From: Gonatopus flavifemur
Lineage: Eukaryota > Arthropoda > Insecta > Hymenoptera > Dryinidae
DNA length: 64,000 nucleotides
NCBI GenBank assembly: GCA_018340375.1
Contig: JAFFJZ010000006.1
Location: 24,248,001 to 24,312,000, forward strand
Direction: 5' to 3'
Part shown: positions 1 through 64,000 of the stretch, in pieces
How positions within the stretch are numbered: the stretch's first letter is position 1
Layout: the number at the start of each line of letters is the position of its first letter
The notes under the pieces: model-generated
Seen by the model: the letters and a program-made list of their open reading frames with translations, nothing else
Databases searched by the model: none
What the model was told of the DNA's origin: nothing
Position numbers and translations under genes: made by a program

Positions 1-78
1 TCATTTCTGTGAGTGTTCAATTTTATGAAAAATCGGTTTCATCTTTGTATCAAAATTCACCGAAAAATTGTTTTCTCG

Positions 79-560
79 AAACAACAAAATATCTTGGTCA
101 ATATGTGAACAACTAAAAACTTTTGTTACTTCAACCACACTGTAAAAAGGTTACATTAATAGTTAACAAATATCAATGTTATTCACACATAATAAATTAT
201 ATTAATAGTTATCTGATGATCTATCACCCTTTAATAAAATACATTATGAATGCCATAATATTTTTATTAATTACTCGTCATATTTATGTACAATTGATCA
301 TCACTTAACTATTAATATATATTATTATACATTAGTTCGGATTTCAAATTGAGATATGTTGACTATTAACGTAACCCTTTTTACAATGCAAGTTTGTATT
401 GTTCCAACAAAATCATTTTGCTACTAAATTTTCAATGAGAATATTTTTTACTCGCTATCGAATGTTTGTGATGCTCCAACAAAATAATAAAAACTTGGTT
501 GAAGTAACAATAAAAGATTTTGGTTGTTCACATATCAACCAAAATATTTTATTGTTTCAA
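79..560. repeat. Older foldback repeat interrupted by the hairpin at 138-388
   Basis: The left arm (about 79-137, containing GGTCAATATGTGAACAAC) is matched in inverted orientation by 497-560 (GTTGTTCACATATCAACC), with roughly 85-90% identity by eye. The outer end was not resolved because the window starts here; bases 391-496 form the loop. Confidence 0.6.
138..388. mobile_element. Type-1 hairpin MITE (CACTG ends), TSD CA
   Basis: The ends CACTGTAAAAAGGTTAC and GTAACCCTTTTTACAATG are inverted repeats (one change in the last five bases). They are flanked by CA on both sides. It is inserted in the loop of an older foldback whose arms are at 79-137 and 497-560. Confidence 0.72.
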
Positions 561-1926
561 CAAAGCACTCTTTCGATGCAACAACGTTGCATTTCTTATC
601 AATAATTCATTGGGATTCAAATGCGGCTGAGTATAATAATCGAATAATCAAGGTGATAAACCTCTTACGGATAAAATCAGCAATTTCAACTCGAGTGTTT
701 AGTTGCAAATAGAATGTTCATTTGATTCAGAGGAAGATAATGGAAAGGTGACAGATCAGCCTTCTCAAAACCATAGAAATGTTCTGAGACCATATCGGAG
801 ACGTGGATTACAATGTGCAGTATAACGATCGCGTTATGTAGCCATTGATTGTATTGTTTCGTAACAAAGTTTTGCACCTGTTGATAATAACGATGATATT
901 GATAATGACGGAGAACAACACATGAATCTCCTATCAGAATTCAACAACCACTGAGTGTTTGTTCGGTATCCGGCGACAATTAACTTTGTCTATTGCAAGA
1001 GGAGTGTTTTTGAAGATAAATCATATTCAATTTCAAATCTGGAATATTTTTTTTGGAGGAGGCAGTGCCGTCTTCCATAGTAAAGGGGCCCATGTAAGGG
1101 AATTTTTTTACTTTTGGAAATTTTAATGAATTATGAATATATCAATATGTTCGTTTGGCTGTGCAATTTGAATATCCATAGCTCATGTTTCACTTCTTTC
1201 CTTATCAACAATTCTTCCCTTGTAGAATTGACAGAAAATTGTGGTTTAAGGAGTCGGGGGGCCCTAAGCCCGACCCTACAAAGCCTATGCAAAAAGACGG
1301 CCCTGTGAGGAGGGATTGTTTCCTGGTGTGTGGGACTCACAGGACAACCGATTTATTAACTAAAATTCCCTCTCTTCTCCTCGAGGCAGGGCATATTATG
1401 AGGGTCAGTTCTTACCAAAAACTCAGTTCTGAAAGTGAACGACCAGTTCTAAAACTTAAAAACGGTTAGTTCTTAAAAAATTACCTGATTTTTAGTAAAA
1501 TGTGTTTTTTCTTTCTTTTTTTTGAATCGAATATCCAATATTGCTCTATTACAGGATGGTCCTTCAGGGATATTCATTCTGAAAAAATAATAAGATTTCA
1601 GGGGGGCATACCAATTAGAATTGTCAAAAAAATCGAATTTCCCCCATAAAAGGATAGGAAAACATCTCAAGCATATCCGTGAAAAGTTTCAAAGCGAAAT
1701 TCGGCCTCGATCCCATGCTACACTCATTTTTATGTTATAGACCGTATAGAGCGTCGAAATCGATTGTACGAGGAAGTTGAAGGGTTACGTCATGGTCCTG
1801 GTATCGCAGATCAACTGGTAAAATCCTCAATTCAAAAGATTCTTACGTTTCATTCGGTTTTTTGTTGTGCAAACTTCAAAGGCGTTTTCCCACGAATTGC
1901 ATTTTTCCAACTGGCGTGCGGAACTA

Positions 1927-2361
1927 CACTGTAAGAAATTTCCATCGGAAATTTCCTATACATGTATGTGAAGTAATTAACATATCGGAAAATTTCCATA
2001 CGTCGCGAAAGTGAAAATACTATCGTTGTTTCATAATTTTCCTATACATTTGTGGCAAAAAATATGTCACTGCACAACACCCGGCACTCAGGATCGAACC
2101 CGGGTCGTTCGGGTCGAAAGCGAGCACGCTATGACTTCAGCTGCGGCGCCGTGCGGGCATTTACTAACAACATTCAAGTACATCTTGTACGCGATTAATT
2201 TCTTTTCTCCGTCTCTTTGTCGGAAAATTCCGATGCACGTCGGATATCTAATAATAGTATAGGGGAAATTCATATACAGGTAATGGAATATGTATTTCCT
2301 ATACGTGATTGGAATATTCACATTCTCACGCGCAGGAAAATTCCGATTATTTTTTACAGTG
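1927..2361. mobile_element. Type-1 hairpin MITE with internal tRNA-like module, TSD TA
   Basis: The ends are CACTGTAAGAAATTTCC and the inverted GGAAAATTCCGATTA...TTTTTTACAGTG, flanked by TA. The interior repeats GGAAATTTCC-type palindromes and shares them with the element at 56849-57018. It carries a tRNA-like block at 2082-2158. The 147-codon open frame across it on the minus strand is best read as chance. Confidence 0.75.
2082..2158 (-). other. tRNA-like module
   Basis: On the minus strand it has an A-box-like GCCGCAGCTGAAGTCATAGC region and a B-box GGGTTCGATCC at a tRNA-like distance. The acceptor stem does not pair, so it is not a working tRNA gene. It sits inside the hairpin element 1927-2361 and may act as a relic Pol III promoter. 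Confidence 0.5.
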
Positions 2362-3730
2362 TACGCAGAAGTATTGATGCGATTATCATGAGGTTTTGCA
2401 CACAACTTCCTGAATTTCGAAGAATATGAGCCTAAATGGCTTTGAAAATTGCAATAAAAAAGTACTTTTTCATTGCACAAAACTAGCGGAAAATCGTCAT
2501 TTTTTGAACTTTTAATTATTACTTCAAACAAAATGCATAATTCTAATTGGACTGAGATTCATGTCGAGGAAAATGATGTTAATTTTGAGAAACTACTTGA
2601 TTTTTTTCATTTTGGATAAGAATTACGGTCGTTATCTTGCACTCAAACCAAAAAAATGGTCTCACACATCGAGCTGTAGGTCCGCCATCTTGGAAAAATT
2701 TTTTTTCATACACTTGAATGTACGACTAATGAATCAAAAAAGTTTGAAACAAATTTTCATATTCGTTCTACCTCTAAAAAATTCATTAAATTATGCCTTT
2801 TCAATTAATACGCCCCCCTTAATGCCAAAAGTAAAATTAAGGAAGCCCCACTGAAGATGAGAACGTAAGAAGGATATGAAGCGACGCGGAAAAGTCAATG
2901 AAACAGTATCTAAGCGTGAAAGAAGCGGGAATTAGAACATTTGACGCTTTATTCGCTCCAAACTTCGCCTCTGGCGAGTGGAAATTTTCAACAGGGAGTA
3001 TCAAATAATTCAAGAAATACTTGTCACACGAATGTTTTTCTTTTGTTTTTCTAGAAATTGAGTGTCTACCGTTTCGGTTAATCTCAAATTTCCTTAGAAT
3101 GTGCCCTGCATCGAGGGGGTCAGCCCGGAACCGTTTTTCACATTATTTCGGCCTGGCTCGTGTGGAAATTGATTCTTGGCGGCAGTTAGGGCCAGCCTAG
3201 GCGTCTTTATTATATTTTAGGTCCTGTTTTGGTTACCCTTATAGGGCCTAGACATGATTGTCACGCACTCATCTTCAGGGCCTGCATAGTATTCCCAAAG
3301 CTAATGCAGGTACTGAAACTAGGATCTTTAACAGGATAATGAATTGTTGCGAATATTATCAAATTGAAGGAATCATATTGCAAGGAGAGAATCCCAGATG
3401 GAAACTTCCTTGATGGAAAATTGGGCTATCTGTACCCAGATCGCTTCGACTTGAGCCCGAACAGGGCTTGGAATGGATCGATTTCCATTTCTACTCAGGT
3501 ATTCCATCCAACATTACTTTGTTTATACATTATCTGACTGAAAATTGAGATCTTCGGGAGAATACGGGGAGCTCGACAAGGCCCTATGCAAGCTGTAGTT
3601 GGTATGCCCAGATTTTCGAAATAGGGGAAAACTTTGGTGATGCAGCTTTGCCCCATATGGATCTTATATGGATGTCCCTGAGTTAGAGAAATCAGGCTGA
3701 ATATCAGCAATCTCACCACCAGGCCCCTTG
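2362..3730. other. Unassigned intergenic DNA
   Basis: I see no coding exon, RNA gene or bounded repeat here. A cluster of AGGCC/GGCCT words between about 3,170 and 3,330 and again at 3,540-3,780 looks like repeat remnant but has no clear ends. Confidence 0.3.
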
Positions 3731-3859
3731 CCCCAGTAGAAATCACTCCAGTCATTCTCTAGGCGATTAGAAGGCCTTACAAGGCCTTGCAAGTCCCTCA
3801 CAAGGGCCTGGTGAAGCCTCGCAAGGTCTGGAGAATTACTAGAGTGTTTTCTGCTAGGG
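3731..3859. repeat. Small foldback with CCC(C/T)AGnAG ends
   Basis: The ends CCCCAGTAGAAATCACTC and (inverted) CCCTAGCAGAAAACACTC match, and the interior folds back through AAGGCC/GGCCTT-type stretches. The flanks are TG and TA. It shares its end type with 33025-34949 and with a lone end at about 31354 (CCCTAGCAGAAATGACTC). Confidence 0.55.
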
Positions 3860-5524
3860 TAATGGTTGAGGGTAGGACATCCTAAGTTTGGACATCCAAT
3901 ATAAGCCCATACGGGGCCTTTCGCTTTCGACCAGAAAGCTCGAAGCTTCGCTTCAAGTGTGAAGCGGAAGCCACTCCTCCGAGTGGGGAAGTCTCAGATC
4001 ATCAATCCTGATCCAAGTGCCATTACAGAGACTTCACTCTCCTTCGAAGAGGTTGAAATTTCCAAACAGCCAAATATAACATCCCTATAAATATCGAAGA
4101 ACCCAGACTGTATCGGAAAATCGATAACAATTTTCACTTGTCAGGAAGAATAATCCAATGAAGTATAGAATCGTTAAATTATATCACAAAACTAATCGAA
4201 ATTCAATCACTCCCACTAAGATTTTCCAAGCAGCTCCTCCACAATTATCAAATTATCGGGACAGGATATGCAATATTGGACGTAAGACTCGTGTGAGGAG
4301 AATAACTTATCCACCTCCTGTGCTGATACTCAAAGCATCCTCTAAACAGATTCATGTGTCTTGATGAGCGAATTTGCATTCCACAAGAGATGATGGTCAA
4401 CCGCCGTAACGAGATCTTGGCCTTTCATAACAAGAGCAGAATCCATAAGACCCGATTTGTTTGGAGAGATTACAAAGCTCCCGATTGATCGAATTACGAA
4501 TTCGATGCTCGGAGCGTGCTTTTGTACATGCATTAGGTCAGATAAAATTGAATTATTTAATTATTCGGTTATATTGTTTTTGAATTCACTCGACTAAAGA
4601 TTTTCTAGATTACCGAACCGATGCCAAGTTTCCCGAATGGGATTGTTTGTACACTTCACATTGTTGCACCAAATATACATAATTAACTAATAATAATACA
4701 GAGATGTGAAAATTATTAGAACGATTGTGATTTCCAAAACTGTTCCAACTTGCCTCTATAAGGGAATGCAATCATTTATGGAGTACTGGTTTTATTTCTT
4801 GATATAAATAGTTCTTAAGCCCTCCACTTTTGAACGAAGGAAATAATATTCCATGATTACTATATAAAGTTCTTTTTCATTATGAGCATCTTCATATGTC
4901 TTTGAATAACTAACAATGTGCAATATTTTGATATTAAGAACTGGTGTTTCATTGTATAAAATTTATATACGCGACAAGGGATGATAGTTGAGTTACGATG
5001 AAACCAATAAAAATCCCGGTCGGAATTTGTTGTTGACTATTCTAAATTCCCAGCGAGTATCTATCGTTACATACCGTTGAGTTTCAGATCGAGGTGTTGA
5101 GATCATTGGAGTGAAAAAAAGATTGGAAAATAAAAATTGTTATGATAAATTAACTCAGAAATGGAAGGATGAAGAACTATTATATCAACAATTAGACAAA
5201 ATAGTACTCCACAGATGAATGCATAATCTGAGGCAAAAGTTGGAGTTATTTTGGAAATAACAATTATTCTAGTAATTTTCACATGTTTGAATTTCAATGT
5301 CATATCCTTTGCTACGAAATTATGAAGAGCTATTCCATGAGATTTTTCTCCACTCGAGAGGCTGATTTATTTCCCCTTGCGTATGTAAAATCTTCCAAAG
5401 AAATTGCTCAATTATTTTTTGGAGCGTAATGAATCGAATAAATAAATCCTTGGCCGTTTGAGGATCGACACAGAAGTAACGTAAACGAGAAATTCACTTG
5501 CAAAAGCAACCGTTTCAAATTCAG

Positions 5525-5655
5525 ATTCTGTGACCGCGGAGGATGAAAAAGCAACACCCCAAGAAGATGATTTAACGAGACAACCTCGAAAGCTAAATAA
5601 GTTTCTCAAAGAAGATCTGAAAATTGTCAGAAGTGTAATTCTACATTGTAAAAGT
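5525..5655 (+). CDS. Candidate coding exon (unrecognised)
   Basis: The stretch is bounded by TTCAAATTCAG and AAAAGT|GTAAGT and is open for 43 codons (SVTAEDEKATPQEDDLTRQP..., rich in Glu, Asp and Lys). I do not recognise the protein. The splice-like ends and charged composition are the only support. A chance open frame is equally possible. Confidence 0.2.
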
Positions 5656-6921
5656 GTAAGTTTCTCGATACGAAACTTGCGTAACGAATCGAGGATACTT
5701 TGGATACACTTGGAAAATCCCGGTCATATACTCTCGAGTTTTCTTGTCGCTTTTTCTCCTCTCGTATCGTCACCGTCATCATCATCATCGTCACGATATT
5801 TTTCCCGTAAGAACATGAAAATCTTCAAACTGAAGTTCGAGAAGTAGGTGTGATAATTATGTTGGATTCCACGCGATTCCATATCTCATCTTGTAGATTT
5901 GAAAGGACGACTCTCACTCTATACATTTATGTCGACCGATGTGACAGATATTAATTAAAATTCACGAAGGCACTCGACCTTTAATGAGGAGACCTTTCGC
6001 TCTTTAATCATCATCGCGGTTCAGCAGAAGAGCTATCCGACCGCGTACGTGAGTTGACAACGTACACGTACGTAGACGTACATCCACGCGTGTGTGCACA
6101 TTTACATGAGCGAAATCTCATACAGATACCTATGTAAGGTAAATTGTTCGAATACAAATGGTTCTCCTCCGTATACGTATACACGATCATCATATATACA
6201 TTTCCTTATGTTGTCAGGAATTTACTCGTTTCGTGCTCTTTGTACGTTCCAACATTTGCAAAAGTTTGTTCCAATTACTAGCCGGAATACGTCGTGGAGT
6301 TTGATACGCACGGTAGAAGTATAAGTGGTTGTCGTTCTCATCACAAAGCTCTTAAAATCTCTCAATGAATCATGGAAGTAACAAGCTTACAGAAGATCAA
6401 GTAAATATGCTCTCCTGCGACTACCACGACAACGCGAAAAAGAAACATCATCGTATTTCGCAATTCTTAAAATTATCGATGAAAATTTTCCTCCTTCGGA
6501 ATTATTAATCGTCGATATTATTCGAAATATCGAAATTATAGAACCTATACACACAGCGAATGACTTGTTTTTTCTCAATCTGATAGTTTTCGTCCGTTCA
6601 ATCGATCGATCGTAAAGCTCGTACGCTGTTACTCATAAAAATGGATTATAAAATTGATATCCAAGTTATTCTCCTCAATTTCTCCTGAAATTCATTTCGG
6701 TAATGGAAAAACAATGATACTCTCTTTGCAGGAATACCATCGGTCCGGATAATAGATTCTTCAATGACTGGGGTATGTCGCAAGGATAGATTCGCCTAGA
6801 TATTTCAAGTACACAGAGCAATAAAGATAGGCAAAGAATTATTGCCAAGTTAAGATGCGGTAATTTAGATAAAGGGAGTGGCAATTGGGGAACGAAAGAT
6901 AGAACTGGTCGTAGGTTATTG

Positions 6922-6923
<2 letters not shown>

Positions 6924-6957
<34 letters not shown>
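6924..6957. repeat. (GA)n microsatellite
   Basis: An uninterrupted run of about 17 GA units. Confidence 0.95.
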
Positions 6958-6959
<2 letters not shown>

Positions 6960-9011
6960 AAATTCTCAGTTGTGTGGAATTCATTGAATTCCAGAACGAA
7001 ACTATTCTTTATATCCAATCTTGGGGACTCTCTGCGGAGATCACTGGAGTCTCTTCAGTTGTAAACAAATTACAATTATAACGACGGATGAAAAATCACG
7101 TACGATTTTTCTTTCTTGTTCTGAATTAATCGCAAGGGTGAAATGACGCATCGATATAATCGAAACCTCGGAGGAAGCAAAAATTAGGGAGCCGAGCGAA
7201 CGGTGTAATGCTATTGTGGAAAATATTTGCTGTTGGGAAGAAAAAGTCTGATATATTATGAATCGTTTGTGAGTTTCGTTCAACATATATACCATAGATA
7301 TATATATAGAGGAAAGAATAAAAGAGAAATTGAAGCTGATATTTTGCAAAACCGTGTGACAGATGGACGTGCAAAGAGCAACGAAGCTCATTATGCTCCC
7401 TCGTGTATAGATTAATTCATCGTACACACCTGTGCGTTTCCTTCATTGTTCTCTTTGTTTTTGACCGAGAAAATATACTTTCTGGTATATCGTTGGTTAC
7501 CATTCATCAAATTTCGATATATTTCGAGCTTTTGATTTGTTTGGAATTCTCAAAATCAACACAGTTTCGATAAATGAGAATATAAGAATCTATAATTTTC
7601 ATTCCAGGATGAAGTTTCGTATAATTAGAAGCTCGTTTGCTCCTTCATCGATCTGTATATTCTACATAAATTATCATGTATTACGATGAATATATTCGTG
7701 TTTGTATCTGCAAACTGGAACAGGTTTTCATTTTAATTGATATCACCCCGTTTAATGAATGGCACACACTTCATCAACTTCATATTTGCAACATTCGTTG
7801 TATATACACCGAGAAATTTTCCCATTGGTGGTCAATTTTCAATGAAAAAGCATTAAATGGCAGGCCAAGAGCTAGCTTCCTCATTTAGGAAGGCAGTTCT
7901 TTGAGAATGTTTGAGGATCCAATCATTCAGAAATACAGACATAAAGAATAAAGTTCACATTTGTCGCACTTCCAATTCCATCTAAGTTGTTGATAAAAAT
8001 GTCAACTTTGGTCGTTACTTCGTCGAGAATATTACGTATCCTTTCAATTACGTAAGATCAATGCAAAATTCATTTGGAGTCTTCGAAAGAGTCAGAGAAA
8101 ATAATAGTAGTATTCGAGCATCTCGGACAGCGACTTGGATAGAATGTTGGATAGGGAGAGGACGTTAATGGCAGCCATTTCAAAGAGAATTTCTAAATCA
8201 CGCTTTCATAGAGATCGATCAAAGCGTGGCCGAACCAAGGAAGAACTTTCTTTGATTCGTCCTCGGAAGAACCTTCCTACTTGGTACATGCATGTGTTGC
8301 TGATGCTCGTGCGAGCATCCTCGTAGACCAGCACGAGAGTATACGAGAGGGATTCACGTGTTTTCAGTTCGTGAGTTAGTAAAGAAGAAAAATTCAAAGT
8401 GACTCTGTAAGATGGTACGCTGACTACCAGTTGCGTTCGATATCGAAGTCACTTTGATGTATCTTGACTACTCGACTTCTCTTGGCTCATTGATTGTATA
8501 TAGAGACGAAAGGTGTGATGGAATTAATGACGGAACAGATAACATGGAACAATTCGAAACGCATGATGAGAAGAGATGCGAGTGCTGCAAGAAAATACAA
8601 ATTAGAGGGAGGTTCTTCCACTTGGGAATACAAACTCATGATGCCAGTTTCATGATGAAATGATTGTACGATCGTGTATGAGTTGATAATGAGTTTTTCA
8701 ACTTTTATTTTCATTGAAATTGCAACCCTACATCCAACGATGCATCACTAGGCGATGAAGGAACTTTTTATCACATGTTACGTGAATGTTCGAGGCATAT
8801 CGCAAGTTCTTCACCAGAAGAAATTATGCCTGGCTTGTGTAATAAGAGAATTTTGGCCTTTCACCAAGAGATCAAATTTATGCACAGCCAGGCAGCGAAA
8901 AGATGCAGAAAGAGTCTGTTGGTATTCAATATTCGTGGAAACGTTGAATGCCGTGTCTGATGAAAATTTCTGAACTAGAATGTCTAGAAAAATCGTACAA
9001 AATCAATCCAT

Positions 9012-9074
9012 CCCACTGGGATTCGAACTCGAGACCTTTCATCAGTCGAAAAATTGCCTCACCAATCGAGCTAT
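9012..9074 (-). other. tRNA-like module
   Basis: On the minus strand it reads AGCTCGATTGGTGAGGCAAT followed about 30 bases later by GAGTTCGAATCCCAGTGGG. These resemble D-arm/A-box and T-arm/B-box sequences. No acceptor stem forms, so it is a tRNA-derived fragment rather than a gene. Confidence 0.45.
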
Positions 9075-9891
9075 CCTCATTCTCGCGTTCGAAAGTTGAC
9101 TCTCTTCCAATCATATTTCATCATTTATATGTTGATTGTTTTGGATTTTGATTGAAAGAAATCTTTATTTCGTGAGATCTTCGGTATTTTCTATTCGCAT
9201 GAATGTCAAAGACTCTTTAAAATCGGAAATATGAACTTCGATGGTCGTGCATACAAAAACTTAATCTAGAGTTAAAAGTTTGAGAATGATCTTTCGCAGA
9301 GTATCTGGTTAAGATAATCTCTGGTAGTAGTGGTGGCGTTGTTGGCGTTGGTAGTGGTAGGAGTAGAATAATTGCCCGACTCGAAGTTGTATAACTATAG
9401 TTGGCGATTGTAAGGCCAAGATGAACATTAAGCGGCGGATGGAAATTATCGCATGCAGGAAGAGAATCGAAAACTAAATATACTCAGGCACCTTTATCGT
9501 TAGCAAAGAAGAGATCCAACATAGTTGGCTCGAAGTTCGAAATTATATTCTTTTCAAACAGATTACAATAATTGAGATACTCGAGTACAAATTCAATGCA
9601 CGGAAAGTTCAGTTCTAATTATGAAAGAAGGTATGTATATAATGAAATATGTCATTGATTGTAAGAAAGACGAGTAGTTCAGAAAGGTTTTGTGTAGCTC
9701 TCTCAAGATTCAAATAAGATTTTCCTTTCACTCGAGTTTGATATTGAGTTGGAAAATTCAAGTATTTTTTTCTCTGTCTTTTTTTTATATTTGTATATGA
9801 ATTTTATGTAATTAAATATTCCTTACGAATCCATCATTCTATTCCTGGATGAATGCTCGATCGATTGAAAAATAATATAGTAATGATGAAT

Positions 9892-9918
9892 CCCCCCCCC
9901 TCTCTCTCTCTCTCTCTG
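9892..9918. repeat. C9 plus (CT)n microsatellite
   Basis: A run of nine C followed by eight or nine CT units. Confidence 0.93.
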
Positions 9919-11157
9919 TCATAATTATACCAAAAACAACATCAACCGAATCATTGATCCGAACATCAAATACATAGATTCCTTTACTTTCACGAAGATA
10001 CCTTTGAAATTTCCAGTTCCATTCCAAAGGAAGAAACGCGAAACTCTTTCAACTCCGCCAGTTACTTCATATTTCACGTACAGCGAAGTACATTCAATGG
10101 AAGTAAATTCAACGTAAGAGTGTCGATAATAAGGCGAGATGTCAGGGAGAGTTTCAGGTCTGAAAGATTGGTGCGCTATTACTACCACTGTCGTATAGTG
10201 TCAAAGTGATCTTACTCCAGGTAAAGAAAATATCGACCTTATTCGTTGGTGAAGCAATAAGGCGGTGGTATAACACGCGCTTCGGGCGATGCGCTTTGAG
10301 TTATAGGAGCTCGCCAGTCGACCTGACAGCTTACTTATTGAATACAAAATGCAATTTTTCAAGCCCGAAAATATACATCCCGTCGCGTCATTTCTCTCCT
10401 ACACATTCTCAACGGAGTCACGGAGTGTCCCAACGAGTGTTGGATGATCGAATTTTTGAAAGAATTCGAGATCCTTCGGATTGCCCGGGATACGTAAAAG
10501 AAATATCTAACTCGCTTTCCAAAGGCTTTTTACCTCGTTCCACGATCACATTTCTCGCAAACGAAATCCATCATCGAGATTTTTCTTTGAAAGATCTCTC
10601 CAAATAAATTCAATTATTTTTCTTCGATCTCATAATTTTTTTTCCTTTCACACACGTAACGGCCTCTCGAATCATTTATCAAGGAAAACTCTGACACGAG
10701 TGTCTATACGCTTTTAAATCTGCAACTTATTTTATATACTCGAAGAAGAATCTTCGCGTAATTCTGGTGAGAATAAAGTGGCTCGTCTTGTGCACGTCAA
10801 TGATATTTCCCTTAAGACGTATCAAAGTGGAGTCAATGTTGAGGGAAAAGATCAACTCGATCAAGATTTTTTCCACGGGAGAGTACTTTCTTTCAGTATA
10901 ATATGATATACAATGTGAAAATTGTGACTCGGGGATTTCGATTTCTCGTCGCAATTTTGGAAACCCCTGCTCTGCCTTTTGGGTGCTGAATTTTTGAGAA
11001 AGTGGAAATAAATTTCACAATTATTCTTTCCAATTCATAAATCCAGGGAAGTTGATGGGGTTCCTCTATAAACGAATAGAAACATGACAAAATCAAAATA
11101 TCCGCTAAGAGGATTATGTATGTACGATGCTTACGGTACTTTTTATTCATTTTTCAG

Positions 11158-11267
11158 CTGCGACGAATGGAGATCCTGAATTCATCAACGATATAGGAAA
11201 CGTCACGGTGCCCGCAGGGCGGAACGTTAAATTGGCGTGCAGCGTGAACAATCTGGGCACATTCAAG
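11158..11267 (+). CDS. Exon of a DIP/lachesin-like Ig-superfamily protein (start of Ig domain 1)
   Basis: The exon is bounded by the acceptor TTTTTATTCATTTTTCAG and the donor AAG|GTAAGT. It is open in one frame after a 2-base split codon. It encodes 36 residues including DPEFINDIGNVTVPAGRNVK and LACSVNNLGTFK. The pattern PEF...NVTV..GR...L.C.V.NLG.(F/Y)K is the A, B and C strand region of the first Ig domain of insect Dpr-interacting proteins and lachesin-like proteins. These are GPI- or membrane-linked surface molecules used in neuronal recognition. The first Ig cysteine is present. The domain continues in the next exon of the family, which starts VAW. Neither that exon nor a matching signal-peptide exon upstream was found, so the gene extends beyond the window or across very long introns. 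Dpr, DIP and lachesin cannot be separated from one exon. Confidence 0.82.
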
Positions 11268-11989
11268 GTAAGTGTCACATAAAGTCATTCTATGTATCGT
11301 TGGAGAGGTTAAATTTCGTTCCAGGAAAATATAATTTCTCAAACCAAAATCTAATTGTACGATCTGGCGAAGCGTCCCTCTCAAATCCTATTGTGGAAAC
11401 AAAAAAGCAATGGGGAGTGATTGGAAATGGAGTATGTTCTTGTCATTGGCCCACGATTGTTCCCTATTATTTGTTCTCATTTTTTTTGGGGATGATTATA
11501 AGATTTGAGGGATATATACCCGACTCGCAATGCTGCACTGTAAAAAAAGTTCCTCCTGACAATCTCAAAAATGTGACTGTAATTTTTTACAGCAACTTTT
11601 TTCTGAATTAATTGTCAGAAAAATATTGCTGAATTTCAAGGGTCGTCGAATTTGTGCCACTTGTGGTTTTAACCGGTTCAAACCGGCCTGGATTTTTTTT
11701 ATTAAATTCTGGCCAAAATGGTCAAAATGGTTAGAATAGAAATACAAATTGAGAAAAATGGAAAGAATGATAATACTAAGGAAAGGAATATTGTATTGTA
11801 TACTTGATTCAAGAAAATTTCTCTTGGCTTCACGCCATATTAGCTGCATTCAAGAATATATTTTCTTAGTATTAGTAGTTATTTCGATCAATGTAACACG
11901 TCGTTCAATAAATCCCGAGACTAACAACGGGAACAACATGTTTTTTTCAAAAATCATTTTTATTCATCAATATAATCTCCTTTTAGAAT

Positions 11990-12949
11990 GATATAATCTT
12001 TCCAACGCCTTCCTAACATTTCTATACCATGTTTATACAAGGATTTATCCTTTGCTTCTAAATAGGCTTCCGTTTTGGCAATGACCTCCTCATTCGAGCC
12101 AAATTTTTTTCCCTGGAGCATTTTTTTGAGATCAGCAAAGAGCCGCTAGAGAGTAGTCGCTGGGGGCTAAATCTGGTGAATATGGGATGTGGGGAAGCAA
12201 ATCAAAGTCCAACTCGTTGAATTTCGCCATTGTTTTCATGGACTTGTCATGCATGTTGCATTGTCTTGGTGAAGAAGGATTTTTTCTTCTTCATGTGCGG
12301 TCGTTTTGCTACGATCTCCTCCTTCAAACGTACCAACAAGTCGAGATAATAATCACTGTTGATCGATTTACCATTTTCCAGGTAGTCAATTGAAATCACG
12401 CCATGTGTATCCCAAAAAACAGGCGCCATGACTTTGCCAGCAGACTGCTGCGTTTTTGGACGCTTTGGGCGGCTTTCGCCTGTCATGCGCCACTCAGATA
12501 ATTGCCGATTCGACTGCGGAGTGAAATGATGTATTCATGTTTCATCCATGGTCACGTATCAACGCAGGGAATCATTTTTATTGCGAGTATATAGCGATAA
12601 ACAGCTCTCTGAATCGTCGACTCGTTGCTGTTTCTGTTCCACTGAAAGCAATCGCAGCGGCCACTTGGAAAAAACCTTTTTCATGCTCAATTTTTCATGA
12701 ATGATTGTAAATACGCTTCCAGATGATATCTGTGTCATTTGCGATTTTTCATCACTTTGGCCTAGACGAATGTTCCGCATCGTTTGTGTCCGTACGGCCA
12801 CGTTTAAACTCAGCATACCAACGACAAATCGTTGCTTCGGATGCAGAGGAGTCTGGGTAACGTTTTTCAAGCCATTGCTGGGCTTCTACGGTGTTTTTAC
12901 CCATCAAAACACAATGTTTTATCAACACGCGAAACTCGCTGTTTTCCAT
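11990..12949 (-). pseudogene. Mariner transposase pseudogene with frameshifts
   Basis: The N-terminus at 12949 reads MENSEFRVLIKHCVLMGKN, the start of an ant/bee-type mariner transposase. Later blocks sit in other frames: VFTIIHEKLSMKK and VEQKQQRVDDSE (about 12,600-12,720), then TGESRPKRPKTQQSAGKVMA (about 12,430-12,490). After a further shift comes the YSPDLAPSDY motif of the third catalytic region (near 12,170). At least three frame changes are needed, so no functional enzyme can be made. Confidence 0.88.
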
Positions 12950-13082
12950 TTTTCAAACAAATCACAAAGTGACTTTACTCTAACCTCGATAATTCTGCTG
13001 TTTGTGGTCCGATCGATCTGAAATTTGTGAACGTTTCATGTGAAGGTTGGCACTCTAGGGAAACGTGGCGAGTTTGGTACTA

Positions 13083-13269
13083 CACGGAAAAAAATACCCC
13101 GGTTAATATATGGACAGCAAGAATTACTGCTATTTTAACCGGAATTCTAGTGAAATGAATCAAGTCTCCGGTAAATTTAACAAGAATTCCAGTAAAAATC
13201 ACAGATATTCCTTGCTGTCCATATAGTAACCGGAATTCTGGTAAAATTAACAGTTCATTTTTTTCCGTG
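13083..13269. mobile_element. Type-1 hairpin MITE inside the decayed mariner
   Basis: The ends are CACGGAAAAAAATACC and the inverted GTTCATTTTTTTCCGTG. The arms repeat CCGGTTAAnATATGGACAGC in inverted orientation. Both flanks read TACTA. Removing the element plus one flank restores a continuous mariner end (GGTACTAGCACCATCTCTGG), so it is younger than the mariner. Confidence 0.85.
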
Positions 13270-13498
13270 TACTAGCACCATCTCTGGGTTAGTCTCGGAA
13301 CTTATTGAACGATGTGTTATATTTATTTCCTATCAATAAAAGCAGATCGAATTCATATTTATTAAATATTCCCAGTTGATAGAAACCAAAGTTCACTTCA
13401 GTGAAATAATATTCGCTTGCTACGCTCGTGCAACGAACTTCACCCTCGCCGGAAATCACCAACTTTCGTCCCTCGTCGCACAATCTACAAAATTATTG

Positions 13499-13778
13499 CC
13501 CTGTTGAAAAAGTCTCATAAATTCTCATATATAAATCTTATTAGTTCATATAAGATTCTAATGAGTTTTTATCAGTTTATATGCGGTTTCTGTCCTAGAA
13601 CTTATAGGATTTTATGATTTTATATGAGTTTTATAAAAACCTTATAAGATTTAATCAGAGTCATTTGCAAAATCTCATAAATCCTTATAAAAATCAAGTT
13701 TATGTACTAGATTTCATGCGGTTTCTGTCTTAGAAATAACTAGATGTTATTTGACTTTATGAGACCTTTTCAACAGGG
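13499..13778. mobile_element. MITE with CCCTGTTGAAAA ends, TSD TG
   Basis: The ends CCCTGTTGAAAAAGTCTC and (inverted) CCCTGTTGAAAAGGTCTC are flanked by TG on both sides. The interior is built from TTATAAGATTTTAT-like, partly self-complementary words. There is no coding sequence. Confidence 0.75.
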
Positions 13779-14103
13779 TGTGGATGCGCAGTGAGCAACA
13801 GCGAATAGATTGAAAAATCATTTAAGGACATGCACAAAATTCCTTTGAAATCAAATCAATCGTAATTCAAGTGATGATACAAATGATGAGAGTCGAATCA
13901 TTATCGATAATAATGAGAAATTCAATTTGAAAAGGAAGTCAGAAATAATGAGAAATGATGAGTCTTTTCAAAAAAACCAAAAGGTATTTAACCAAAAACA
14001 AATGATCCATGATACGTTTTTAAAACTAATGTTTCTGAAAAAGAAAAAATTGATTTGGGTACTGTTTTAATTGACAAAGTTCATTCAACTCTTATCCAAA
14101 ATG

Positions 14104-14333
14104 CACTCACAGAAAGGATTTCTTGAAATGAGAAAATTTTTCTTGTCGCTGGGACAAAACTCATTTTTTTTTCTTGAGCCTAGAAAATTTTACTTGAATC
14201 GAGAAAATTCATTTTGAAATCAAAACGAACTTTTTTCGATTGAAGTAAAATTTTCTAGGCTCCAGGGAATAATGAGTTTTGCCCCAGCGGCAAGAAAAAT
14301 TTTCCTCATTCCAAGAAATCCTTTCTGTGAGTG
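14104..14333. mobile_element. Hairpin MITE with CACTCACAG ends, TSD TG
   Basis: The ends CACTCACAGAAAGGATTTC and the exact inverted copy GAAATCCTTTCTGTGAGTG are flanked by TG. The arms continue (CCAGCGGCAAGAAAAATTTT against AAAATTTTTCTTGTCGCTGG) towards the centre, making almost the whole 230 bp a hairpin. The first bases of the window (TTTCTGTGAGTG) look like the end of another copy. Confidence 0.82.
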
Positions 14334-14498
14334 TGTGACTCTTATGCAGGGTGCATTATCAAATTGTCATGATGATCCTATAATTGCTCATTTTGTATCA
14401 GATCACCGACATCTTTATCTTATTTCTCCGACAGATGCGAGTTCCAATCAAAAATCAGCAGGATACTGTTTAAATCTGGTCAAACCCGGAGAAAACTG

Positions 14499-14759
14499 CA
14501 CGGAAAAAATACCCATGTAAAAATTACATGAAAAGTGAGGTAACGATTCCAGAGTGCATCTCGTGTAAAATTTACCACACAGTCCTGTTGGATTTACATT
14601 GTTATCATACTTCAAAGGAATGCTTCTCTCATTTACTTCGGTAACAATGTAAATATAGCATCGATTCCAATGTAAATTTTACTCCAATTGCATTTATGTG
14701 AGTAGTTATGTTAAATTGATAACAATCAATGTAGAATTTACATGAGACTTTTTTCCGTG
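14499..14759. mobile_element. Type-1 hairpin MITE (ATGTAAATT family), TSD TG
   Basis: The ends CACGGAAAAAATACCC and the inverted GACTTTTTTCCGTG are flanked by TG. The interior repeats ATGTAAATTTTAC-type palindromes. In reverse orientation it aligns along its length with 17586-18040, so these two are one subfamily. Confidence 0.8.
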
Positions 14760-14762
14760 TGG

Positions 14763-15315
14763 TATAGTGAAATATGGACGGACCGAACGATCGGTCACTC
14801 TACAATCAATCGCATCGTTATTCTAAGTGGACGCATCTTTGGTTTAAGGGAGTGCCCGGTTCGATTTTTTCCCTAGAAAACTACTAGATCGTTTCAACCG
14901 TTTTACGTCGTTAATATTCAATCAATTGTATTGATCTTTAGATCAAAATATTCAGAATCAGAGAGTCCGGCTCTGGTCTCAAAATACTTGAACATGGGCT
15001 ATGTTTTTTATAATATTAAAAAAACGAAATAGAGGTTTCTCATTGGCTAATAACGAAATTTCGTTGTAATTAATTATAATGACTTTGTTCAACAACAAAC
15101 AGACCAGAGCCGGATTGTTTGATCGATTCTGAATCTTTTGATCTAAAGATCAATACAATTGATTAAATATTAGCGACGTAAAACGGTTGAAACGATCTAG
15201 TAGTTTTCTAGGGAAAAAACGAACCGGGCACACCCTTAACCGAGCATATCGTAATTTCGATTGAGCCGTTTAGTTATTTTGATTGCGCAGTTGGGTCTGT
15301 CCATATTTTACTATT
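14763..15315. mobile_element. Foldback element with ATAGTnAAATATGGAC ends
   Basis: The left arm (14763-14967) contains AGTGCCCGGTTCGATTTTTT and GAAAACTACTAGATCGTTTC. The right arm (15110-15315) carries the inverted copies, with about 90% identity by eye over more than 110 bases. The end bases match as ATAGTGAAATATGGAC and ATAGTAAAATATGGAC. It directly abuts the hairpin at 14499-14759. There is no open reading frame of note. Confidence 0.75.
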
Positions 15316-17008
15316 CGCTTAGTGATTATCACTATTCCTTTTTCTCCGTGAAGAAGCAAAAGAACAGGCTGAGACACAATACGGTTGCAAAATACGTAGC
15401 TTCGTGTCTGATAATGAAGAAAAGATGAAAAAAATGTGGCAAGAATGAAAACAATATTATCGATCTAAATCAAAGATTTTTATTTCTTATGGTTGTGCAT
15501 CGCATTGAGATGAATAATAATCGATTGATTTCGCGTTCAAAAACTCAATATTTATATTTTAATTTCAACGAGTTTAATACCATGAAATTAATAGACTCCC
15601 TTCAGTATATTTTTTGAAGCGGTTTTTTTTTTAATTATTACACCATATGATTACTCAGAGAATAACTTATCGACACACATGATGGAAAATGCGACTGGAA
15701 AATGTATATTAATATATATAATAATTTTCAAGATGATGTAAAAGGATTTTATAGCTCTTTTTCAGTAGAGATGAAATAATTCAGACTTTTGTTGAATTCC
15801 ACTTATGAGAAATTAACAATGTTTTACTATCCACAGATACTAACTTTGAATTTCATCAATTTTTTCTCAATATTTCAGTTTTCTTGAATGAAGCTGAAGT
15901 GAAGCTAGCAGTCATTTGTTAGAAATGTTTGCACAAAACTTTTATCAAGGATTTGAGCATCCGAAACATTTAGTGAAACGCTGCTCGATCGATTTTTGGT
16001 ATAAAAAAAAGTTTCAACAACGTTTAATCAAAAGTTACAACGATCGAGGGACAGGCAGAATGATATACTTGGACCGAATTCGGGGTATAATTTTTGTATG
16101 ATTTGGTGTAATTTTTTATTTCAACCATTTTAGCTGGTTGAAACCAATTTTTGCCCCTGGTAAAGATAAAATCAAAAATTTCTCAGAATTTTTAGAATAA
16201 GCTCCGAAATGTAGTTGAAAAGTGGCTATGAAGAATCACATAACATCCAATACCTTTTACCATCGCTGATTTTGAACCATAGAAAAGGGCCAAGTTTGAA
16301 CAATTCTAACAAAAAACCTTCTACTCCACCATTGTTCCCTGAAGAATGATGAATTCACATATTTGGTATCATTTCGCATGAATAACTATCCTATGTTTGG
16401 AATTGGAACTCTTAACGGCGAATAAACAGTTTTGCGTAATGAATTTATAAAAAGAAAAAATTGTATCGTGAAATTGAGAATGCGACGAGTAGCGATATTC
16501 ATTTGGATTGTAATGGTGTTGCACGGTGGAATTGAAGCGAGACTAATTGAGTATCAAACCAGTGATAATGGATCGTTATGTATAGTTAATCACATCAAGA
16601 GATCATCCAGTAAATATTCAATGTTCCATGACGTGGCTTCTTCCCGTCGTAGAAATCGGGTAATGGACACCTGTATTTGTTCAATACCATCCATAGATTT
16701 AAATCCAACAACTGATACGCGAATTCAAAGAAGATTATACATTGTGTAATGTGTATGGATAACATTGCTCTTAAGATTTTCATGTTTTGCACAGACATGA
16801 ACTATACCGAGAAACTAATTTTATAAAACTCTTTGTTATTTGACGTAAAATCCGTGTCCCATTCAAGGATATAAATCGGTACAAAAATTGTGCAACATTG
16901 GGCCATAGTAGACGTCGTTAATTGATTAAATGCCCCTGTTGACACAGTAAAAAGTACAACTTACGTTCAAACTTGATATCGGCTTATTTTAGGATGTAGT
17001 CAGAACTA
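15316..17008. other. Unassigned DNA with one partial repeat copy
   Basis: About 15,898-16,050 is a diverged copy of the repeat at 17701-17891 (shared AAGCTAGCAG, TCAAGGATTTGAG, CTCGATCGATTTTTGGTATA). An open frame at 16432-16749 has a hydrophobic start (MRRVAIFIWIVMVLHGGIEA) but no splice or family support. Nothing else is seen. Confidence 0.35.
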
Positions 17009-17490
17009 CACGGAAAAAATGTTAGGGCTGAATCAATACAACAGTTTGTACTGAAAGAGTTCAAATGTAATTTGAACAGTAACAGTGCAACTTTTTGACT
17101 TGACTCGGTTGAAAAATTGAATTGTAAAAGTTCAAAACAACATCGAACTTTTATAATCACACGATGCGGGCTATTGAATCAAATAGTGTGACGTGAGAGA
17201 GTGCGGCGCTGCGTCGAACTGCGAGAGCTCAAGGGATCGGACTCTCAGAATACGAAATCTGTGACTCTGAGAGTCCGATCGCTTGAGCTCTCGCGGTTCG
17301 ACGCAGCGCCGCACTCTCTCACGCCAAACTATTGGATTTCATGGCGTGGATCGTGTGACTATCCGAGTTCAATATTGTTTTGAATTCTGAAGATTCAAAT
17401 TTTGAACTTGCATAACTTGCAAAAATAATTGAACTATTTCAGTTATATGAATTAAATTTCGAACTCTCGCAGTCCTAAATTTTTTCAGTG
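17009..17490. mobile_element. Type-1 hairpin MITE with GC-rich central hairpin, TSD TA
   Basis: The ends are CACGGAAAAAATGTTAGG on the left and TTTTTTCAGTG on the right, mixing the two end variants. TA flanks both. The centre (about 17,155-17,360) is a long, nearly perfect inverted repeat. Its arms contain GAGAGAGTGCGGCGCTGCGT and the inverted match, far more GC-rich than the surroundings. Confidence 0.8.
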
Positions 17491-17585
17491 TAGCCACATT
17501 CCATCTGAAAGTAAACATCCAAAACAAATGCCGACACAATGGAAAAGACTGAATTCCAGTCAAGTTTTCAAGTAAGATGCAGCCA

Positions 17586-18040
17586 CACGGAAAAAAGTCT
17601 CATGTAAATTTTACATTAGCTGCTGTGAATCTAACATAACTGCTCACATGAATGTGATCGGAGTAAAATTTACTTTGGAACCAAAGTGAATTAGATGAAA
17701 CTGAAACTGGCAGCCGTAGAGCTAGCAGCCGCTTTTCCTAACTCTTTATACACAGTTTTTATTCAGGATTTGAGGATCTGAAACGTTTGGTAGGTTGCTA
17801 CTCAATCGATTTCTGGTATAAACAAAGTTCCAATAACCTTGATTCAGAAGTCACAACAATCGGCTGCTAACTTTACGCCTGCTAGTTTCAGCTTTATGTA
17901 AATGAGAGAAGTGTTGCTGTGAATTACCTTTAATAACAATCTAAAAACAACAGGATTGTGTAGTCAATTTTACATGAAATCCACACTGTAATCGTTACCT
18001 GACTTTTCATGTAATTTTTATATGGGGATTTTTTTCCGTG
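17586..18040. mobile_element. Type-1 hairpin MITE (ATGTAAATT family) with nested insertion, TSD CA
   Basis: The ends CACGGAAAAAAGTCTC and TTTTTTTCCGTG are flanked by CA. It aligns in inverse with 14499-14759 except for an extra block at 17701-17891, which interrupts it. Confidence 0.8.
17701..17891. mobile_element. Repeat nested inside the 17586-18040 hairpin
   Basis: It begins CTGAAACTGGCAGCCG and ends CTGCTAGTTTCAG, an inverted match. It is absent from the sister element at 14499-14759, which marks it as an insertion. A diverged relative lies at about 15,898-16,050. Confidence 0.6.
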
Positions 18041-18056
18041 CACTTTTAGTCGGACT

Positions 18057-18320
18057 TTGTACAGTGAAAAAAATGCCAGGCAGAACCGGGCATAAAATCG
18101 TTGGCAGGATTTAAATGGTCTCCTTTTTGGGCAATCTAGGCAAAAACTGACAGACTTCTTACCGGATTTGGTCCAGAATCATTTAATTTCAACACCCTGT
18201 CAAAACCTGCCCTAAGAAGATGTTTTTGACTGGATCACAGGCTGTGAAGTGTAGACCAGGCGCGATATACAGCGGACCAATGCCAAGTCTGCCCTTAAAA
18301 AGCAGTTTCTACTCGCAACG
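18057..18320 (+). repeat. Dispersed repeat, copy 1
   Basis: AATGCCAGGCAGAACCGGGC, then GGATTTAAATGGTCTCC, then AGGCAAAAACTGACAGAC, recur in reverse order and orientation at about 62,950-63,170. This marks a two-copy dispersed family. The ends are not resolved. Confidence 0.55.
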
Positions 18321-21300
18321 CAAAGAGTAGCAACATTCGAACCCTCAAAATCTCATCATTAGTCAGTATTCCAGGTATCAAATACCTAATTAGCTAATTC
18401 AGGAACTCTTAAATACCGAATACAGTACAAAATCACAGTACTCCTTAAAAATGCGTACAAATACACAATTGATAAACCCCACACCATCGATTCCACCGAA
18501 TTTACATGAGTGATAACGATCTCGAAACAATACGCCTTTACTCTTCTCCTTTTCCTTTCAACTTTGATTTTTCCTTTTTTTTAACGCTTAAGCGAGAATT
18601 CTAGAATCCACTCCAAAGTGCTCGTTCGTTTCCACCAGCGGGTAAACACAAGTGCGAGACCATACGAAGAGGGAGAAAGAAAGAGAAAGAGTTCCTCCTT
18701 CCACTCCCTGTATCTCATTCATTCTTGATTCTTTCGCCCTTCTATACACAGCATGGTAACATCTTAATAATACAACCTGCTACCAACTATCCTCTGGTTC
18801 ATTACCTATTCCTGTCTGAGGGCGAAAGCAAATCGAGGATAACGAACCTCTTGGAAGTCATCGACTATATAGAAGTGGGGTAAGGAAGAGGCAATGCGAA
18901 GGAGAATGGAACCCATGATGATCGCGGGCACCTCTTCGCCAAGGATCAATCGAAAAATCGTTCGAGCCAATTAATTGAAGAAAAACCCGGAGAGCGCGGA
19001 GAGTCGTCATAATAATATCCTTCTCTGCCGTCGCGAGAAAGGGAGCAAGATGCAAACTGAAGCACCAACAAGTTTTACCCGGGACAAAGAAGAAATGGAA
19101 TATGAATACAAATAATATTCAAAGATGAATTGTGTATTCGCTTCATCCCTCAAATGAAAACGAGCAAAAAGAATTCGATAATAAACTTGTGATACAGAGA
19201 GTACATCGTGGTATAAGTAAGTTATTCGATTTTCTTTCAAACTGAAATTCTCCGCTCTGTTCTTTCATTTTTTTCTTTTTTCTTTCTTTTGTTTTTGGAA
19301 GAGATCGAATGATTATTCGTGACGCCGAATCGCTGCTGTTTTATTGAGAGGGAACAGAGAAGAGGAGGATTAAATATTTTGTTATTTCTGTCAAAGCGTC
19401 TGAAAAATTACAGGGATTTAAAGAAATTTGCTGTAAAATTCAGCAAATTTATTCGAAAATCTCGAAAAAAAAGTGGCTATAAGAAATACACAGTCAAATT
19501 TTCTGAATTTTCAGAAGGTACTTTTTTTTTAGAGCACGTTTGATGAATTTTTGACTGAGAATGAGTGAAAGAAAAAAGCTACACTGGGAAAACAGAGATC
19601 TCGAGAGAAATAGAAGTATCCTGATAGGAGATAAGAGTATTGATAATATTTCAAAAAATATGGCAGTGATTTCCATTCGAATATCGCTTCATAAGATTCT
19701 AGGGAAGTATCAATTATGTGTCAGTTGAGAAACAGGCAAACGATTCAACTGAATAAATTAGATAGACAAATATTTGCAGAGGTTTGAGCTTGCGGAATAT
19801 GAACCATCTCGCAAATATAACTCTTTGAACATCTTAAACTTCATATTTTGAATTTACCCTGACGATAGAATCCAGAATCAAACGGTTTCCTTGAAAAAGT
19901 TACTCATTCGTTAATTCATTTTCACTTTGACTACATTTGAGTTCATTGTTTCTATATCATTGAATGAATCGATGAAGACACATTTCTAAAATCATCACGA
20001 TGCGTCGAATGTCTCGCAGAATACACCTTTGAAAAGTGATAATCAGCTGAAACGATCGTAGCTGGAAAATAAGTATTGATTATACTATACACTCGTTTCA
20101 TATTCAACATGGTATCAAATCTACGAGGAAAACAGCTTACTTCGCATTATTCATATGCTTACATTCGAAGAATCCTTATTCCAATTTATTATTCACATCC
20201 TTCTCTCGTTCAGAATTTCATTTCCATTTAAATACAATTTTTAATTCAAAATTAGAAAACCAAAAATGTAGATTCAAATATGTATGGAATGAATTTTACA
20301 AAGAATTAATTAGTGGCAAACTTTGTGGTTTCGCATCATAGAGCATTTACAATTTTCTTCATCGTAGGTGATGTAGTAAAAGATCGAAATTGGCACCATC
20401 AGGGAGATGTCGAGGCCTGAAATGGCGAAGTCTTGGCGAATTCATTCCTAACAATTTTCCAGATTGAAAATGTGAAAGAGTTCTTCTCCTTTCAAGTGAA
20501 AATGCGTATACGTGATAATTCATATTTCTAGGCAAAATTTTTCTGGCTCCTCTATGTTCCATTGACAGTTACAATAATAATCTTCATATTCCCGATAAGC
20601 GGATTACACGGTTCCATTTTTGTCAAAGGATAAATCCAAAAAAAAGGGGATTAGTCATTTCAATCAATCAACATTCATTTCACCTTCCCGGTTTTTCATT
20701 AGAAATATGTTTGGTAAAAAGCATTTAGCCAACTTGTCGTGTTGAAAATGATAATTATTTTTTCCTGCGGGTGCAACGAGGGATAATATGAATGAAGTGG
20801 GATGGGATCGTTATCTGGATATAAATACATCATCATCATCATCATCGTCGATATAACGTATTGATTATTATTTTACCGATTCCGATAGTTCGAGTACAGG
20901 GAAAACTCGACTCTTCATACGAAACGACAGTTCATCCTGTCAGTCCCTTTTCAGTCGTTGAAAATCTCTCAACGTTCATTCTCTCTTTCTCATTTTCGAT
21001 CTCCGCTCTTTCACGTCCTGTAAAAATCACGTGCCACGCGATTCGACGATAAGCGCGAGAGCGAGAGCGAGGGCTGTCCGTTCACGAGGACATCTATCGT
21101 TTTATCGATCGGTTCTTGTCTTCGATCTCGTTTGCTGGTCAGCTCTCTTTTCCTTCTTCTTCTTTCCCATTGGCGGGCTTTAATGCATACGGGGGTGTAT
21201 GTGTGTACGTGTGCATGCCTTGGATAAGGATATCCGTGTTGGGGTGTAGAATACCAAGTCTACTCTCAAATACTGACAGCCGAACCGCAAGCACGTGGCT

Positions 21301-21732
21301 TGGCACTGCCAAACCTCAAACCAAAGCCAACTGTACGGATGGTCGGGTAAGTGAAGTTTACGTAGTTTCGGGGGAGAAGGAACATTAGACCGAATGGAAG
21401 CTTCTGGATCTAACGTTCCGGTGAACGATGAATGCTCCTGCGTCATTTTACATTGAAAAGGATCATTATGATGAGAAGATGAAGCGGTAGGAATTTCTTT
21501 GATATTACCGTGATTAAGGAGAATTAAAATCTCTGTTGGATGTCGGAATGATTATTGATTATTGAAATAGAATCGATATGATTCTATATATAAGTTTGGT
21601 TGACCGTGGCTGCATTTTACTTGTAGAATTCCATGGAATTTAGTCTATTGTGCTTGAGATTGGGGATTTCTCAGGGAAAATAAAACGCGAAACTGAGAGT
21701 GCGAGAAAAGTGGTTGCAAAATCAATTAGGAG
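18321..21732. other. Unassigned DNA with a GC-richer patch
   Basis: There are no bounded repeats. About 20,930-21,440 is richer in GC and CpG, with a good donor (GGTCGG|GTAAGTG at 21347). It could be the first exon or promoter region of an unseen plus-strand gene; no protein is recognised. An (ATC)n run lies at 20,829-20,847. Confidence 0.3.
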
Positions 21733-22997
21733 CCCAGACAGCACACAAGTCCCTTTTGAGTTCGCTGAGAATTCATAGTAAAGAGTACCTAAGGAATTCA
21801 TGTAGTATTCTAAATAAACACTTAGAGTATCAAGAGAATTCTTGAAGAGTTCTTGAAATACAAGGATTCGTAAAGACTACCCTTTATGACAGTGAATATG
21901 AATCTTTATGGAAGTTCAAAATGTAGTCCTGTTCTGTCCAAAAGAATTTATAACGAATACCATGAACTTCGATCAACAAGAATTCCATCAGTCTTCCTGA
22001 ATTTGTGAACGTCTTTGAATAAAAGTGATGTCCAAGATACAATTATTAGTAGTATATTTTCTATTATAAATTGATTGAATAGGTGCGTGTACGAGATTTT
22101 GAGAGTGCCTTATAAAGTGCAGTGTGATAATCAGTTAGCAATCCATTCCAGTAGAAGAAACATATAATATGTGAGAATAAATGACATATCATATGATTTT
22201 AAGGTTAAAGTTTTGTATACAACAAAGTAACATGTAACTCCAAAGAAGAGAAGTGTGTGAAAATTCATGAATTGTTCGTGGATAATGGAGTAAATTATTT
22301 ATTAACTGAAAATATGTGAATATTATTGACTGTAAAAATGCACTTATACAAACGATCTTTCATGTATGGAAGAACTAATCGATTGTATCGAGTGTGGAAA
22401 ATCCCTTATAGAGAACGATGAATAAAACTCTGTGATCTCTATCTTTTTCGATAGAAAATTTGTAGAAGACTTGATATATAGAACCTTGCATTAACATTGC
22501 ATCGATGTTGATGTGATCTTGAAAGTACCTGTTATGAGGAGAATTACAAGAGTAATATTACAACATCCAATTACAAGTGAATTGCAGCAATGTTACGTTG
22601 TCAGGTGATATTTCAACGATATTTTTGCGAGTTACTTTTGTAATATTGCATTTGTAAATTGAAAGACAAGTACCTTCAAGATTGCATCAATATCACTACA
22701 ATGTTAATGCAAGGTTCTAACGGAAATGCTCAGGGGGAAAGGTTTATTGAATTATGAGAAAGTTCAGAATGCCTGTTTTCTAGTGTGATTTATTTATACT
22801 CAATGAATTCAGATGTAAATGCATTCTTTGGGGCAGATTACATGTTTTCATTTTTACTGACTTAACGGACATACTTTTGGAATTATTATTGGATTCAAAC
22901 GAATGATCGTGCGTATTTTTAAAGAATTCTTTCAAAAAGCGTGGCATTCGAATGATATTCTCTAAGAACTGTTTCGAAACTAGTAGTGCTGTCTGGG
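21733..22997. mobile_element. CCCAGACAGCAC-ended element, TSD AG
   Basis: The ends CCCAGACAGCAC and the exact inverted GTGCTGTCTGGG are flanked by AG on both sides. The 1265-bp interior has no transposase. It contains a nested inverted-repeat element at 22480-22717. Its end type matches those at 34233, 37452 and 41958. Confidence 0.72.
22480..22717. mobile_element. Foldback nested in the CCCAGACAGCAC element
   Basis: AGAACCTTGCATTAACATTG at the left end and its exact inverted copy at the right end are followed by further matched arms (GATGTTGATGTGATCTTGAA against TTCAAGATTGCATCAATATC). Confidence 0.7.
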
Positions 22998-24513
22998 AGA
23001 ATATGAGAAGTTTGGAAAGCGTAATTTGGTGCTTCAAAGCGAATTTGTGACGCGCAGAAAGCGTGCGTAAAACGTTTTCACAAAACGTGTTTGGATTTTT
23101 TATGAACACCTATCGCACTTTTTGCCAAAGAAGAACTCAATTGACACGGATCAGGCTGTCTGAACGTTTTCCTCACTTCGATAAACATTCTCATCACGTT
23201 TGCCGAACGAAAAGGTGTTTAGAACTTCTTCAGGTGAAATATGAAAAGTGAAGATGTTCTACTCTCTGAATCTGAAAAAGTGAAAAATCACGTGTTTCAC
23301 TACACCGAGTCTCAGAAGTGAGCCAGGAGTGAGTTGCGAGTGAACTCTCACTTTTTTAGAGTGAAAAATTGACTCTGGAATTTGAGTGGCTGTGAGTTTC
23401 TAACCTCAGACCTTAGAATATCACTCTAAAAGAGTGGAAATTTTACTCAAAAAGATTGTGAGAGTAAAAAGTTCTCCTTGGTTTCATGTTTTCTGGATAA
23501 AGAGTAAAAAGATTCTCCAAAAAAGAGATCAATAGAGTATCCATCGATTGTGCCAAAACAGATCCACTTCACGCATAATATTGAAAGGAAAAAAAATATA
23601 TTCATCTAGAGTTGATAAGCGTATATACTCCTTTGACAATGTAAATATTTATTTCACAAGATTAAATATGTTCTCACAAATATCATATACCGGTCATTAA
23701 AATACACTTCGGTTCATCTCTTCATTCCTGATAATTTTATTTGTAATGAAATGTACGCTCAGGAAAGAGTTGTCGCAGATCAAATGAATATATTTGTACA
23801 CGGACATTCAAATATGACTGTGAACAAATGATATTAACAGTCAACTACTGTTGATAAATACCGTGTTCAAATATGTGGAATTCGTCTGACATTACAGTGA
23901 TCATAAAAAAGCTCATTTATTATTTTCATCTCTGATTTTCATCAACGATTCTCCCCTTTGATAGTTGAATATCCGAAACCGAGAGAGGAAATATTGGTTA
24001 TCGTAACAGAATATTTCGAGAATACCTAGTAACAAAAATTGTGTGGTCAATGATATTTTCTGAAAATTTTTCTCAGCACTGTTTATAATATTCTCATGAA
24101 GTTTTAGACGGATTTTGCTACACGCTGTTGAAAAAATCTTTTAATTTAATCCTTGTTTACTACACTGGGGTCAAATCCACCCTAGCTCCATTCTACCTCA
24201 ATTTCAAGTGTCTTCATCCAAAGGCACGGGGTTCAAAACGACATCTGTCGATAGCCAAAGGATGCCACTACTTTGTGGTCGCGTGAGTTATTGAAAGTTG
24301 TAAACTGAAATTTTTTTATGAAAACATGTAATTCATTTTGTTACAAATTTCTTCCCTTCATCCCTCAGTATAAATATTTTTCGATCAGCAGCTTTGGGGA
24401 ACTAATTTCTTTCTCAAAGAGACTTTAAATGAGTTCTAAAAAAATTGACAAGTGAGAATTATCAATAGTTCATTCGTTGTAACAATTTTTATCACTGGGA
24501 TGGATATCACCCA
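22998..24513. other. Unassigned DNA
   Basis: A stretch at about 23,310-23,470 is dense in AGTGAG/CTCACT words and looks like repeat remnant. Otherwise no gene or bounded element is seen. Confidence 0.3.
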
Positions 24514-24787
24514 CACGGAGAGAACAAAATAGTACTGGGCTACTACGCCAGATAGTACTCAGTGACATCTGAAGTGAAAAAAATTTCAGATAGCATCCAC
24601 TACTATTCAAATAGTATCCAGTACAATCTACGTTATATTCAATGCTATGTCAGATTTTACTGAGTATAACGTAGATTGTACTGGATGCTATTTGGATGGT
24701 AGTGGCTGCTATCTGAAATGTTTTTTACTTCAGATGTCACTGAGTACTATCCGGTGTAGTAGCCAGTACTATTTTGTTCTCTCCGTG
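24514..24787. mobile_element. Type-1 hairpin MITE, near-perfect hairpin, TSD CA
   Basis: The ends CACGGAGAGAACAAAATAG and CTATTTTGTTCTCTCCGTG match exactly and are flanked by CA. The arms stay paired almost to the centre (AACGTAGATTGTACTGGATG on both arms). Its right CA is also the left CA of the next element (24790-25061). Confidence 0.9.
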
Positions 24788-24789
24788 CA

Positions 24790-25061
24790 CACTGAGAACC
24801 CGATTTCTTACACTTAAAGAAAATTCCTTTGCCCTCATTCTGATAAATCTTGTTTTCAATGGAGAAAATAATTCATCTTATTGAAGAAATTTGTCATAGA
24901 ATTGAAATCATATTCTTCGAATTTAAGAAAGAATATATTTTTTGTTCCAGTTTGATGAAACTTTTTTCCATTGAACTGAATTTTTGTCCATTGAAAAAAA
25001 GATTTATTAGAATTAAAGCAAAGAAAATTTTCTTTGAATCTAAGAAATTGGGCTCACAGTG
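24790..25061. mobile_element. Type-1 hairpin MITE abutting the previous one, TSD CA
   Basis: The ends CACTGAGAACCCGATTTCTTA and (inverted) CACTGTGAGCCCAATTTCTTA are flanked by CA. It is separated from its left neighbour only by the shared CA. The interior contains diverged foldback words (AGAAAATTTTCTTTGAAT). Confidence 0.72.
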
Positions 25062-25074
25062 CAGTGTGACAAGT

Positions 25075-25284
25075 CCCTGGTTAAAAAAAACCCATAGAAT
25101 CTGATGAAATAAAATTTAATGGGATTTAGTCAAAACATTGTACAAGATTCAATCAGAATCACATTGAAAAAAATACATTGATCTGATTAAATCTTATTGA
25201 CAAATGCTTGAATAGGATTTGGTTGGAACATTGTACAAGATTCAATGAGATTTGGCGGGAATCAATGATTTCGTTTAACCAGGG
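25075..25284. mobile_element. MITE with CCCTGGTTAAA ends, TSD GT
   Basis: The ends CCCTGGTTAAAAAAAACCC and the inverted GTTTAACCAGGG are flanked by GT. The interior repeats ACATTGTACAAGATTCAAT. A second copy of the family lies at 32496-32724. Confidence 0.75.
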
Positions 25285-25855
25285 GTATGTAATTTCTGTG
25301 AAGCGTTGTAAACAAGGGTTAACAGAAAATTTCTTGTGAAATTCAATATTCTCATATGAAATTTAATCAAGTTCTTGATTTTGATATAAGTTACGAAATT
25401 TCAGAATTTTTCATCAAAATGTAAGAAATTGATGATTAAATTTGCAAATATCTTATTAAAATGAAGAAGAAAATTCTCGTATAATTCAAAATATTTATTT
25501 ATCCACTCTCCATAAAATATTTATTTGTAAAAATTGAATATTCAATGAGACGCGAAAACTGATTACTTATGGCGAATAAATTATTTATTCGGAAGACCAG
25601 TTTATTTGGGGCAAGCATTCCATTATTTGATTCGATCAAATATTGCATGATTCCTAAGAAATATTTTTATGGAGAGAGGAGAAATCAACTATTTATTTGG
25701 TTGGAAGAAATTGTTTTTTCAGTGTATATCATTAAAATTGATAAAACGTAAAAACTTTCATAATAATTTTACAGTGTACTGATGATTGTTAGGGAGATAT
25801 TTTTCACGAGTAACATTTGGAATTATTCAATTAAAAAATGCGTTTATCAATTTAA

Positions 25856-26750
25856 GGGGAGGTTCTAGTCAAAATTGAAAAAAAATGGTCTTTGTTTTTG
25901 CTTTATTTTCATCCTTGGGGTCTTGAAAATGTGTAGCCAAAAGGATATTCCCCTATATAATTTATTTTAGGAGTTTTATAGCGTTTTAGACGAGAGAATG
26001 CGTCGGCTGAAAAACACTGATAAACACGCGCTCCGAGCGGCTCCGAGAGAAGCGCAGTTTTCACCACCAAAGCGGTGTATTTACTACAGGAACCTTCCCT
26101 TTGAAGATAAGGAAGGGACCTTGTATGGTGCTGGAATAGCTGATTAGATGTAAGTGTCGAAAAACAAACATTACTCACGGTTTTCTTCTTCCTGAAACTT
26201 CAGACGCGTTTTTCTCGAAACAACTTTTTTTTTGCGCGCGGAACACGATTCAGCTTCAACGACTCAACCGATTTTGATGTTTGACGGCCCAAATTGAAGC
26301 TTATTCAATTTGGGGGGCCATATGGAGGCGTTTTTTTTTAAATTCTTCTTTGTTTTTTGTTTTTTGAAGTTGAAGCAAAAAACGGTGAAAAAGGTCTTTT
26401 TTTTCTAAATGGCTGTCAATTTTTTTTAAAAGAGTTTTTTAAAAATCGAAAATCCATATGGCCCCCCAAATTTCATCTATTTCAAGAATATTTTTGGTTT
26501 TTTTGTTTCAAATCACTTGGCAGGGCTGTAGAGTGTCCCGCGCACATTGGCAATCGCCGCGCACGGCTTTATTCAAAGAAGACTGGAGCCACCATTTAAT
26601 TTTTCTTTTTGACAAAAAAAATATGATTCATATCTTGAAACATAGACTTATTAGTAACAATGAAGAATTAATTGAAAAAACATTGGCAGTAGCCCAAAAA
26701 AAAATCATGAAATGACATTAATTTTCGGTCTTTTCGACTAGAACCTCCCC
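25856..26750. mobile_element. TTAA-flanked non-autonomous element
   Basis: GGGGAGGTTCTAGTC at the left is exactly inverted at the right (GACTAGAACCTCCCC), with TTAA on both sides. TTAA targets are used by piggyBac and Kolobok transposases; the sequence does not decide between them. An internal hairpin uses GGGGGGCCATATGG (about 26,310) and its inverted match (about 26,455). No transposase is present. Confidence 0.78.
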
Positions 26751-26754
26751 TTAA

Positions 26755-28171
26755 CGGTATATTGTATGAATAATTTCAATTCTATTCGAAACACACAGTT
26801 TTATTAATGCAATATCCTTTCATATCCCACCTCGCTAATAACATCGGTGGAATAATAATAAAAAATATTGACCGAGTGGAGTATTTTGTAAGAGAAAATT
26901 CGTATTTTTGTTACCAACAATACCAGTGAAATATCAATAAAAACAATCAACGATGAAAATTCTGTAAAAGAACCCTGTTTTTTACACATCTTATAATTAA
27001 ATCTAGTGGTCAGCAAAATAATGTTAATAGCCAGAGAGCTGTCAGTAAAACACTAGCTTTAGTTTTGTCTGCCAGGTTTGAGGAATCAATTCCTAATCAG
27101 GATGGTTATCAATATGGAACAAATTCCAACATTATTCAAGTTGTGGTGATTAAACGGAACGACGCCCGCCCGTCAATCCTTCAGCGTAATCAAATAAAAA
27201 TCTCTTGATGTGCATTTTTGACGTAGCGTGTAGACGAAGATATGACGATGAAATTTTTGTCCTCCCGTAAGAGACCAGGGCCTATGACGGGCTCGTCAAC
27301 TCATAGTGACAATTAGGTTGGGAACCATTAATCAAGTTCCCTAATAATGAGAGACATTCGAATCCGCGATGACATAATAATGTCAATAATTAGAGCGTTG
27401 TGGAACCCGGAAAGTAAAATGAAATGACTGATGTAAATTTTATTAAGGCGTCAGACGAGTTTTACCGCTTGACTCGGTTCTTCTTTTTCTGTGGAGGAAA
27501 CTTTATGAGATGAATGCCGAGACGCCTGTTACAGAGCGCGAAGACAGCGAAAGAGCGAGAGAAAGACTTTATCCTGAAATGAACTACTCCTTGTGATTGC
27601 TTCAAAAACACGGTTTGATATAATTTTAGTTCGAGAAGAGTTATTGTTATTTTGTGGATTGAAATATTCAATTTCACTCAGTTTTATATGCGTGATAAGA
27701 TGAATTTGTATTTGAGTGGAGAGTAATGTCGCGAGATGCGGTAATTTTTGTTCATTAGGTGATTACTTTGGAAATTCTTTTCCTTGCTTTCTTTGCGAAT
27801 TCCATAACCGACTTGTCAGGATCGGATGTAGTTGTCTTTTATCCTGGTTCAATTAAATACGGTGAAACAGGGTGAGGGAATCAAAACTTGGCCTGGGACT
27901 TTGTATATTTAAAACCGGCATCTCACCGGAATCTGATACGTAATCCTAGCATGAAGTAACTCCAGGTAAAATAAAATTGAAGCCACATTAACTTCTCCAT
28001 TCTGCACTTTATTGAATTTATTGATATACCTATATACTGTTCATTATTATTCAATTGATAGCAAGTTTTGGCTCTGAATCGAAACACCTCCCTTCCTGGG
28101 CCAACGATTCATCTCAGTCAATCTTTGATGAACCACGCTATATGGCTCAAAGACGCTCCATTATTGAGCCA
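26755..28171. other. Unassigned DNA
   Basis: No exon, RNA gene or bounded repeat was recognised. The block at about 27,120-27,420 is less AT-rich than its surroundings and low in repeats, so it may be functional non-coding DNA. Confidence 0.25.
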
Positions 28172-28399
28172 CACGGAAAAAAGAGAACACTCCTGGTTAC
28201 TGTGAATGACAGCGATCGGTTGAAGAACAAATGAAAACACGCTTGTAATGAAATCGCAGGGATAGTTATTGTAATGAAATTCGTCAATGCTAACTGAACA
28301 GTAAAGAGGACTGAGTAACGCAGTACTGCATGGAATGAATTTAAGTTTCAATATATTTTTTTGATTCACAGTAACTATTGCTGTTTTCTTTTTTCCATG
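28172..28399. mobile_element. Type-1 hairpin MITE, TSD CA
   Basis: The ends CACGGAAAAAAGAGAAC and the inverted GTTTTCTTTTTTCCATG (one change) are flanked by CA. The arms match imperfectly through GGTTACTGTGAAT and ATTCACAGTAACT. Confidence 0.75.
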
Positions 28400-30868
28400 C
28401 AGTCGATGAACTCTGGAATTAATTGTGCAACTCAATCCTGAATAAAATCTCCAGTTTGATCCAAAAAAAGGAACAATAAAATTTCTGTATTACCTCTGCA
28501 TTTGATGATAAAATATTTGCAAATATACTTTGAGAGTGAATCATTCGGTAACTTTTTGACATCCTTCCAGTGATAATTCGATCCAAAAAGGATGCTTTGT
28601 AATCATGAAATACCGCATAATATGAGATGTCAGAATCTTGTCATATGTCTGATACACATTGTTCAAGGATTCTTGACACGTACTGCCTAGATAGACTTAT
28701 TTACGCTCGAGGCGAGAACTTGTTGCAACGAGTGAAACGGTACAATACGGGAGAAATCAGTTTGTTTCGGAATAATCCTAACGTATTGAATTTCAACGGT
28801 AGAGTAAAAAATTCGGTTATGCAAGATACGTTGAAGGAACTGAGTTGATTGGATTCTTATGCATAAACAGGAGAAACGCGGTGAAATTTATCGACATATC
28901 ATCTCACGCTTGTCTGAATCAGTTGCAAAATTCTACAAAGAGGGAAGTTTATATCGAAGATTATATGCGAGGTAGAATTTAGAAACTTCAATTTTGAAAT
29001 TAAAGTATCGCGTATTCATGATTTTTATACGAGTTCGTTGTAAAAATATTCAAAAGCCGGTGCGTGCATATGTGAGATATTCGGATGTCGCCATCGCGAT
29101 CTTATATTCATATTGTTGTCTTTTAATTTACAATCCAATCCATTGCGGGAAGTACACTTTGGCTTTCCCGACGAATTATATTATCGGAAAAGAAGCAAAA
29201 GAAGAAGGTATATTTGAATAATTGACGAAGAAAGTTCTCATTTGTGAAAAGGCAAGTTCATCAACTGTGAAGAGTATAACGGGGACTGAATGAAATTTTT
29301 CTCCATTGAATGATATCTTTAAGAATATAAATTACCATTCATCGGAGGATGAACAATAATCTGTGATTTCGAGCGTGTAAAAAGAAATGAGGCATGTACT
29401 CGCGCGATGTTTTATTCTCTTTCGATTTAATAAGGCGGAAGATATGATAATTGAATTGAAATTATAACGATCGCTTTGAAACTCACAATTATCCCCAGTC
29501 GTTGGGTAGTATAAATATTTCTCGTATTCATATTTTCCATGATTCTTGATCGATTTTCCGAAACTGTAGATTTTATTGCTTTTCTCGCATCATTCTCTGA
29601 GTTATCCACTGTTCCAGTCTTTTGTCATTTGAATCCTTGAATGGCGAACAGGACGAGCGTTCTCAAATTTGAAAAATTCAGAAAATGAGACTGGGGTTGT
29701 TTCAGCCACCTTCACCTAAGTTTTCAAATAAACTTTACTGAATTTTAAGAAACCTCGATTGAATATCGGAGTGTATTCTGAAAATTCATTCATTCTTCTT
29801 AGAATTCAGGAAAAGTGACTGTAAAAAGATACCCACGTTTTTGCACCACTGGATGGGGAATGAAATCTGCCATTTTAATAATCAAAACATCAAACGACAT
29901 CCAAAAATCCTTCTCCTTGATTTATATTTTCAATAAATCTCCAGCGTATCCCTCCAACTTCCAAAAGTATTTTTGAAAATCAATCTTCACTCTTTTTTCG
30001 CCGATACATTTTCGCTTTGAAACCTCATCTGAAAATCTGTCCGAAATTCTGCTTCGAAAGTATGAAACGAAAAAAAAATTAACTTTGCTTCCTCGACAGC
30101 AAATGATGAAATCCATCACTCACGCACGAAAAAAAAAATGACAAGACAAGAACAAAAATTCATCTCGAAATTGTATATTTCAAATCAATTTTCCACAATA
30201 TCCGTCACTCTTGCAATCCCAATTATCGAATAAACGTGTAGAATTTCGATAACATTCGATAAATTCGACACCGTAACCTCCCCACATTTTGATTTTTTCA
30301 AAAATCTCCCACTTCATTGTTCGACTCTCTGCGGTATTCCTTCTCCTTCTTTTTGTTTTTTTTGTTTTTTTCATCGCAACGAGCGCGGTTCAACGAACAC
30401 ACTTGTTACCAAACAGTTTATAGTCTGAGTTTGGCTTGGAGCTGTCCAACGCGAAAAATCGTGAGAGGGAAACAATGTAGAGAGAAAAAGAGAAAGAAAA
30501 AATTTGAACTCACCCGAAACTCATCGCTGACACGCCAACACAATAAACCTTTTCGGTCTACTCGAGCAATCATTCGGATACGAGAAGGAAGTATTTATTC
30601 TGCCCTTGCGAAAACAAACGTCACCCTTATCACTTCACTGATTGATTCTCTTGGCATTGCTTTTGATGAAACTAAACTCCTCCCGGAGTCTCGATATTTG
30701 ATACCGAAACAACTAATCCATTCGATTCCGTTCTCCAGTTTCGTTGTTCGTTGCTGGAGGAATGATTTTACATGTCTGAAATTCGGCAGGAGATAAATTA
30801 GAAGGGAGTTATCGAATGCGATGCTGGGTGAATTTTGGAAAAAGTGTAAAAAATGATACCTCGAAGTG
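28400..30868. other. Unassigned DNA
   Basis: The open frame at 28627-28848 has a protein-like look (LDRLIYARGENLLQRVKRYN) but no splice or family support. The 159-codon frame at 30317-30796 is long for AT-rich DNA but I do not recognise it. No bounded repeats were seen. Confidence 0.25.
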
Positions 30869-31093
30869 GACGGAAAAAATTATTTAGCTGCAGCAGCTAA
30901 GTAGCTAGCACGGACACGGACAGCCATTAAATTAGCTCCTGCAGCTGAATTTTAGCTGTGACAGCAAAAAAATTCGCATTTGTGGTGAATTTATTTGTGG
31001 TAACAGCTAAAATTGAGCTGCAGGAGCTAATTTAATGGCTGTCCATGTCCGTGCTAGCTACTCAGCTGCTGCAGCTAAATTATTTTTTCCGTG
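30869..31093. mobile_element. Type-1 hairpin MITE (AGCTGCAGCAGCT family), TSD TG
   Basis: The ends GACGGAAAAAATTATTTAGC (first base changed) and TAAATTATTTTTTCCGTG are flanked by TG. The arms are almost perfectly paired over about 100 bases (GCTAGCACGGACACGGACAG against CTGTCCATGTCCGTGCTAGC). Related AGCT-rich DNA continues at 31,187-31,305. Confidence 0.87.
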
Positions 31094-32495
31094 TGGCGTG
31101 GATTCCCAATCGGCTGAAAATGATTCGTGGCTTTTTGAATCTGGAAAACCCTGCATAAGAAAAAGAGCATTGATTCGACCAAATTTTTGTGCCGATACAG
31201 CTGGATCAGCTAAATTTTAGTTATTATACTCACATGACAGCTAAACTTTTAATGAAGCTAAAAATTTTGCTGCGGCAGCTAAAATGTAGCTATTGGAGCT
31301 GAAAAAATCACATCTGCTGATTTTCAATAACATTTGACGAGTTAATCAACATCCCTAGCAGAAATGACTCTAGCGAACTCACAGTTGATGTCAAGGCACT
31401 TTCTAGTAACTAGTTTCACTGTTAGTACCTTGAAAGGTGCTAGGATACACAAATATATTGTCCTGATTCACTGAGTCCTCTGATACACCTTCGGTCAAAG
31501 AACAGACCATTGAATTCTTTGTACGTAAAATTACCAACAATGCCAAAAAAGCAATACCCTAAAAGAAGAAACAGTCGTTACATTTGACGAGCGAAATATT
31601 CAGTACGTATTCAAATTTTCCTTCAATTTATTCGCGACAAAAAACACTCGCGATTTCTGACATAATTTATGAGAATAGTTGTGGGTATCATTTTTCTTCT
31701 GGTGTGCGATAATAATAGTAATAACGTTGTGCAAAAAGTGGATGATAGTTAGACGAAGAGTACAGAGGGAGGAGGAGAGAAAGAGAGAGAATGAGGAATT
31801 TAACGAAATATCTCACGTCGTGTCATTCCCCGACTTTCGATCGGACCGTGAGAATATATTCTATCGACAACAGGAGACGGGATCGGGCAAGAGGGCGTCG
31901 ATGATGTTGGGTAGCAACGACGACGACGGTGACAGAAATTGGAGGATGAGAATCGCGGTAGTGGTGAAAAAATGACAGGATGGATTTAGAGAGAGCGTGA
32001 AAAGAGGCAAAGAGGAAGAAGAGGAAAGAGGGCAAGAGACAGTGAGTCAGCGGGGGTCACAGGATTGGGGGATAAAAGGTCGAGAGATTAACGCATCGAT
32101 TAGTTCGAAAGCGGTGAAACACTCTTCCGCACTTTGGCACCGCGTGTATGCAGGCTTGTTCCACGTTCGTTTTATCATTATATATTTCCGATTCTTTCTC
32201 TTTTTATGGAAAATCCTATAGGATTGTGAAAGGTTCGGTTAAGTATGCATCCCCCAGTGGCAAACTAACGCACACTCTTCCAAAATATTTCTTATCTTAT
32301 GCGTTGATAATCATTCCTAGGGGAAAAATTTAATCCATGGAAATTTCATAGGTTTCAATGTTTTTCAGAGTTTTTTTTAGATTCTTTTAAGTTTTTTTTC
32401 CAGAATTTTTCAGTGAAAATTCATTTTCACGATAAATCATAATGATTACATCATTGCAGGAGCGGCAGAAATATTATTTTTATTTCGATTAATGT
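31094..32495. other. Unassigned DNA with repeat scraps
   Basis: It holds an AGCT-rich scrap at 31,187-31,305 and a lone CCCTAGCAGAAATGACTC end at 31,354. A GA-rich, CpG-containing patch runs from 31,740 to 32,100. No gene was recognised. Confidence 0.3.
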
Positions 32496-32724
32496 CCTTG
32501 GTTAAAAGAACCCATTGATTCTGAACAATTCTCATTAAATTACAATTAAACGTGGGCAATGTTCTGACCAAATCTCACCGGTGATTTTTCAATGAGATTT
32601 GGTCAGAACTTTCATGGGAATCTCGTTGAATTTGGCCAAATCTCACTAAACTTGAACAATGTTCTGACCAAATCTAGAGATCTAGAAATCTAGTCAGATT
32701 CTATATGGATTTTTTTAACCAGGG
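32496..32724. mobile_element. MITE with CCCTGGTTAAA ends, second copy
   Basis: The ends CCTTGGTTAAAAGAACCCAT and the inverted ATGGATTTTTTTAACCAGGG are flanked by GT and AT. The interior repeats CAATGTTCTGACCAAATCT. It belongs to the same family as 25075-25284. Confidence 0.68.
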
Positions 32725-33288
32725 ATGCTGTTGATGAGGAGATTGAATGAATACGATTTGATTCGAATAACTTCATGTTCGGTGTAATCTCATCTTTAAC
32801 ATTGTATTTGAAGTGAATTAAATTTTACCGAATAAGCCAGGGTTCGAAACGTTACCCTAAAAAAGTAACTCGTTACAGTTACCGTTGCATTATCAAGGAA
32901 TTAACGCAGGTACCGTTGCCGTTACCATTTAGAAAATGTAACGAATTACCGTTATCGTTACTATTCGTTACCGTTATCGTTACTATTCGTTACCGTTACC
33001 GTTACTTTCACGTTACTTTCATCGCCCTAGTAGGAACGCCCACATGGAAAAAAAAGAATAGTTGCAGCAACTACTTGAATAATCGATTTTCGACCATCTA
33101 CTTAAGTTGTTGCTGCAGCTACTTAGTAGTCAGGATAAGTAACACGTTAGCTGCCTCGACTAATTCACAATACCTCAAGTATTTACGTTAGTTAGTGCAA
33201 ATATCGAGTTACTTGTCTACTTGTTACTGACTACAAAGTAGTTGCAGGAACTACTCAATTAGATGGTCGAAAATCGACTATTTAAATA

Positions 33289-34188
33289 CAGTAAGACCTC
33301 TCAATAAGAACGCCCGCAATAAGAACGCTTCCCTGCTTTCCGCTCGTGGGCCATCCCCCACTCCAATTACCGGTTCTGAGCTCAAATTACATTTGTGGGT
33401 GACCTCTCAATAAGAACGTTCAGTCTCAGAGAGTTGAACAGTCAAAATTTAAATAAAAGCCCAGTATTTTCAAGTTATACATAATTGAATACTTCTCTTT
33501 TTCCTTCATTTCAATGAAATTCAATATTATTTGAATATTTATGAAACGAAACTTTTTAATTACCCTTGAAAATAATAATAAATATATGAATATAAATTTT
33601 TGATTGATAATCATGAATATGTATATTTCGGTCTTTTTGAAAATCATTTTAAACTGCGATGAGATGAGACAGAAATTCTTAGAGGATCCCTCATAGCAAA
33701 ATGTGTCTCTAGGACGTTTTCTGAACGTTCAGAAAACCTCCCCTACTTTTTCTAAACCTTCCGTAAACGTTCCAGTGGTACGTTGTGCTGTCCGGGGTGT
33801 ATTCAAGTGAAAAAGAATTGTCTTTATTAGGAGTAACAAGGGTGACTTCTGGAACTGAAACAAAAAATTTGTGACTCTTCAGATTCCTCTTCCACGAACA
33901 TATTTAATATTCACACCATTGTTTGATAGTTTTAATAAAAAACTATTTTTTTAATCAATATGTATCGTCAGGTCAGCGCAACAAAGAGTCTTTTTGCGAG
34001 TGAAAGCAAGAAAGTGTTTTCTAATGTTTCAGCGCAAACGTTCTTATCAGGCGGTCGCAACCTAAAATGTGAGAGAGAGACAAAAACTCAGTAATTGTGT
34101 GCGAATGTAGGGTTGGTAGGGGAACCCTGATTCTTGGAAAAACTCTTTCCCTTGGGGGCTTTTGCGTTCTTATTGAGAGGTCTTACTG
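33289..34188. mobile_element. Pogo/Tigger-like MITE, 900 bp, TSD TA
   Basis: Both ends read CAGTAAGACCTCTCAATAAG inwards, continuing to a 25-base inverted repeat, with TA on each side. CAGT ends with TA targets are typical of pogo/Tigger elements. Extra copies of CTCTCAATAAGAACGTTC lie inside the left end. There is no transposase, so it depends on an autonomous partner. Confidence 0.82.
33688..33796. repeat. Small CCC-ended hairpin nested in the pogo-like element
   Basis: CCCTCATAGCAAAATGTGTC and the inverted end (CCCGGACAGCACAACGTACC when complemented) pair imperfectly. The centre is the palindrome GTTTTCTGAACGTTCAGAAAAC in part. The flanks are AT and GT. The end type resembles CCCAGACAGCAC. 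This would be the fifth nesting level. Confidence 0.5.
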
Positions 34189-34232
34189 TAGTTGCTGCAA
34201 CTACTTCTTTTCTCCGTGGAAGCATTCACGAC

Positions 34233-34775
34233 CCATACAGCACAAGGGTTCCCACAAAGAGCTCCCGTTATGCTAATCAATATGTATTCATTATGACTAT
34301 TTTGAATTCAAAATGAATTCTCAATGAACAACTTAATGTTCAGAAAGAACTCATATCGGAACTCCATGATGAATTCTTCAGGCATTCAATATGTTTCCAT
34401 TTGGAATCCATTGAATTCATACACTGAGAAAAGAACCTAGTTATAGTTACCACATTGATTTGGTTGCCTCAAATATGTGATTGGTTCATTATTACCAAGA
34501 TTTGGTAACTATTACCAGGATTTGGTAATAATAACTCAAGTTTGGTAACTATAACCAAAGGCATTAGTTGTGAATCTGTATGTCGGTAATTATAACTAAA
34601 TATTTATTTCGCCATATTCAACTATGAGATTTGGTAACTATTACCAAATGCTGGTAACTATAACTAAATCCTTTTCTCAGTGTATGGAATTCATTGTAAG
34701 TCGCATAACGGGGACTATTCAAGAGGTCTTTGGGAAGTCCTTATAAATTCAAATTGATCAATTGTGCTGGCTGGG
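34233..34775. mobile_element. CCCATACAGCAC element split by a type-1 hairpin, TSD GA
   Basis: The ends CCCATACAGCACAAG and GTGCTGGCTGGG are flanked by GA. It aligns end to end with 37452-37732 apart from the 261-bp hairpin at 34422-34682 plus one TA. Without the hairpin it is 280 bp, against 281 bp for the sister copy. Confidence 0.85.
34422..34682. mobile_element. Type-1 hairpin MITE (TTGGTAACTATAACC family), TSD TA
   Basis: The ends CACTGAGAAAAGAACCTAG and the inverted TAAATCCTTTTCTCAGTG are flanked by TA. The interior is a series of TTGGTAACTATnACC repeats in both orientations. The insertion site is known precisely from the uninterrupted sister copy at 37452-37732. Confidence 0.9.
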
Positions 34776-36040
34776 GAGTTTTGTAACGCTTGCGATAGCG
34801 GAATACTAGACACTTGCGAATGCCTCACCAAATACTTGCAAGTATTACGAGCGCTTTGCAAGTATATAATGAGGCCCTCGTAAGTGTCTAGTATTTCGCT
34901 AGCGCGGGCGTTACAAAACTCGTGAATGCCTAGAGCATTTCTACTAGGGTGGTTTGAAAATTTGTTGGGAAATTCACCCCAATGTTGTATGAAGAACATG
35001 AATATTTATTCAACAGTTCTGCGCGAAGAATGTCACGACTTTCAAACCGTGTTATAACATTTAGTGATTGACATCAGCAGTTGAGAGCGAGATTATGGTT
35101 TTCGGAAGAGAATCTCGGTAAATTCTATACATATCTTGGAACTCGGTTTGAGAATTGGGAGAATATACCCAAAAGACAATCATTTGTGAATCCGAGGGAA
35201 ATGACTACACTGTAAAAAAAATTTCGGTAAATTTACCGAAAATATTCGGGAAGCAATTAACCCGAACTTTCGGTAAAATTGCAAATTGGTATCGGGAATA
35301 ATTTTAAATGTATTCGATAATTTTACCGATTACTTTCGGGAATGACATGAACTCGAGTCACTTGAAATTACCGAAATAGGATGGTAATTTTACCGGGTAT
35401 CCTCGGGAAAAATATGGAATCGAATGGCTGAAAATTGCCGAAATAGTATGGTGAAATTACCGAAATTCGTGAATTTTCTGCAGTTTTGTATCACAATTTA
35501 CATGTACTGGAGAATTATTGCTCAAAATATTCATAAAAATTGAAAAAAAATTTTATTACGCGAACTGATTTCGCATATTCCTTGTGTTTCAAGATCACTG
35601 AGGAACTTGATCACTCATCTGGATGAAGAGGAAATCAATACCTACCTAGCGGGGTTCGAACTAGAGATCGACCGAAAATTTTTGCCAAAAATGATTAAAA
35701 TTGAAGTTGTGATTATTGGTTTCGAAAAAAACTTAGGACTGGACGTTGGAAGTGTAGACGAGCTCCTTAATAATCCAATTATCATACTTACGATCACATT
35801 TCATTGTAATTAACAAAATACTTGCGATTTTCGGTTTACAAATTCGGCCGACAAGCATTAGCCGAAAATTGAAACCGAAAATCGAAATTATTTCATTAAT
35901 CACATTGATATGTGATCTTAAGTATGATAATTGCATTATTAAGGAGCTTATCTACACTTCCAACGTCCAATACCAAGTTTTTTCCGAAACCAATAATCAG
36001 AGCTTCAATTTTAGTCAGTTTCGACAAAAAATTTCGGTCG

Positions 36041-36117
36041 ATCTCTAGTTTGAACCTACATTCCTACCTGCCTACCGACTGAAACCTAAGACCTACCCGT
36101 TGAACTATGGCGCCACA
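36041..36117 (-). other. tRNA-like module in the large foldback
   Basis: On the minus strand GTGGCGCCATAGTTCAACGG (D-arm/A-box-like) is followed by TAGGTTCAAACTAGAGATCG (B-box-like). The acceptor stem is not paired. The B-box half is mirrored in the other arm of the foldback near 35,655. Confidence 0.48.
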
Positions 36118-36238
36118 TGCTGGTCAGCCACCTTGGAAGTCCACATATGTTTCATATTTAGAATACACAAAAAAAAAGACGAGGTGTGAATTTTCAGTTA
36201 CATTTGGCAAATTTTCAGGACCGTGCTAACAAAACTGT

Positions 36239-36676
36239 CCCTGCCAGAACTCAAACTGCCTGTTTTTCAGAACTCAAAATTTTTTCCAAGTCCATGGAAA
36301 TCTCATGGATTACAAAAACTTTTCCCACAAACTTCGGTAAATTTACCGAAGTTGTTTGAAGAAAATCCACCTGGAAACTTTTTTCCAAGTCCTGATTCGA
36401 AATAAAGGGAGAAGTGAAAAAAAAATTCTTTTTCCCATATGGACCATTCGATTCCAAATCTGTTGAATCGGATAAGAAACTTGTTTCTGCCAGTACGTTT
36501 TTTTTTCAAAACTCGGAATTTCTTCTAAATCCTCTCATGTATTACAGAAACTTTTCCCACAAACTTCGGTAAATTTGCCGAAGTTGTTTGAAGAAAATCC
36601 ACCTGGAAATTTTTTCCAAGTCCTGATTCGAAATAAAGGGAGAAGTGAAAAAAAAATTCTTTTTCCCATATGGACC
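36239..36676. repeat. Two tandem units of about 230 bp
   Basis: The block from CTTTTCCCACAAACTTCGGT to TTTTTCCCATATGGACC occurs at 36,319-36,445 and again at 36,551-36,676, offset by about 232 bases and nearly identical. The upstream parts of the units are more diverged. Confidence 0.8.
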
Positions 36677-37223
36677 TGAGTTTTACCGAACTATCTTCGT
36701 TGAAACTCTTTACCGAACCAGTTTGGGACGATTCCCGAAGGAAAGTTCGGTAAATTTACCGATTTTTTTTTACAGTGTAGAAGTTTCCAGCCCTCCTCAA
36801 ATAGCCACAGACTTTACTGCTTTCGGGTAAATAGCCTTTCGGGCACTTGCTACCTTACCATTACAAATTACCAGCAATTACCTATCAACCTATCATAGGT
36901 ATGATCTGATAATACACTCACTTACATAAATTGAAAAGAAACCATACCTCAAAGTAACAGAGAAAGTAAAGAAAATCGTTGTTAGTTACCAAAAATTATT
37001 GACGACGTTATCGTTATCGTTACTTTCTAAAAATTTCAACGCGTTACCAAGTAATCGATAACGTAACGAGTAACTTCGTTACATTTTATGCGTTACTTCT
37101 GAATCCTGGAATAAGCTAATTTGATACGAAGAATCACAATTATACGGGAATGAGATGATCATTTTCTATTTTATGCACCAAAAGAATTACCTCGTGAAAA
37201 TTACAGTAAAATTCCAGTAGGTA

Positions 37224-37407
37224 CACAGTAAAAAGTAAAACTTAAAGTAATCCCGCATATCAGCTCAAAAATGCAGCCAAAAGTAGCGCCTATTCGAACT
37301 GAAATTCAGTCTTTTTCATTGCTTACTTTCAGTTCGAATAGGCGCTACTTTTGGCTGCATTTTTGAGCTGATATGCGGGATTACTTTAAGTTTTACTTTT
37401 TACTGTG
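37224..37407. mobile_element. Near-perfect 184-bp hairpin (CACAGTAAAAAG ends)
   Basis: Each arm of about 80 bases runs from CACAGTAAAAAGTAAAAC through GGCGCTACTTTTGGCTGC-type sequence with almost no mismatch. It interrupts a diverged inverted copy of the 61759-61908 family. The left flank is TA and the right flank ATA, so the duplication is not exact. The lack of mismatches suggests a recent origin. Confidence 0.82.
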
Positions 37408-37451
37408 ATACTCGAAGGACAGGTAAAAATTCTTCAAAAAATTACTGTGCA

Positions 37452-37732
37452 CCCATACAGCACAAGAGTCCCCACAAAGGAGTCCCGTTACGCTAATCAA
37501 TATGTATTCATTATGAATACTTTGAATCCAAAATGAACTCTTTATGAACAACTTAATGCTCAGAAAGAATTCATATCGGAATTCCGCAATGAATTCTTCG
37601 GGCATTCAATACGTTTCCATTTTGAATTCATTGAATTCATATTGAATTCATTATTAGTCGCATAACGGGAACTATTCAAGAGATCTTGCAGAAGTCTTCA
37701 AGAATTCAAATTGATCTTTCGTGCTGGCTGGG
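37452..37732. mobile_element. CCCATACAGCAC element, uninterrupted copy, TSD CA
   Basis: The ends CCCATACAGCACAAG and GTGCTGGCTGGG are flanked by CA. It is the intact sister of 34233-34775 and preserves the empty site GAATTCATATTGAATTCATT that received a hairpin in the other copy. Confidence 0.83.
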
Positions 37733-37736
37733 CAGC

Positions 37737-37880
37737 CTGTAAAAATGGGTGAGTTTTTCAACCGTTGAGAGTGCTATTTTCGATAAGTCTTACAAAATAC
37801 ACAGTATTATTTTAAAAAATTCCTACATGTCCCTCGATCACTGGAATTTCACAGTAATTTTTCAAATAAAATCCTCTCAG
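37737..37880. repeat. Copy of the 61759-61908 hairpin family
   Basis: GTGAGTTTTTCAACC, ACAAAATACACAGTA and TGTCCCTCGATCACTGGAAT recur in the same order as in 61759-61908. A partial inverted arm lies at about 37,180-37,447 and is broken up by the insertions at 37224 and 37452. Confidence 0.65.
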
Positions 37881-38877
37881 TGTGAAATGAAATAATATCC
37901 TTTGCCATAACCAACCTATATTCCTGCTGAAAATAATAACTTCGTAATAACAATGATATTACATGATCTTGAAGTCTGGAATCTCAACCATATCTGCAAA
38001 AAATTCCTCATCAACATCACCGTAAATACTCTCCATTATTACGTGAATTCTCCACCTAACTGACGTGAAGTTAAAACTTCATCTAGTTGGTCCAATTGCT
38101 AGCAAAATCACACAAATCACAGGTATAAATATCTGCACATCCGTTCAAGACTTCATGAGAATCCATGAAAGACAATTAACCTCACAGATGCATTGTTGTG
38201 TAATCATTTTTAATAACTCTTGCAAATAAATGTACGCGATACTTTGTGTATTTCATACGTACGAATACATAAAACCATCCAAATCGTTATTCGTATCAAA
38301 TATCAGTTCCGAATAATCCTCATCGATACACGTGAGTACGGATCGGACTTTCCGTTTATGAAATTTCAAATATTTATCAAATTTATATAAAATAGGAAAC
38401 CAAATATGGATTGTAACAATTCGTTCGGTGTAATACTGAATATAATCCAGCTTCTCGAGCATAAAATCATCTCAATAAATAATATGTAATTTTTGTCAGA
38501 ACTTTTTAAATAATTCATTACGATTCGATTGATTGATATTCTGATAATGGGTGAATATTTCATTAGAAATCTCATTAAACTACTCTGTTCAGTTTAAGAT
38601 TCCAAACTTGGGATAATACTGCTGGAAATTTCAAAAAATGAATTTTATTTTATAATAACTTTTAGAATTCATTCGTTCATACCTTGAAAGCCTCAATAAA
38701 AACCCCGGATTGTTGGATCTATGATAAAAGATAATAATTTCCAACGATCCGAAGTATTTGGTCTAGAAATTTAAAATGTCATTCTAAGAGCATGAATCTT
38801 TAGATTATTTTCTCTTCCGCCCCTCTCTTCTTTCATCAAAAATAACCTCTCACAAATATCAAAAGGTCAGAAGTACC

Positions 38878-38944
38878 ATGAATGTAGGCACCGTGTTCCA
38901 TAAGACTCTCGTAGTTGTCGTTAGCGTCGCCTCTTTCAGTGCAA
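38878..38944 (+). CDS. Candidate signal-peptide first exon
   Basis: ATG opens a 22-codon stretch MNVGTVFHKTLVVVVSVASF... with a Lys and His before a hydrophobic core and small residues at the end, a good secretion signal. It ends at GCAA|GTGAGT, giving phase 1. No partner exon was found downstream in the window. It cannot be the first exon of the Ig gene at 11158, which lies upstream on the same strand. Chance resemblance is possible. Confidence 0.27.
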
Positions 38945-40580
38945 GTGAGTGCGTGTCTCGGAAGAGATGGCATTCATTTTCCCGACCGTTGATTCCGGAT
39001 GGTCTCCCTGAAACCTCTAAAACCCTGGTTTCTCTTTCCTCTCTCATCCAGACTTACTTCTCTTTCTCTCTTTCAAGAACACGAATAGACAAGACCGTTG
39101 CCACTACTTGCCACTGTCGCCTATTTCCTCGATCGAGTGAAATTGCTCTCCCGGCTGTGTAATCATGAAATTTTAGTGTTCCGAATTTTCAAATTCTCAT
39201 TCCATCAGCGTGTACGCTTTCGACATGAGAATGTATATTAGATTTGAAGAAAAAAACACTGAGGAATGATTGATCAACTCTTATCATCAGTACTCAATTT
39301 ACTTCAATTCCACTGTCAAAATGTTACCTCAAATTGACTGTGGCTGATTGGAAAAAATGGTAGCAGCATAGATGGGGAATTTTTCACCATAATTAGGTGG
39401 ATTTTTCCTTCATTTGTAGAGAATTCAACACCCAAGAGACAAAATAGTTTCTCAAAGTGGTGAACAAATCCCTCACATTTGATGGAAAAACAATTCTCCT
39501 ACGATAAGAGGACGAAATTTCTTACGGTGTAAGTTTTTAATCAAAACTTAAACTGCGTCTTAGATGCAGAGATAACTGGGCCAATCATCAGTTCCATACA
39601 TGGTCAATTCTACCACCTTCGGTTATCAACCTTCGATGGGTACCATTAACACGCGATTAATTACGTTTATAGCGTGGTAAGGCTCCATTATTGAACCGTT
39701 AAGTAGACGCTTTTGTTTCTCTCTTCTAATTAATCATGCTCACCAACAAAGAGACGTGATTGAAAGATTCTATTGGATCTAGTTCCTCTTTGGTGACAAT
39801 GCCTGGACGTGATAGTAGCAAATTTCTGAATTGTGAATACTTTATTTATTCGATGAAACGATGGAGACAGGAAATAGAAGTCGCTATAAAGGGATGCTGG
39901 AAATTGGCGTGTGGATAGTGAATTAAAACGATTCGACCCCTACCTAACGGAATCAATGTACAAGTCTACCACCGGGCCTCGCTAACTGAAGCAAAGACGA
40001 GACGAGGAAGACGACAAATAACCTGTTCCTGGTTAAGCTTGTTGCTGCGTTCCTCGTCGGAGGAAGACCTTCGTAACAAGAGTAATCTTGTACGAGACGT
40101 AAGAAAATCGGGGTCAATTGTAGCGGTACTGGTACTGGCGAAGAAGAGGGCAACGAAGCGTCATCGATGGTGATTGAGGTGATAGCGATGGATAGAGAAA
40201 GGGAGGAAGGAAAAGGAGAAACCTCAGACCGTAGCGGAAGCCCTCGCGAATTATGTCTTTTCCTTGTACACCTCAAGACCAGAGATCTTTTCTTCCTTCC
40301 CACTCGACGAGCCTCTCTCCTCTTCTTCTATCTTCCTATCACTCGCCATTAAAATGATAAAATAATGTTTGCGGTGGTAAGTGGCACTAAAGTCTGCCCG
40401 CTTAACCTCATCTATCGTTCTTTCTCGTTCCCGCAACTTCGTTCCGTAGACCGTTTCCGTCTCTCCTTCCTGAATCCGTCTTACCCCTCTTTTTACAACC
40501 TCCTTCTGACTCTACGAAAAGATGAAGGGAGAAAGAACCGAGTGACGAGCAAAACCCTCTCGACTTTGTACCTTCTTGTC

Positions 40581-40650
40581 GTACTACTACTACTGCTGCT
40601 GCTGCTGCTACCGCTGCTCCCGCTACTACTACTACTCTTACTACTCGACT
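40581..40650. repeat. (CTA/CTG)n trinucleotide microsatellite
   Basis: Runs of CTA and CTG units interrupted by CCG and CTC. The Leu-rich open frame covering it (40365-40763) is a by-product of the repeat. Confidence 0.88.
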
Positions 40651-41957
40651 CAAGCTTTTCGTCGTTCGCCTTGGCGCTAATTTATGAACGAACGTCGTCG
40701 ACGTTCGACGACAAAGACGACGACAGGGATTGCAGTGGTGACGATGGCAGAGATGATGAGTAATCGATTTATAGGACCATAAGGATGGAAGAACGAAGAC
40801 CGAGAGAGGAACGAAAAAAGATGAAGAGAGGCAATGAAGAATCGGTGAGGCAACGATGGAAAGGAAATTGGATAATGCTATTTAATCCCACGACAACGTG
40901 ATTATCGTTTATCGAAATAATTCAGTTCAAGTACAGGTTTGATCTAAGCAGTTTCTTTTCACAGTCGCCAAAACGTACAAGAAGAACCTATTGTTAGCTA
41001 TGGCAGCAATTTTTTAGCTGTCATGTCAAATTTCATTTCTTCCAAGTTATAATTATGAACCTTATAAACTAAGGAGGTATTTTCGTTGGAATCCACCCCT
41101 AGAGGTTCCGTCTCCTTCCTTTTCCCAACTTTAAATCCTTTCATCCTCTTTTCTTGGACCGATGCTTTTCCAGAAGAGTCTTTTTTTCCCTCACAGATGC
41201 GACATCGTTCGAAGGGAAAAGCGAAAGAGAGAAGCTTTAACGCCCCGATTAACACGGACACATCGAAACATATCCCAGCACTTTACCATAGAATACCATT
41301 TTAAAATGCCTGTCTATCTTTGTTCCTCTCTACTCTTGAATTCTTTCGGTGTCTCTTACTTCTATTCTCTCATTCTAACGCCAGCGAACCACTTCGTAGG
41401 GAACGAACCCGAACATTTATAGGTATGAATAGTTTTATTGCACCGTGCGCAAGATCAGGTTCAAAAGAGAGTCATTTGGTTGTTAATGCTTGTAAAGCTT
41501 CCAATTGTTCTTTTTTCCCGTTCTTGATACGCAAGAAGAAAGAATGTAAATTCGAACGTGGAAAAGAGCGAAGATGAAAGTCACTTCTCACAATGGAAAA
41601 TCATTAAATTGGAATGAAATCATCGAGATTCCCTAGTATCTAGGAAAATGAAAGTAGTTTTCAGTTCGAGAAGTATCTTTGAAAAATCAATTAGGTGTGA
41701 AAAAAAAGTCGATAGATGTTTTCTGCTGAAATGAGAGAGTTTACTTTTGCTCCCTGTTGAAACTTCGCGTTATCGCAATGCTATTCGGAGGAGTAACAGA
41801 GTTAAATTAATGAGAATTGGAATTGTTTGTAAATAGTGGTTCGGTTGAGTAAGAGATACTTAGAATCAGGAAAATTATACCCAACTACGTTGCGAAAGAA
41901 TCATCCTGTTCGTGGTTATTTTTGGTAGCTGAAATGATGCATAGCTCCAATAAATAT

Positions 41958-43553
41958 CCCACACAGCACGCAGTTCTTGAAGATATCTTCCAGAAGTGTT
42001 GGAAAGACGTCTTGTAAAAGATTTCTAAAAGATGCCTTGATTCAAGATATTTCCAAGACGATCATGCACGATATCTTGAAGATATCTCTTAGAAGCGTTG
42101 GAAAGATATCTCCTTGGAAGACTTCAACCAGGTATGTTTAGGAAGATAGATCGTTAGCAAGTTTAGGTTATGAATACCTGATCATATGAATTGACATGGA
42201 CAACATTTGAAATGTGCTTTTTATTATAATCGAAATATATCACAAATCGAAAGCTTGAAAGATCATGCCAAGTGATTTTGAATTTTGTAAAAAGTACGAT
42301 TTTGTAACCTCTTAATACTCGCCCTGAAATTAACGAATCTCCAAGGCGCAAATATTTTACAAATCACTGAACTTTTTACGCTCAATTTTATGTACAGCCT
42401 CCAAGTGAATTCAAAAAAATTCTCACTTATACTTATTAATAAGTTATTCTTCAATAACGATGAGATGGAAATAATTTGAGAAGAATCCGTGGTATCTACT
42501 GTCAACTTATCTGACATTTGTTTATATAGTAACAATTTTTTTCAAAAAAAGATCACTTTCACTCTAAAAATGTACACCACTCCCGTGAACAAAATCGTTC
42601 AGGTCTGATTAGGCGTGTTCAGGCCTAATCATGGACATTTTTCGGCATAATTATTCGTACTCACGTGAGCACCCATGATCACGCTGAACCACCTGCGATC
42701 ATGCTAGATAAACTATTCTCGCCCGTGATCATGCAAAATCTCATCGACTGAGAAGGATTTATATAAAATGAATCTGTGTTGAATTTTTTATCACGAATAC
42801 CTATGCTTCACCATTCTAAATCGGCCCCGAATGCATACCCTTCGCTTCATTATACGCGATCATGCTTGAAAACTGGAAAACTAGAAAATGGAAACTGCAT
42901 AAACACAATAAGTCGAAATCATTGACAATAAATTAGTGTTTGATTTAATTGGTATAGTTTTATTTCTTACAAAAAAGCTTATTGATTTTGTATGAATTTC
43001 TCATGTGTAATGGAGCATAATCGAGCGTGATTGGACGTAATTGAGCATGATTAGTCCTCATCGCGTGATTACGTCTGATGAATAAAGCCTGATCAGGCGT
43101 GGACAATTTTTTCACCGGCTGACACTATTTCACTATGTCATATTGACAATTGCAAGGATCGAAACCAAATTAACTGTACAGCTCAGGTCACTGAAGCGAA
43201 GTACATCGTGAAATGCGTGGGTTCGATTCCCGCAACCCTAAGAATCCAGACAAAGTAAACTTCATAGGAGTGGGAGAGCAATGAAGACGAACAGGAGGGA
43301 GTAGGGAAATGAAGACGTTCGAATTCTTCTGTGAATAAATCCAAGCTTCTTCCGAGACATTTTTATGAATTTTGCAAGATATTTTGAAGAAATGTTGAAG
43401 AACTCTTTTAGATCTTTTGATTTCTTCTCGAAGATATCTTTGAGAAGTGCTCGAGAGATCTTTAAGAAATCTATTCATGTTGCATAAGACATCTTTTCGA
43501 ATACGAAAAGATATCTTTTAGAATTCTAAGAGATATCTTTGTGCCTGTTTGGG
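41958..43553. mobile_element. CCCACACAGCAC-ended element, about 1.6 kb
   Basis: CCCACACAGCACGCAG at the left and GTGCCTGTTTGGG at the right form imperfect inverted ends. The subterminal parts share GAAGATATCTT-type palindromes. The flanks (AT and TA) do not match. Inside, 42,570-43,110 is rich in GTGATCATGC/GCATGATCAC words, and a tRNA-like block lies at 43,177. No transposase was seen. Confidence 0.58.
43177..43239 (+). other. tRNA-like module
   Basis: ACAGCTCAGGTCACTGAAGC resembles a D-arm, and GTGGGTTCGATTCCCGC forms a five-pair T-arm with a TTCGATT loop. The spacing is short and no acceptor stem forms, so it is a tRNA-derived fragment within a foldback element. Confidence 0.5.
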
Positions 43554-44431
43554 TAGTCACTGTGATCAATGATGAGCCATTAATGCAGGTTTTTGGAACC
43601 AATCATACTTCCGTATGATCTGCATTGTTTATGAAAATATCTTCCCAAAATTCATAGAGAATTTCAAGGCACGTAATATATGATAATCTTGTTACAAATA
43701 TTATCACAGTAAACAGTCAATTTGATATGAAACGCTGAAGCTTCATTTCAATGATTACTTAAATTACATCCAGCAATAATGTATTCAAATGAAAATAAAA
43801 TCCATGCATATAATCATGAAGGAATAGAAGTCATAGCAAAAGTAATGTTAGGTAACCTTTTATATGAACAAAAGGTCAAGCTTCATACATTTATATACCA
43901 TATTCTGGGTCAATGAAGTGGAATTTGCGTTTCTTCGAATTCGTGATTGATGTATATTATATAACTGCCTTCAGCATAAAAGCATCATTCATTATGATAC
44001 ATTTTGAAATTGTTAAATTCAAGCGAATTACGATAGAATGGATCTATCAATCTTAATCATCAGTGGCAGTCTTTTAGATGTTTTAGACATCGGAATAATG
44101 AAATTCTTTTGTTATTGAGAGAAAGATTTGACTGAATGGGAAGCCTGATTGTCTTGGATGATTCTTTTCAATAATAATCGATGAGATTGATAGATACGTG
44201 GATAGGTAAATAAATAGAGAAAGAGATAAGAACATGAGTTGAGTTGGGGACACAAGGCTCATTAAACTGCTCGAGAATGCTGATTGCATTAGCCTCGGGC
44301 AAGTCGTTCCAACCCCTCGGTTGGTGCGCTCGTTAAACGACTGTGAATTTCCCCTGGTCCAACGAATCAGCCACTGAATGCCTATACACCCACAGAACAA
44401 GAGAATATGTTTCCACGATCCATACAGACCT
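43554..44431. other. Intergenic DNA downstream of the OBP gene
   Basis: No gene or bounded repeat was seen. It lies beyond the OBP poly(A) signal. Confidence 0.35.
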
Positions 44432-44437
44432 TTTATT
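44432..44437 (-). promoter_or_regulatory. Poly(A) signal of the OBP gene
   Basis: AATAAA on the minus strand lies 93 bases after the OBP stop codon, implying a short 3' UTR of about 110-125 bases ending near 44,410. Confidence 0.6.
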
Positions 44438-44529
44438 CATAATCGTTTATACAAACTATAATCTTATACAAAAGATTTTCACTTAACATCACTGTTCTCC
44501 TAAAACTGTTTAACAAACTTCCTCGATGA

Positions 44530-44547
44530 TTATGGAATATAATATTG
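44530..44547 (-). CDS. OBP exon 6: terminal mini-exon
   Basis: This 18-base exon reads QYYIP then TAA, after the acceptor TATTTTTTCAG. Without it the exon 5 frame would run into intron sequence. Short aromatic C-terminal tails (for example ending in YF or FI) are common in OBPs, which supports it. The exon is too short to be confirmed except by phase and acceptor. Confidence 0.78.
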   Translation of the reverse strand, partial: QYYIP

Positions 44548-47500
44548 CTGAAAAAATACAAAATTGAAAATTCATTTCCTCGCAAAGAATATCCAAAGCA
44601 GTTTTTTCACTGTTCCACTCACCTGCGGATTCATACGATACAAGCACTTGTTCATGTTATAAATCGTATCGCAAGCATCAACGCCACCTGAAATATACAA
44701 AATAATGTTCAAGTATCTACATCGATTTTAGTCCACAACAGTGAAAAAAGTGCACCAAAAAGATCGACGGAGAGAAAGAGAAGGATATCGAGTCTTGTTC
44801 TTTCTTGGATGTTGAGCTGTAAACTTATTGAAAAACGTCAGAACGTCTAACGTGGTAATACAATTCGTGTCATCCTTAGGGATATCATTCATCTACGTGA
44901 CTTGAACAAAAGTTGCGTTGGCTTTTGATCACATCATGAAAATACAGTCGAGTGAATCTTGGTGTCGTGAGTTTCATTTATTCAAAAGTTCAAAGAAAAA
45001 AAAAGAAAAGAAACAAAAAGAACGCACTCGACTCGATACTCTTTTCCATTCTCATTTGAATCAATCAATCTAATGTTTCGCGGATAGTACAGTACAGTAC
45101 TGTACAGTGCACTACAGTATAATACATACGCAGCATACGTACCGGTTCTTTTTCATATTTTGTCATCCGAAAGTATACGAATACAATATGATACAAAATA
45201 TTTTTTCTAATATCTTCGAATATTGAAAATTCTATTCGTTCAAGTATACAACTATTCGATCAAATTCTTCCCCGAACGTAGAAAAATCCGTCAACGTGGA
45301 ATTTCAACGTGAGAAAATTTAATTAAACATTCCATATTTCTTTTGATGAATTTTCATATCGAATTCTGGTATCGGTAATTGAGAATGTTTTCAATTTACA
45401 GTATTGTTCGATTCATTCGTGTGTTTCTTCCGCAAAATAGAAACCATGTACAAAGTGATAATTAGTAATTAGAGAACAAAAATGAAAGGAACTCGTTCAA
45501 GTTTCGAGTTGGAGATGAATAAATTTTTGCTGCTGGGTAATAATCAATCGATCGATCGATCATCGATACCCGAAAGGGTTCGAACTTCAATGCTTACCGG
45601 TGTTTCTACACGCTTGAAACATGCTATCGACGTTTCCCTTTATACCTTCTGGCAGGACTGAGATGAACTTCTCGATGGTAGGAACGTTCAATGTGCTTGA
45701 ATTATCGGCCTATCGATGAAAATAATTTTTCATTTATGTTTGTAATGGTTGTGAATAATAGATAAATGGATATCGAAGGTATATTACCAATCCTAAACGG
45801 GTGAATATACATCTCGTGTAACATTCCAAATTTGAGTCTTCTGGAAATATTCCGTTCCTCAATCCGTCCACGAGACCTGTTCGATGATAAAGGATTTTAT
45901 TGATAAGTCGTGATGATATCATTTTTGTGATTTAATATTTACCCGGATTGGCTCCTGTGTCAGAAATGCACTGTGATCGTAAGTCTTGTGCCAATGATTC
46001 CACTTCGGGAGGTATGATCTGTACAAATCAATTATTCAATTTGATTCCAAGTTGTGGCATTTAGTCGGTGGATTTAGAGGTTGTTATACCAGGTTCAGTA
46101 TTATCAAATGATTAGGGAGAAAGAGAGAAAAAGAGATTCAAAAGCGGTCTGGAGATGACCTTTAATCGAATAACGATTGTTGAGTAATGCGTACGGAATA
46201 GAATCGTTCACTGAAACGAATTAATCATTGAATAACGAAATACTTAGAATCAAGCTCAGTTGAAGGTTAAAAATCTTGGAGCACATTCTTTCAACGATGT
46301 TTTCAATTTAAAGAAGTCAATTTAAGAAGATGAATAACGACGACTTATCATATTTTGTGAATTTGATTTACTCATTCAATGAATAGTTGAAATTTCATTT
46401 CATCTCATTCCCAAATATAAATGCTTCAATTATTCACAGACTTGTAACGCTGTGCTAGATGAAAACTCAAGTTAAAGCGATTATAAACGAGTTATAAACT
46501 GCACTGTTAGAAAAATCTGTCTTAAACTTCATAATATTATTGTTAAGTTCAAGACAGATTTTTCTAACAGTGTGATCCGAACAGTGCTATGTCAAGTTTT
46601 TGTCGTTGAAGCATCAAGAACAATTTAATTCAATCGATGTTCGTATTAACATTCATCCGAACTAACGTGAATTAATTCAAGAAATTCTTGTCTGTCAACA
46701 GAGTTGGAAAAACCGGTTGTTCACTTGTCAACTTTGTGGTAGATAGGTGGGTTTCAATGTTGAGATTATTCAAGACTCCTTCATGTGTCACTCAAAGAAA
46801 TCAGCAAATAACGGTTAGAATATTATTTACTTTCTCTGCGGATCGGACAAAGGGGATCAATAATACAATGCTAAAGTGGAATGAAAGAGACATGCAGGAG
46901 AAAGATTTAATTGTGATGGAGAGATGAATAAGTGCTGTATGCAAACCTTACATAACGGGGAAGCAATAAAAGGGAAAGATGATGAGGCTGAAAGAGTTAG
47001 TTACGCAATATTTCAATGATCTAGGGTTCTGATTTTCATACAGGGTGGTTCAAAATGTTTTTGATTCAAATGACATTTTTTTTAAGAATTCCCGGGAAAC
47101 AAATCGTTTCAGCTCGCATTCAATGATATACGTCACTGGTCGATTGATTAAAAGTTATCTAAGACAGCAAGTATCTTATCGCTGAAGGAGTTCCGGCTGT
47201 CTAATGCATATTAATGTTGATAAAAGTCGTTTGTCTCAGGAAGATTGACATGATAACACATGTTCATAAATGAATCATCGAGTGCGTGGGATCTCCGATG
47301 TACATAAGTAAATATTCCAATTTCAAAAGTTTAGAATGAAAATGAGAGCTACTTTATTAGTGATAATTCAATTTATCAACAGACGATCGTCAACGAATCA
47401 GTCCATCACAGAGAAAAAATGGTTTGCTACTATAGCGCCTACAAAGGAATTTGTTGGCTTTGAAAAAATATTCACTCCACCAGCTAAGACGTTAGTACTG

Positions 47501-49876
47501 TTAACAAATCTGATAACAATCCATCACAATTCAAGAGCGAAGCGCGTTACATACAGACGCTATACAGACCTTCTTCAATCAATAAGAATGGTCTGTACAG
47601 AGCGACACTTTCGTTTTACTGCTTTATTTTTTGATAATTCGTCAGAAAAGATTTGGCTCGGGTTGCATCGTTAGGAGCCACTGATATCCGCTTAATACAC
47701 GGAGAAAAGAGAATTCGCTATGACAGTGAAACCCGATTTTTCTAGGTACCTTTTGCTGGATCAGCAAAGTTCTTGCTGTGACAGCAATCTATTTGCTATC
47801 ACAGCAACCTTGTTAGCTACGACAGCAATTTCTTAGCTGTGGAAGCAACAAATTTTTGCTCCCCCAGCAAAATTTTGTTTGCTATTCTGTATATAATACT
47901 AAAAATTTTGCTAGTCCATCCAAAAATTTGCTGTTTCAGCCAATTATATTGCTCTCTCAGCAATTCAGTTAACTGCGGTAGCAAATTTTTAGCTGGGTTA
48001 GCAAAAAAATTTGCTGTCCTATATATAATACCTCGATTTGCTGCGTCAGCAAATTTTTTCTCTCCGTGTATGATGAAGATCTGAGCGTATACCCAGTAAA
48101 CGCTCGCACGTTTAAAAAACGTCAAAAACAGTCAATAACCACACGTTGTGAATTAGTAATATTCTTGCGTTGATTCAACGTAAAAATTTCGCGCCAGATC
48201 ACGTGTTTTTCAACCATAAAATAACGTCATATCAACGGTTTAAAAGACGTCAAATATTGACGCGTCCTGATGATGGTTTTAAAACGTGAATTGAATCCAA
48301 CACATTATTTTGAAAAACTTTTCATTCAATATCGAGAACAATAGTATTTCTGAGTATGACAAAATTTGGAAAGTATACCACACTATTTACTATCTTGCTC
48401 TTTGTTGAAATTTCAACCATTGTTCGGTTTCGTTCGACATTTTTAGCAGAATATCTTCAATTGAAGTTCAAACACAAGGTAGTGTTATAAAAACATTCTA
48501 AACGCGTAATTCAAACCCGTTCAAAACACGTTTGTTGAGGACGTCGTTTGATGGTTATTTTTGAATATCAGTTTAAATTACACGTCATCAAAACGTAATT
48601 CCTGGTTATGAAATCAACGACTGACGTCCGTTTGACAGTCTAATGTGTGCGTGTTTATCGGATAGCGAGCGGCGTTTAGAACATTAGAAGACGAGCGAAG
48701 GAGAAATATCCTTCTGAAGAATTTGATAGAAAACCTCAAAACATCTATCCGTAATTCAAGATCCAATCGGAAGAAGGAGAAAAAAAACAAAGCAAAACAG
48801 CAAATCGAAACAGTTTTGTTTGCAGATCATTACCGTGCAACAAAGGAGAGATAAAAATAACTAGAGGGAATCCTAATTTTCTTGCGTCAATTTTTCTCTA
48901 GTGACCCGAATGAATTCAAACATTCGAATAATACTCAAAGTTGCCGAGCTGATGTAACCTGTGATCTCTTTTACACCACTTGGGACGCTCGGCAATTTTC
49001 AATACGATGGGAAAAACAACATCCACTCTTTTTTTCAGCTCGCGAATGAAACGTAAATAACCCAGAGAATCATGGTACGTGAATATACGTCGGTAACTAT
49101 ATGAGGCGAAAGAAATTCGAAAAAAATATTCCACTGCGTTGACATTAAGTTGAATATATGTATATCTAAAAGATGAGTACGTAAAAGATGAGATCGCGCA
49201 AGGAACAGCTGTAAGCAAAATTTCTCCACGGTATTTTATAATAAAATACCAAGCTGAAGGAATATTTCAACCGGAGTTGAAAGCTCTCCTCGCGAGTGAC
49301 TGATCTTCAGAATAACTACGATACAAAAGCCCGAATACGTACATTGCGAATCAATTTCGGAATCTTTGGGAAAATTCTCATTTCATTGGAAATAAATATT
49401 TTCCGAGTTTCATAATAACGTTCTTCTAGCAAAAATCTAGGAAAACTCGTGAAAGAATGAGAATTTATTCACGTTGAGGGATGATTTTCAATGTCTCCAT
49501 GGATCATAAATTTTGAATAAAAATACAGTGATCGGTGCTGCAATGATATTTGTTGATAAACGGATGGGAAGAAAGGAAACCCAAGGTCTGAATGGAGGGA
49601 GAAAAATGTGAGATTACTGGTGAAATATCGAAAGCATTGAATCATATAATACTTGGAAAAAATAATCCTCTTATCGCCCTGAACGAAATATTCTCCCAAT
49701 TATTCATTAATTCTTCACAATTATCTTCGTATAAAATTCACGAAAATTGAATAAATCATTATAGTTATCAACACCTACCAATATGAAGGTACAAAATAAG
49801 AATTACTCACTGCACTGTGAACCGAAACCAACAACACCGTCATCGAGAAGACGAATAATTGGAATTTCATTTTCAT
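44530..49876 (-). CDS. Odorant-binding protein gene (classical six-cysteine OBP), six exons
   Basis: This gene encodes a small secreted carrier of the PBP/GOBP family, which binds hydrophobic odorants or pheromones in sensillar lymph or other extracellular fluid. Joining 49876-49811, 46018-45943, 45876-45788, 45709-45598, 44687-44623 and 44547-44530 gives 141 codons plus TAA, with GT-AG introns and consistent phases (0, 1, 0, 1, 0). Residues 1-22 form a signal peptide (MKMKFQLFVFSMTVLLVSVH...). Six cysteines follow with spacing C-X26-C-X3-C-X40-C-X8-C-X8-C, the classical OBP signature that supports three interlocked disulphides. The length is normal for the family and there are no stops. A TATA box lies about 100 bases upstream of the ATG and AATAAA about 95 bases after the stop. 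Intron 1 (about 3.8 kb) holds three transposable elements. The family call is firm; the orthologue is not identified. It may be nested antisense inside the Ig-domain gene whose exon is at 11158. Confidence 0.93.
44623..44687 (-). CDS. OBP exon 5: fifth and sixth cysteines
   Basis: The acceptor is TATATTTCAG and the donor is CCGCAG|GTGAGT. It encodes GVDACDTIYNMNKCLYRMNP and one more residue. C5 and C6 are separated by eight residues, as in classical OBPs. It ends in phase 0. Confidence 0.93.
45598..45709 (-). CDS. OBP exon 4: fourth cysteine
   Basis: The acceptor is TCATCGATAG and the donor is ACCG|GTAAGC. It encodes 37 residues from ADNSSTLNVP to FQACRNT and carries C4, 40 residues after C3. 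It includes the usual ILP/LPE-type segment (VLPEGIKGNV) seen between helices 4 and 5 of OBPs. It ends in phase 1. Confidence 0.92.
45788..45876 (-). CDS. OBP exon 3: second and third cysteines
   Basis: The acceptor is ATCGAACAG and the donor is TTG|GTAATA. It encodes the stretch with LECYTRCIFTRLGL, in which C2 and C3 are separated by exactly three residues, the most diagnostic spacing in insect OBPs. It enters in phase 1 and leaves in phase 0. Confidence 0.93.
45943..46018 (-). CDS. OBP exon 2: first cysteine
   Basis: The acceptor is TTTGTACAG and the donor is CCGG|GTAAAT. It encodes IIPPEVESLAQDLRSQCISD and six further residues in part. The PPE...LAQ...C pattern is the usual start of a mature OBP and carries C1. 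It ends in phase 1; the split glycine codon is completed by exon 3. Confidence 0.92.
46502..46572. mobile_element. Minimal type-1 hairpin MITE, 71 bp, TSD TG
   Basis: CACTGTTAGAAAAATCTGTC pairs perfectly with its inverted copy at the other end around a short loop, and TG flanks both sides. It lies in intron 1 of the OBP gene. Confidence 0.82.
47698..48068. mobile_element. Type-1 MITE built of TTGCTG/CAGCAA words, TSD TA
   Basis: The ends CACGGAGAAAAGAGAATTCG and the inverted CAAATTTTTTCTCTCCGTG are flanked by TA. The interior is a chain of short palindromic units such as TTGCTGTnnCAGCAA. Related material lies at about 61,590-61,980. It lies in OBP intron 1. Confidence 0.8.
48092..48662. mobile_element. 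CCCAGTAAACGC-ended element with ACGTC repeats, TSD TA
   Basis: CCCAGTAAACGCTCGCACG and the inverted end (CCGATAAACACGCACAC when complemented) match imperfectly. The flanks are TA if the last base is counted as mutated. The interior has many GACGT/ACGTC words. It lies in OBP intron 1. Confidence 0.5.
49811..49876 (-). CDS. OBP exon 1: signal peptide
   Basis: The exon has 22 codons starting at the upstream of two in-frame ATGs (M1 and M3). The upstream start keeps the Lys-rich n-region ahead of the hydrophobic core FQLFVFSMTVLLVSV. Cleavage is likely near SVHSA, at the exon end. The donor reads GCA|GTGAGT, phase 0. Confidence 0.88.
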
Positions 49877-49976
49877 CCTTCTCTTTACTCTTTGAAAAGA
49901 GTCAGACAAAACATACGAATGTAATCACTTGCACGGAAGTACGGATATGAATAAGACTCGATGAAATTTTCGATAC

Positions 49977-49984
49977 TATATATA
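49977..49984 (-). promoter_or_regulatory. TATA box of the OBP gene
   Basis: On the minus strand the bases read TATATATA, about 100 bases before the OBP ATG. A start site about 30 bases downstream would give a 5' leader of roughly 70-80 bases. Neighbouring DNA shows no other start-proximal TATA run, so the assignment fits by position. Confidence 0.6.
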
Positions 49985-52316
49985 CAGAGAGAAGATACCT
50001 TGCTCACTCATTTGAAAAATTATCAGTAATTGATGGAAATTTTTCTCAGCATAAATACGTACGAAATGATTATTCTTCAAACGCGAATACCGTTTTCTTG
50101 GAAAAAAATGTCATTACGACGTGAATGCGTTGCCACGCGTATTGAATTTTCCTTTCTATAATTTGTCGTAGAGGATAATCGATTTTTCAAGTACTGCACA
50201 AATTCACTTGTTCCCCACAAATGAGGATTTTTACAGTAAAAATAATACGAGGAAAAATTGTATGCATTAATTCATCAAAACTGAACAATATATTTAAAAA
50301 ACAAAAACACAGTTATATCCCCTTTAAAGATCGTATTTCTCAATTAAAGCGAATGAGGGTTAAATTCGTGTTTCTCTTCGAACAATCATTTTTTGATTGC
50401 TCCAGATTTCAATCTGTATTTATATCTATTTATATGATACAGAAATGGGATATAGTTTCATCTAAATTCCTCAATTGAATTCTAACGAAGAATTTGTGGA
50501 TTCCCTCCACATAGTTTTCACGCAAAGTATATAAACCGAAATGCGTTTCATCCGAGTGACCTATGTTTGAATGGAAAGGGGACGAAGGCGGCATTGAATT
50601 TCGTCAGAGATATCTGAAGTAATCAAAGTCCCTGTGGAGCGAGCGGTATCATTCAAGACAATCAAAATTTGAACAGAGCCATCCTTGATGAACACAATCA
50701 AGACACTAACAAAGCTAGCCCAAAGCAAAACACCTGAAATACGAGCAATACCATTCGATTCAATAGATTCACAATGAAACTAGAACTTATCATCGATTAG
50801 AGACGATTCACCCTCTTCCAGATGACAAAATTATCCATTTGTAATTTGCACAAAACTAATTTTTGAAGATGTATGAAACTCGAATGAATATTGAAAATTC
50901 CGCATTAATGCATTTAATTCATGTCTTTTCATTCGATACAGGAAGAAAAAAAGATTTCATACTTCAGAGCAACTATTTTATACTATCATCCCTGCGAGTA
51001 GTCGACTTTCATGACTCACGAGTGAATTGGAACAGTGGCACTCGATAGACTTCTGTTAAAAAAAATATCTCCATCCGACGTTTTTGCATCACTGTGTACA
51101 GAAAGAAACGAACGAACTCAACCCAAGGATCCAACCTAACTCGGATGACTATGCAATAATATTCTAATTGAAAATCCATTATCCTCTCACATGAGAGCAT
51201 CACGAGGAGTAATTGATTCTTTGTCTTCAGAACTCAAAACTCGAGTTGTAATCGATTTCTGAATTGAAATTGATGAACAGAGATGATGATTCCCAACAAT
51301 TCTTATTTTATCAAGATAAATTCCTTTCGAATCGTTCCCGATAATACGCATTTTTCAAGACTCCCATTCAAACGATATGAAAATTCACCACGTCGAGTCA
51401 TACGAATCATCCTCGATGAACATTATTTCGAGTTAAGATCGCATTGATCGAGGGTAATTTCAAACCATTCTGAATAGTCGATTCTGGACAACGTGTACTC
51501 GACTGGCTCTTTTTCTTTCCTTTCTTTTTATCGTTGAAAAATTTCTAAGAACCTTCAAATGTTTCGTTTGTTATTTCACTAAAATGTGCGTATCACATCA
51601 AGGCATCTATAGCCCCAACTTATTGTGTCCCATATTGTAGAAAATCTAAGAAGTGTGAATTCAATATGCTACACAGAGTTCAGGGATATTTACTAAATGA
51701 AACTATCGAACGATGCAATCGAACGTACGGATACATTCCATACTCTTCACTGCCGCAAATAAAACCGATTCGTGGAATCGATCAGGGTTTGAGTTGTTTG
51801 TAATTGCTGCTGGGACGATGTTGACATATAGAAAGATAGAGAGAAAGAAATCTCTGATAGTGCTTGAATTTGATAGATATTCCATTGGTACGATTGTTGA
51901 AGGACAAACCGCGAGTGGAAATAGGGATGGCGGGGAATGATTTGGGGTAAAAAGAAACCTGAATCATTTGCTATTCTATTCTCCGTTGGTTCGAATAGCA
52001 CGGTGAGAGGGAAATCTGGGTGCACGATGTTTCGAAATTGTAATTAATCAGATTTGAAAAACGCGCACCAGGGCAGAAAGAGTGGATAATAATGTAACGT
52101 TTCATTGCCAATCACTGCTAAAACAACAGCTCCAAATCATGCCTTATGATCAGGCTTGCCAGATTTTAAGATTCTTCAACGGAAGGGAACGCGGGTCGCA
52201 GACTATGTTATTGAGATTAGAAGAGAATTTTACAGAATAGATAAAAGGGAGCAACACTCGAAAAATTGAAAAATACGCAGGTTTAGGAATCAACGAGAAA
52301 ACGAAACCGCTACACT
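49985..52316. other. Unassigned DNA upstream of the OBP gene
   Basis: No coding exon or bounded repeat was recognised. It includes the OBP upstream region; no recognisable regulatory motif beyond the TATA box was identified. Confidence 0.3.
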
Positions 52317-52539
52317 GACAAGGAGAGGTCGTCAGACGGGGGACACCGATTTTGATGAAACTTTGCTGGTTTGCAGGACTTAGTATAATACTTCAATCCT
52401 TCAGACCATTTGTCGAAATAAGCAGCCGTTTTTGAGATATAAGCATTTTAAAGATCGGACGTTCTTTGAGTACGACTGATCGGCTGCAACATTGTGGATC
52501 AGGGTTCGAGTCCTGAGAAGAGTGTCCATTTTTTTTACA
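52317..52539 (+). repeat. tRNA-like-tailed repeat, copy A (with internal deletion)
   Basis: From ACCGATTTTGATGAAACTTT through CGTTTTTGAGATATAAGCAT to GATCAGGGTTCGAGTCCTGA it aligns with the reverse complement of 54121-54395. Copy A lacks about 50 bases that in copy B hold the A-box-like half of the tRNA-like tail. Confidence 0.8.
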
Positions 52540-52910
52540 AACTATTGTTTCATTCTTTCAATTCATTGTGAATGATAATAAAATACAACATTACTCGTGT
52601 GAATTAGAGAAGAATCCAATTCACTTTTTCATTCATCCTACTCCAATAATTAATTCTGAGACCACGCTAAGTGATGAAAACATACACGGTGCTACACTGG
52701 TCAGACACTTTTCGAATGACCTGGTCGAATTCAACACAAAACCATGTTTGAAAAATTTTTTACATCCTCAAATTTTCAAGTTATGGTCAAAAAACTGATG
52801 TTTAGTGATTTTGAACATTTGAAAATTTCTAACTCGGCGATTTTTCGATCAATTCCGAAATTTCAAACGTGTTCTGAAAGGAGAATGTTGGCACTTCCGA
52901 GAAATATATA

Positions 52911-53156
52911 CACTGAAAAAAAAATTTATTCCAGTCAAATAAATATTTATTTATCCTGTACCAAAGAAATATTCATTAGAATAAACAAAATATTCTTTGG
53001 AATAATTTATTTGAATTAAATAGATGGTTTTAATCGTTTATTTGATTCAAATAAATTATTTTGGTTCCAAAGAATATTTTGTTAATTCTAATGAATATTT
53101 CTTTGGTACAGGACAAATAAATATTTATTTGACTGGAATACATTTTTTTTTCAGTG
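52911..53156. mobile_element. Type-1 hairpin MITE, near-perfect hairpin, TSD TA
   Basis: The ends CACTGAAAAAAAAATTTATTCC and the inverted GGAATACATTTTTTTTTCAGTG are flanked by TA. The arms (TGTACCAAAGAAATATTCAT and its inverse) pair over about 110 bases. Confidence 0.88.
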
Positions 53157-53707
53157 TATGGTTTTGATTATTAAATAGAACTGAGTGGAAGTTTTTCCTC
53201 AAGAATTTGAAATTCTCACCTGTTTTTTTTTATTTTTTCTATTTCAAAAGCATTTTTTTGCGACTATACTTCGAGAACTAATGGTTTATCATATATAACA
53301 TTGGAGTGTGTTCAATCCTGTGTGAAATGAGTCGTTGTTCATTGAAATCTATCAAGAATTGTCGGAGTTATACAATTTTTTTTCAAAAAAGAAAATTTCG
53401 GTCGTATACGAAAATTGATGTGGAGTTCAATTAATAATATTCTATGCATCATATGACGTATTATGATATCGAATATGATGTTGACTTGTTCTATCATTAC
53501 GCTGAGAAAAGAATATAGGCCAAATAGGTAGAACTCAGGTTAATATAATTATATTCATTATTATTATAATATAAAAATATTATTAAATATTATATTAATT
53601 ATTGTGTTTCAAATGTTTTTATGATAATAAAGAAGTAAATCTCTTATTTACATGAGTTATGTTGTATTCCATGATAATTTACAGTCAATTGAAAGAAAAG
53701 AACACTA

Positions 53708-54115
53708 CGCTGTAAATAACAATTGTATATATAGAATTATCAGTGATATCAATATTGCAACTGAAATGTCTTGAAATTCTATCAATTTTACCGCGTTACG
53801 GAGATTTACAAACTTCAACTGTAAATTCCTAGAAAGGACATCAAATTTACCGCGCTACGGACATTTCTGAATTCCAACTGTGAATTTACATTTCTAGGGA
53901 ATTAAATGATGCCTATTTATAATCTCGTGAATAACCTCCAAAATGACCACCCATTGGAATTTTTATAAGTCGAATCGGAAGTTTACATCAATCTTGGATT
54001 GGTATCATTTCGATTTGTACAATTATTCTCGAATGTAAAAGTCATACATTCAGAGTGGGTAATTTTAGTACCAACAATCAGAGTGGTAAAACTACAAGCA
54101 ATATTTTTTACAGTG
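53708..54115. mobile_element. Type-1 MITE with duplicated interior, TSD TA
   Basis: CGCTGTAAATAACAATTG (second base changed from CAC) and the inverted TTTTTTACAGTG are flanked by TA. Two partial repeats containing TTTACCGCGnTACGGA lie inside. Confidence 0.6.
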
Positions 54116-54120
54116 TAGTA

Positions 54121-54395
54121 TGTAAAAAAAATGTGTCCTCTCCTCGGGATTTGAACCCTCGTCCACACTGTTGCAGCCGATCACGTTGACCGTTCAGCTA
54201 CCAATACTCGCTTGGCTATGTTGCAATAATAGTCGTACTTGAAGAATGTCAGATCTTGAAAATGCTTATATCTCAAAAACGGCTGCTCATCTCGGCAAAT
54301 GGTTCCGAGGATTTTGATCCTACATCAAGTCCTACGAACTAGCAAAGTTTGATCCAAATCGGTGTCACCCGTTTGACAACCTGTCCTTGTGAGAG
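54121..54395 (-). repeat. tRNA-like-tailed repeat, copy B
   Basis: This is the inverted partner of 52317-52539. Its tail on the minus strand reads TTGGTAGCTGAACGGTCAAC, then GAGGGTTCAAATCCCGAGG, with A-box- and B-box-like sequences at a tRNA-like spacing and an oligo-T/A end. This looks like a tRNA-related retroposon end, although the full structure is unclear. Confidence 0.75.
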
Positions 54396-54658
54396 GAAAA
54401 AAACGTACAAATTGAAATGTTTATTAACAGATTGAACTAATGTGTACCGATTATCTTCTATGATCCGCGATGTCTTCAATCTGTTATTAAAGATTGTAAT
54501 TTTCTGCGCTTTGTTTTCTCTTATTGTAAATTAACCCAAAAATGTTTAGATAGTTCAGGCAGTGATAAACCTTGAAGAGAACTTCGATAAAATTTCCAGA
54601 ATTTTTGTAATTATTGATTACAAAAGATTACAAAAGTTTCAAAATTATATATAATTTA

Positions 54659-55944
54659 CCAGGTGTGTAAGTATGAAACCGGAATTTGCCCATAGGTGGC
54701 GCTAGATGTCGATGCAGTTACCGACACATTACGTCAGCGGTGTTTTGTTATTGTATTGCTATCCGACAAAGATTTCCAACTCACAATAACACGAGTTTCA
54801 TTCAGTAGCATTAGTTTATTAGAAATAAACATGTCGAGTTTTGTGCCAACAAATTACGATTTGCGGACAGCACTACTTTTCTGTTTTCATCTGAAGAAAA
54901 CCGCAGTCGAATCGCATCGAATGCTCGTGGTGGCGTTTGGTGAGCATGCTCTCGGTAAAACACAGCGTCTCGAGTGGTTCAAACGGTTCAAAAGTGGCGA
55001 TTTTGACGTCAGGAAGGAAGAACGTGTAAGACCATCGAAAAAGTTTGAAGACGCTGACCTGCAAGCCTTGTTGTGCGAAGACGACGCTCAAACACAACAA
55101 CAACTGGTGGATCAGTTAAAGGTGACCCGAGAAGCCATCTTCCTTCGGTTGAAAGCCATGGGAAAGATACAAAAGGTGGGGAAATGGGTTCCACATGAAC
55201 TCAACGAAAGACAGCAAGAAAAGCGCAAAACATCATGCGAAATGCTGCTTGCCAGGTTCCAAAGAAAGTCATTCCTCCATCGAATTGTGACTGGCGATGA
55301 AAAGTGGATATATTTCGAGAATCCTAAGCGCAAAAAGTCATGGGTTACTCCGGGTGAACCATCAACATCGACGGCAAGACCAAACCGTTACGGACGAAAG
55401 ACAATGCTGTGTGTTTGGTGGGAACAGAAGGGCGTAATCTACTACGAGCTGCTGAAACCTGGGGAAACTGTCGATACTCAACGCTACCGACAACAAATGA
55501 TCGATTTGGATCGAGTTTTGCGTCAAAAACGACCAGAATACCAACAAAGACAACACAAGGTGATTTTGCTGCATGACAATGCACCAGCACACAAAGCAAA
55601 ACAGGTCCAGGAAACGATAGAGTCGTTCCGTTGGGGGATTCTTCAGCACGCGCCTTACTCACCGGACCTTGCCCCATTCGATTACTACTTGTTTGCATCG
55701 ATGGGACACGCACTTGCTGAGCAGCGCTTTACTTCTTACGAAGATGTACGAAAATGGCTCGATGACTGGTTTGCCTCAAAAGAGCAATAGTTCTTTTGGC
55801 GCGGAATCCACAAATTGCCAGAAAGATGGAAAAAGTGTATAGATAGCGACGGACAATACTTCGAATAAGTTACTTTGTATCATATCATTACAATAAACGT
55901 GTTTTTTCTGTACAAAAATTCCGGTTCCATACTTACACACCTGG
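54659..55944 (+). mobile_element. Complete mariner element, mauritiana (Mos1-like) type, 1286 bp
   Basis: The terminal inverted repeats start CCAGGTGTGTAAGTATG at both ends, with one mismatch over the next dozen bases. They are flanked by TA duplications (54657-54658 and 55945-55946). The total length of 1286 bp equals that of the Drosophila Mos1 element. The interior is a single transposase reading frame with one premature stop. The intact ends and near-intact frame suggest a recent insertion. It lies between a tRNA-like repeat (54121-54395) and unannotated DNA. Confidence 0.93.
54831..55790 (+). CDS. Mariner transposase, nearly full length, cut short by one stop
   Basis: The product is a DNA transposase that cuts and pastes the surrounding element at TA dinucleotides. 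I start at ATG 54831 (MSSFVPTNYD...), the family start. The frame also runs 45 codons upstream, but that part has no family resemblance. Residues 1-110 are the helix-turn-helix DNA-binding region. The linker motif WVPHEL is at 119-124. The catalytic triad is D156 (TGDEKW), D249 (LHDNAP) and D284 (34 residues after D249), the D,D34D arrangement at Mos1 numbering. YSPDLAP lies at 276-282. The frame ends at TAG (55788-55790) after residue 319. The next 25 codons stay in frame and match the family C-terminus (WRGIHKLPERW) up to TAA at 55866. A single nonsense mutation therefore removes the last 26 residues of a 345-residue protein. Confidence 0.92.
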   Translation: MSSFVPTNYDLRTALLFCFHLKKTAVESHRMLVVAFGEHALGKTQRLEWFKRFKSGDFDVRKEERVRPSKKFEDADLQALLCEDDAQTQQQLVDQLKVTREAIFLRLKAMGKIQKVGKWVPHELNERQQEKRKTSCEMLLARFQRKSFLHRIVTGDEKWIYFENPKRKKSWVTPGEPSTSTARPNRYGRKTMLCVWWEQKGVIYYELLKPGETVDTQRYRQQMIDLDRVLRQKRPEYQQRQHKVILLHDNAPAHKAKQVQETIESFRWGILQHAPYSPDLAPFDYYLFASMGHALAEQRFTSYEDVRKWLDDWFASKEQ

Positions 55945-55946
55945 TA

Positions 55947-56848
55947 TATATCATTTTGAGATTTTCTTTTCATACCATTTTAATGTTCTTTTCCGGGAGA
56001 CTATTTTTATTATCGCGAAAAGCAGACATATTCCGTATTTGACAACCGAAAATTCATCAATTCATCGAAACTACATCATCCCGATCAAAAATCTACTTCA
56101 AACAAACTCTGAATCACATCCAAATTTATTACCCATGACACGTATCTCTGTACGCAAGAAAAATTTACTATAATGAAAAATGTCAGCTCTTCTTGAAAAT
56201 GTATATGCGATTTGACGTCGAATAGCTCATGTGTATATACACATACGTACTCGTATTTTCCCGTACAGAAAAGAACCGAAAGATGAAAGAGAGAAGGGAA
56301 AAGAATGAGAGGAAGGGAGCGGGGAGACTGAAACAACGAGGGTGAAAAACGTGGAGAAGCTGGGAGCATTAGATAGAGCACGGAGGAAAGAACAAACCGT
56401 GAGCTAAAGCTTACGTATTTAGGATCGATGGCAACTCCTTGGTCACAGTAATTCATCGCCTCCTTCCCTCTTTTATCCTTCTTATTTTTCTCTTTCTTTC
56501 ATCTTCATGTCTGCTTGTCTGCAGATTTCGATTATACTTCCGAGTGTTCCGGGCTCGTTCTTTCGCGTATATCAAAAGTTGAATCTGCAATTATCTTCAT
56601 TTCATCTGTTTCCGTCTTTTTACCCTCCGTAAGTAACCTTCTATGTGTATATAAATTTCACTTTATCTCAGCGATATTTATTTTTGTAATATGGATATTA
56701 TGACGGTGAATTGTTTGGTTTGATTCACAGAACATGCTTCGGTGATTCATGGACTTAGGGAAATTATGTTTCAAGTATATCAGGTTTGGTCGTACTCAAA
56801 GAACTGGGTGTCGAGTTGTAGATGAAAAGATAACAAATTGTAAGAGTA
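55947..56848. other. Unassigned DNA after the mariner
   Basis: On the minus strand near 56,410-56,480 there is a short TPR-like stretch (EAMNYCDQGVAIDPKY) before GTAAGC. It has no usable acceptor, so no gene is called. Confidence 0.25.
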
Positions 56849-57018
56849 CACTGTGAAAAATTTCTATGGGAAACTTCACATAAATGTTCGGAAGTAATCA
56901 ACACATACATGCGGTAGGAATTTTCCGTATTTAACCGGAAATTTACTGCAAAATGATAGTAAATATCCCATAAAGTTTGGAATTTATTTTCCGAAAATTC
57001 CGATTATTTTTAACAGTG
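56849..57018. mobile_element. Type-1 MITE, same family as 1927-2361, TSD TA
   Basis: The ends CACTGTGAAAAATTTC and the inverted GATTATTTTTAACAGTG are flanked by TA. It shares GGAAnTTTCC palindromes and GAAGTAATCAACACAT-like words with the first element but lacks its tRNA-like block. Confidence 0.75.
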
Positions 57019-57060
57019 TAGGGGCTGAAAATGAAGAATTTTGTATGGTAAGAATGCATA

Positions 57061-57506
57061 CACGGAGAAAAATGCAGCTCGGGAGAATAGTAATCTTCAA
57101 TAGAAAATTGGAGAATTTTTCTTAAGTTCGTAATGAACATAAACGGTTCAGATTTCTCTTGAATATTGCTCGAAAGACAATGGAAAATTATCAATACTTA
57201 CCAAATCATAAAAACAAATATGAAGTTTCCAAAAGTCGCGCATGAAATTTCACAAAGTGAATAACAAAATTCTGTAATTTGAAAATAGGATTTCAAAATT
57301 TTCTTATTTACTTTGTAAAATTTCATATTCGTTTTTATGATTTGTTAACTATTGATAATTTTTCATTGTTTTCCGAGCAATATTCAAGAGAAATCTGAAC
57401 CGTTTTATGTTTATTACGAACTTAAGAAATATTCTCAGATTTCAAGAAATATTCTCCAACTTTCTATTAAAGATTACTATCCTTCCGAGCTGCATTTTTC
57501 TCCGTG
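57061..57506. mobile_element. Type-1 hairpin MITE, 446 bp
   Basis: The ends CACGGAGAAAAATGCAGCTC and GAGCTGCATTTTTCTCCGTG are exact inverted copies. The arms stay paired through CTTGAATATTGCTCG and the inverse. The flanks are TA and TG, differing at one base. Confidence 0.85.
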
Positions 57507-57822
57507 TGCAGAAAAATTTTTTGTCTATTTATACACGGTTTATGAATCCGCCAAATAATGGCGCATAGTTGGACCAAGGAATACCTCAATGATGCTTCTT
57601 GATTGTTGGATTATAGGTCTAATGAATATTCAATCGGCCCAGGAATAGAGCAAAATGATTCCACCTTATGTTCTGATACACGATTCGTTGCAGCAAGTCG
57701 CTTGATTTTAGAATAAATTTCAGTCGATGATGGACTACACTTCGGTCAGTTTTACAAGCTTTTCACATGTTTATGTATTACACATCATTACAGGCTTTTT
57801 TTTACATGTAGATACAAAACTA

Positions 57823-58004
57823 TGGAAAGAATTTTATTTGAAAAATTACCGTGAAATTTCAGTTATCGAGGAACGAGTAGGAATTTTTCCAAATATGCCG
57901 TATATTTTGTCAAAATTATAGAAAAACTCACTTCCTTCTACAGACCGCACAGTAATTTTTTGAAGAATTTTCACGGTAATTTTCACAACAAAATTCTTTC
58001 AGCG
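57823..58004. mobile_element. Foldback variant of the 61759-61908 family, TSD TA
   Basis: It opens with the inverted family sequence (GAAAGAATTTTATTTGAAAA) and closes with the forward one (AAATTCTTTCAGCG), flanked by TA. The inner parts match 61759-61908 at CACAGTAATTTTTT and CTCGTTCCTCGAT-like blocks. Confidence 0.6.
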
Positions 58005-61000
58005 TAGACGCGATAGTAGTAGATCCCTCGACGTCAATGATTTTCACCTGGAAAATTCAAGACCAGTTACAATCGCTACTTTTTAGAAATCCTCTCTTTT
58101 ATTTCGTATTTTCCTTTTGTATTTTTAACTTCATAAAACGCTCTAAAAGTGTACGATGGAACGTTGAATAACCCATATCCAAGGGGAGACGACTTGTATG
58201 GACGATTTGAAAAATGAACAACAATACTATCTGACAAAGGTAAAAAAGTTATGAGATTGAGAATCGACCGAAGTGAGGAGCAAAGATATCGAGAGGATTG
58301 TGAATTTGATGGAACTTTTGCTGTATGAACGTTGTCGGAATGCAATGTGTATGCACATACATATCTATCGATGTACACATTCGTTTCGCGTGAATATTCA
58401 TAACGCGTTTTTCTATGACACCAGGATGAGAAAGGGAGCCAGGAATAGTTGATGTTTTATAACTGATACATCCCTACTATCCTGAATACCATCGAGAAAC
58501 CGATACGACTGAAAGGTATAAAAGCCCATTATAGATGCCTCTGAAAGACCGAAACCGTTTAATCGAGATTCCCTTTCTTTTTTGTTTTTTACATGAACAA
58601 AGCTACTATTACCCTTGTTGCTTCAATTTAAATGCTTCCAAAAGCGATACGATATCACAAAAACCCTGAAGTATCTGTAAGTTATTCTGATATTCCCGCT
58701 ATTAAAATTAAATTATTCTTGTTATTTTTTGTCCCCGAGAGAAGAGGAAATCGCTACCATAGCTGCATAAAATTTCTTATTCAACATAGAATACGAAGGA
58801 AAATCCTTCTTCGGTATATAACCGCATACACACATTTTTCTCCGACCATAAAAGTTGCGTAACAGAAGTACTCTAGAACCGGGAGAATATCGGAAAGTGT
58901 ATCATTTCAATGATTTGATCGCAAGTTACACAGAGTTTCGAGACAGAAAAATACATGCATCGGTGGTATGAGAGAAGTTAGTTCTTGATCCTGCTTTCAA
59001 ACAGCAACATTCATACTCTCTCCCTCTCTTTTGCATTCGTTTTCTCATACTCCAAACGCATAACTCCGAGAATACGAGTGTCTGAATTCACAACACTTAC
59101 AACACTGATTTGGAGTTTGGATGCCGAACAACATCGTGTTCTCGCGCATATATTTCATAAGTCAATCGTGAATGAGAAGGGAAAGAAATATTTTCATATT
59201 GTTGAAGATTATTCATTCGAGTACGAGGATCTGTTGTTGAAGGTTTCTGATTATCATTCATCCCTAGAAATCAAGTCTCACTTGTGTATCGATTTTTGAT
59301 ACCCTTCAAAAGCCTCTCTACTCTTCACTTTTATCTACCCTAGGAGAAATTATGATTGGGAATTAGATGGGTCCCGGCTAGTTTTCCCAGATGTTGAGTT
59401 GGTTTCTAGCTAGTTGCTTTTGGATTTATCTCAATAGAATAATCCAGAATGACAAATTGAGACGTTTGGACTCCCTTTTATTCCTCTGACTCACAATAAT
59501 GTTATTGTACGATCAGCTGACACTTGAAAAATCTCCATAAATCATCTCAATGTTTGAGCACTGAAGTAAAATTGACTGAAATGTGTTATCCAGTTGGTCC
59601 CATCTGGTACATGGAAGGTAAATGGGATGCCCAAACAACTTCCCGGCAGATCTCTGAAAACTCCTCTGAATTCCAGTGAAAAAACCTTGGAAAAATCTAA
59701 GAAACTCTGAAAATTTAATTTGCGTATCTATAAATATCTCTGGAAATGTTGACCCCCGGAGTTTGTTCTTGAGAGACTCTAGAACAAATAATCAAAATTC
59801 ATACCCTCTGGATCTTGAGAAGACTATTAATCTCATCAGACAGTTCTGAGATTTTTCTTTGAAATACCGATGCAAACATCAATAATATAGATAAATTATA
59901 CAATTTGCCGACAAACCAGGTCGTCTAATTCGTGTATATTTACTTGCATGTCATCATTGACTTGGTAACTAACCTGTTTCTATTACTACCCCACACGTAC
60001 AGGGATTGAATATGTATATAAACACATACATATCGGGTACCGCTAGTTTATGTTTGACAAACAGACATGTGCGTGTCCTGACTAATGCTACCGGCGTACG
60101 GTATAACCTCAAAGGTGAAAACCTGAATTTCGGCGGGAATAGTAAGCAAGCGAGTGAGCGCATAGTTATAACGGCGAGCCCCCGTCAGCTGTGACTTGAG
60201 TTGCTGAAAGTCAAACTTGAAGTTTCCTTCCTGTTCGCTGAAATGTAGGGATGATAGTACCACATCGACATCACGATGCCGCGATGCCACGTTCCAACAA
60301 CCTCTGCTACTGCTGCTGCTGCTGCGTCTGCTTCTACTACTGATGCGTTCCTCCACCTCCTTTTCTGTTACAACTACTCTTCGAATTAGTCGTAACGATA
60401 TTTGAAACGTACACTTTGAAACTCTATCGGCAATAAATTTGAAAAGGATGACGGTTGTTCGGAAAGTTGACAGTAATAATATAATAGTTAGTCAAATGGA
60501 ATTCGATATTCTCGTGTGAGATGTATAAACGGGTTTCATATCACGAGAATCGGTTTCTCGTACGGATATGGATTTCTAAGAAAGGTTACTTTCAATTATA
60601 ACATTGTTCGAATTGTCTTGAATGTACACTTTGTTGAACGAGATTCACATGAAATTCTGAAGGAGATATAGCGCAAGTGACATCAATTTCAGTAAAATGT
60701 CATGCGACAGGCAATTACGGGGATAAAATTAACTCGAGGAAATGTCAATTGTACGGAGTAGTAATATAATCTTGGATTTCTCCATGTTCTGGTTGAAAGG
60801 AACGATTGATCATGAGCAAATCTTATTGATCGAGCTATAAGTACTGATTTTAATTCATTCAATCATGGACCTGGTTGATTGAATCATCCCTCTCTTTGAG
60901 GAACTCGATTGACATCTTCAGTTCGTAACTCACAAGATTTAGAATTCTCGATGGCATTTTGAATGAGCACAACACTCATTGAGTTCGATTGAATGAATGA

Positions 61001-61590
61001 TCATATCCCCGATTCGGTACATTATCTATTAAATCCCATAGAGTCCACTCAGTCATTTCTGTAATGCGGTTCATTGAAACTCTTAAGAACCTCATTTTTT
61101 CGTGATATTCGATTCGGCATAACACTAATTGTATCTCATTCGATTATCATATGTGATTAACTTATTTATTCCGATCGATCAGCTCTTTACATCCCCTCAT
61201 TGGTTCTTATGTATTTACGGTAATTGATTCGTTGGAGTGCTCATTGAGAGTAATTATATTTCATCGGGATATCGACTGCAGAATGTTTTGAATCAGTCTA
61301 ATTAAATCATCGTCATTACCACTTCGAACTCCTGATAGTTTCATTTCTGTTGGATTCCATTGCCGCCGGCGTTCTATCATTTCAGATCGAATACCGATCC
61401 GTCCTTTCCATCCTTCGATTCGTCGTTTTCTATATTAATTCTCAATCACAAATATCCTGGATTTTCTACATTCAATTCGTCAATTGATTTTAATTTTAAC
61501 ATCATCGGCGAGACAATCATGATATTCCATGAAAATATGGGATTGGGTCATTTTCAATACCGAATTTTACCAAATTTTTTTGTGCTGATC
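58005..61590. other. Unassigned DNA
   Basis: No bounded repeat or recognisable exon was found. A CTG/CTA microsatellite lies at about 60,304-60,345. The open frame at 58985-59299 is unrecognised and lacks splice support. Confidence 0.3.
60304..60345. repeat. (CTG/CTA)n microsatellite
   Basis: A short run of CTG units with interruptions, grading into CTACTACTG. Confidence 0.85.
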
Positions 61591-61980
61591 TAGCTCAAAA
61601 TTCGCGATCACAGCTAAATGGATGGAAAAAACAGCAAATTTTCTGCTGGCTTAGCAAAATTTTCTAGAATCAAGTCACAGAATAGCCAACAAATTTTGTT
61701 GAAGGAGTCGAAATTTTTTGATGTCACAGTGTAAAAAAATCGTTGTTGTAACTAACTACACTGAAAGAATTAGTGAGTTTTCAAACAATTGAAAGTGATA
61801 TTTTCTATAAATTTTACAAAATGCACAGTAATATTTTCAAAAAAATTTCTACTTGTCCCTCGATCATTGAAATTTTACGGTAATTTTTCAAATAAAATTC
61901 TTTCTGTGTAGTTTGGTCTCACAGCAAAACATTTGCTCTTCCAGAAAAATCAAGTTAAAACCTCATTTTGCTGGGAAAAA
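61591..61980. repeat. Remnant of the TTGCTG/CAGCAA family, split by a hairpin
   Basis: Words such as CAGCAAATTTTCTGCTGGCTTAGCAAAATTTTC lie before 61759, and CACAGCAAAACATTTGCTC lies after 61908. They resemble the interior of 47698-48068, so the hairpin between them is the later insertion. The outer ends are not resolved. Confidence 0.5.
61759..61908. mobile_element. Type-1 MITE, 150 bp, TSD TA
   Basis: The ends CACTGAAAGAATTAGTGAG and the inverted AAATTCTTTCTGTG are flanked by TA. It is the best-bounded copy of a family also present at 37,737-37,880 and 57,823-58,004. Confidence 0.75.
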
Positions 61981-62949
61981 CGTGAAAAAAATGCAAATAT
62001 TCTATTCGGAAAGTGAGTTTAAGAGACAAACAAATGTCTAGATATCTCTAGAAAGATGATTCCCAAACAACAATATCCATAACAAAACGTTATCACATAT
62101 CAAAGAGAAACAGAATTTCACGCTCTTTAATTTTCATGGAAAAAGACGAAGGTATAATTCGGGGAAGTCACTGGAGCGGCATGCGTATGAAATTTCCAGG
62201 AAGATATAACAATCTTTCTCCCAACGGAACTTTTAGAGATGTTCAAGGCCGACATGTTCTCTCTTTACACCAGGGACCAAGATCTACAGAGTCCTTTAGC
62301 AACTCAAGGATAGTGTCGACGTATATTCGTTTCAAATGAATTTCGCTCCTTACCTTTAATGTTATAGATATTTCAAAACGATTCCATCAGTGGAATGCTG
62401 TGGAGATGGCGAGTCATTTCAGGCATGAATGAGTTTAAAAGGTAAAATCAATCTGGTAATTATAAATAGCACTCATCATTATATTAATTTTTTGTAATAA
62501 AATTTAGAGAAAAGTAATTTCTGTTAATGAAAAGGTGACGAATCATCTTTACGGGACTGAATTCATCGTTCTACTATGTTCGTTGTTGATAGTTTTTACA
62601 TAAACTCTCATGCATTTAAAATTTTATTGTGGAAAAATGCGTATGAAAATGCATTTTGAAAATATCTGTACTGATATGTAAATTCCATTCAATACGTCTG
62701 TACGAAAAATAAATGGAAATACGGTTACAATTTAATTTACGTACGTATAGAATTTTTGTACAGTTTTTATATGGAATTTACTTTGAAAATGAATTGCATT
62801 GAAATTTCTGAAATTGTTCACATTTAATTAACAATGAATTAAATGCACGTTTAGTTGGATTTATCATTTCAATGAATCGATGTTTTCAATGAGAAGCAGT
62901 ACCTCAACATTGTAAAATTACCAAGATGGGAACAGGTTTCAATCACATT
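61981..62949. other. Unassigned DNA
   Basis: No gene or bounded repeat was seen. An open frame at 62136-62339 is unrecognised. Confidence 0.3.
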
Positions 62950-63170
62950 TACAGTTTCTTTCAGAGCGGTCTGGAAGGAATTTATAAAAGATTTGGTTCG
63001 ATTTGTTTTTGGGAAGGTTCTGTTTGAAATTCAAAGTTTGGTAAGGTTCAGGATAAAATCGGGTAGAAAGTTTGTCAGTTTTTGCCTGGATTACCTGGGA
63101 AAGGGAAACCATTTAAAGCCTGGCAAGAATTTCTTGTTCGGTTATGTCTGGCATTTTCAGTAGGGGCGTA
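62950..63170 (-). repeat. Dispersed repeat, copy 2
   Basis: In reverse orientation it shares AATGCCAGACATAACCG, TTTAAATGGTTTCCC and AGGCAAAAACTGACAAAC with 18,057-18,320. The end near 63,165 reads CCCCTACTGAAAATGCC, close to the CCCTAG end type. Confidence 0.55.
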
Positions 63171-63184
63171 TTCCGGTTCATGTG

Positions 63185-63451
63185 TACAGAAAAAAAGGAA
63201 TAGCTGCAGCAACTACTTAAATAGTCGATTTCCGATCACCTACTTAAGCAGTTGCTGCAGCTACTTAGTAGTCAGGACAAATAACACGTTAGCTGCTTCA
63301 ACTACCTCAAAATATCTCAGGTATTCACGTAAGTTAGCGCAACTATCGAGTTACTTGTCCTGACTACTAAGTAGCTGCAGTAACTGCTTAAATAAATGAT
63401 CGAAAATCGACTATTATAAGCAGTTGCTGCAACTATTTCTTTTCTTCCGTG
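63185..63451. mobile_element. Type-1 hairpin MITE (TTGCAGCAACTAC family), uninterrupted copy, TSD TG
   Basis: The left end is decayed (TACAGAAAAAAAGGAATAG); the right end is TTTCTTTTCTTCCGTG. TG flanks both. It matches 33043-34219 along its length but lacks the 900-bp pogo-like insertion, so it shows the empty site. Confidence 0.8.
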
Positions 63452-64000
63452 TGGAGGGCCAGCCAAACGTAAATATCTTAATAATTACGAACTATTCATA
63501 TGATTCAGTTCAATTACCGTAAAATTAGAGTCCCCTAGCTAAAAAGTAAGTAGTTACCGCAGCTATTCCTTCTTTTCCTTGGCACCTATCGTGAAATATA
63601 TTCTCTCAAAGAACAATTACTCGTCATGAAACCTATTTTTGAAATTATATTGAATTTTCCCTAGTGTTTGAAATCCAAGAAGTTTGAGTGACTTTCCATT
63701 CCACCGAAGCAAGTATCACAAAATATCCAATAAAATACTATTCTCATTTCTTATATCAAAGACCCAACAACTTCTGCAATTTAAAAACTCGAAGTTTCTT
63801 TGAAGTCGATGTTTCTGATCGTTCGATCGTCTGTGAATTTCGTTCTTTGATATACAGAAGGAGTACGAAACGGAAGTATCTGATCTAAAAATATTAACAA
63901 ACAAATGTTCTGGAACTGCACGTTGATCCCCATCGATCTTCTACAGCTTACGTCCCGAAAGAATGAAGAATTCAATATTTATCTGATTTTATTGAACCTC
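63452..64000. other. Unassigned DNA at the window end
   Basis: A short GTAGTTACCGCAGCTATTCC scrap near 63,560 resembles the adjacent hairpin. Nothing else was recognised. Confidence 0.3.

Follow-up and report, generated by a model that had tools for sequence, protein, structure and literature searches.

The window under study, a 64-kb stretch of Gonatopus flavifemur DNA, harbors many small, mostly hairpin-shaped elements with unrelated interiors that share only about 12 bases at their ends. Pairing of ends by an end matrix yielded 18 pairs in the window, 14 of which are bordered by the same TA, TG or CA dinucleotide on both sides. Eight of these are flanked by TA/TA, namely the CACTG elements at 1927..2361 (435 bp), 34422..34682 (261 bp), 35208..36777 (1570 bp, with repeated CGGTAAATTTACCG-like motifs inside and a second long hairpin at 35653-36056, probably nested), 52911..53156 (246 bp, a hairpin sharing its interior cluster with L017:4065-4316) and 56849..57018 (170 bp), the CACGG elements at 13083..13269 (187 bp) and 47698..48068 (371 bp, in the largest interior cluster with 8 of 33 members), and a CACGG/CACTG element at 17009..17490 (482 bp). 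Three are flanked by TG/TG: a CACGG element at 14499..14759 (261 bp), a hairpin element at 30869..31093 (225 bp, left end GACGG) and the shortest of the set, a CACTG hairpin of 71 bp at 46502..46572. The three CA/CA cases are CACGG elements, located at 17586..18040 (455 bp, with an interior cluster in common with 14499-14759), 24514..24787 (274 bp, a hairpin whose inverted terminal 20 bases are identical) and 28172..28399 (228 bp, right end CATGG). Laxer end criteria add a CACKG element at 138..388 (251 bp, CA/CA, right end decayed to CATTG) and a hairpin element at 63185..63451 (267 bp, TG/TG, left end decayed to TACAG), and 28172-28399, 30869-31093 and these two each have one decayed end. 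The resulting 16 matching elements come close to the original prediction of about 23 elements with at least 18 matching, which was slightly generous. Unequal flanks were seen in three of the 18 pairs, at 11536-12115 (TG/GA), 24989-25724 (TC/TA) and 57061..57506, the last being a CACGG hairpin element of 446 bp with identical 20-bp ends and TA/TG flanks that represents a clear exception. The pair at 14485-15350 (AA/AA, one end CCCGG) is probably spurious, and lax-end pairing left about 10 more strong ends in the window lacking a good partner.

The 66 ends of 33 elements yield the consensus CACKGWRARAAA, in which the CACKG, the A-rich run and the equal pyrimidine-purine (YR) flanks are columns fixed by selection, the elements having been picked for them. 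The 12-mer CACGGAAAAAAG occurs 3880 times, compared to 234 times for its reversed control. Because the ends are A-rich and pairing picked the best partner for each, one might suspect that base composition and a permissive pairing step created the pattern. We give this practically no credence, as it is refuted by three kinds of control: at a matrix score of 14, 70 ends were found in 200 kb but only 5 in Markov-shuffled sequence; a genome-wide element pattern returned 409 matches as opposed to 0 for the reversed pattern; and empty sites exist.

The flanking dinucleotides follow the same rule beyond the window. In 200 kb of contig C1 outside it, flanks were equal in 19 of 29 pairs, all of them YR (TA 10, TG 5, CA 3, CG 1); the end matrix used for this count drew in part on these stretches, though not on their flanks. 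The original prediction had proposed a genome-wide tally of flanks as its check, and this came out in its favor: among the 409 elements of one 12-bp CACGG end type and length, 344 have equal TA, CA or TG flanks (TA/TA 273, CA/CA 41, TG/TG 30), the remaining 65 being one undivided class of everything else. Its chance rate of one match in 16, however, was the wrong null, since each single flank is already biased to YR. When partners were re-dealt, the expectation rose to a mean of 13.9/36 (maximum 22, 10,000 times) against 31/36 observed, and to 12.4/47 (maximum 23, 20,000 times) against 34/47 observed. The 36 pairs remained from 61 hairpin-supported ones once each end was required to have CACKG plus an A-rich run; before this filter 34 of the 61 matched, and the 25 rows with other ends that were dropped included 3 matching ones. 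Matching is confined to the 2-bp register, with 0/47 at 3 bp and 6/47 at 1 bp.

A YR dinucleotide lies outside 84 of 111 CACKG ends, compared to a background of about 23%. CG is nevertheless rare as a target (1/34 matched pairs, 4/111 ends), such that the YR-step target proposed earlier holds mainly for TA, CA and TG; the order of preference is TA, then CA/TG, with CG rarely used, rather than YR steps as such. Likewise, duplication of TA, TG or CA predominates in window and genome but is not invariable, as had been claimed: besides CG and unequal flanks, equal non-YR flanks occur, one AG, one AA (the 14485-15350 pair) and one TT (L040:739-1367).

Searching with joined flanks (38 queries) uncovered nine insertions with matches across the junction, three of which were discarded, L011:4697-5079 for poor alignment at the junction, L025:3227-3484 as weak (73%) and L012:6446-6811 for overlap with its own neighbourhood. 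The remaining six have empty relatives in which the element is absent and the dinucleotide single, and therefore represent true 2-bp target duplications. For 17009-17490, these relatives are L018:7014-6854 and L020:4880-5004; for 34422-34682, they are window 37522-37735 (86% over 214 nt) and L024:1777-1990. For 17586-18040, a single CA is present in L018:6950-6831 and L018:6687-6583, a third relative, L020:4911-5026, being gapped there; CA is thus a true target. In three insertions (L025:9206-9415 and those in L017 and L020), some empty relatives carry another dinucleotide at the site, and the element at 63185-63451 doubles as an uninterrupted relative of the site where L025:9206-9415 inserted. 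The preponderance of TA among 2-bp duplications could also suggest that the hairpins are moved by an enzyme with a TA target from some other superfamily (Tc1/mariner, pogo, ISL2EU/PHIS), and mariner-type frames are present at window 54696-55790 and L026:2791-3888. Tc1/mariner elements are not known to use targets other than TA. The CA or TG found in 71 of the 344 duplications matched across the genome, together with the CA empty relatives of 17586-18040, makes such an enzyme very unlikely.

Behind the common ends, the 33 interiors fall into 21 clusters, in agreement with the many unrelated interior families initially described. The free exchange of interiors that had been suggested is not supported by the data: when genome-wide sequences with one and the same 12-bp end were inspected by eye, two or more unrelated interiors could be told apart, each of them multi-copy, indicating that interiors are replicating lineages. 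Alternatively, each interior could be newly created when its element is born, through fold-back synthesis or the capture of host DNA, instead of belonging to an old lineage diverged past recognition. Of the 29 folded elements, 9 show a paired fraction of 0.90 or more. Five of the 9 match only their own locus among the loci searched, which speaks for such an origin, the folding values being raw ones without a shuffle control. Many other elements, however, reach only 0.58-0.75, a level that any sequence may attain, and given that clusters exist and some interiors recur in several copies, we regard this origin as doubtful. Part of the range in element length is explained by nesting: L019:5790-6961, considered as a long parent element, proved to be an element of about 230 bp with a 944-bp foreign repeat inside. 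The pair L018:8077-8955, which was counted in the 36-pair, consensus and folding sets, is doubtful: past its first 13 bases it aligns with an unrelated repeat. As for a microRNA identity of the hairpins, all Rfam microRNA matches to them lie below the gathering scores, as do all those in the window.

No element combining CACKG ends with a transposase gene, the coding partner that the original prediction suggested looking for, was found among the Transposase_21 loci and other candidate frames examined. DUF6589 (PF20231), a speculative choice for a family resembling CNEST, a fungal element discussed below, gave no match here and was also silent in 14/14 controls, so its silence says little. A transposase-like frame of 521 aa in L010 was rejected as coding partner, its element seemingly having TTTTGAGYCACTRAATT ends and the frame having no Pfam match. 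Transposase_21 is matched 90 times in the genome, often within open reading frames that span 500-859 aa. We inspected twelve such places, nine loci of 3.4 kb (L030, L031, L033-L039) and three of 8-8.5 kb (L040 including L032, L041, L042), one of the latter extended to 16.5 kb. An element end was readable at two of them, L041 and L042, one end each, and was of the CCCTGG type (CCCTGGTAAAAA); at the other ten, no element end could be read. Hairpins near the transposase genes in L033 and L034 have other end types. PF06869 was set aside on account of its co-occurrence with PF02992 in many relatives. The Transposase_21 places inspected were rejected as direct parents, but TRC-type (animal CACTA) enzymes of this kind, whose own elements have CCCTGGTAAAAA ends here, might still cross-mobilise the hairpins as sibling ends. 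Apart from the abundance of long frames, the likeness of CCCTGGTAAAAA and CACTGTAAAAAA ends speaks for this, as do the 2-bp duplications noted for animal TRC elements in the accounts consulted (PMC1636069; PMC4298943). The two kinds of end differ, however, at base 2 and beyond base 5, and YR lies outside only 5/19 CCCTGG-like ends, near background, as against the large majority of CACKG ends, making cross-mobilisation unlikely. TRC elements such as SmTRC1 (PMC1636069) have CCC ends, which the CACKG hairpins lack.

We consider it likely that the hairpins are non-autonomous, MITE-like cut-and-paste elements sharing one DDE transposase of the CMC type (CACTA/Mirage/Chapaev), CNEST-like in ends and target. 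The elements are short, non-coding and of high copy number, with inverted ends and target duplications, as is typical of MITEs. CMC-type lineages, as summarized in PMC12730594, mostly end in CA..TG and make duplications of 2 to 5 bp; here, CACKG is present at both ends and the duplication is 2 bp, with empty sites seen. A further hallmark of the CMC supergroup is a DDE transposase with C(2)C and H(3-4)H motifs, encoded inside the element. The closest known system in ends and target appears to be CNEST of Cryptococcus, an active fungal element with CACGG ends, TA duplications and a CMC DDE transposase, for which the description in PMC12810828 gives a 7.2-kb coding element, 33-bp TIRs and TA as the only duplication. 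The earlier comparison with CACTA/Mirage gains from this resemblance. Like CNEST, two thirds of the tallied CACGG elements (273/409) combine this end with TA/TA; unlike it, the hairpins are non-coding, have a common end of about 12 bp, use CACTG as well as CACGG and accept CA/TG besides TA. The same account groups CNEST, within a clade of CMC, with as yet unclassified transposases of animals and describes CMC elements of fungi and animals as understudied (PMC12810828).

Other relatives share fewer features. With CACTA/EnSpm elements of plants and fungi the hairpins have in common a CACT-type end with an A-rich block behind it; the plant end CACTACAAGAAAA, as given in PMC7210773, lines up with CACTGWRARAAA here, except that its fifth base is A instead of G. 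CNIRT6 also begins with CACTG, but the corresponding part of PMC12810828 assigns it 3-bp duplications; with CACTG/CACGG ends and no flank matches in that register, the hairpins are not CACTA/EnSpm in the strict sense. ESTA and Mirage, in the CMCT clade, are similar in their short duplications, in the CA..TG ends of most clade lineages and, for ESTA, in TA, as outlined in PMC12730594. Maize Ds-l4/Ds1 offer a precedent, being non-autonomous, sharing only about 11-30 end bases with their autonomous element and carrying unrelated filler, but belong to the Ac/Ds family with 8-bp duplications and are not called hairpins in the portion of PMC3260210 concerned with them.

For the CMC-type transposase we favor, acting in trans, little beyond the inverted terminal CAC(G/T)G-W-R-A-R-A-A-A block should be required. 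The enzyme would excise the element and insert it with a 2-bp stagger, preferably at TA and otherwise at CA/TG; gap repair would then leave the 2-bp duplication. So modest an end requirement could have allowed a multitude of unrelated interiors, frequently long hairpins, to become separate replicating lineages. If so, the element set is a natural experiment on the least DNA a CMC transposase needs, as elements agreeing only in their ends define the minimal end through natural variation, with a clean target-site rule. A large number of the small hairpins in an insect genome could then be assigned to a single transposase type. Annotating repeats solely by the similarity of their interiors would break them up into dozens of unclassified families. 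More tentatively, a CNEST-like lineage of CMC transposases in insects may read little beyond a 12-bp end, and thereby sustain, within one genome, tens of thousands of elements in dozens of independently founded lineages under a relaxed TA > CA/TG rule, with hairpins perhaps being favored substrates. Extrapolating 19 matched pairs per 200 kb to 636 Mb gives about 60,000 elements.

CACKG elements are short, mostly hairpin-shaped, and carry inverted CAC(G/T)G plus A-rich ends, in most cases within a 2-bp duplication. We surveyed these ends in the window (C359:24248001-24312000 of the 636-Mb assembly) and in twenty 10-kb stretches placed at fixed steps over the first 11.6 Mb of contig C1 (264 kb in all). 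There were 111 sites at which CAC(G/T)G led into an A-rich run, and 84 of them had a pyrimidine-purine (YR) dinucleotide outside (TA 39, CA 23, TG 18, CG 4); for CACKG lacking the A-run, the figure was 136 of 544, near the ~23% background. The 66 ends of 33 paired elements (33 of 44 strict pairs, all required to have equal YR flanks as well as A-rich CACKG ends, and including one doubtful pair, L018:8077-8955, at one of the further loci of this genome, numbered L006-L044) gave the consensus CAC(T36/G30)G(A52/T14)(A/G)A(A/G)AA(A). Conservation among them drops off beyond about base 12. Base 4 was the same at both ends of one element in 31/33, and the base directly outside the duplicated dinucleotide showed a mild preference, T being rare (C 26, A 20, G 15, T 5; n = 66 ends).

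Hairpin-supported pairing of ends, applied to the window, to the 200 kb of C1 and to eight 3-kb loci originally selected for a CACGG end, revealed equal 2-bp flanks in 34 of 61 pairs (z >= 3). Of the 36 pairs in which both ends were strictly CACKG and A-rich, 31 matched (19 TA, 6 TG, 4 CA, 1 CG, 1 AG), far above the null obtained by re-dealing partners (mean 13.9, maximum 22 in 10,000). When ends were paired by an end matrix, with no hairpin required, 34 of 47 matched (18 TA, 8 TG, 6 CA, 1 CG, 1 AA), compared with a null mean of 12.4 and a maximum of 23 in 20,000; the matrix was derived partly from the same sequence, which aids end detection and does not involve the flanks. Matrix-found pairs matched at the 2-bp register only, and of the 29 pairs lying beyond the window, in the 200 kb of C1, 19 matched, with YR in every case. 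Genome-wide, the pattern CACGGAAAAAAG-N(200-230)-CTTTTTTCCGTG occurred 409 times (reversed control, 0), and 344 of these were flanked by TA/TA (273), CA/CA (41) or TG/TG (30), leaving 65 outside these three. Equal YR flanks were the rule, but the original 'always' is too strong, single AG and AA matches (the latter probably spurious) also being seen. Of note, a CACTG/CACCG end pair at L040:739-1367 has TT/TT flanks, a possible non-YR duplication, and two further CACKG pairs with CA/CA flanks, outside these tallies, share the L041+L044+L043 stretch with a TRC-like element, at L043:1256-2358 (1103 bp) and L041:6056-6291 (236 bp).

For 38 insertions, 120 bp from each side were fused, keeping one dinucleotide, and compared with the sequence set analysed. 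Matches across the junction were obtained for nine insertions, and six were accepted as empty sites; the relatives, with 72-94% similarity, are paralogues, not alleles. TA was found for window 34422-34682 and 17009-17490, for L020:4626-4865 (CA in one weaker relative), for L025:9206-9415 (CA or TT in other relatives) and, within a tandem repeat, for L017:4065-4316 (CA in one relative). Because the empty relatives of window 17586-18040 carry CA (one of three has a gap there), they show that CA itself was the target, not a TA mutated afterwards. Several targets were hairpin elements themselves; CACKG elements therefore nest in one another. A separate 98% hairpin at window 37224-37407 has CACAGTAAAAAG ends and TA/AT flanks, and its L018 relatives are the empty sites for three CACKG insertions.

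Clustering of the interiors (outer 16 bases removed, blastn E <= 1e-4) placed 33 interiors in 21 clusters, 16 of them singletons and the largest of eight, a count that kept overlapping and nested pairs and so enlarged clusters. Under a 40-bp rule, 34 whole elements formed 25 clusters. Since at least two unrelated interiors recur in several copies each behind the same 12-bp end (by eye, among genome-wide pattern matches), interiors are replicating lineages. End paired with end in all 29 folded elements (all <500 bp), with 58-94% of bases paired and at least 90% in nine of them, without a shuffle control. The longest elements are partly nests. The short element L019:5790-6961 holds a 944-bp repeat at about bases 63-1006, present in at least 39 other places (among 40 candidates scored of 1069), and window 35208-36777 has a second hairpin inside. 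Hairpins at window 14123-14314 and 30907-31055 and at L025:9187-9434 match Rfam microRNAs below threshold, which likely only reflects long palindromes.

The proposed search for a coding element with the same ends found no transposase gene between CACKG ends in the twelve Transposase_21 loci examined, in four long CACKG elements or with the DUF6589 profile, which had no match in the genome or in 14 control genomes. In the four long elements (L006, L017, L019 and window 35208-36777), no open frame exceeded 108 aa, and comparison with the Transposase_21 frames gave no match. Transposase_21 (PF02992) itself had 90 matches in the genome, many within long open frames, and none in 14 control genomes. 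An 859-aa frame in L041 (L041+L044+L043, C394:101001-117500) belongs to an element with left end CCCTGGTAAAAATACCGG, preceded by TA, and is flanked on both sides by inverted arrays of ~177-bp repeats; an end of the same kind at L042 position 7747 faces the L042 Transposase_21 frame. Both elements are TRC-like, akin to the CCC-ended animal CACTA elements in DeMarco et al. (PMC1636069), with ends similar but not identical to CACTGTAAAAAA. An 814-aa frame in L040 matches Transposase_21, with DUF1258 and Plavaka below cut-offs, and no element ends were seen within 8.5 kb. For two transposases of this genome, the best-scoring named relatives were mostly from Hymenoptera (Wasmannia, Neodiprion and Leptopilina for one; Microplitis, Cotesia and Venturia for the other), and the host, a eukaryote, is accordingly probably a wasp or wasp relative.

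The nearest known system is CNEST, described as an active Cryptococcus element with ends starting CACGG and 2-bp TA duplications, whose transposase forms, with unclassified animal proteins, a new branch of the CACTA/Mirage/Chapaev (CMC) group (PMC12810828). In maize Ds-l4 and Ds1, as in the CACKG set, unrelated interiors ride on very short common ends (PMC3260210). The CACKG set is a large, diverse variant of an already known element kind; among the open-licence papers that searches listed, no title or abstract describes it in an insect, which is weak evidence of novelty. The original observation stands in substance and its CMC guess was a good one: CACKG elements would work like a CMC element. 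Because the coding element is missing, the assignment stays at CMC-like, membership being unproven.

A CCCTGG-like second end type occurs at 19 places in the sequence analysed. Hairpins with GAGTTTTGTAACGC-type arms form a separate family (window 34776-34949, L033:2536-2742), also seen upstream of Transposase_21 matches in L031/L033. From L010:7504 to 10906 (L010+L029), a 521-aa transposase-like frame without Pfam match lies within apparent TTTTGAGYCACTRAATT inverted ends and has many insect relatives, one on a Cotesia bracovirus record. Window 54696-55790 holds an open 364-aa frame, mariner transposase-like by eye, with a close relative at L026:2791-3888.
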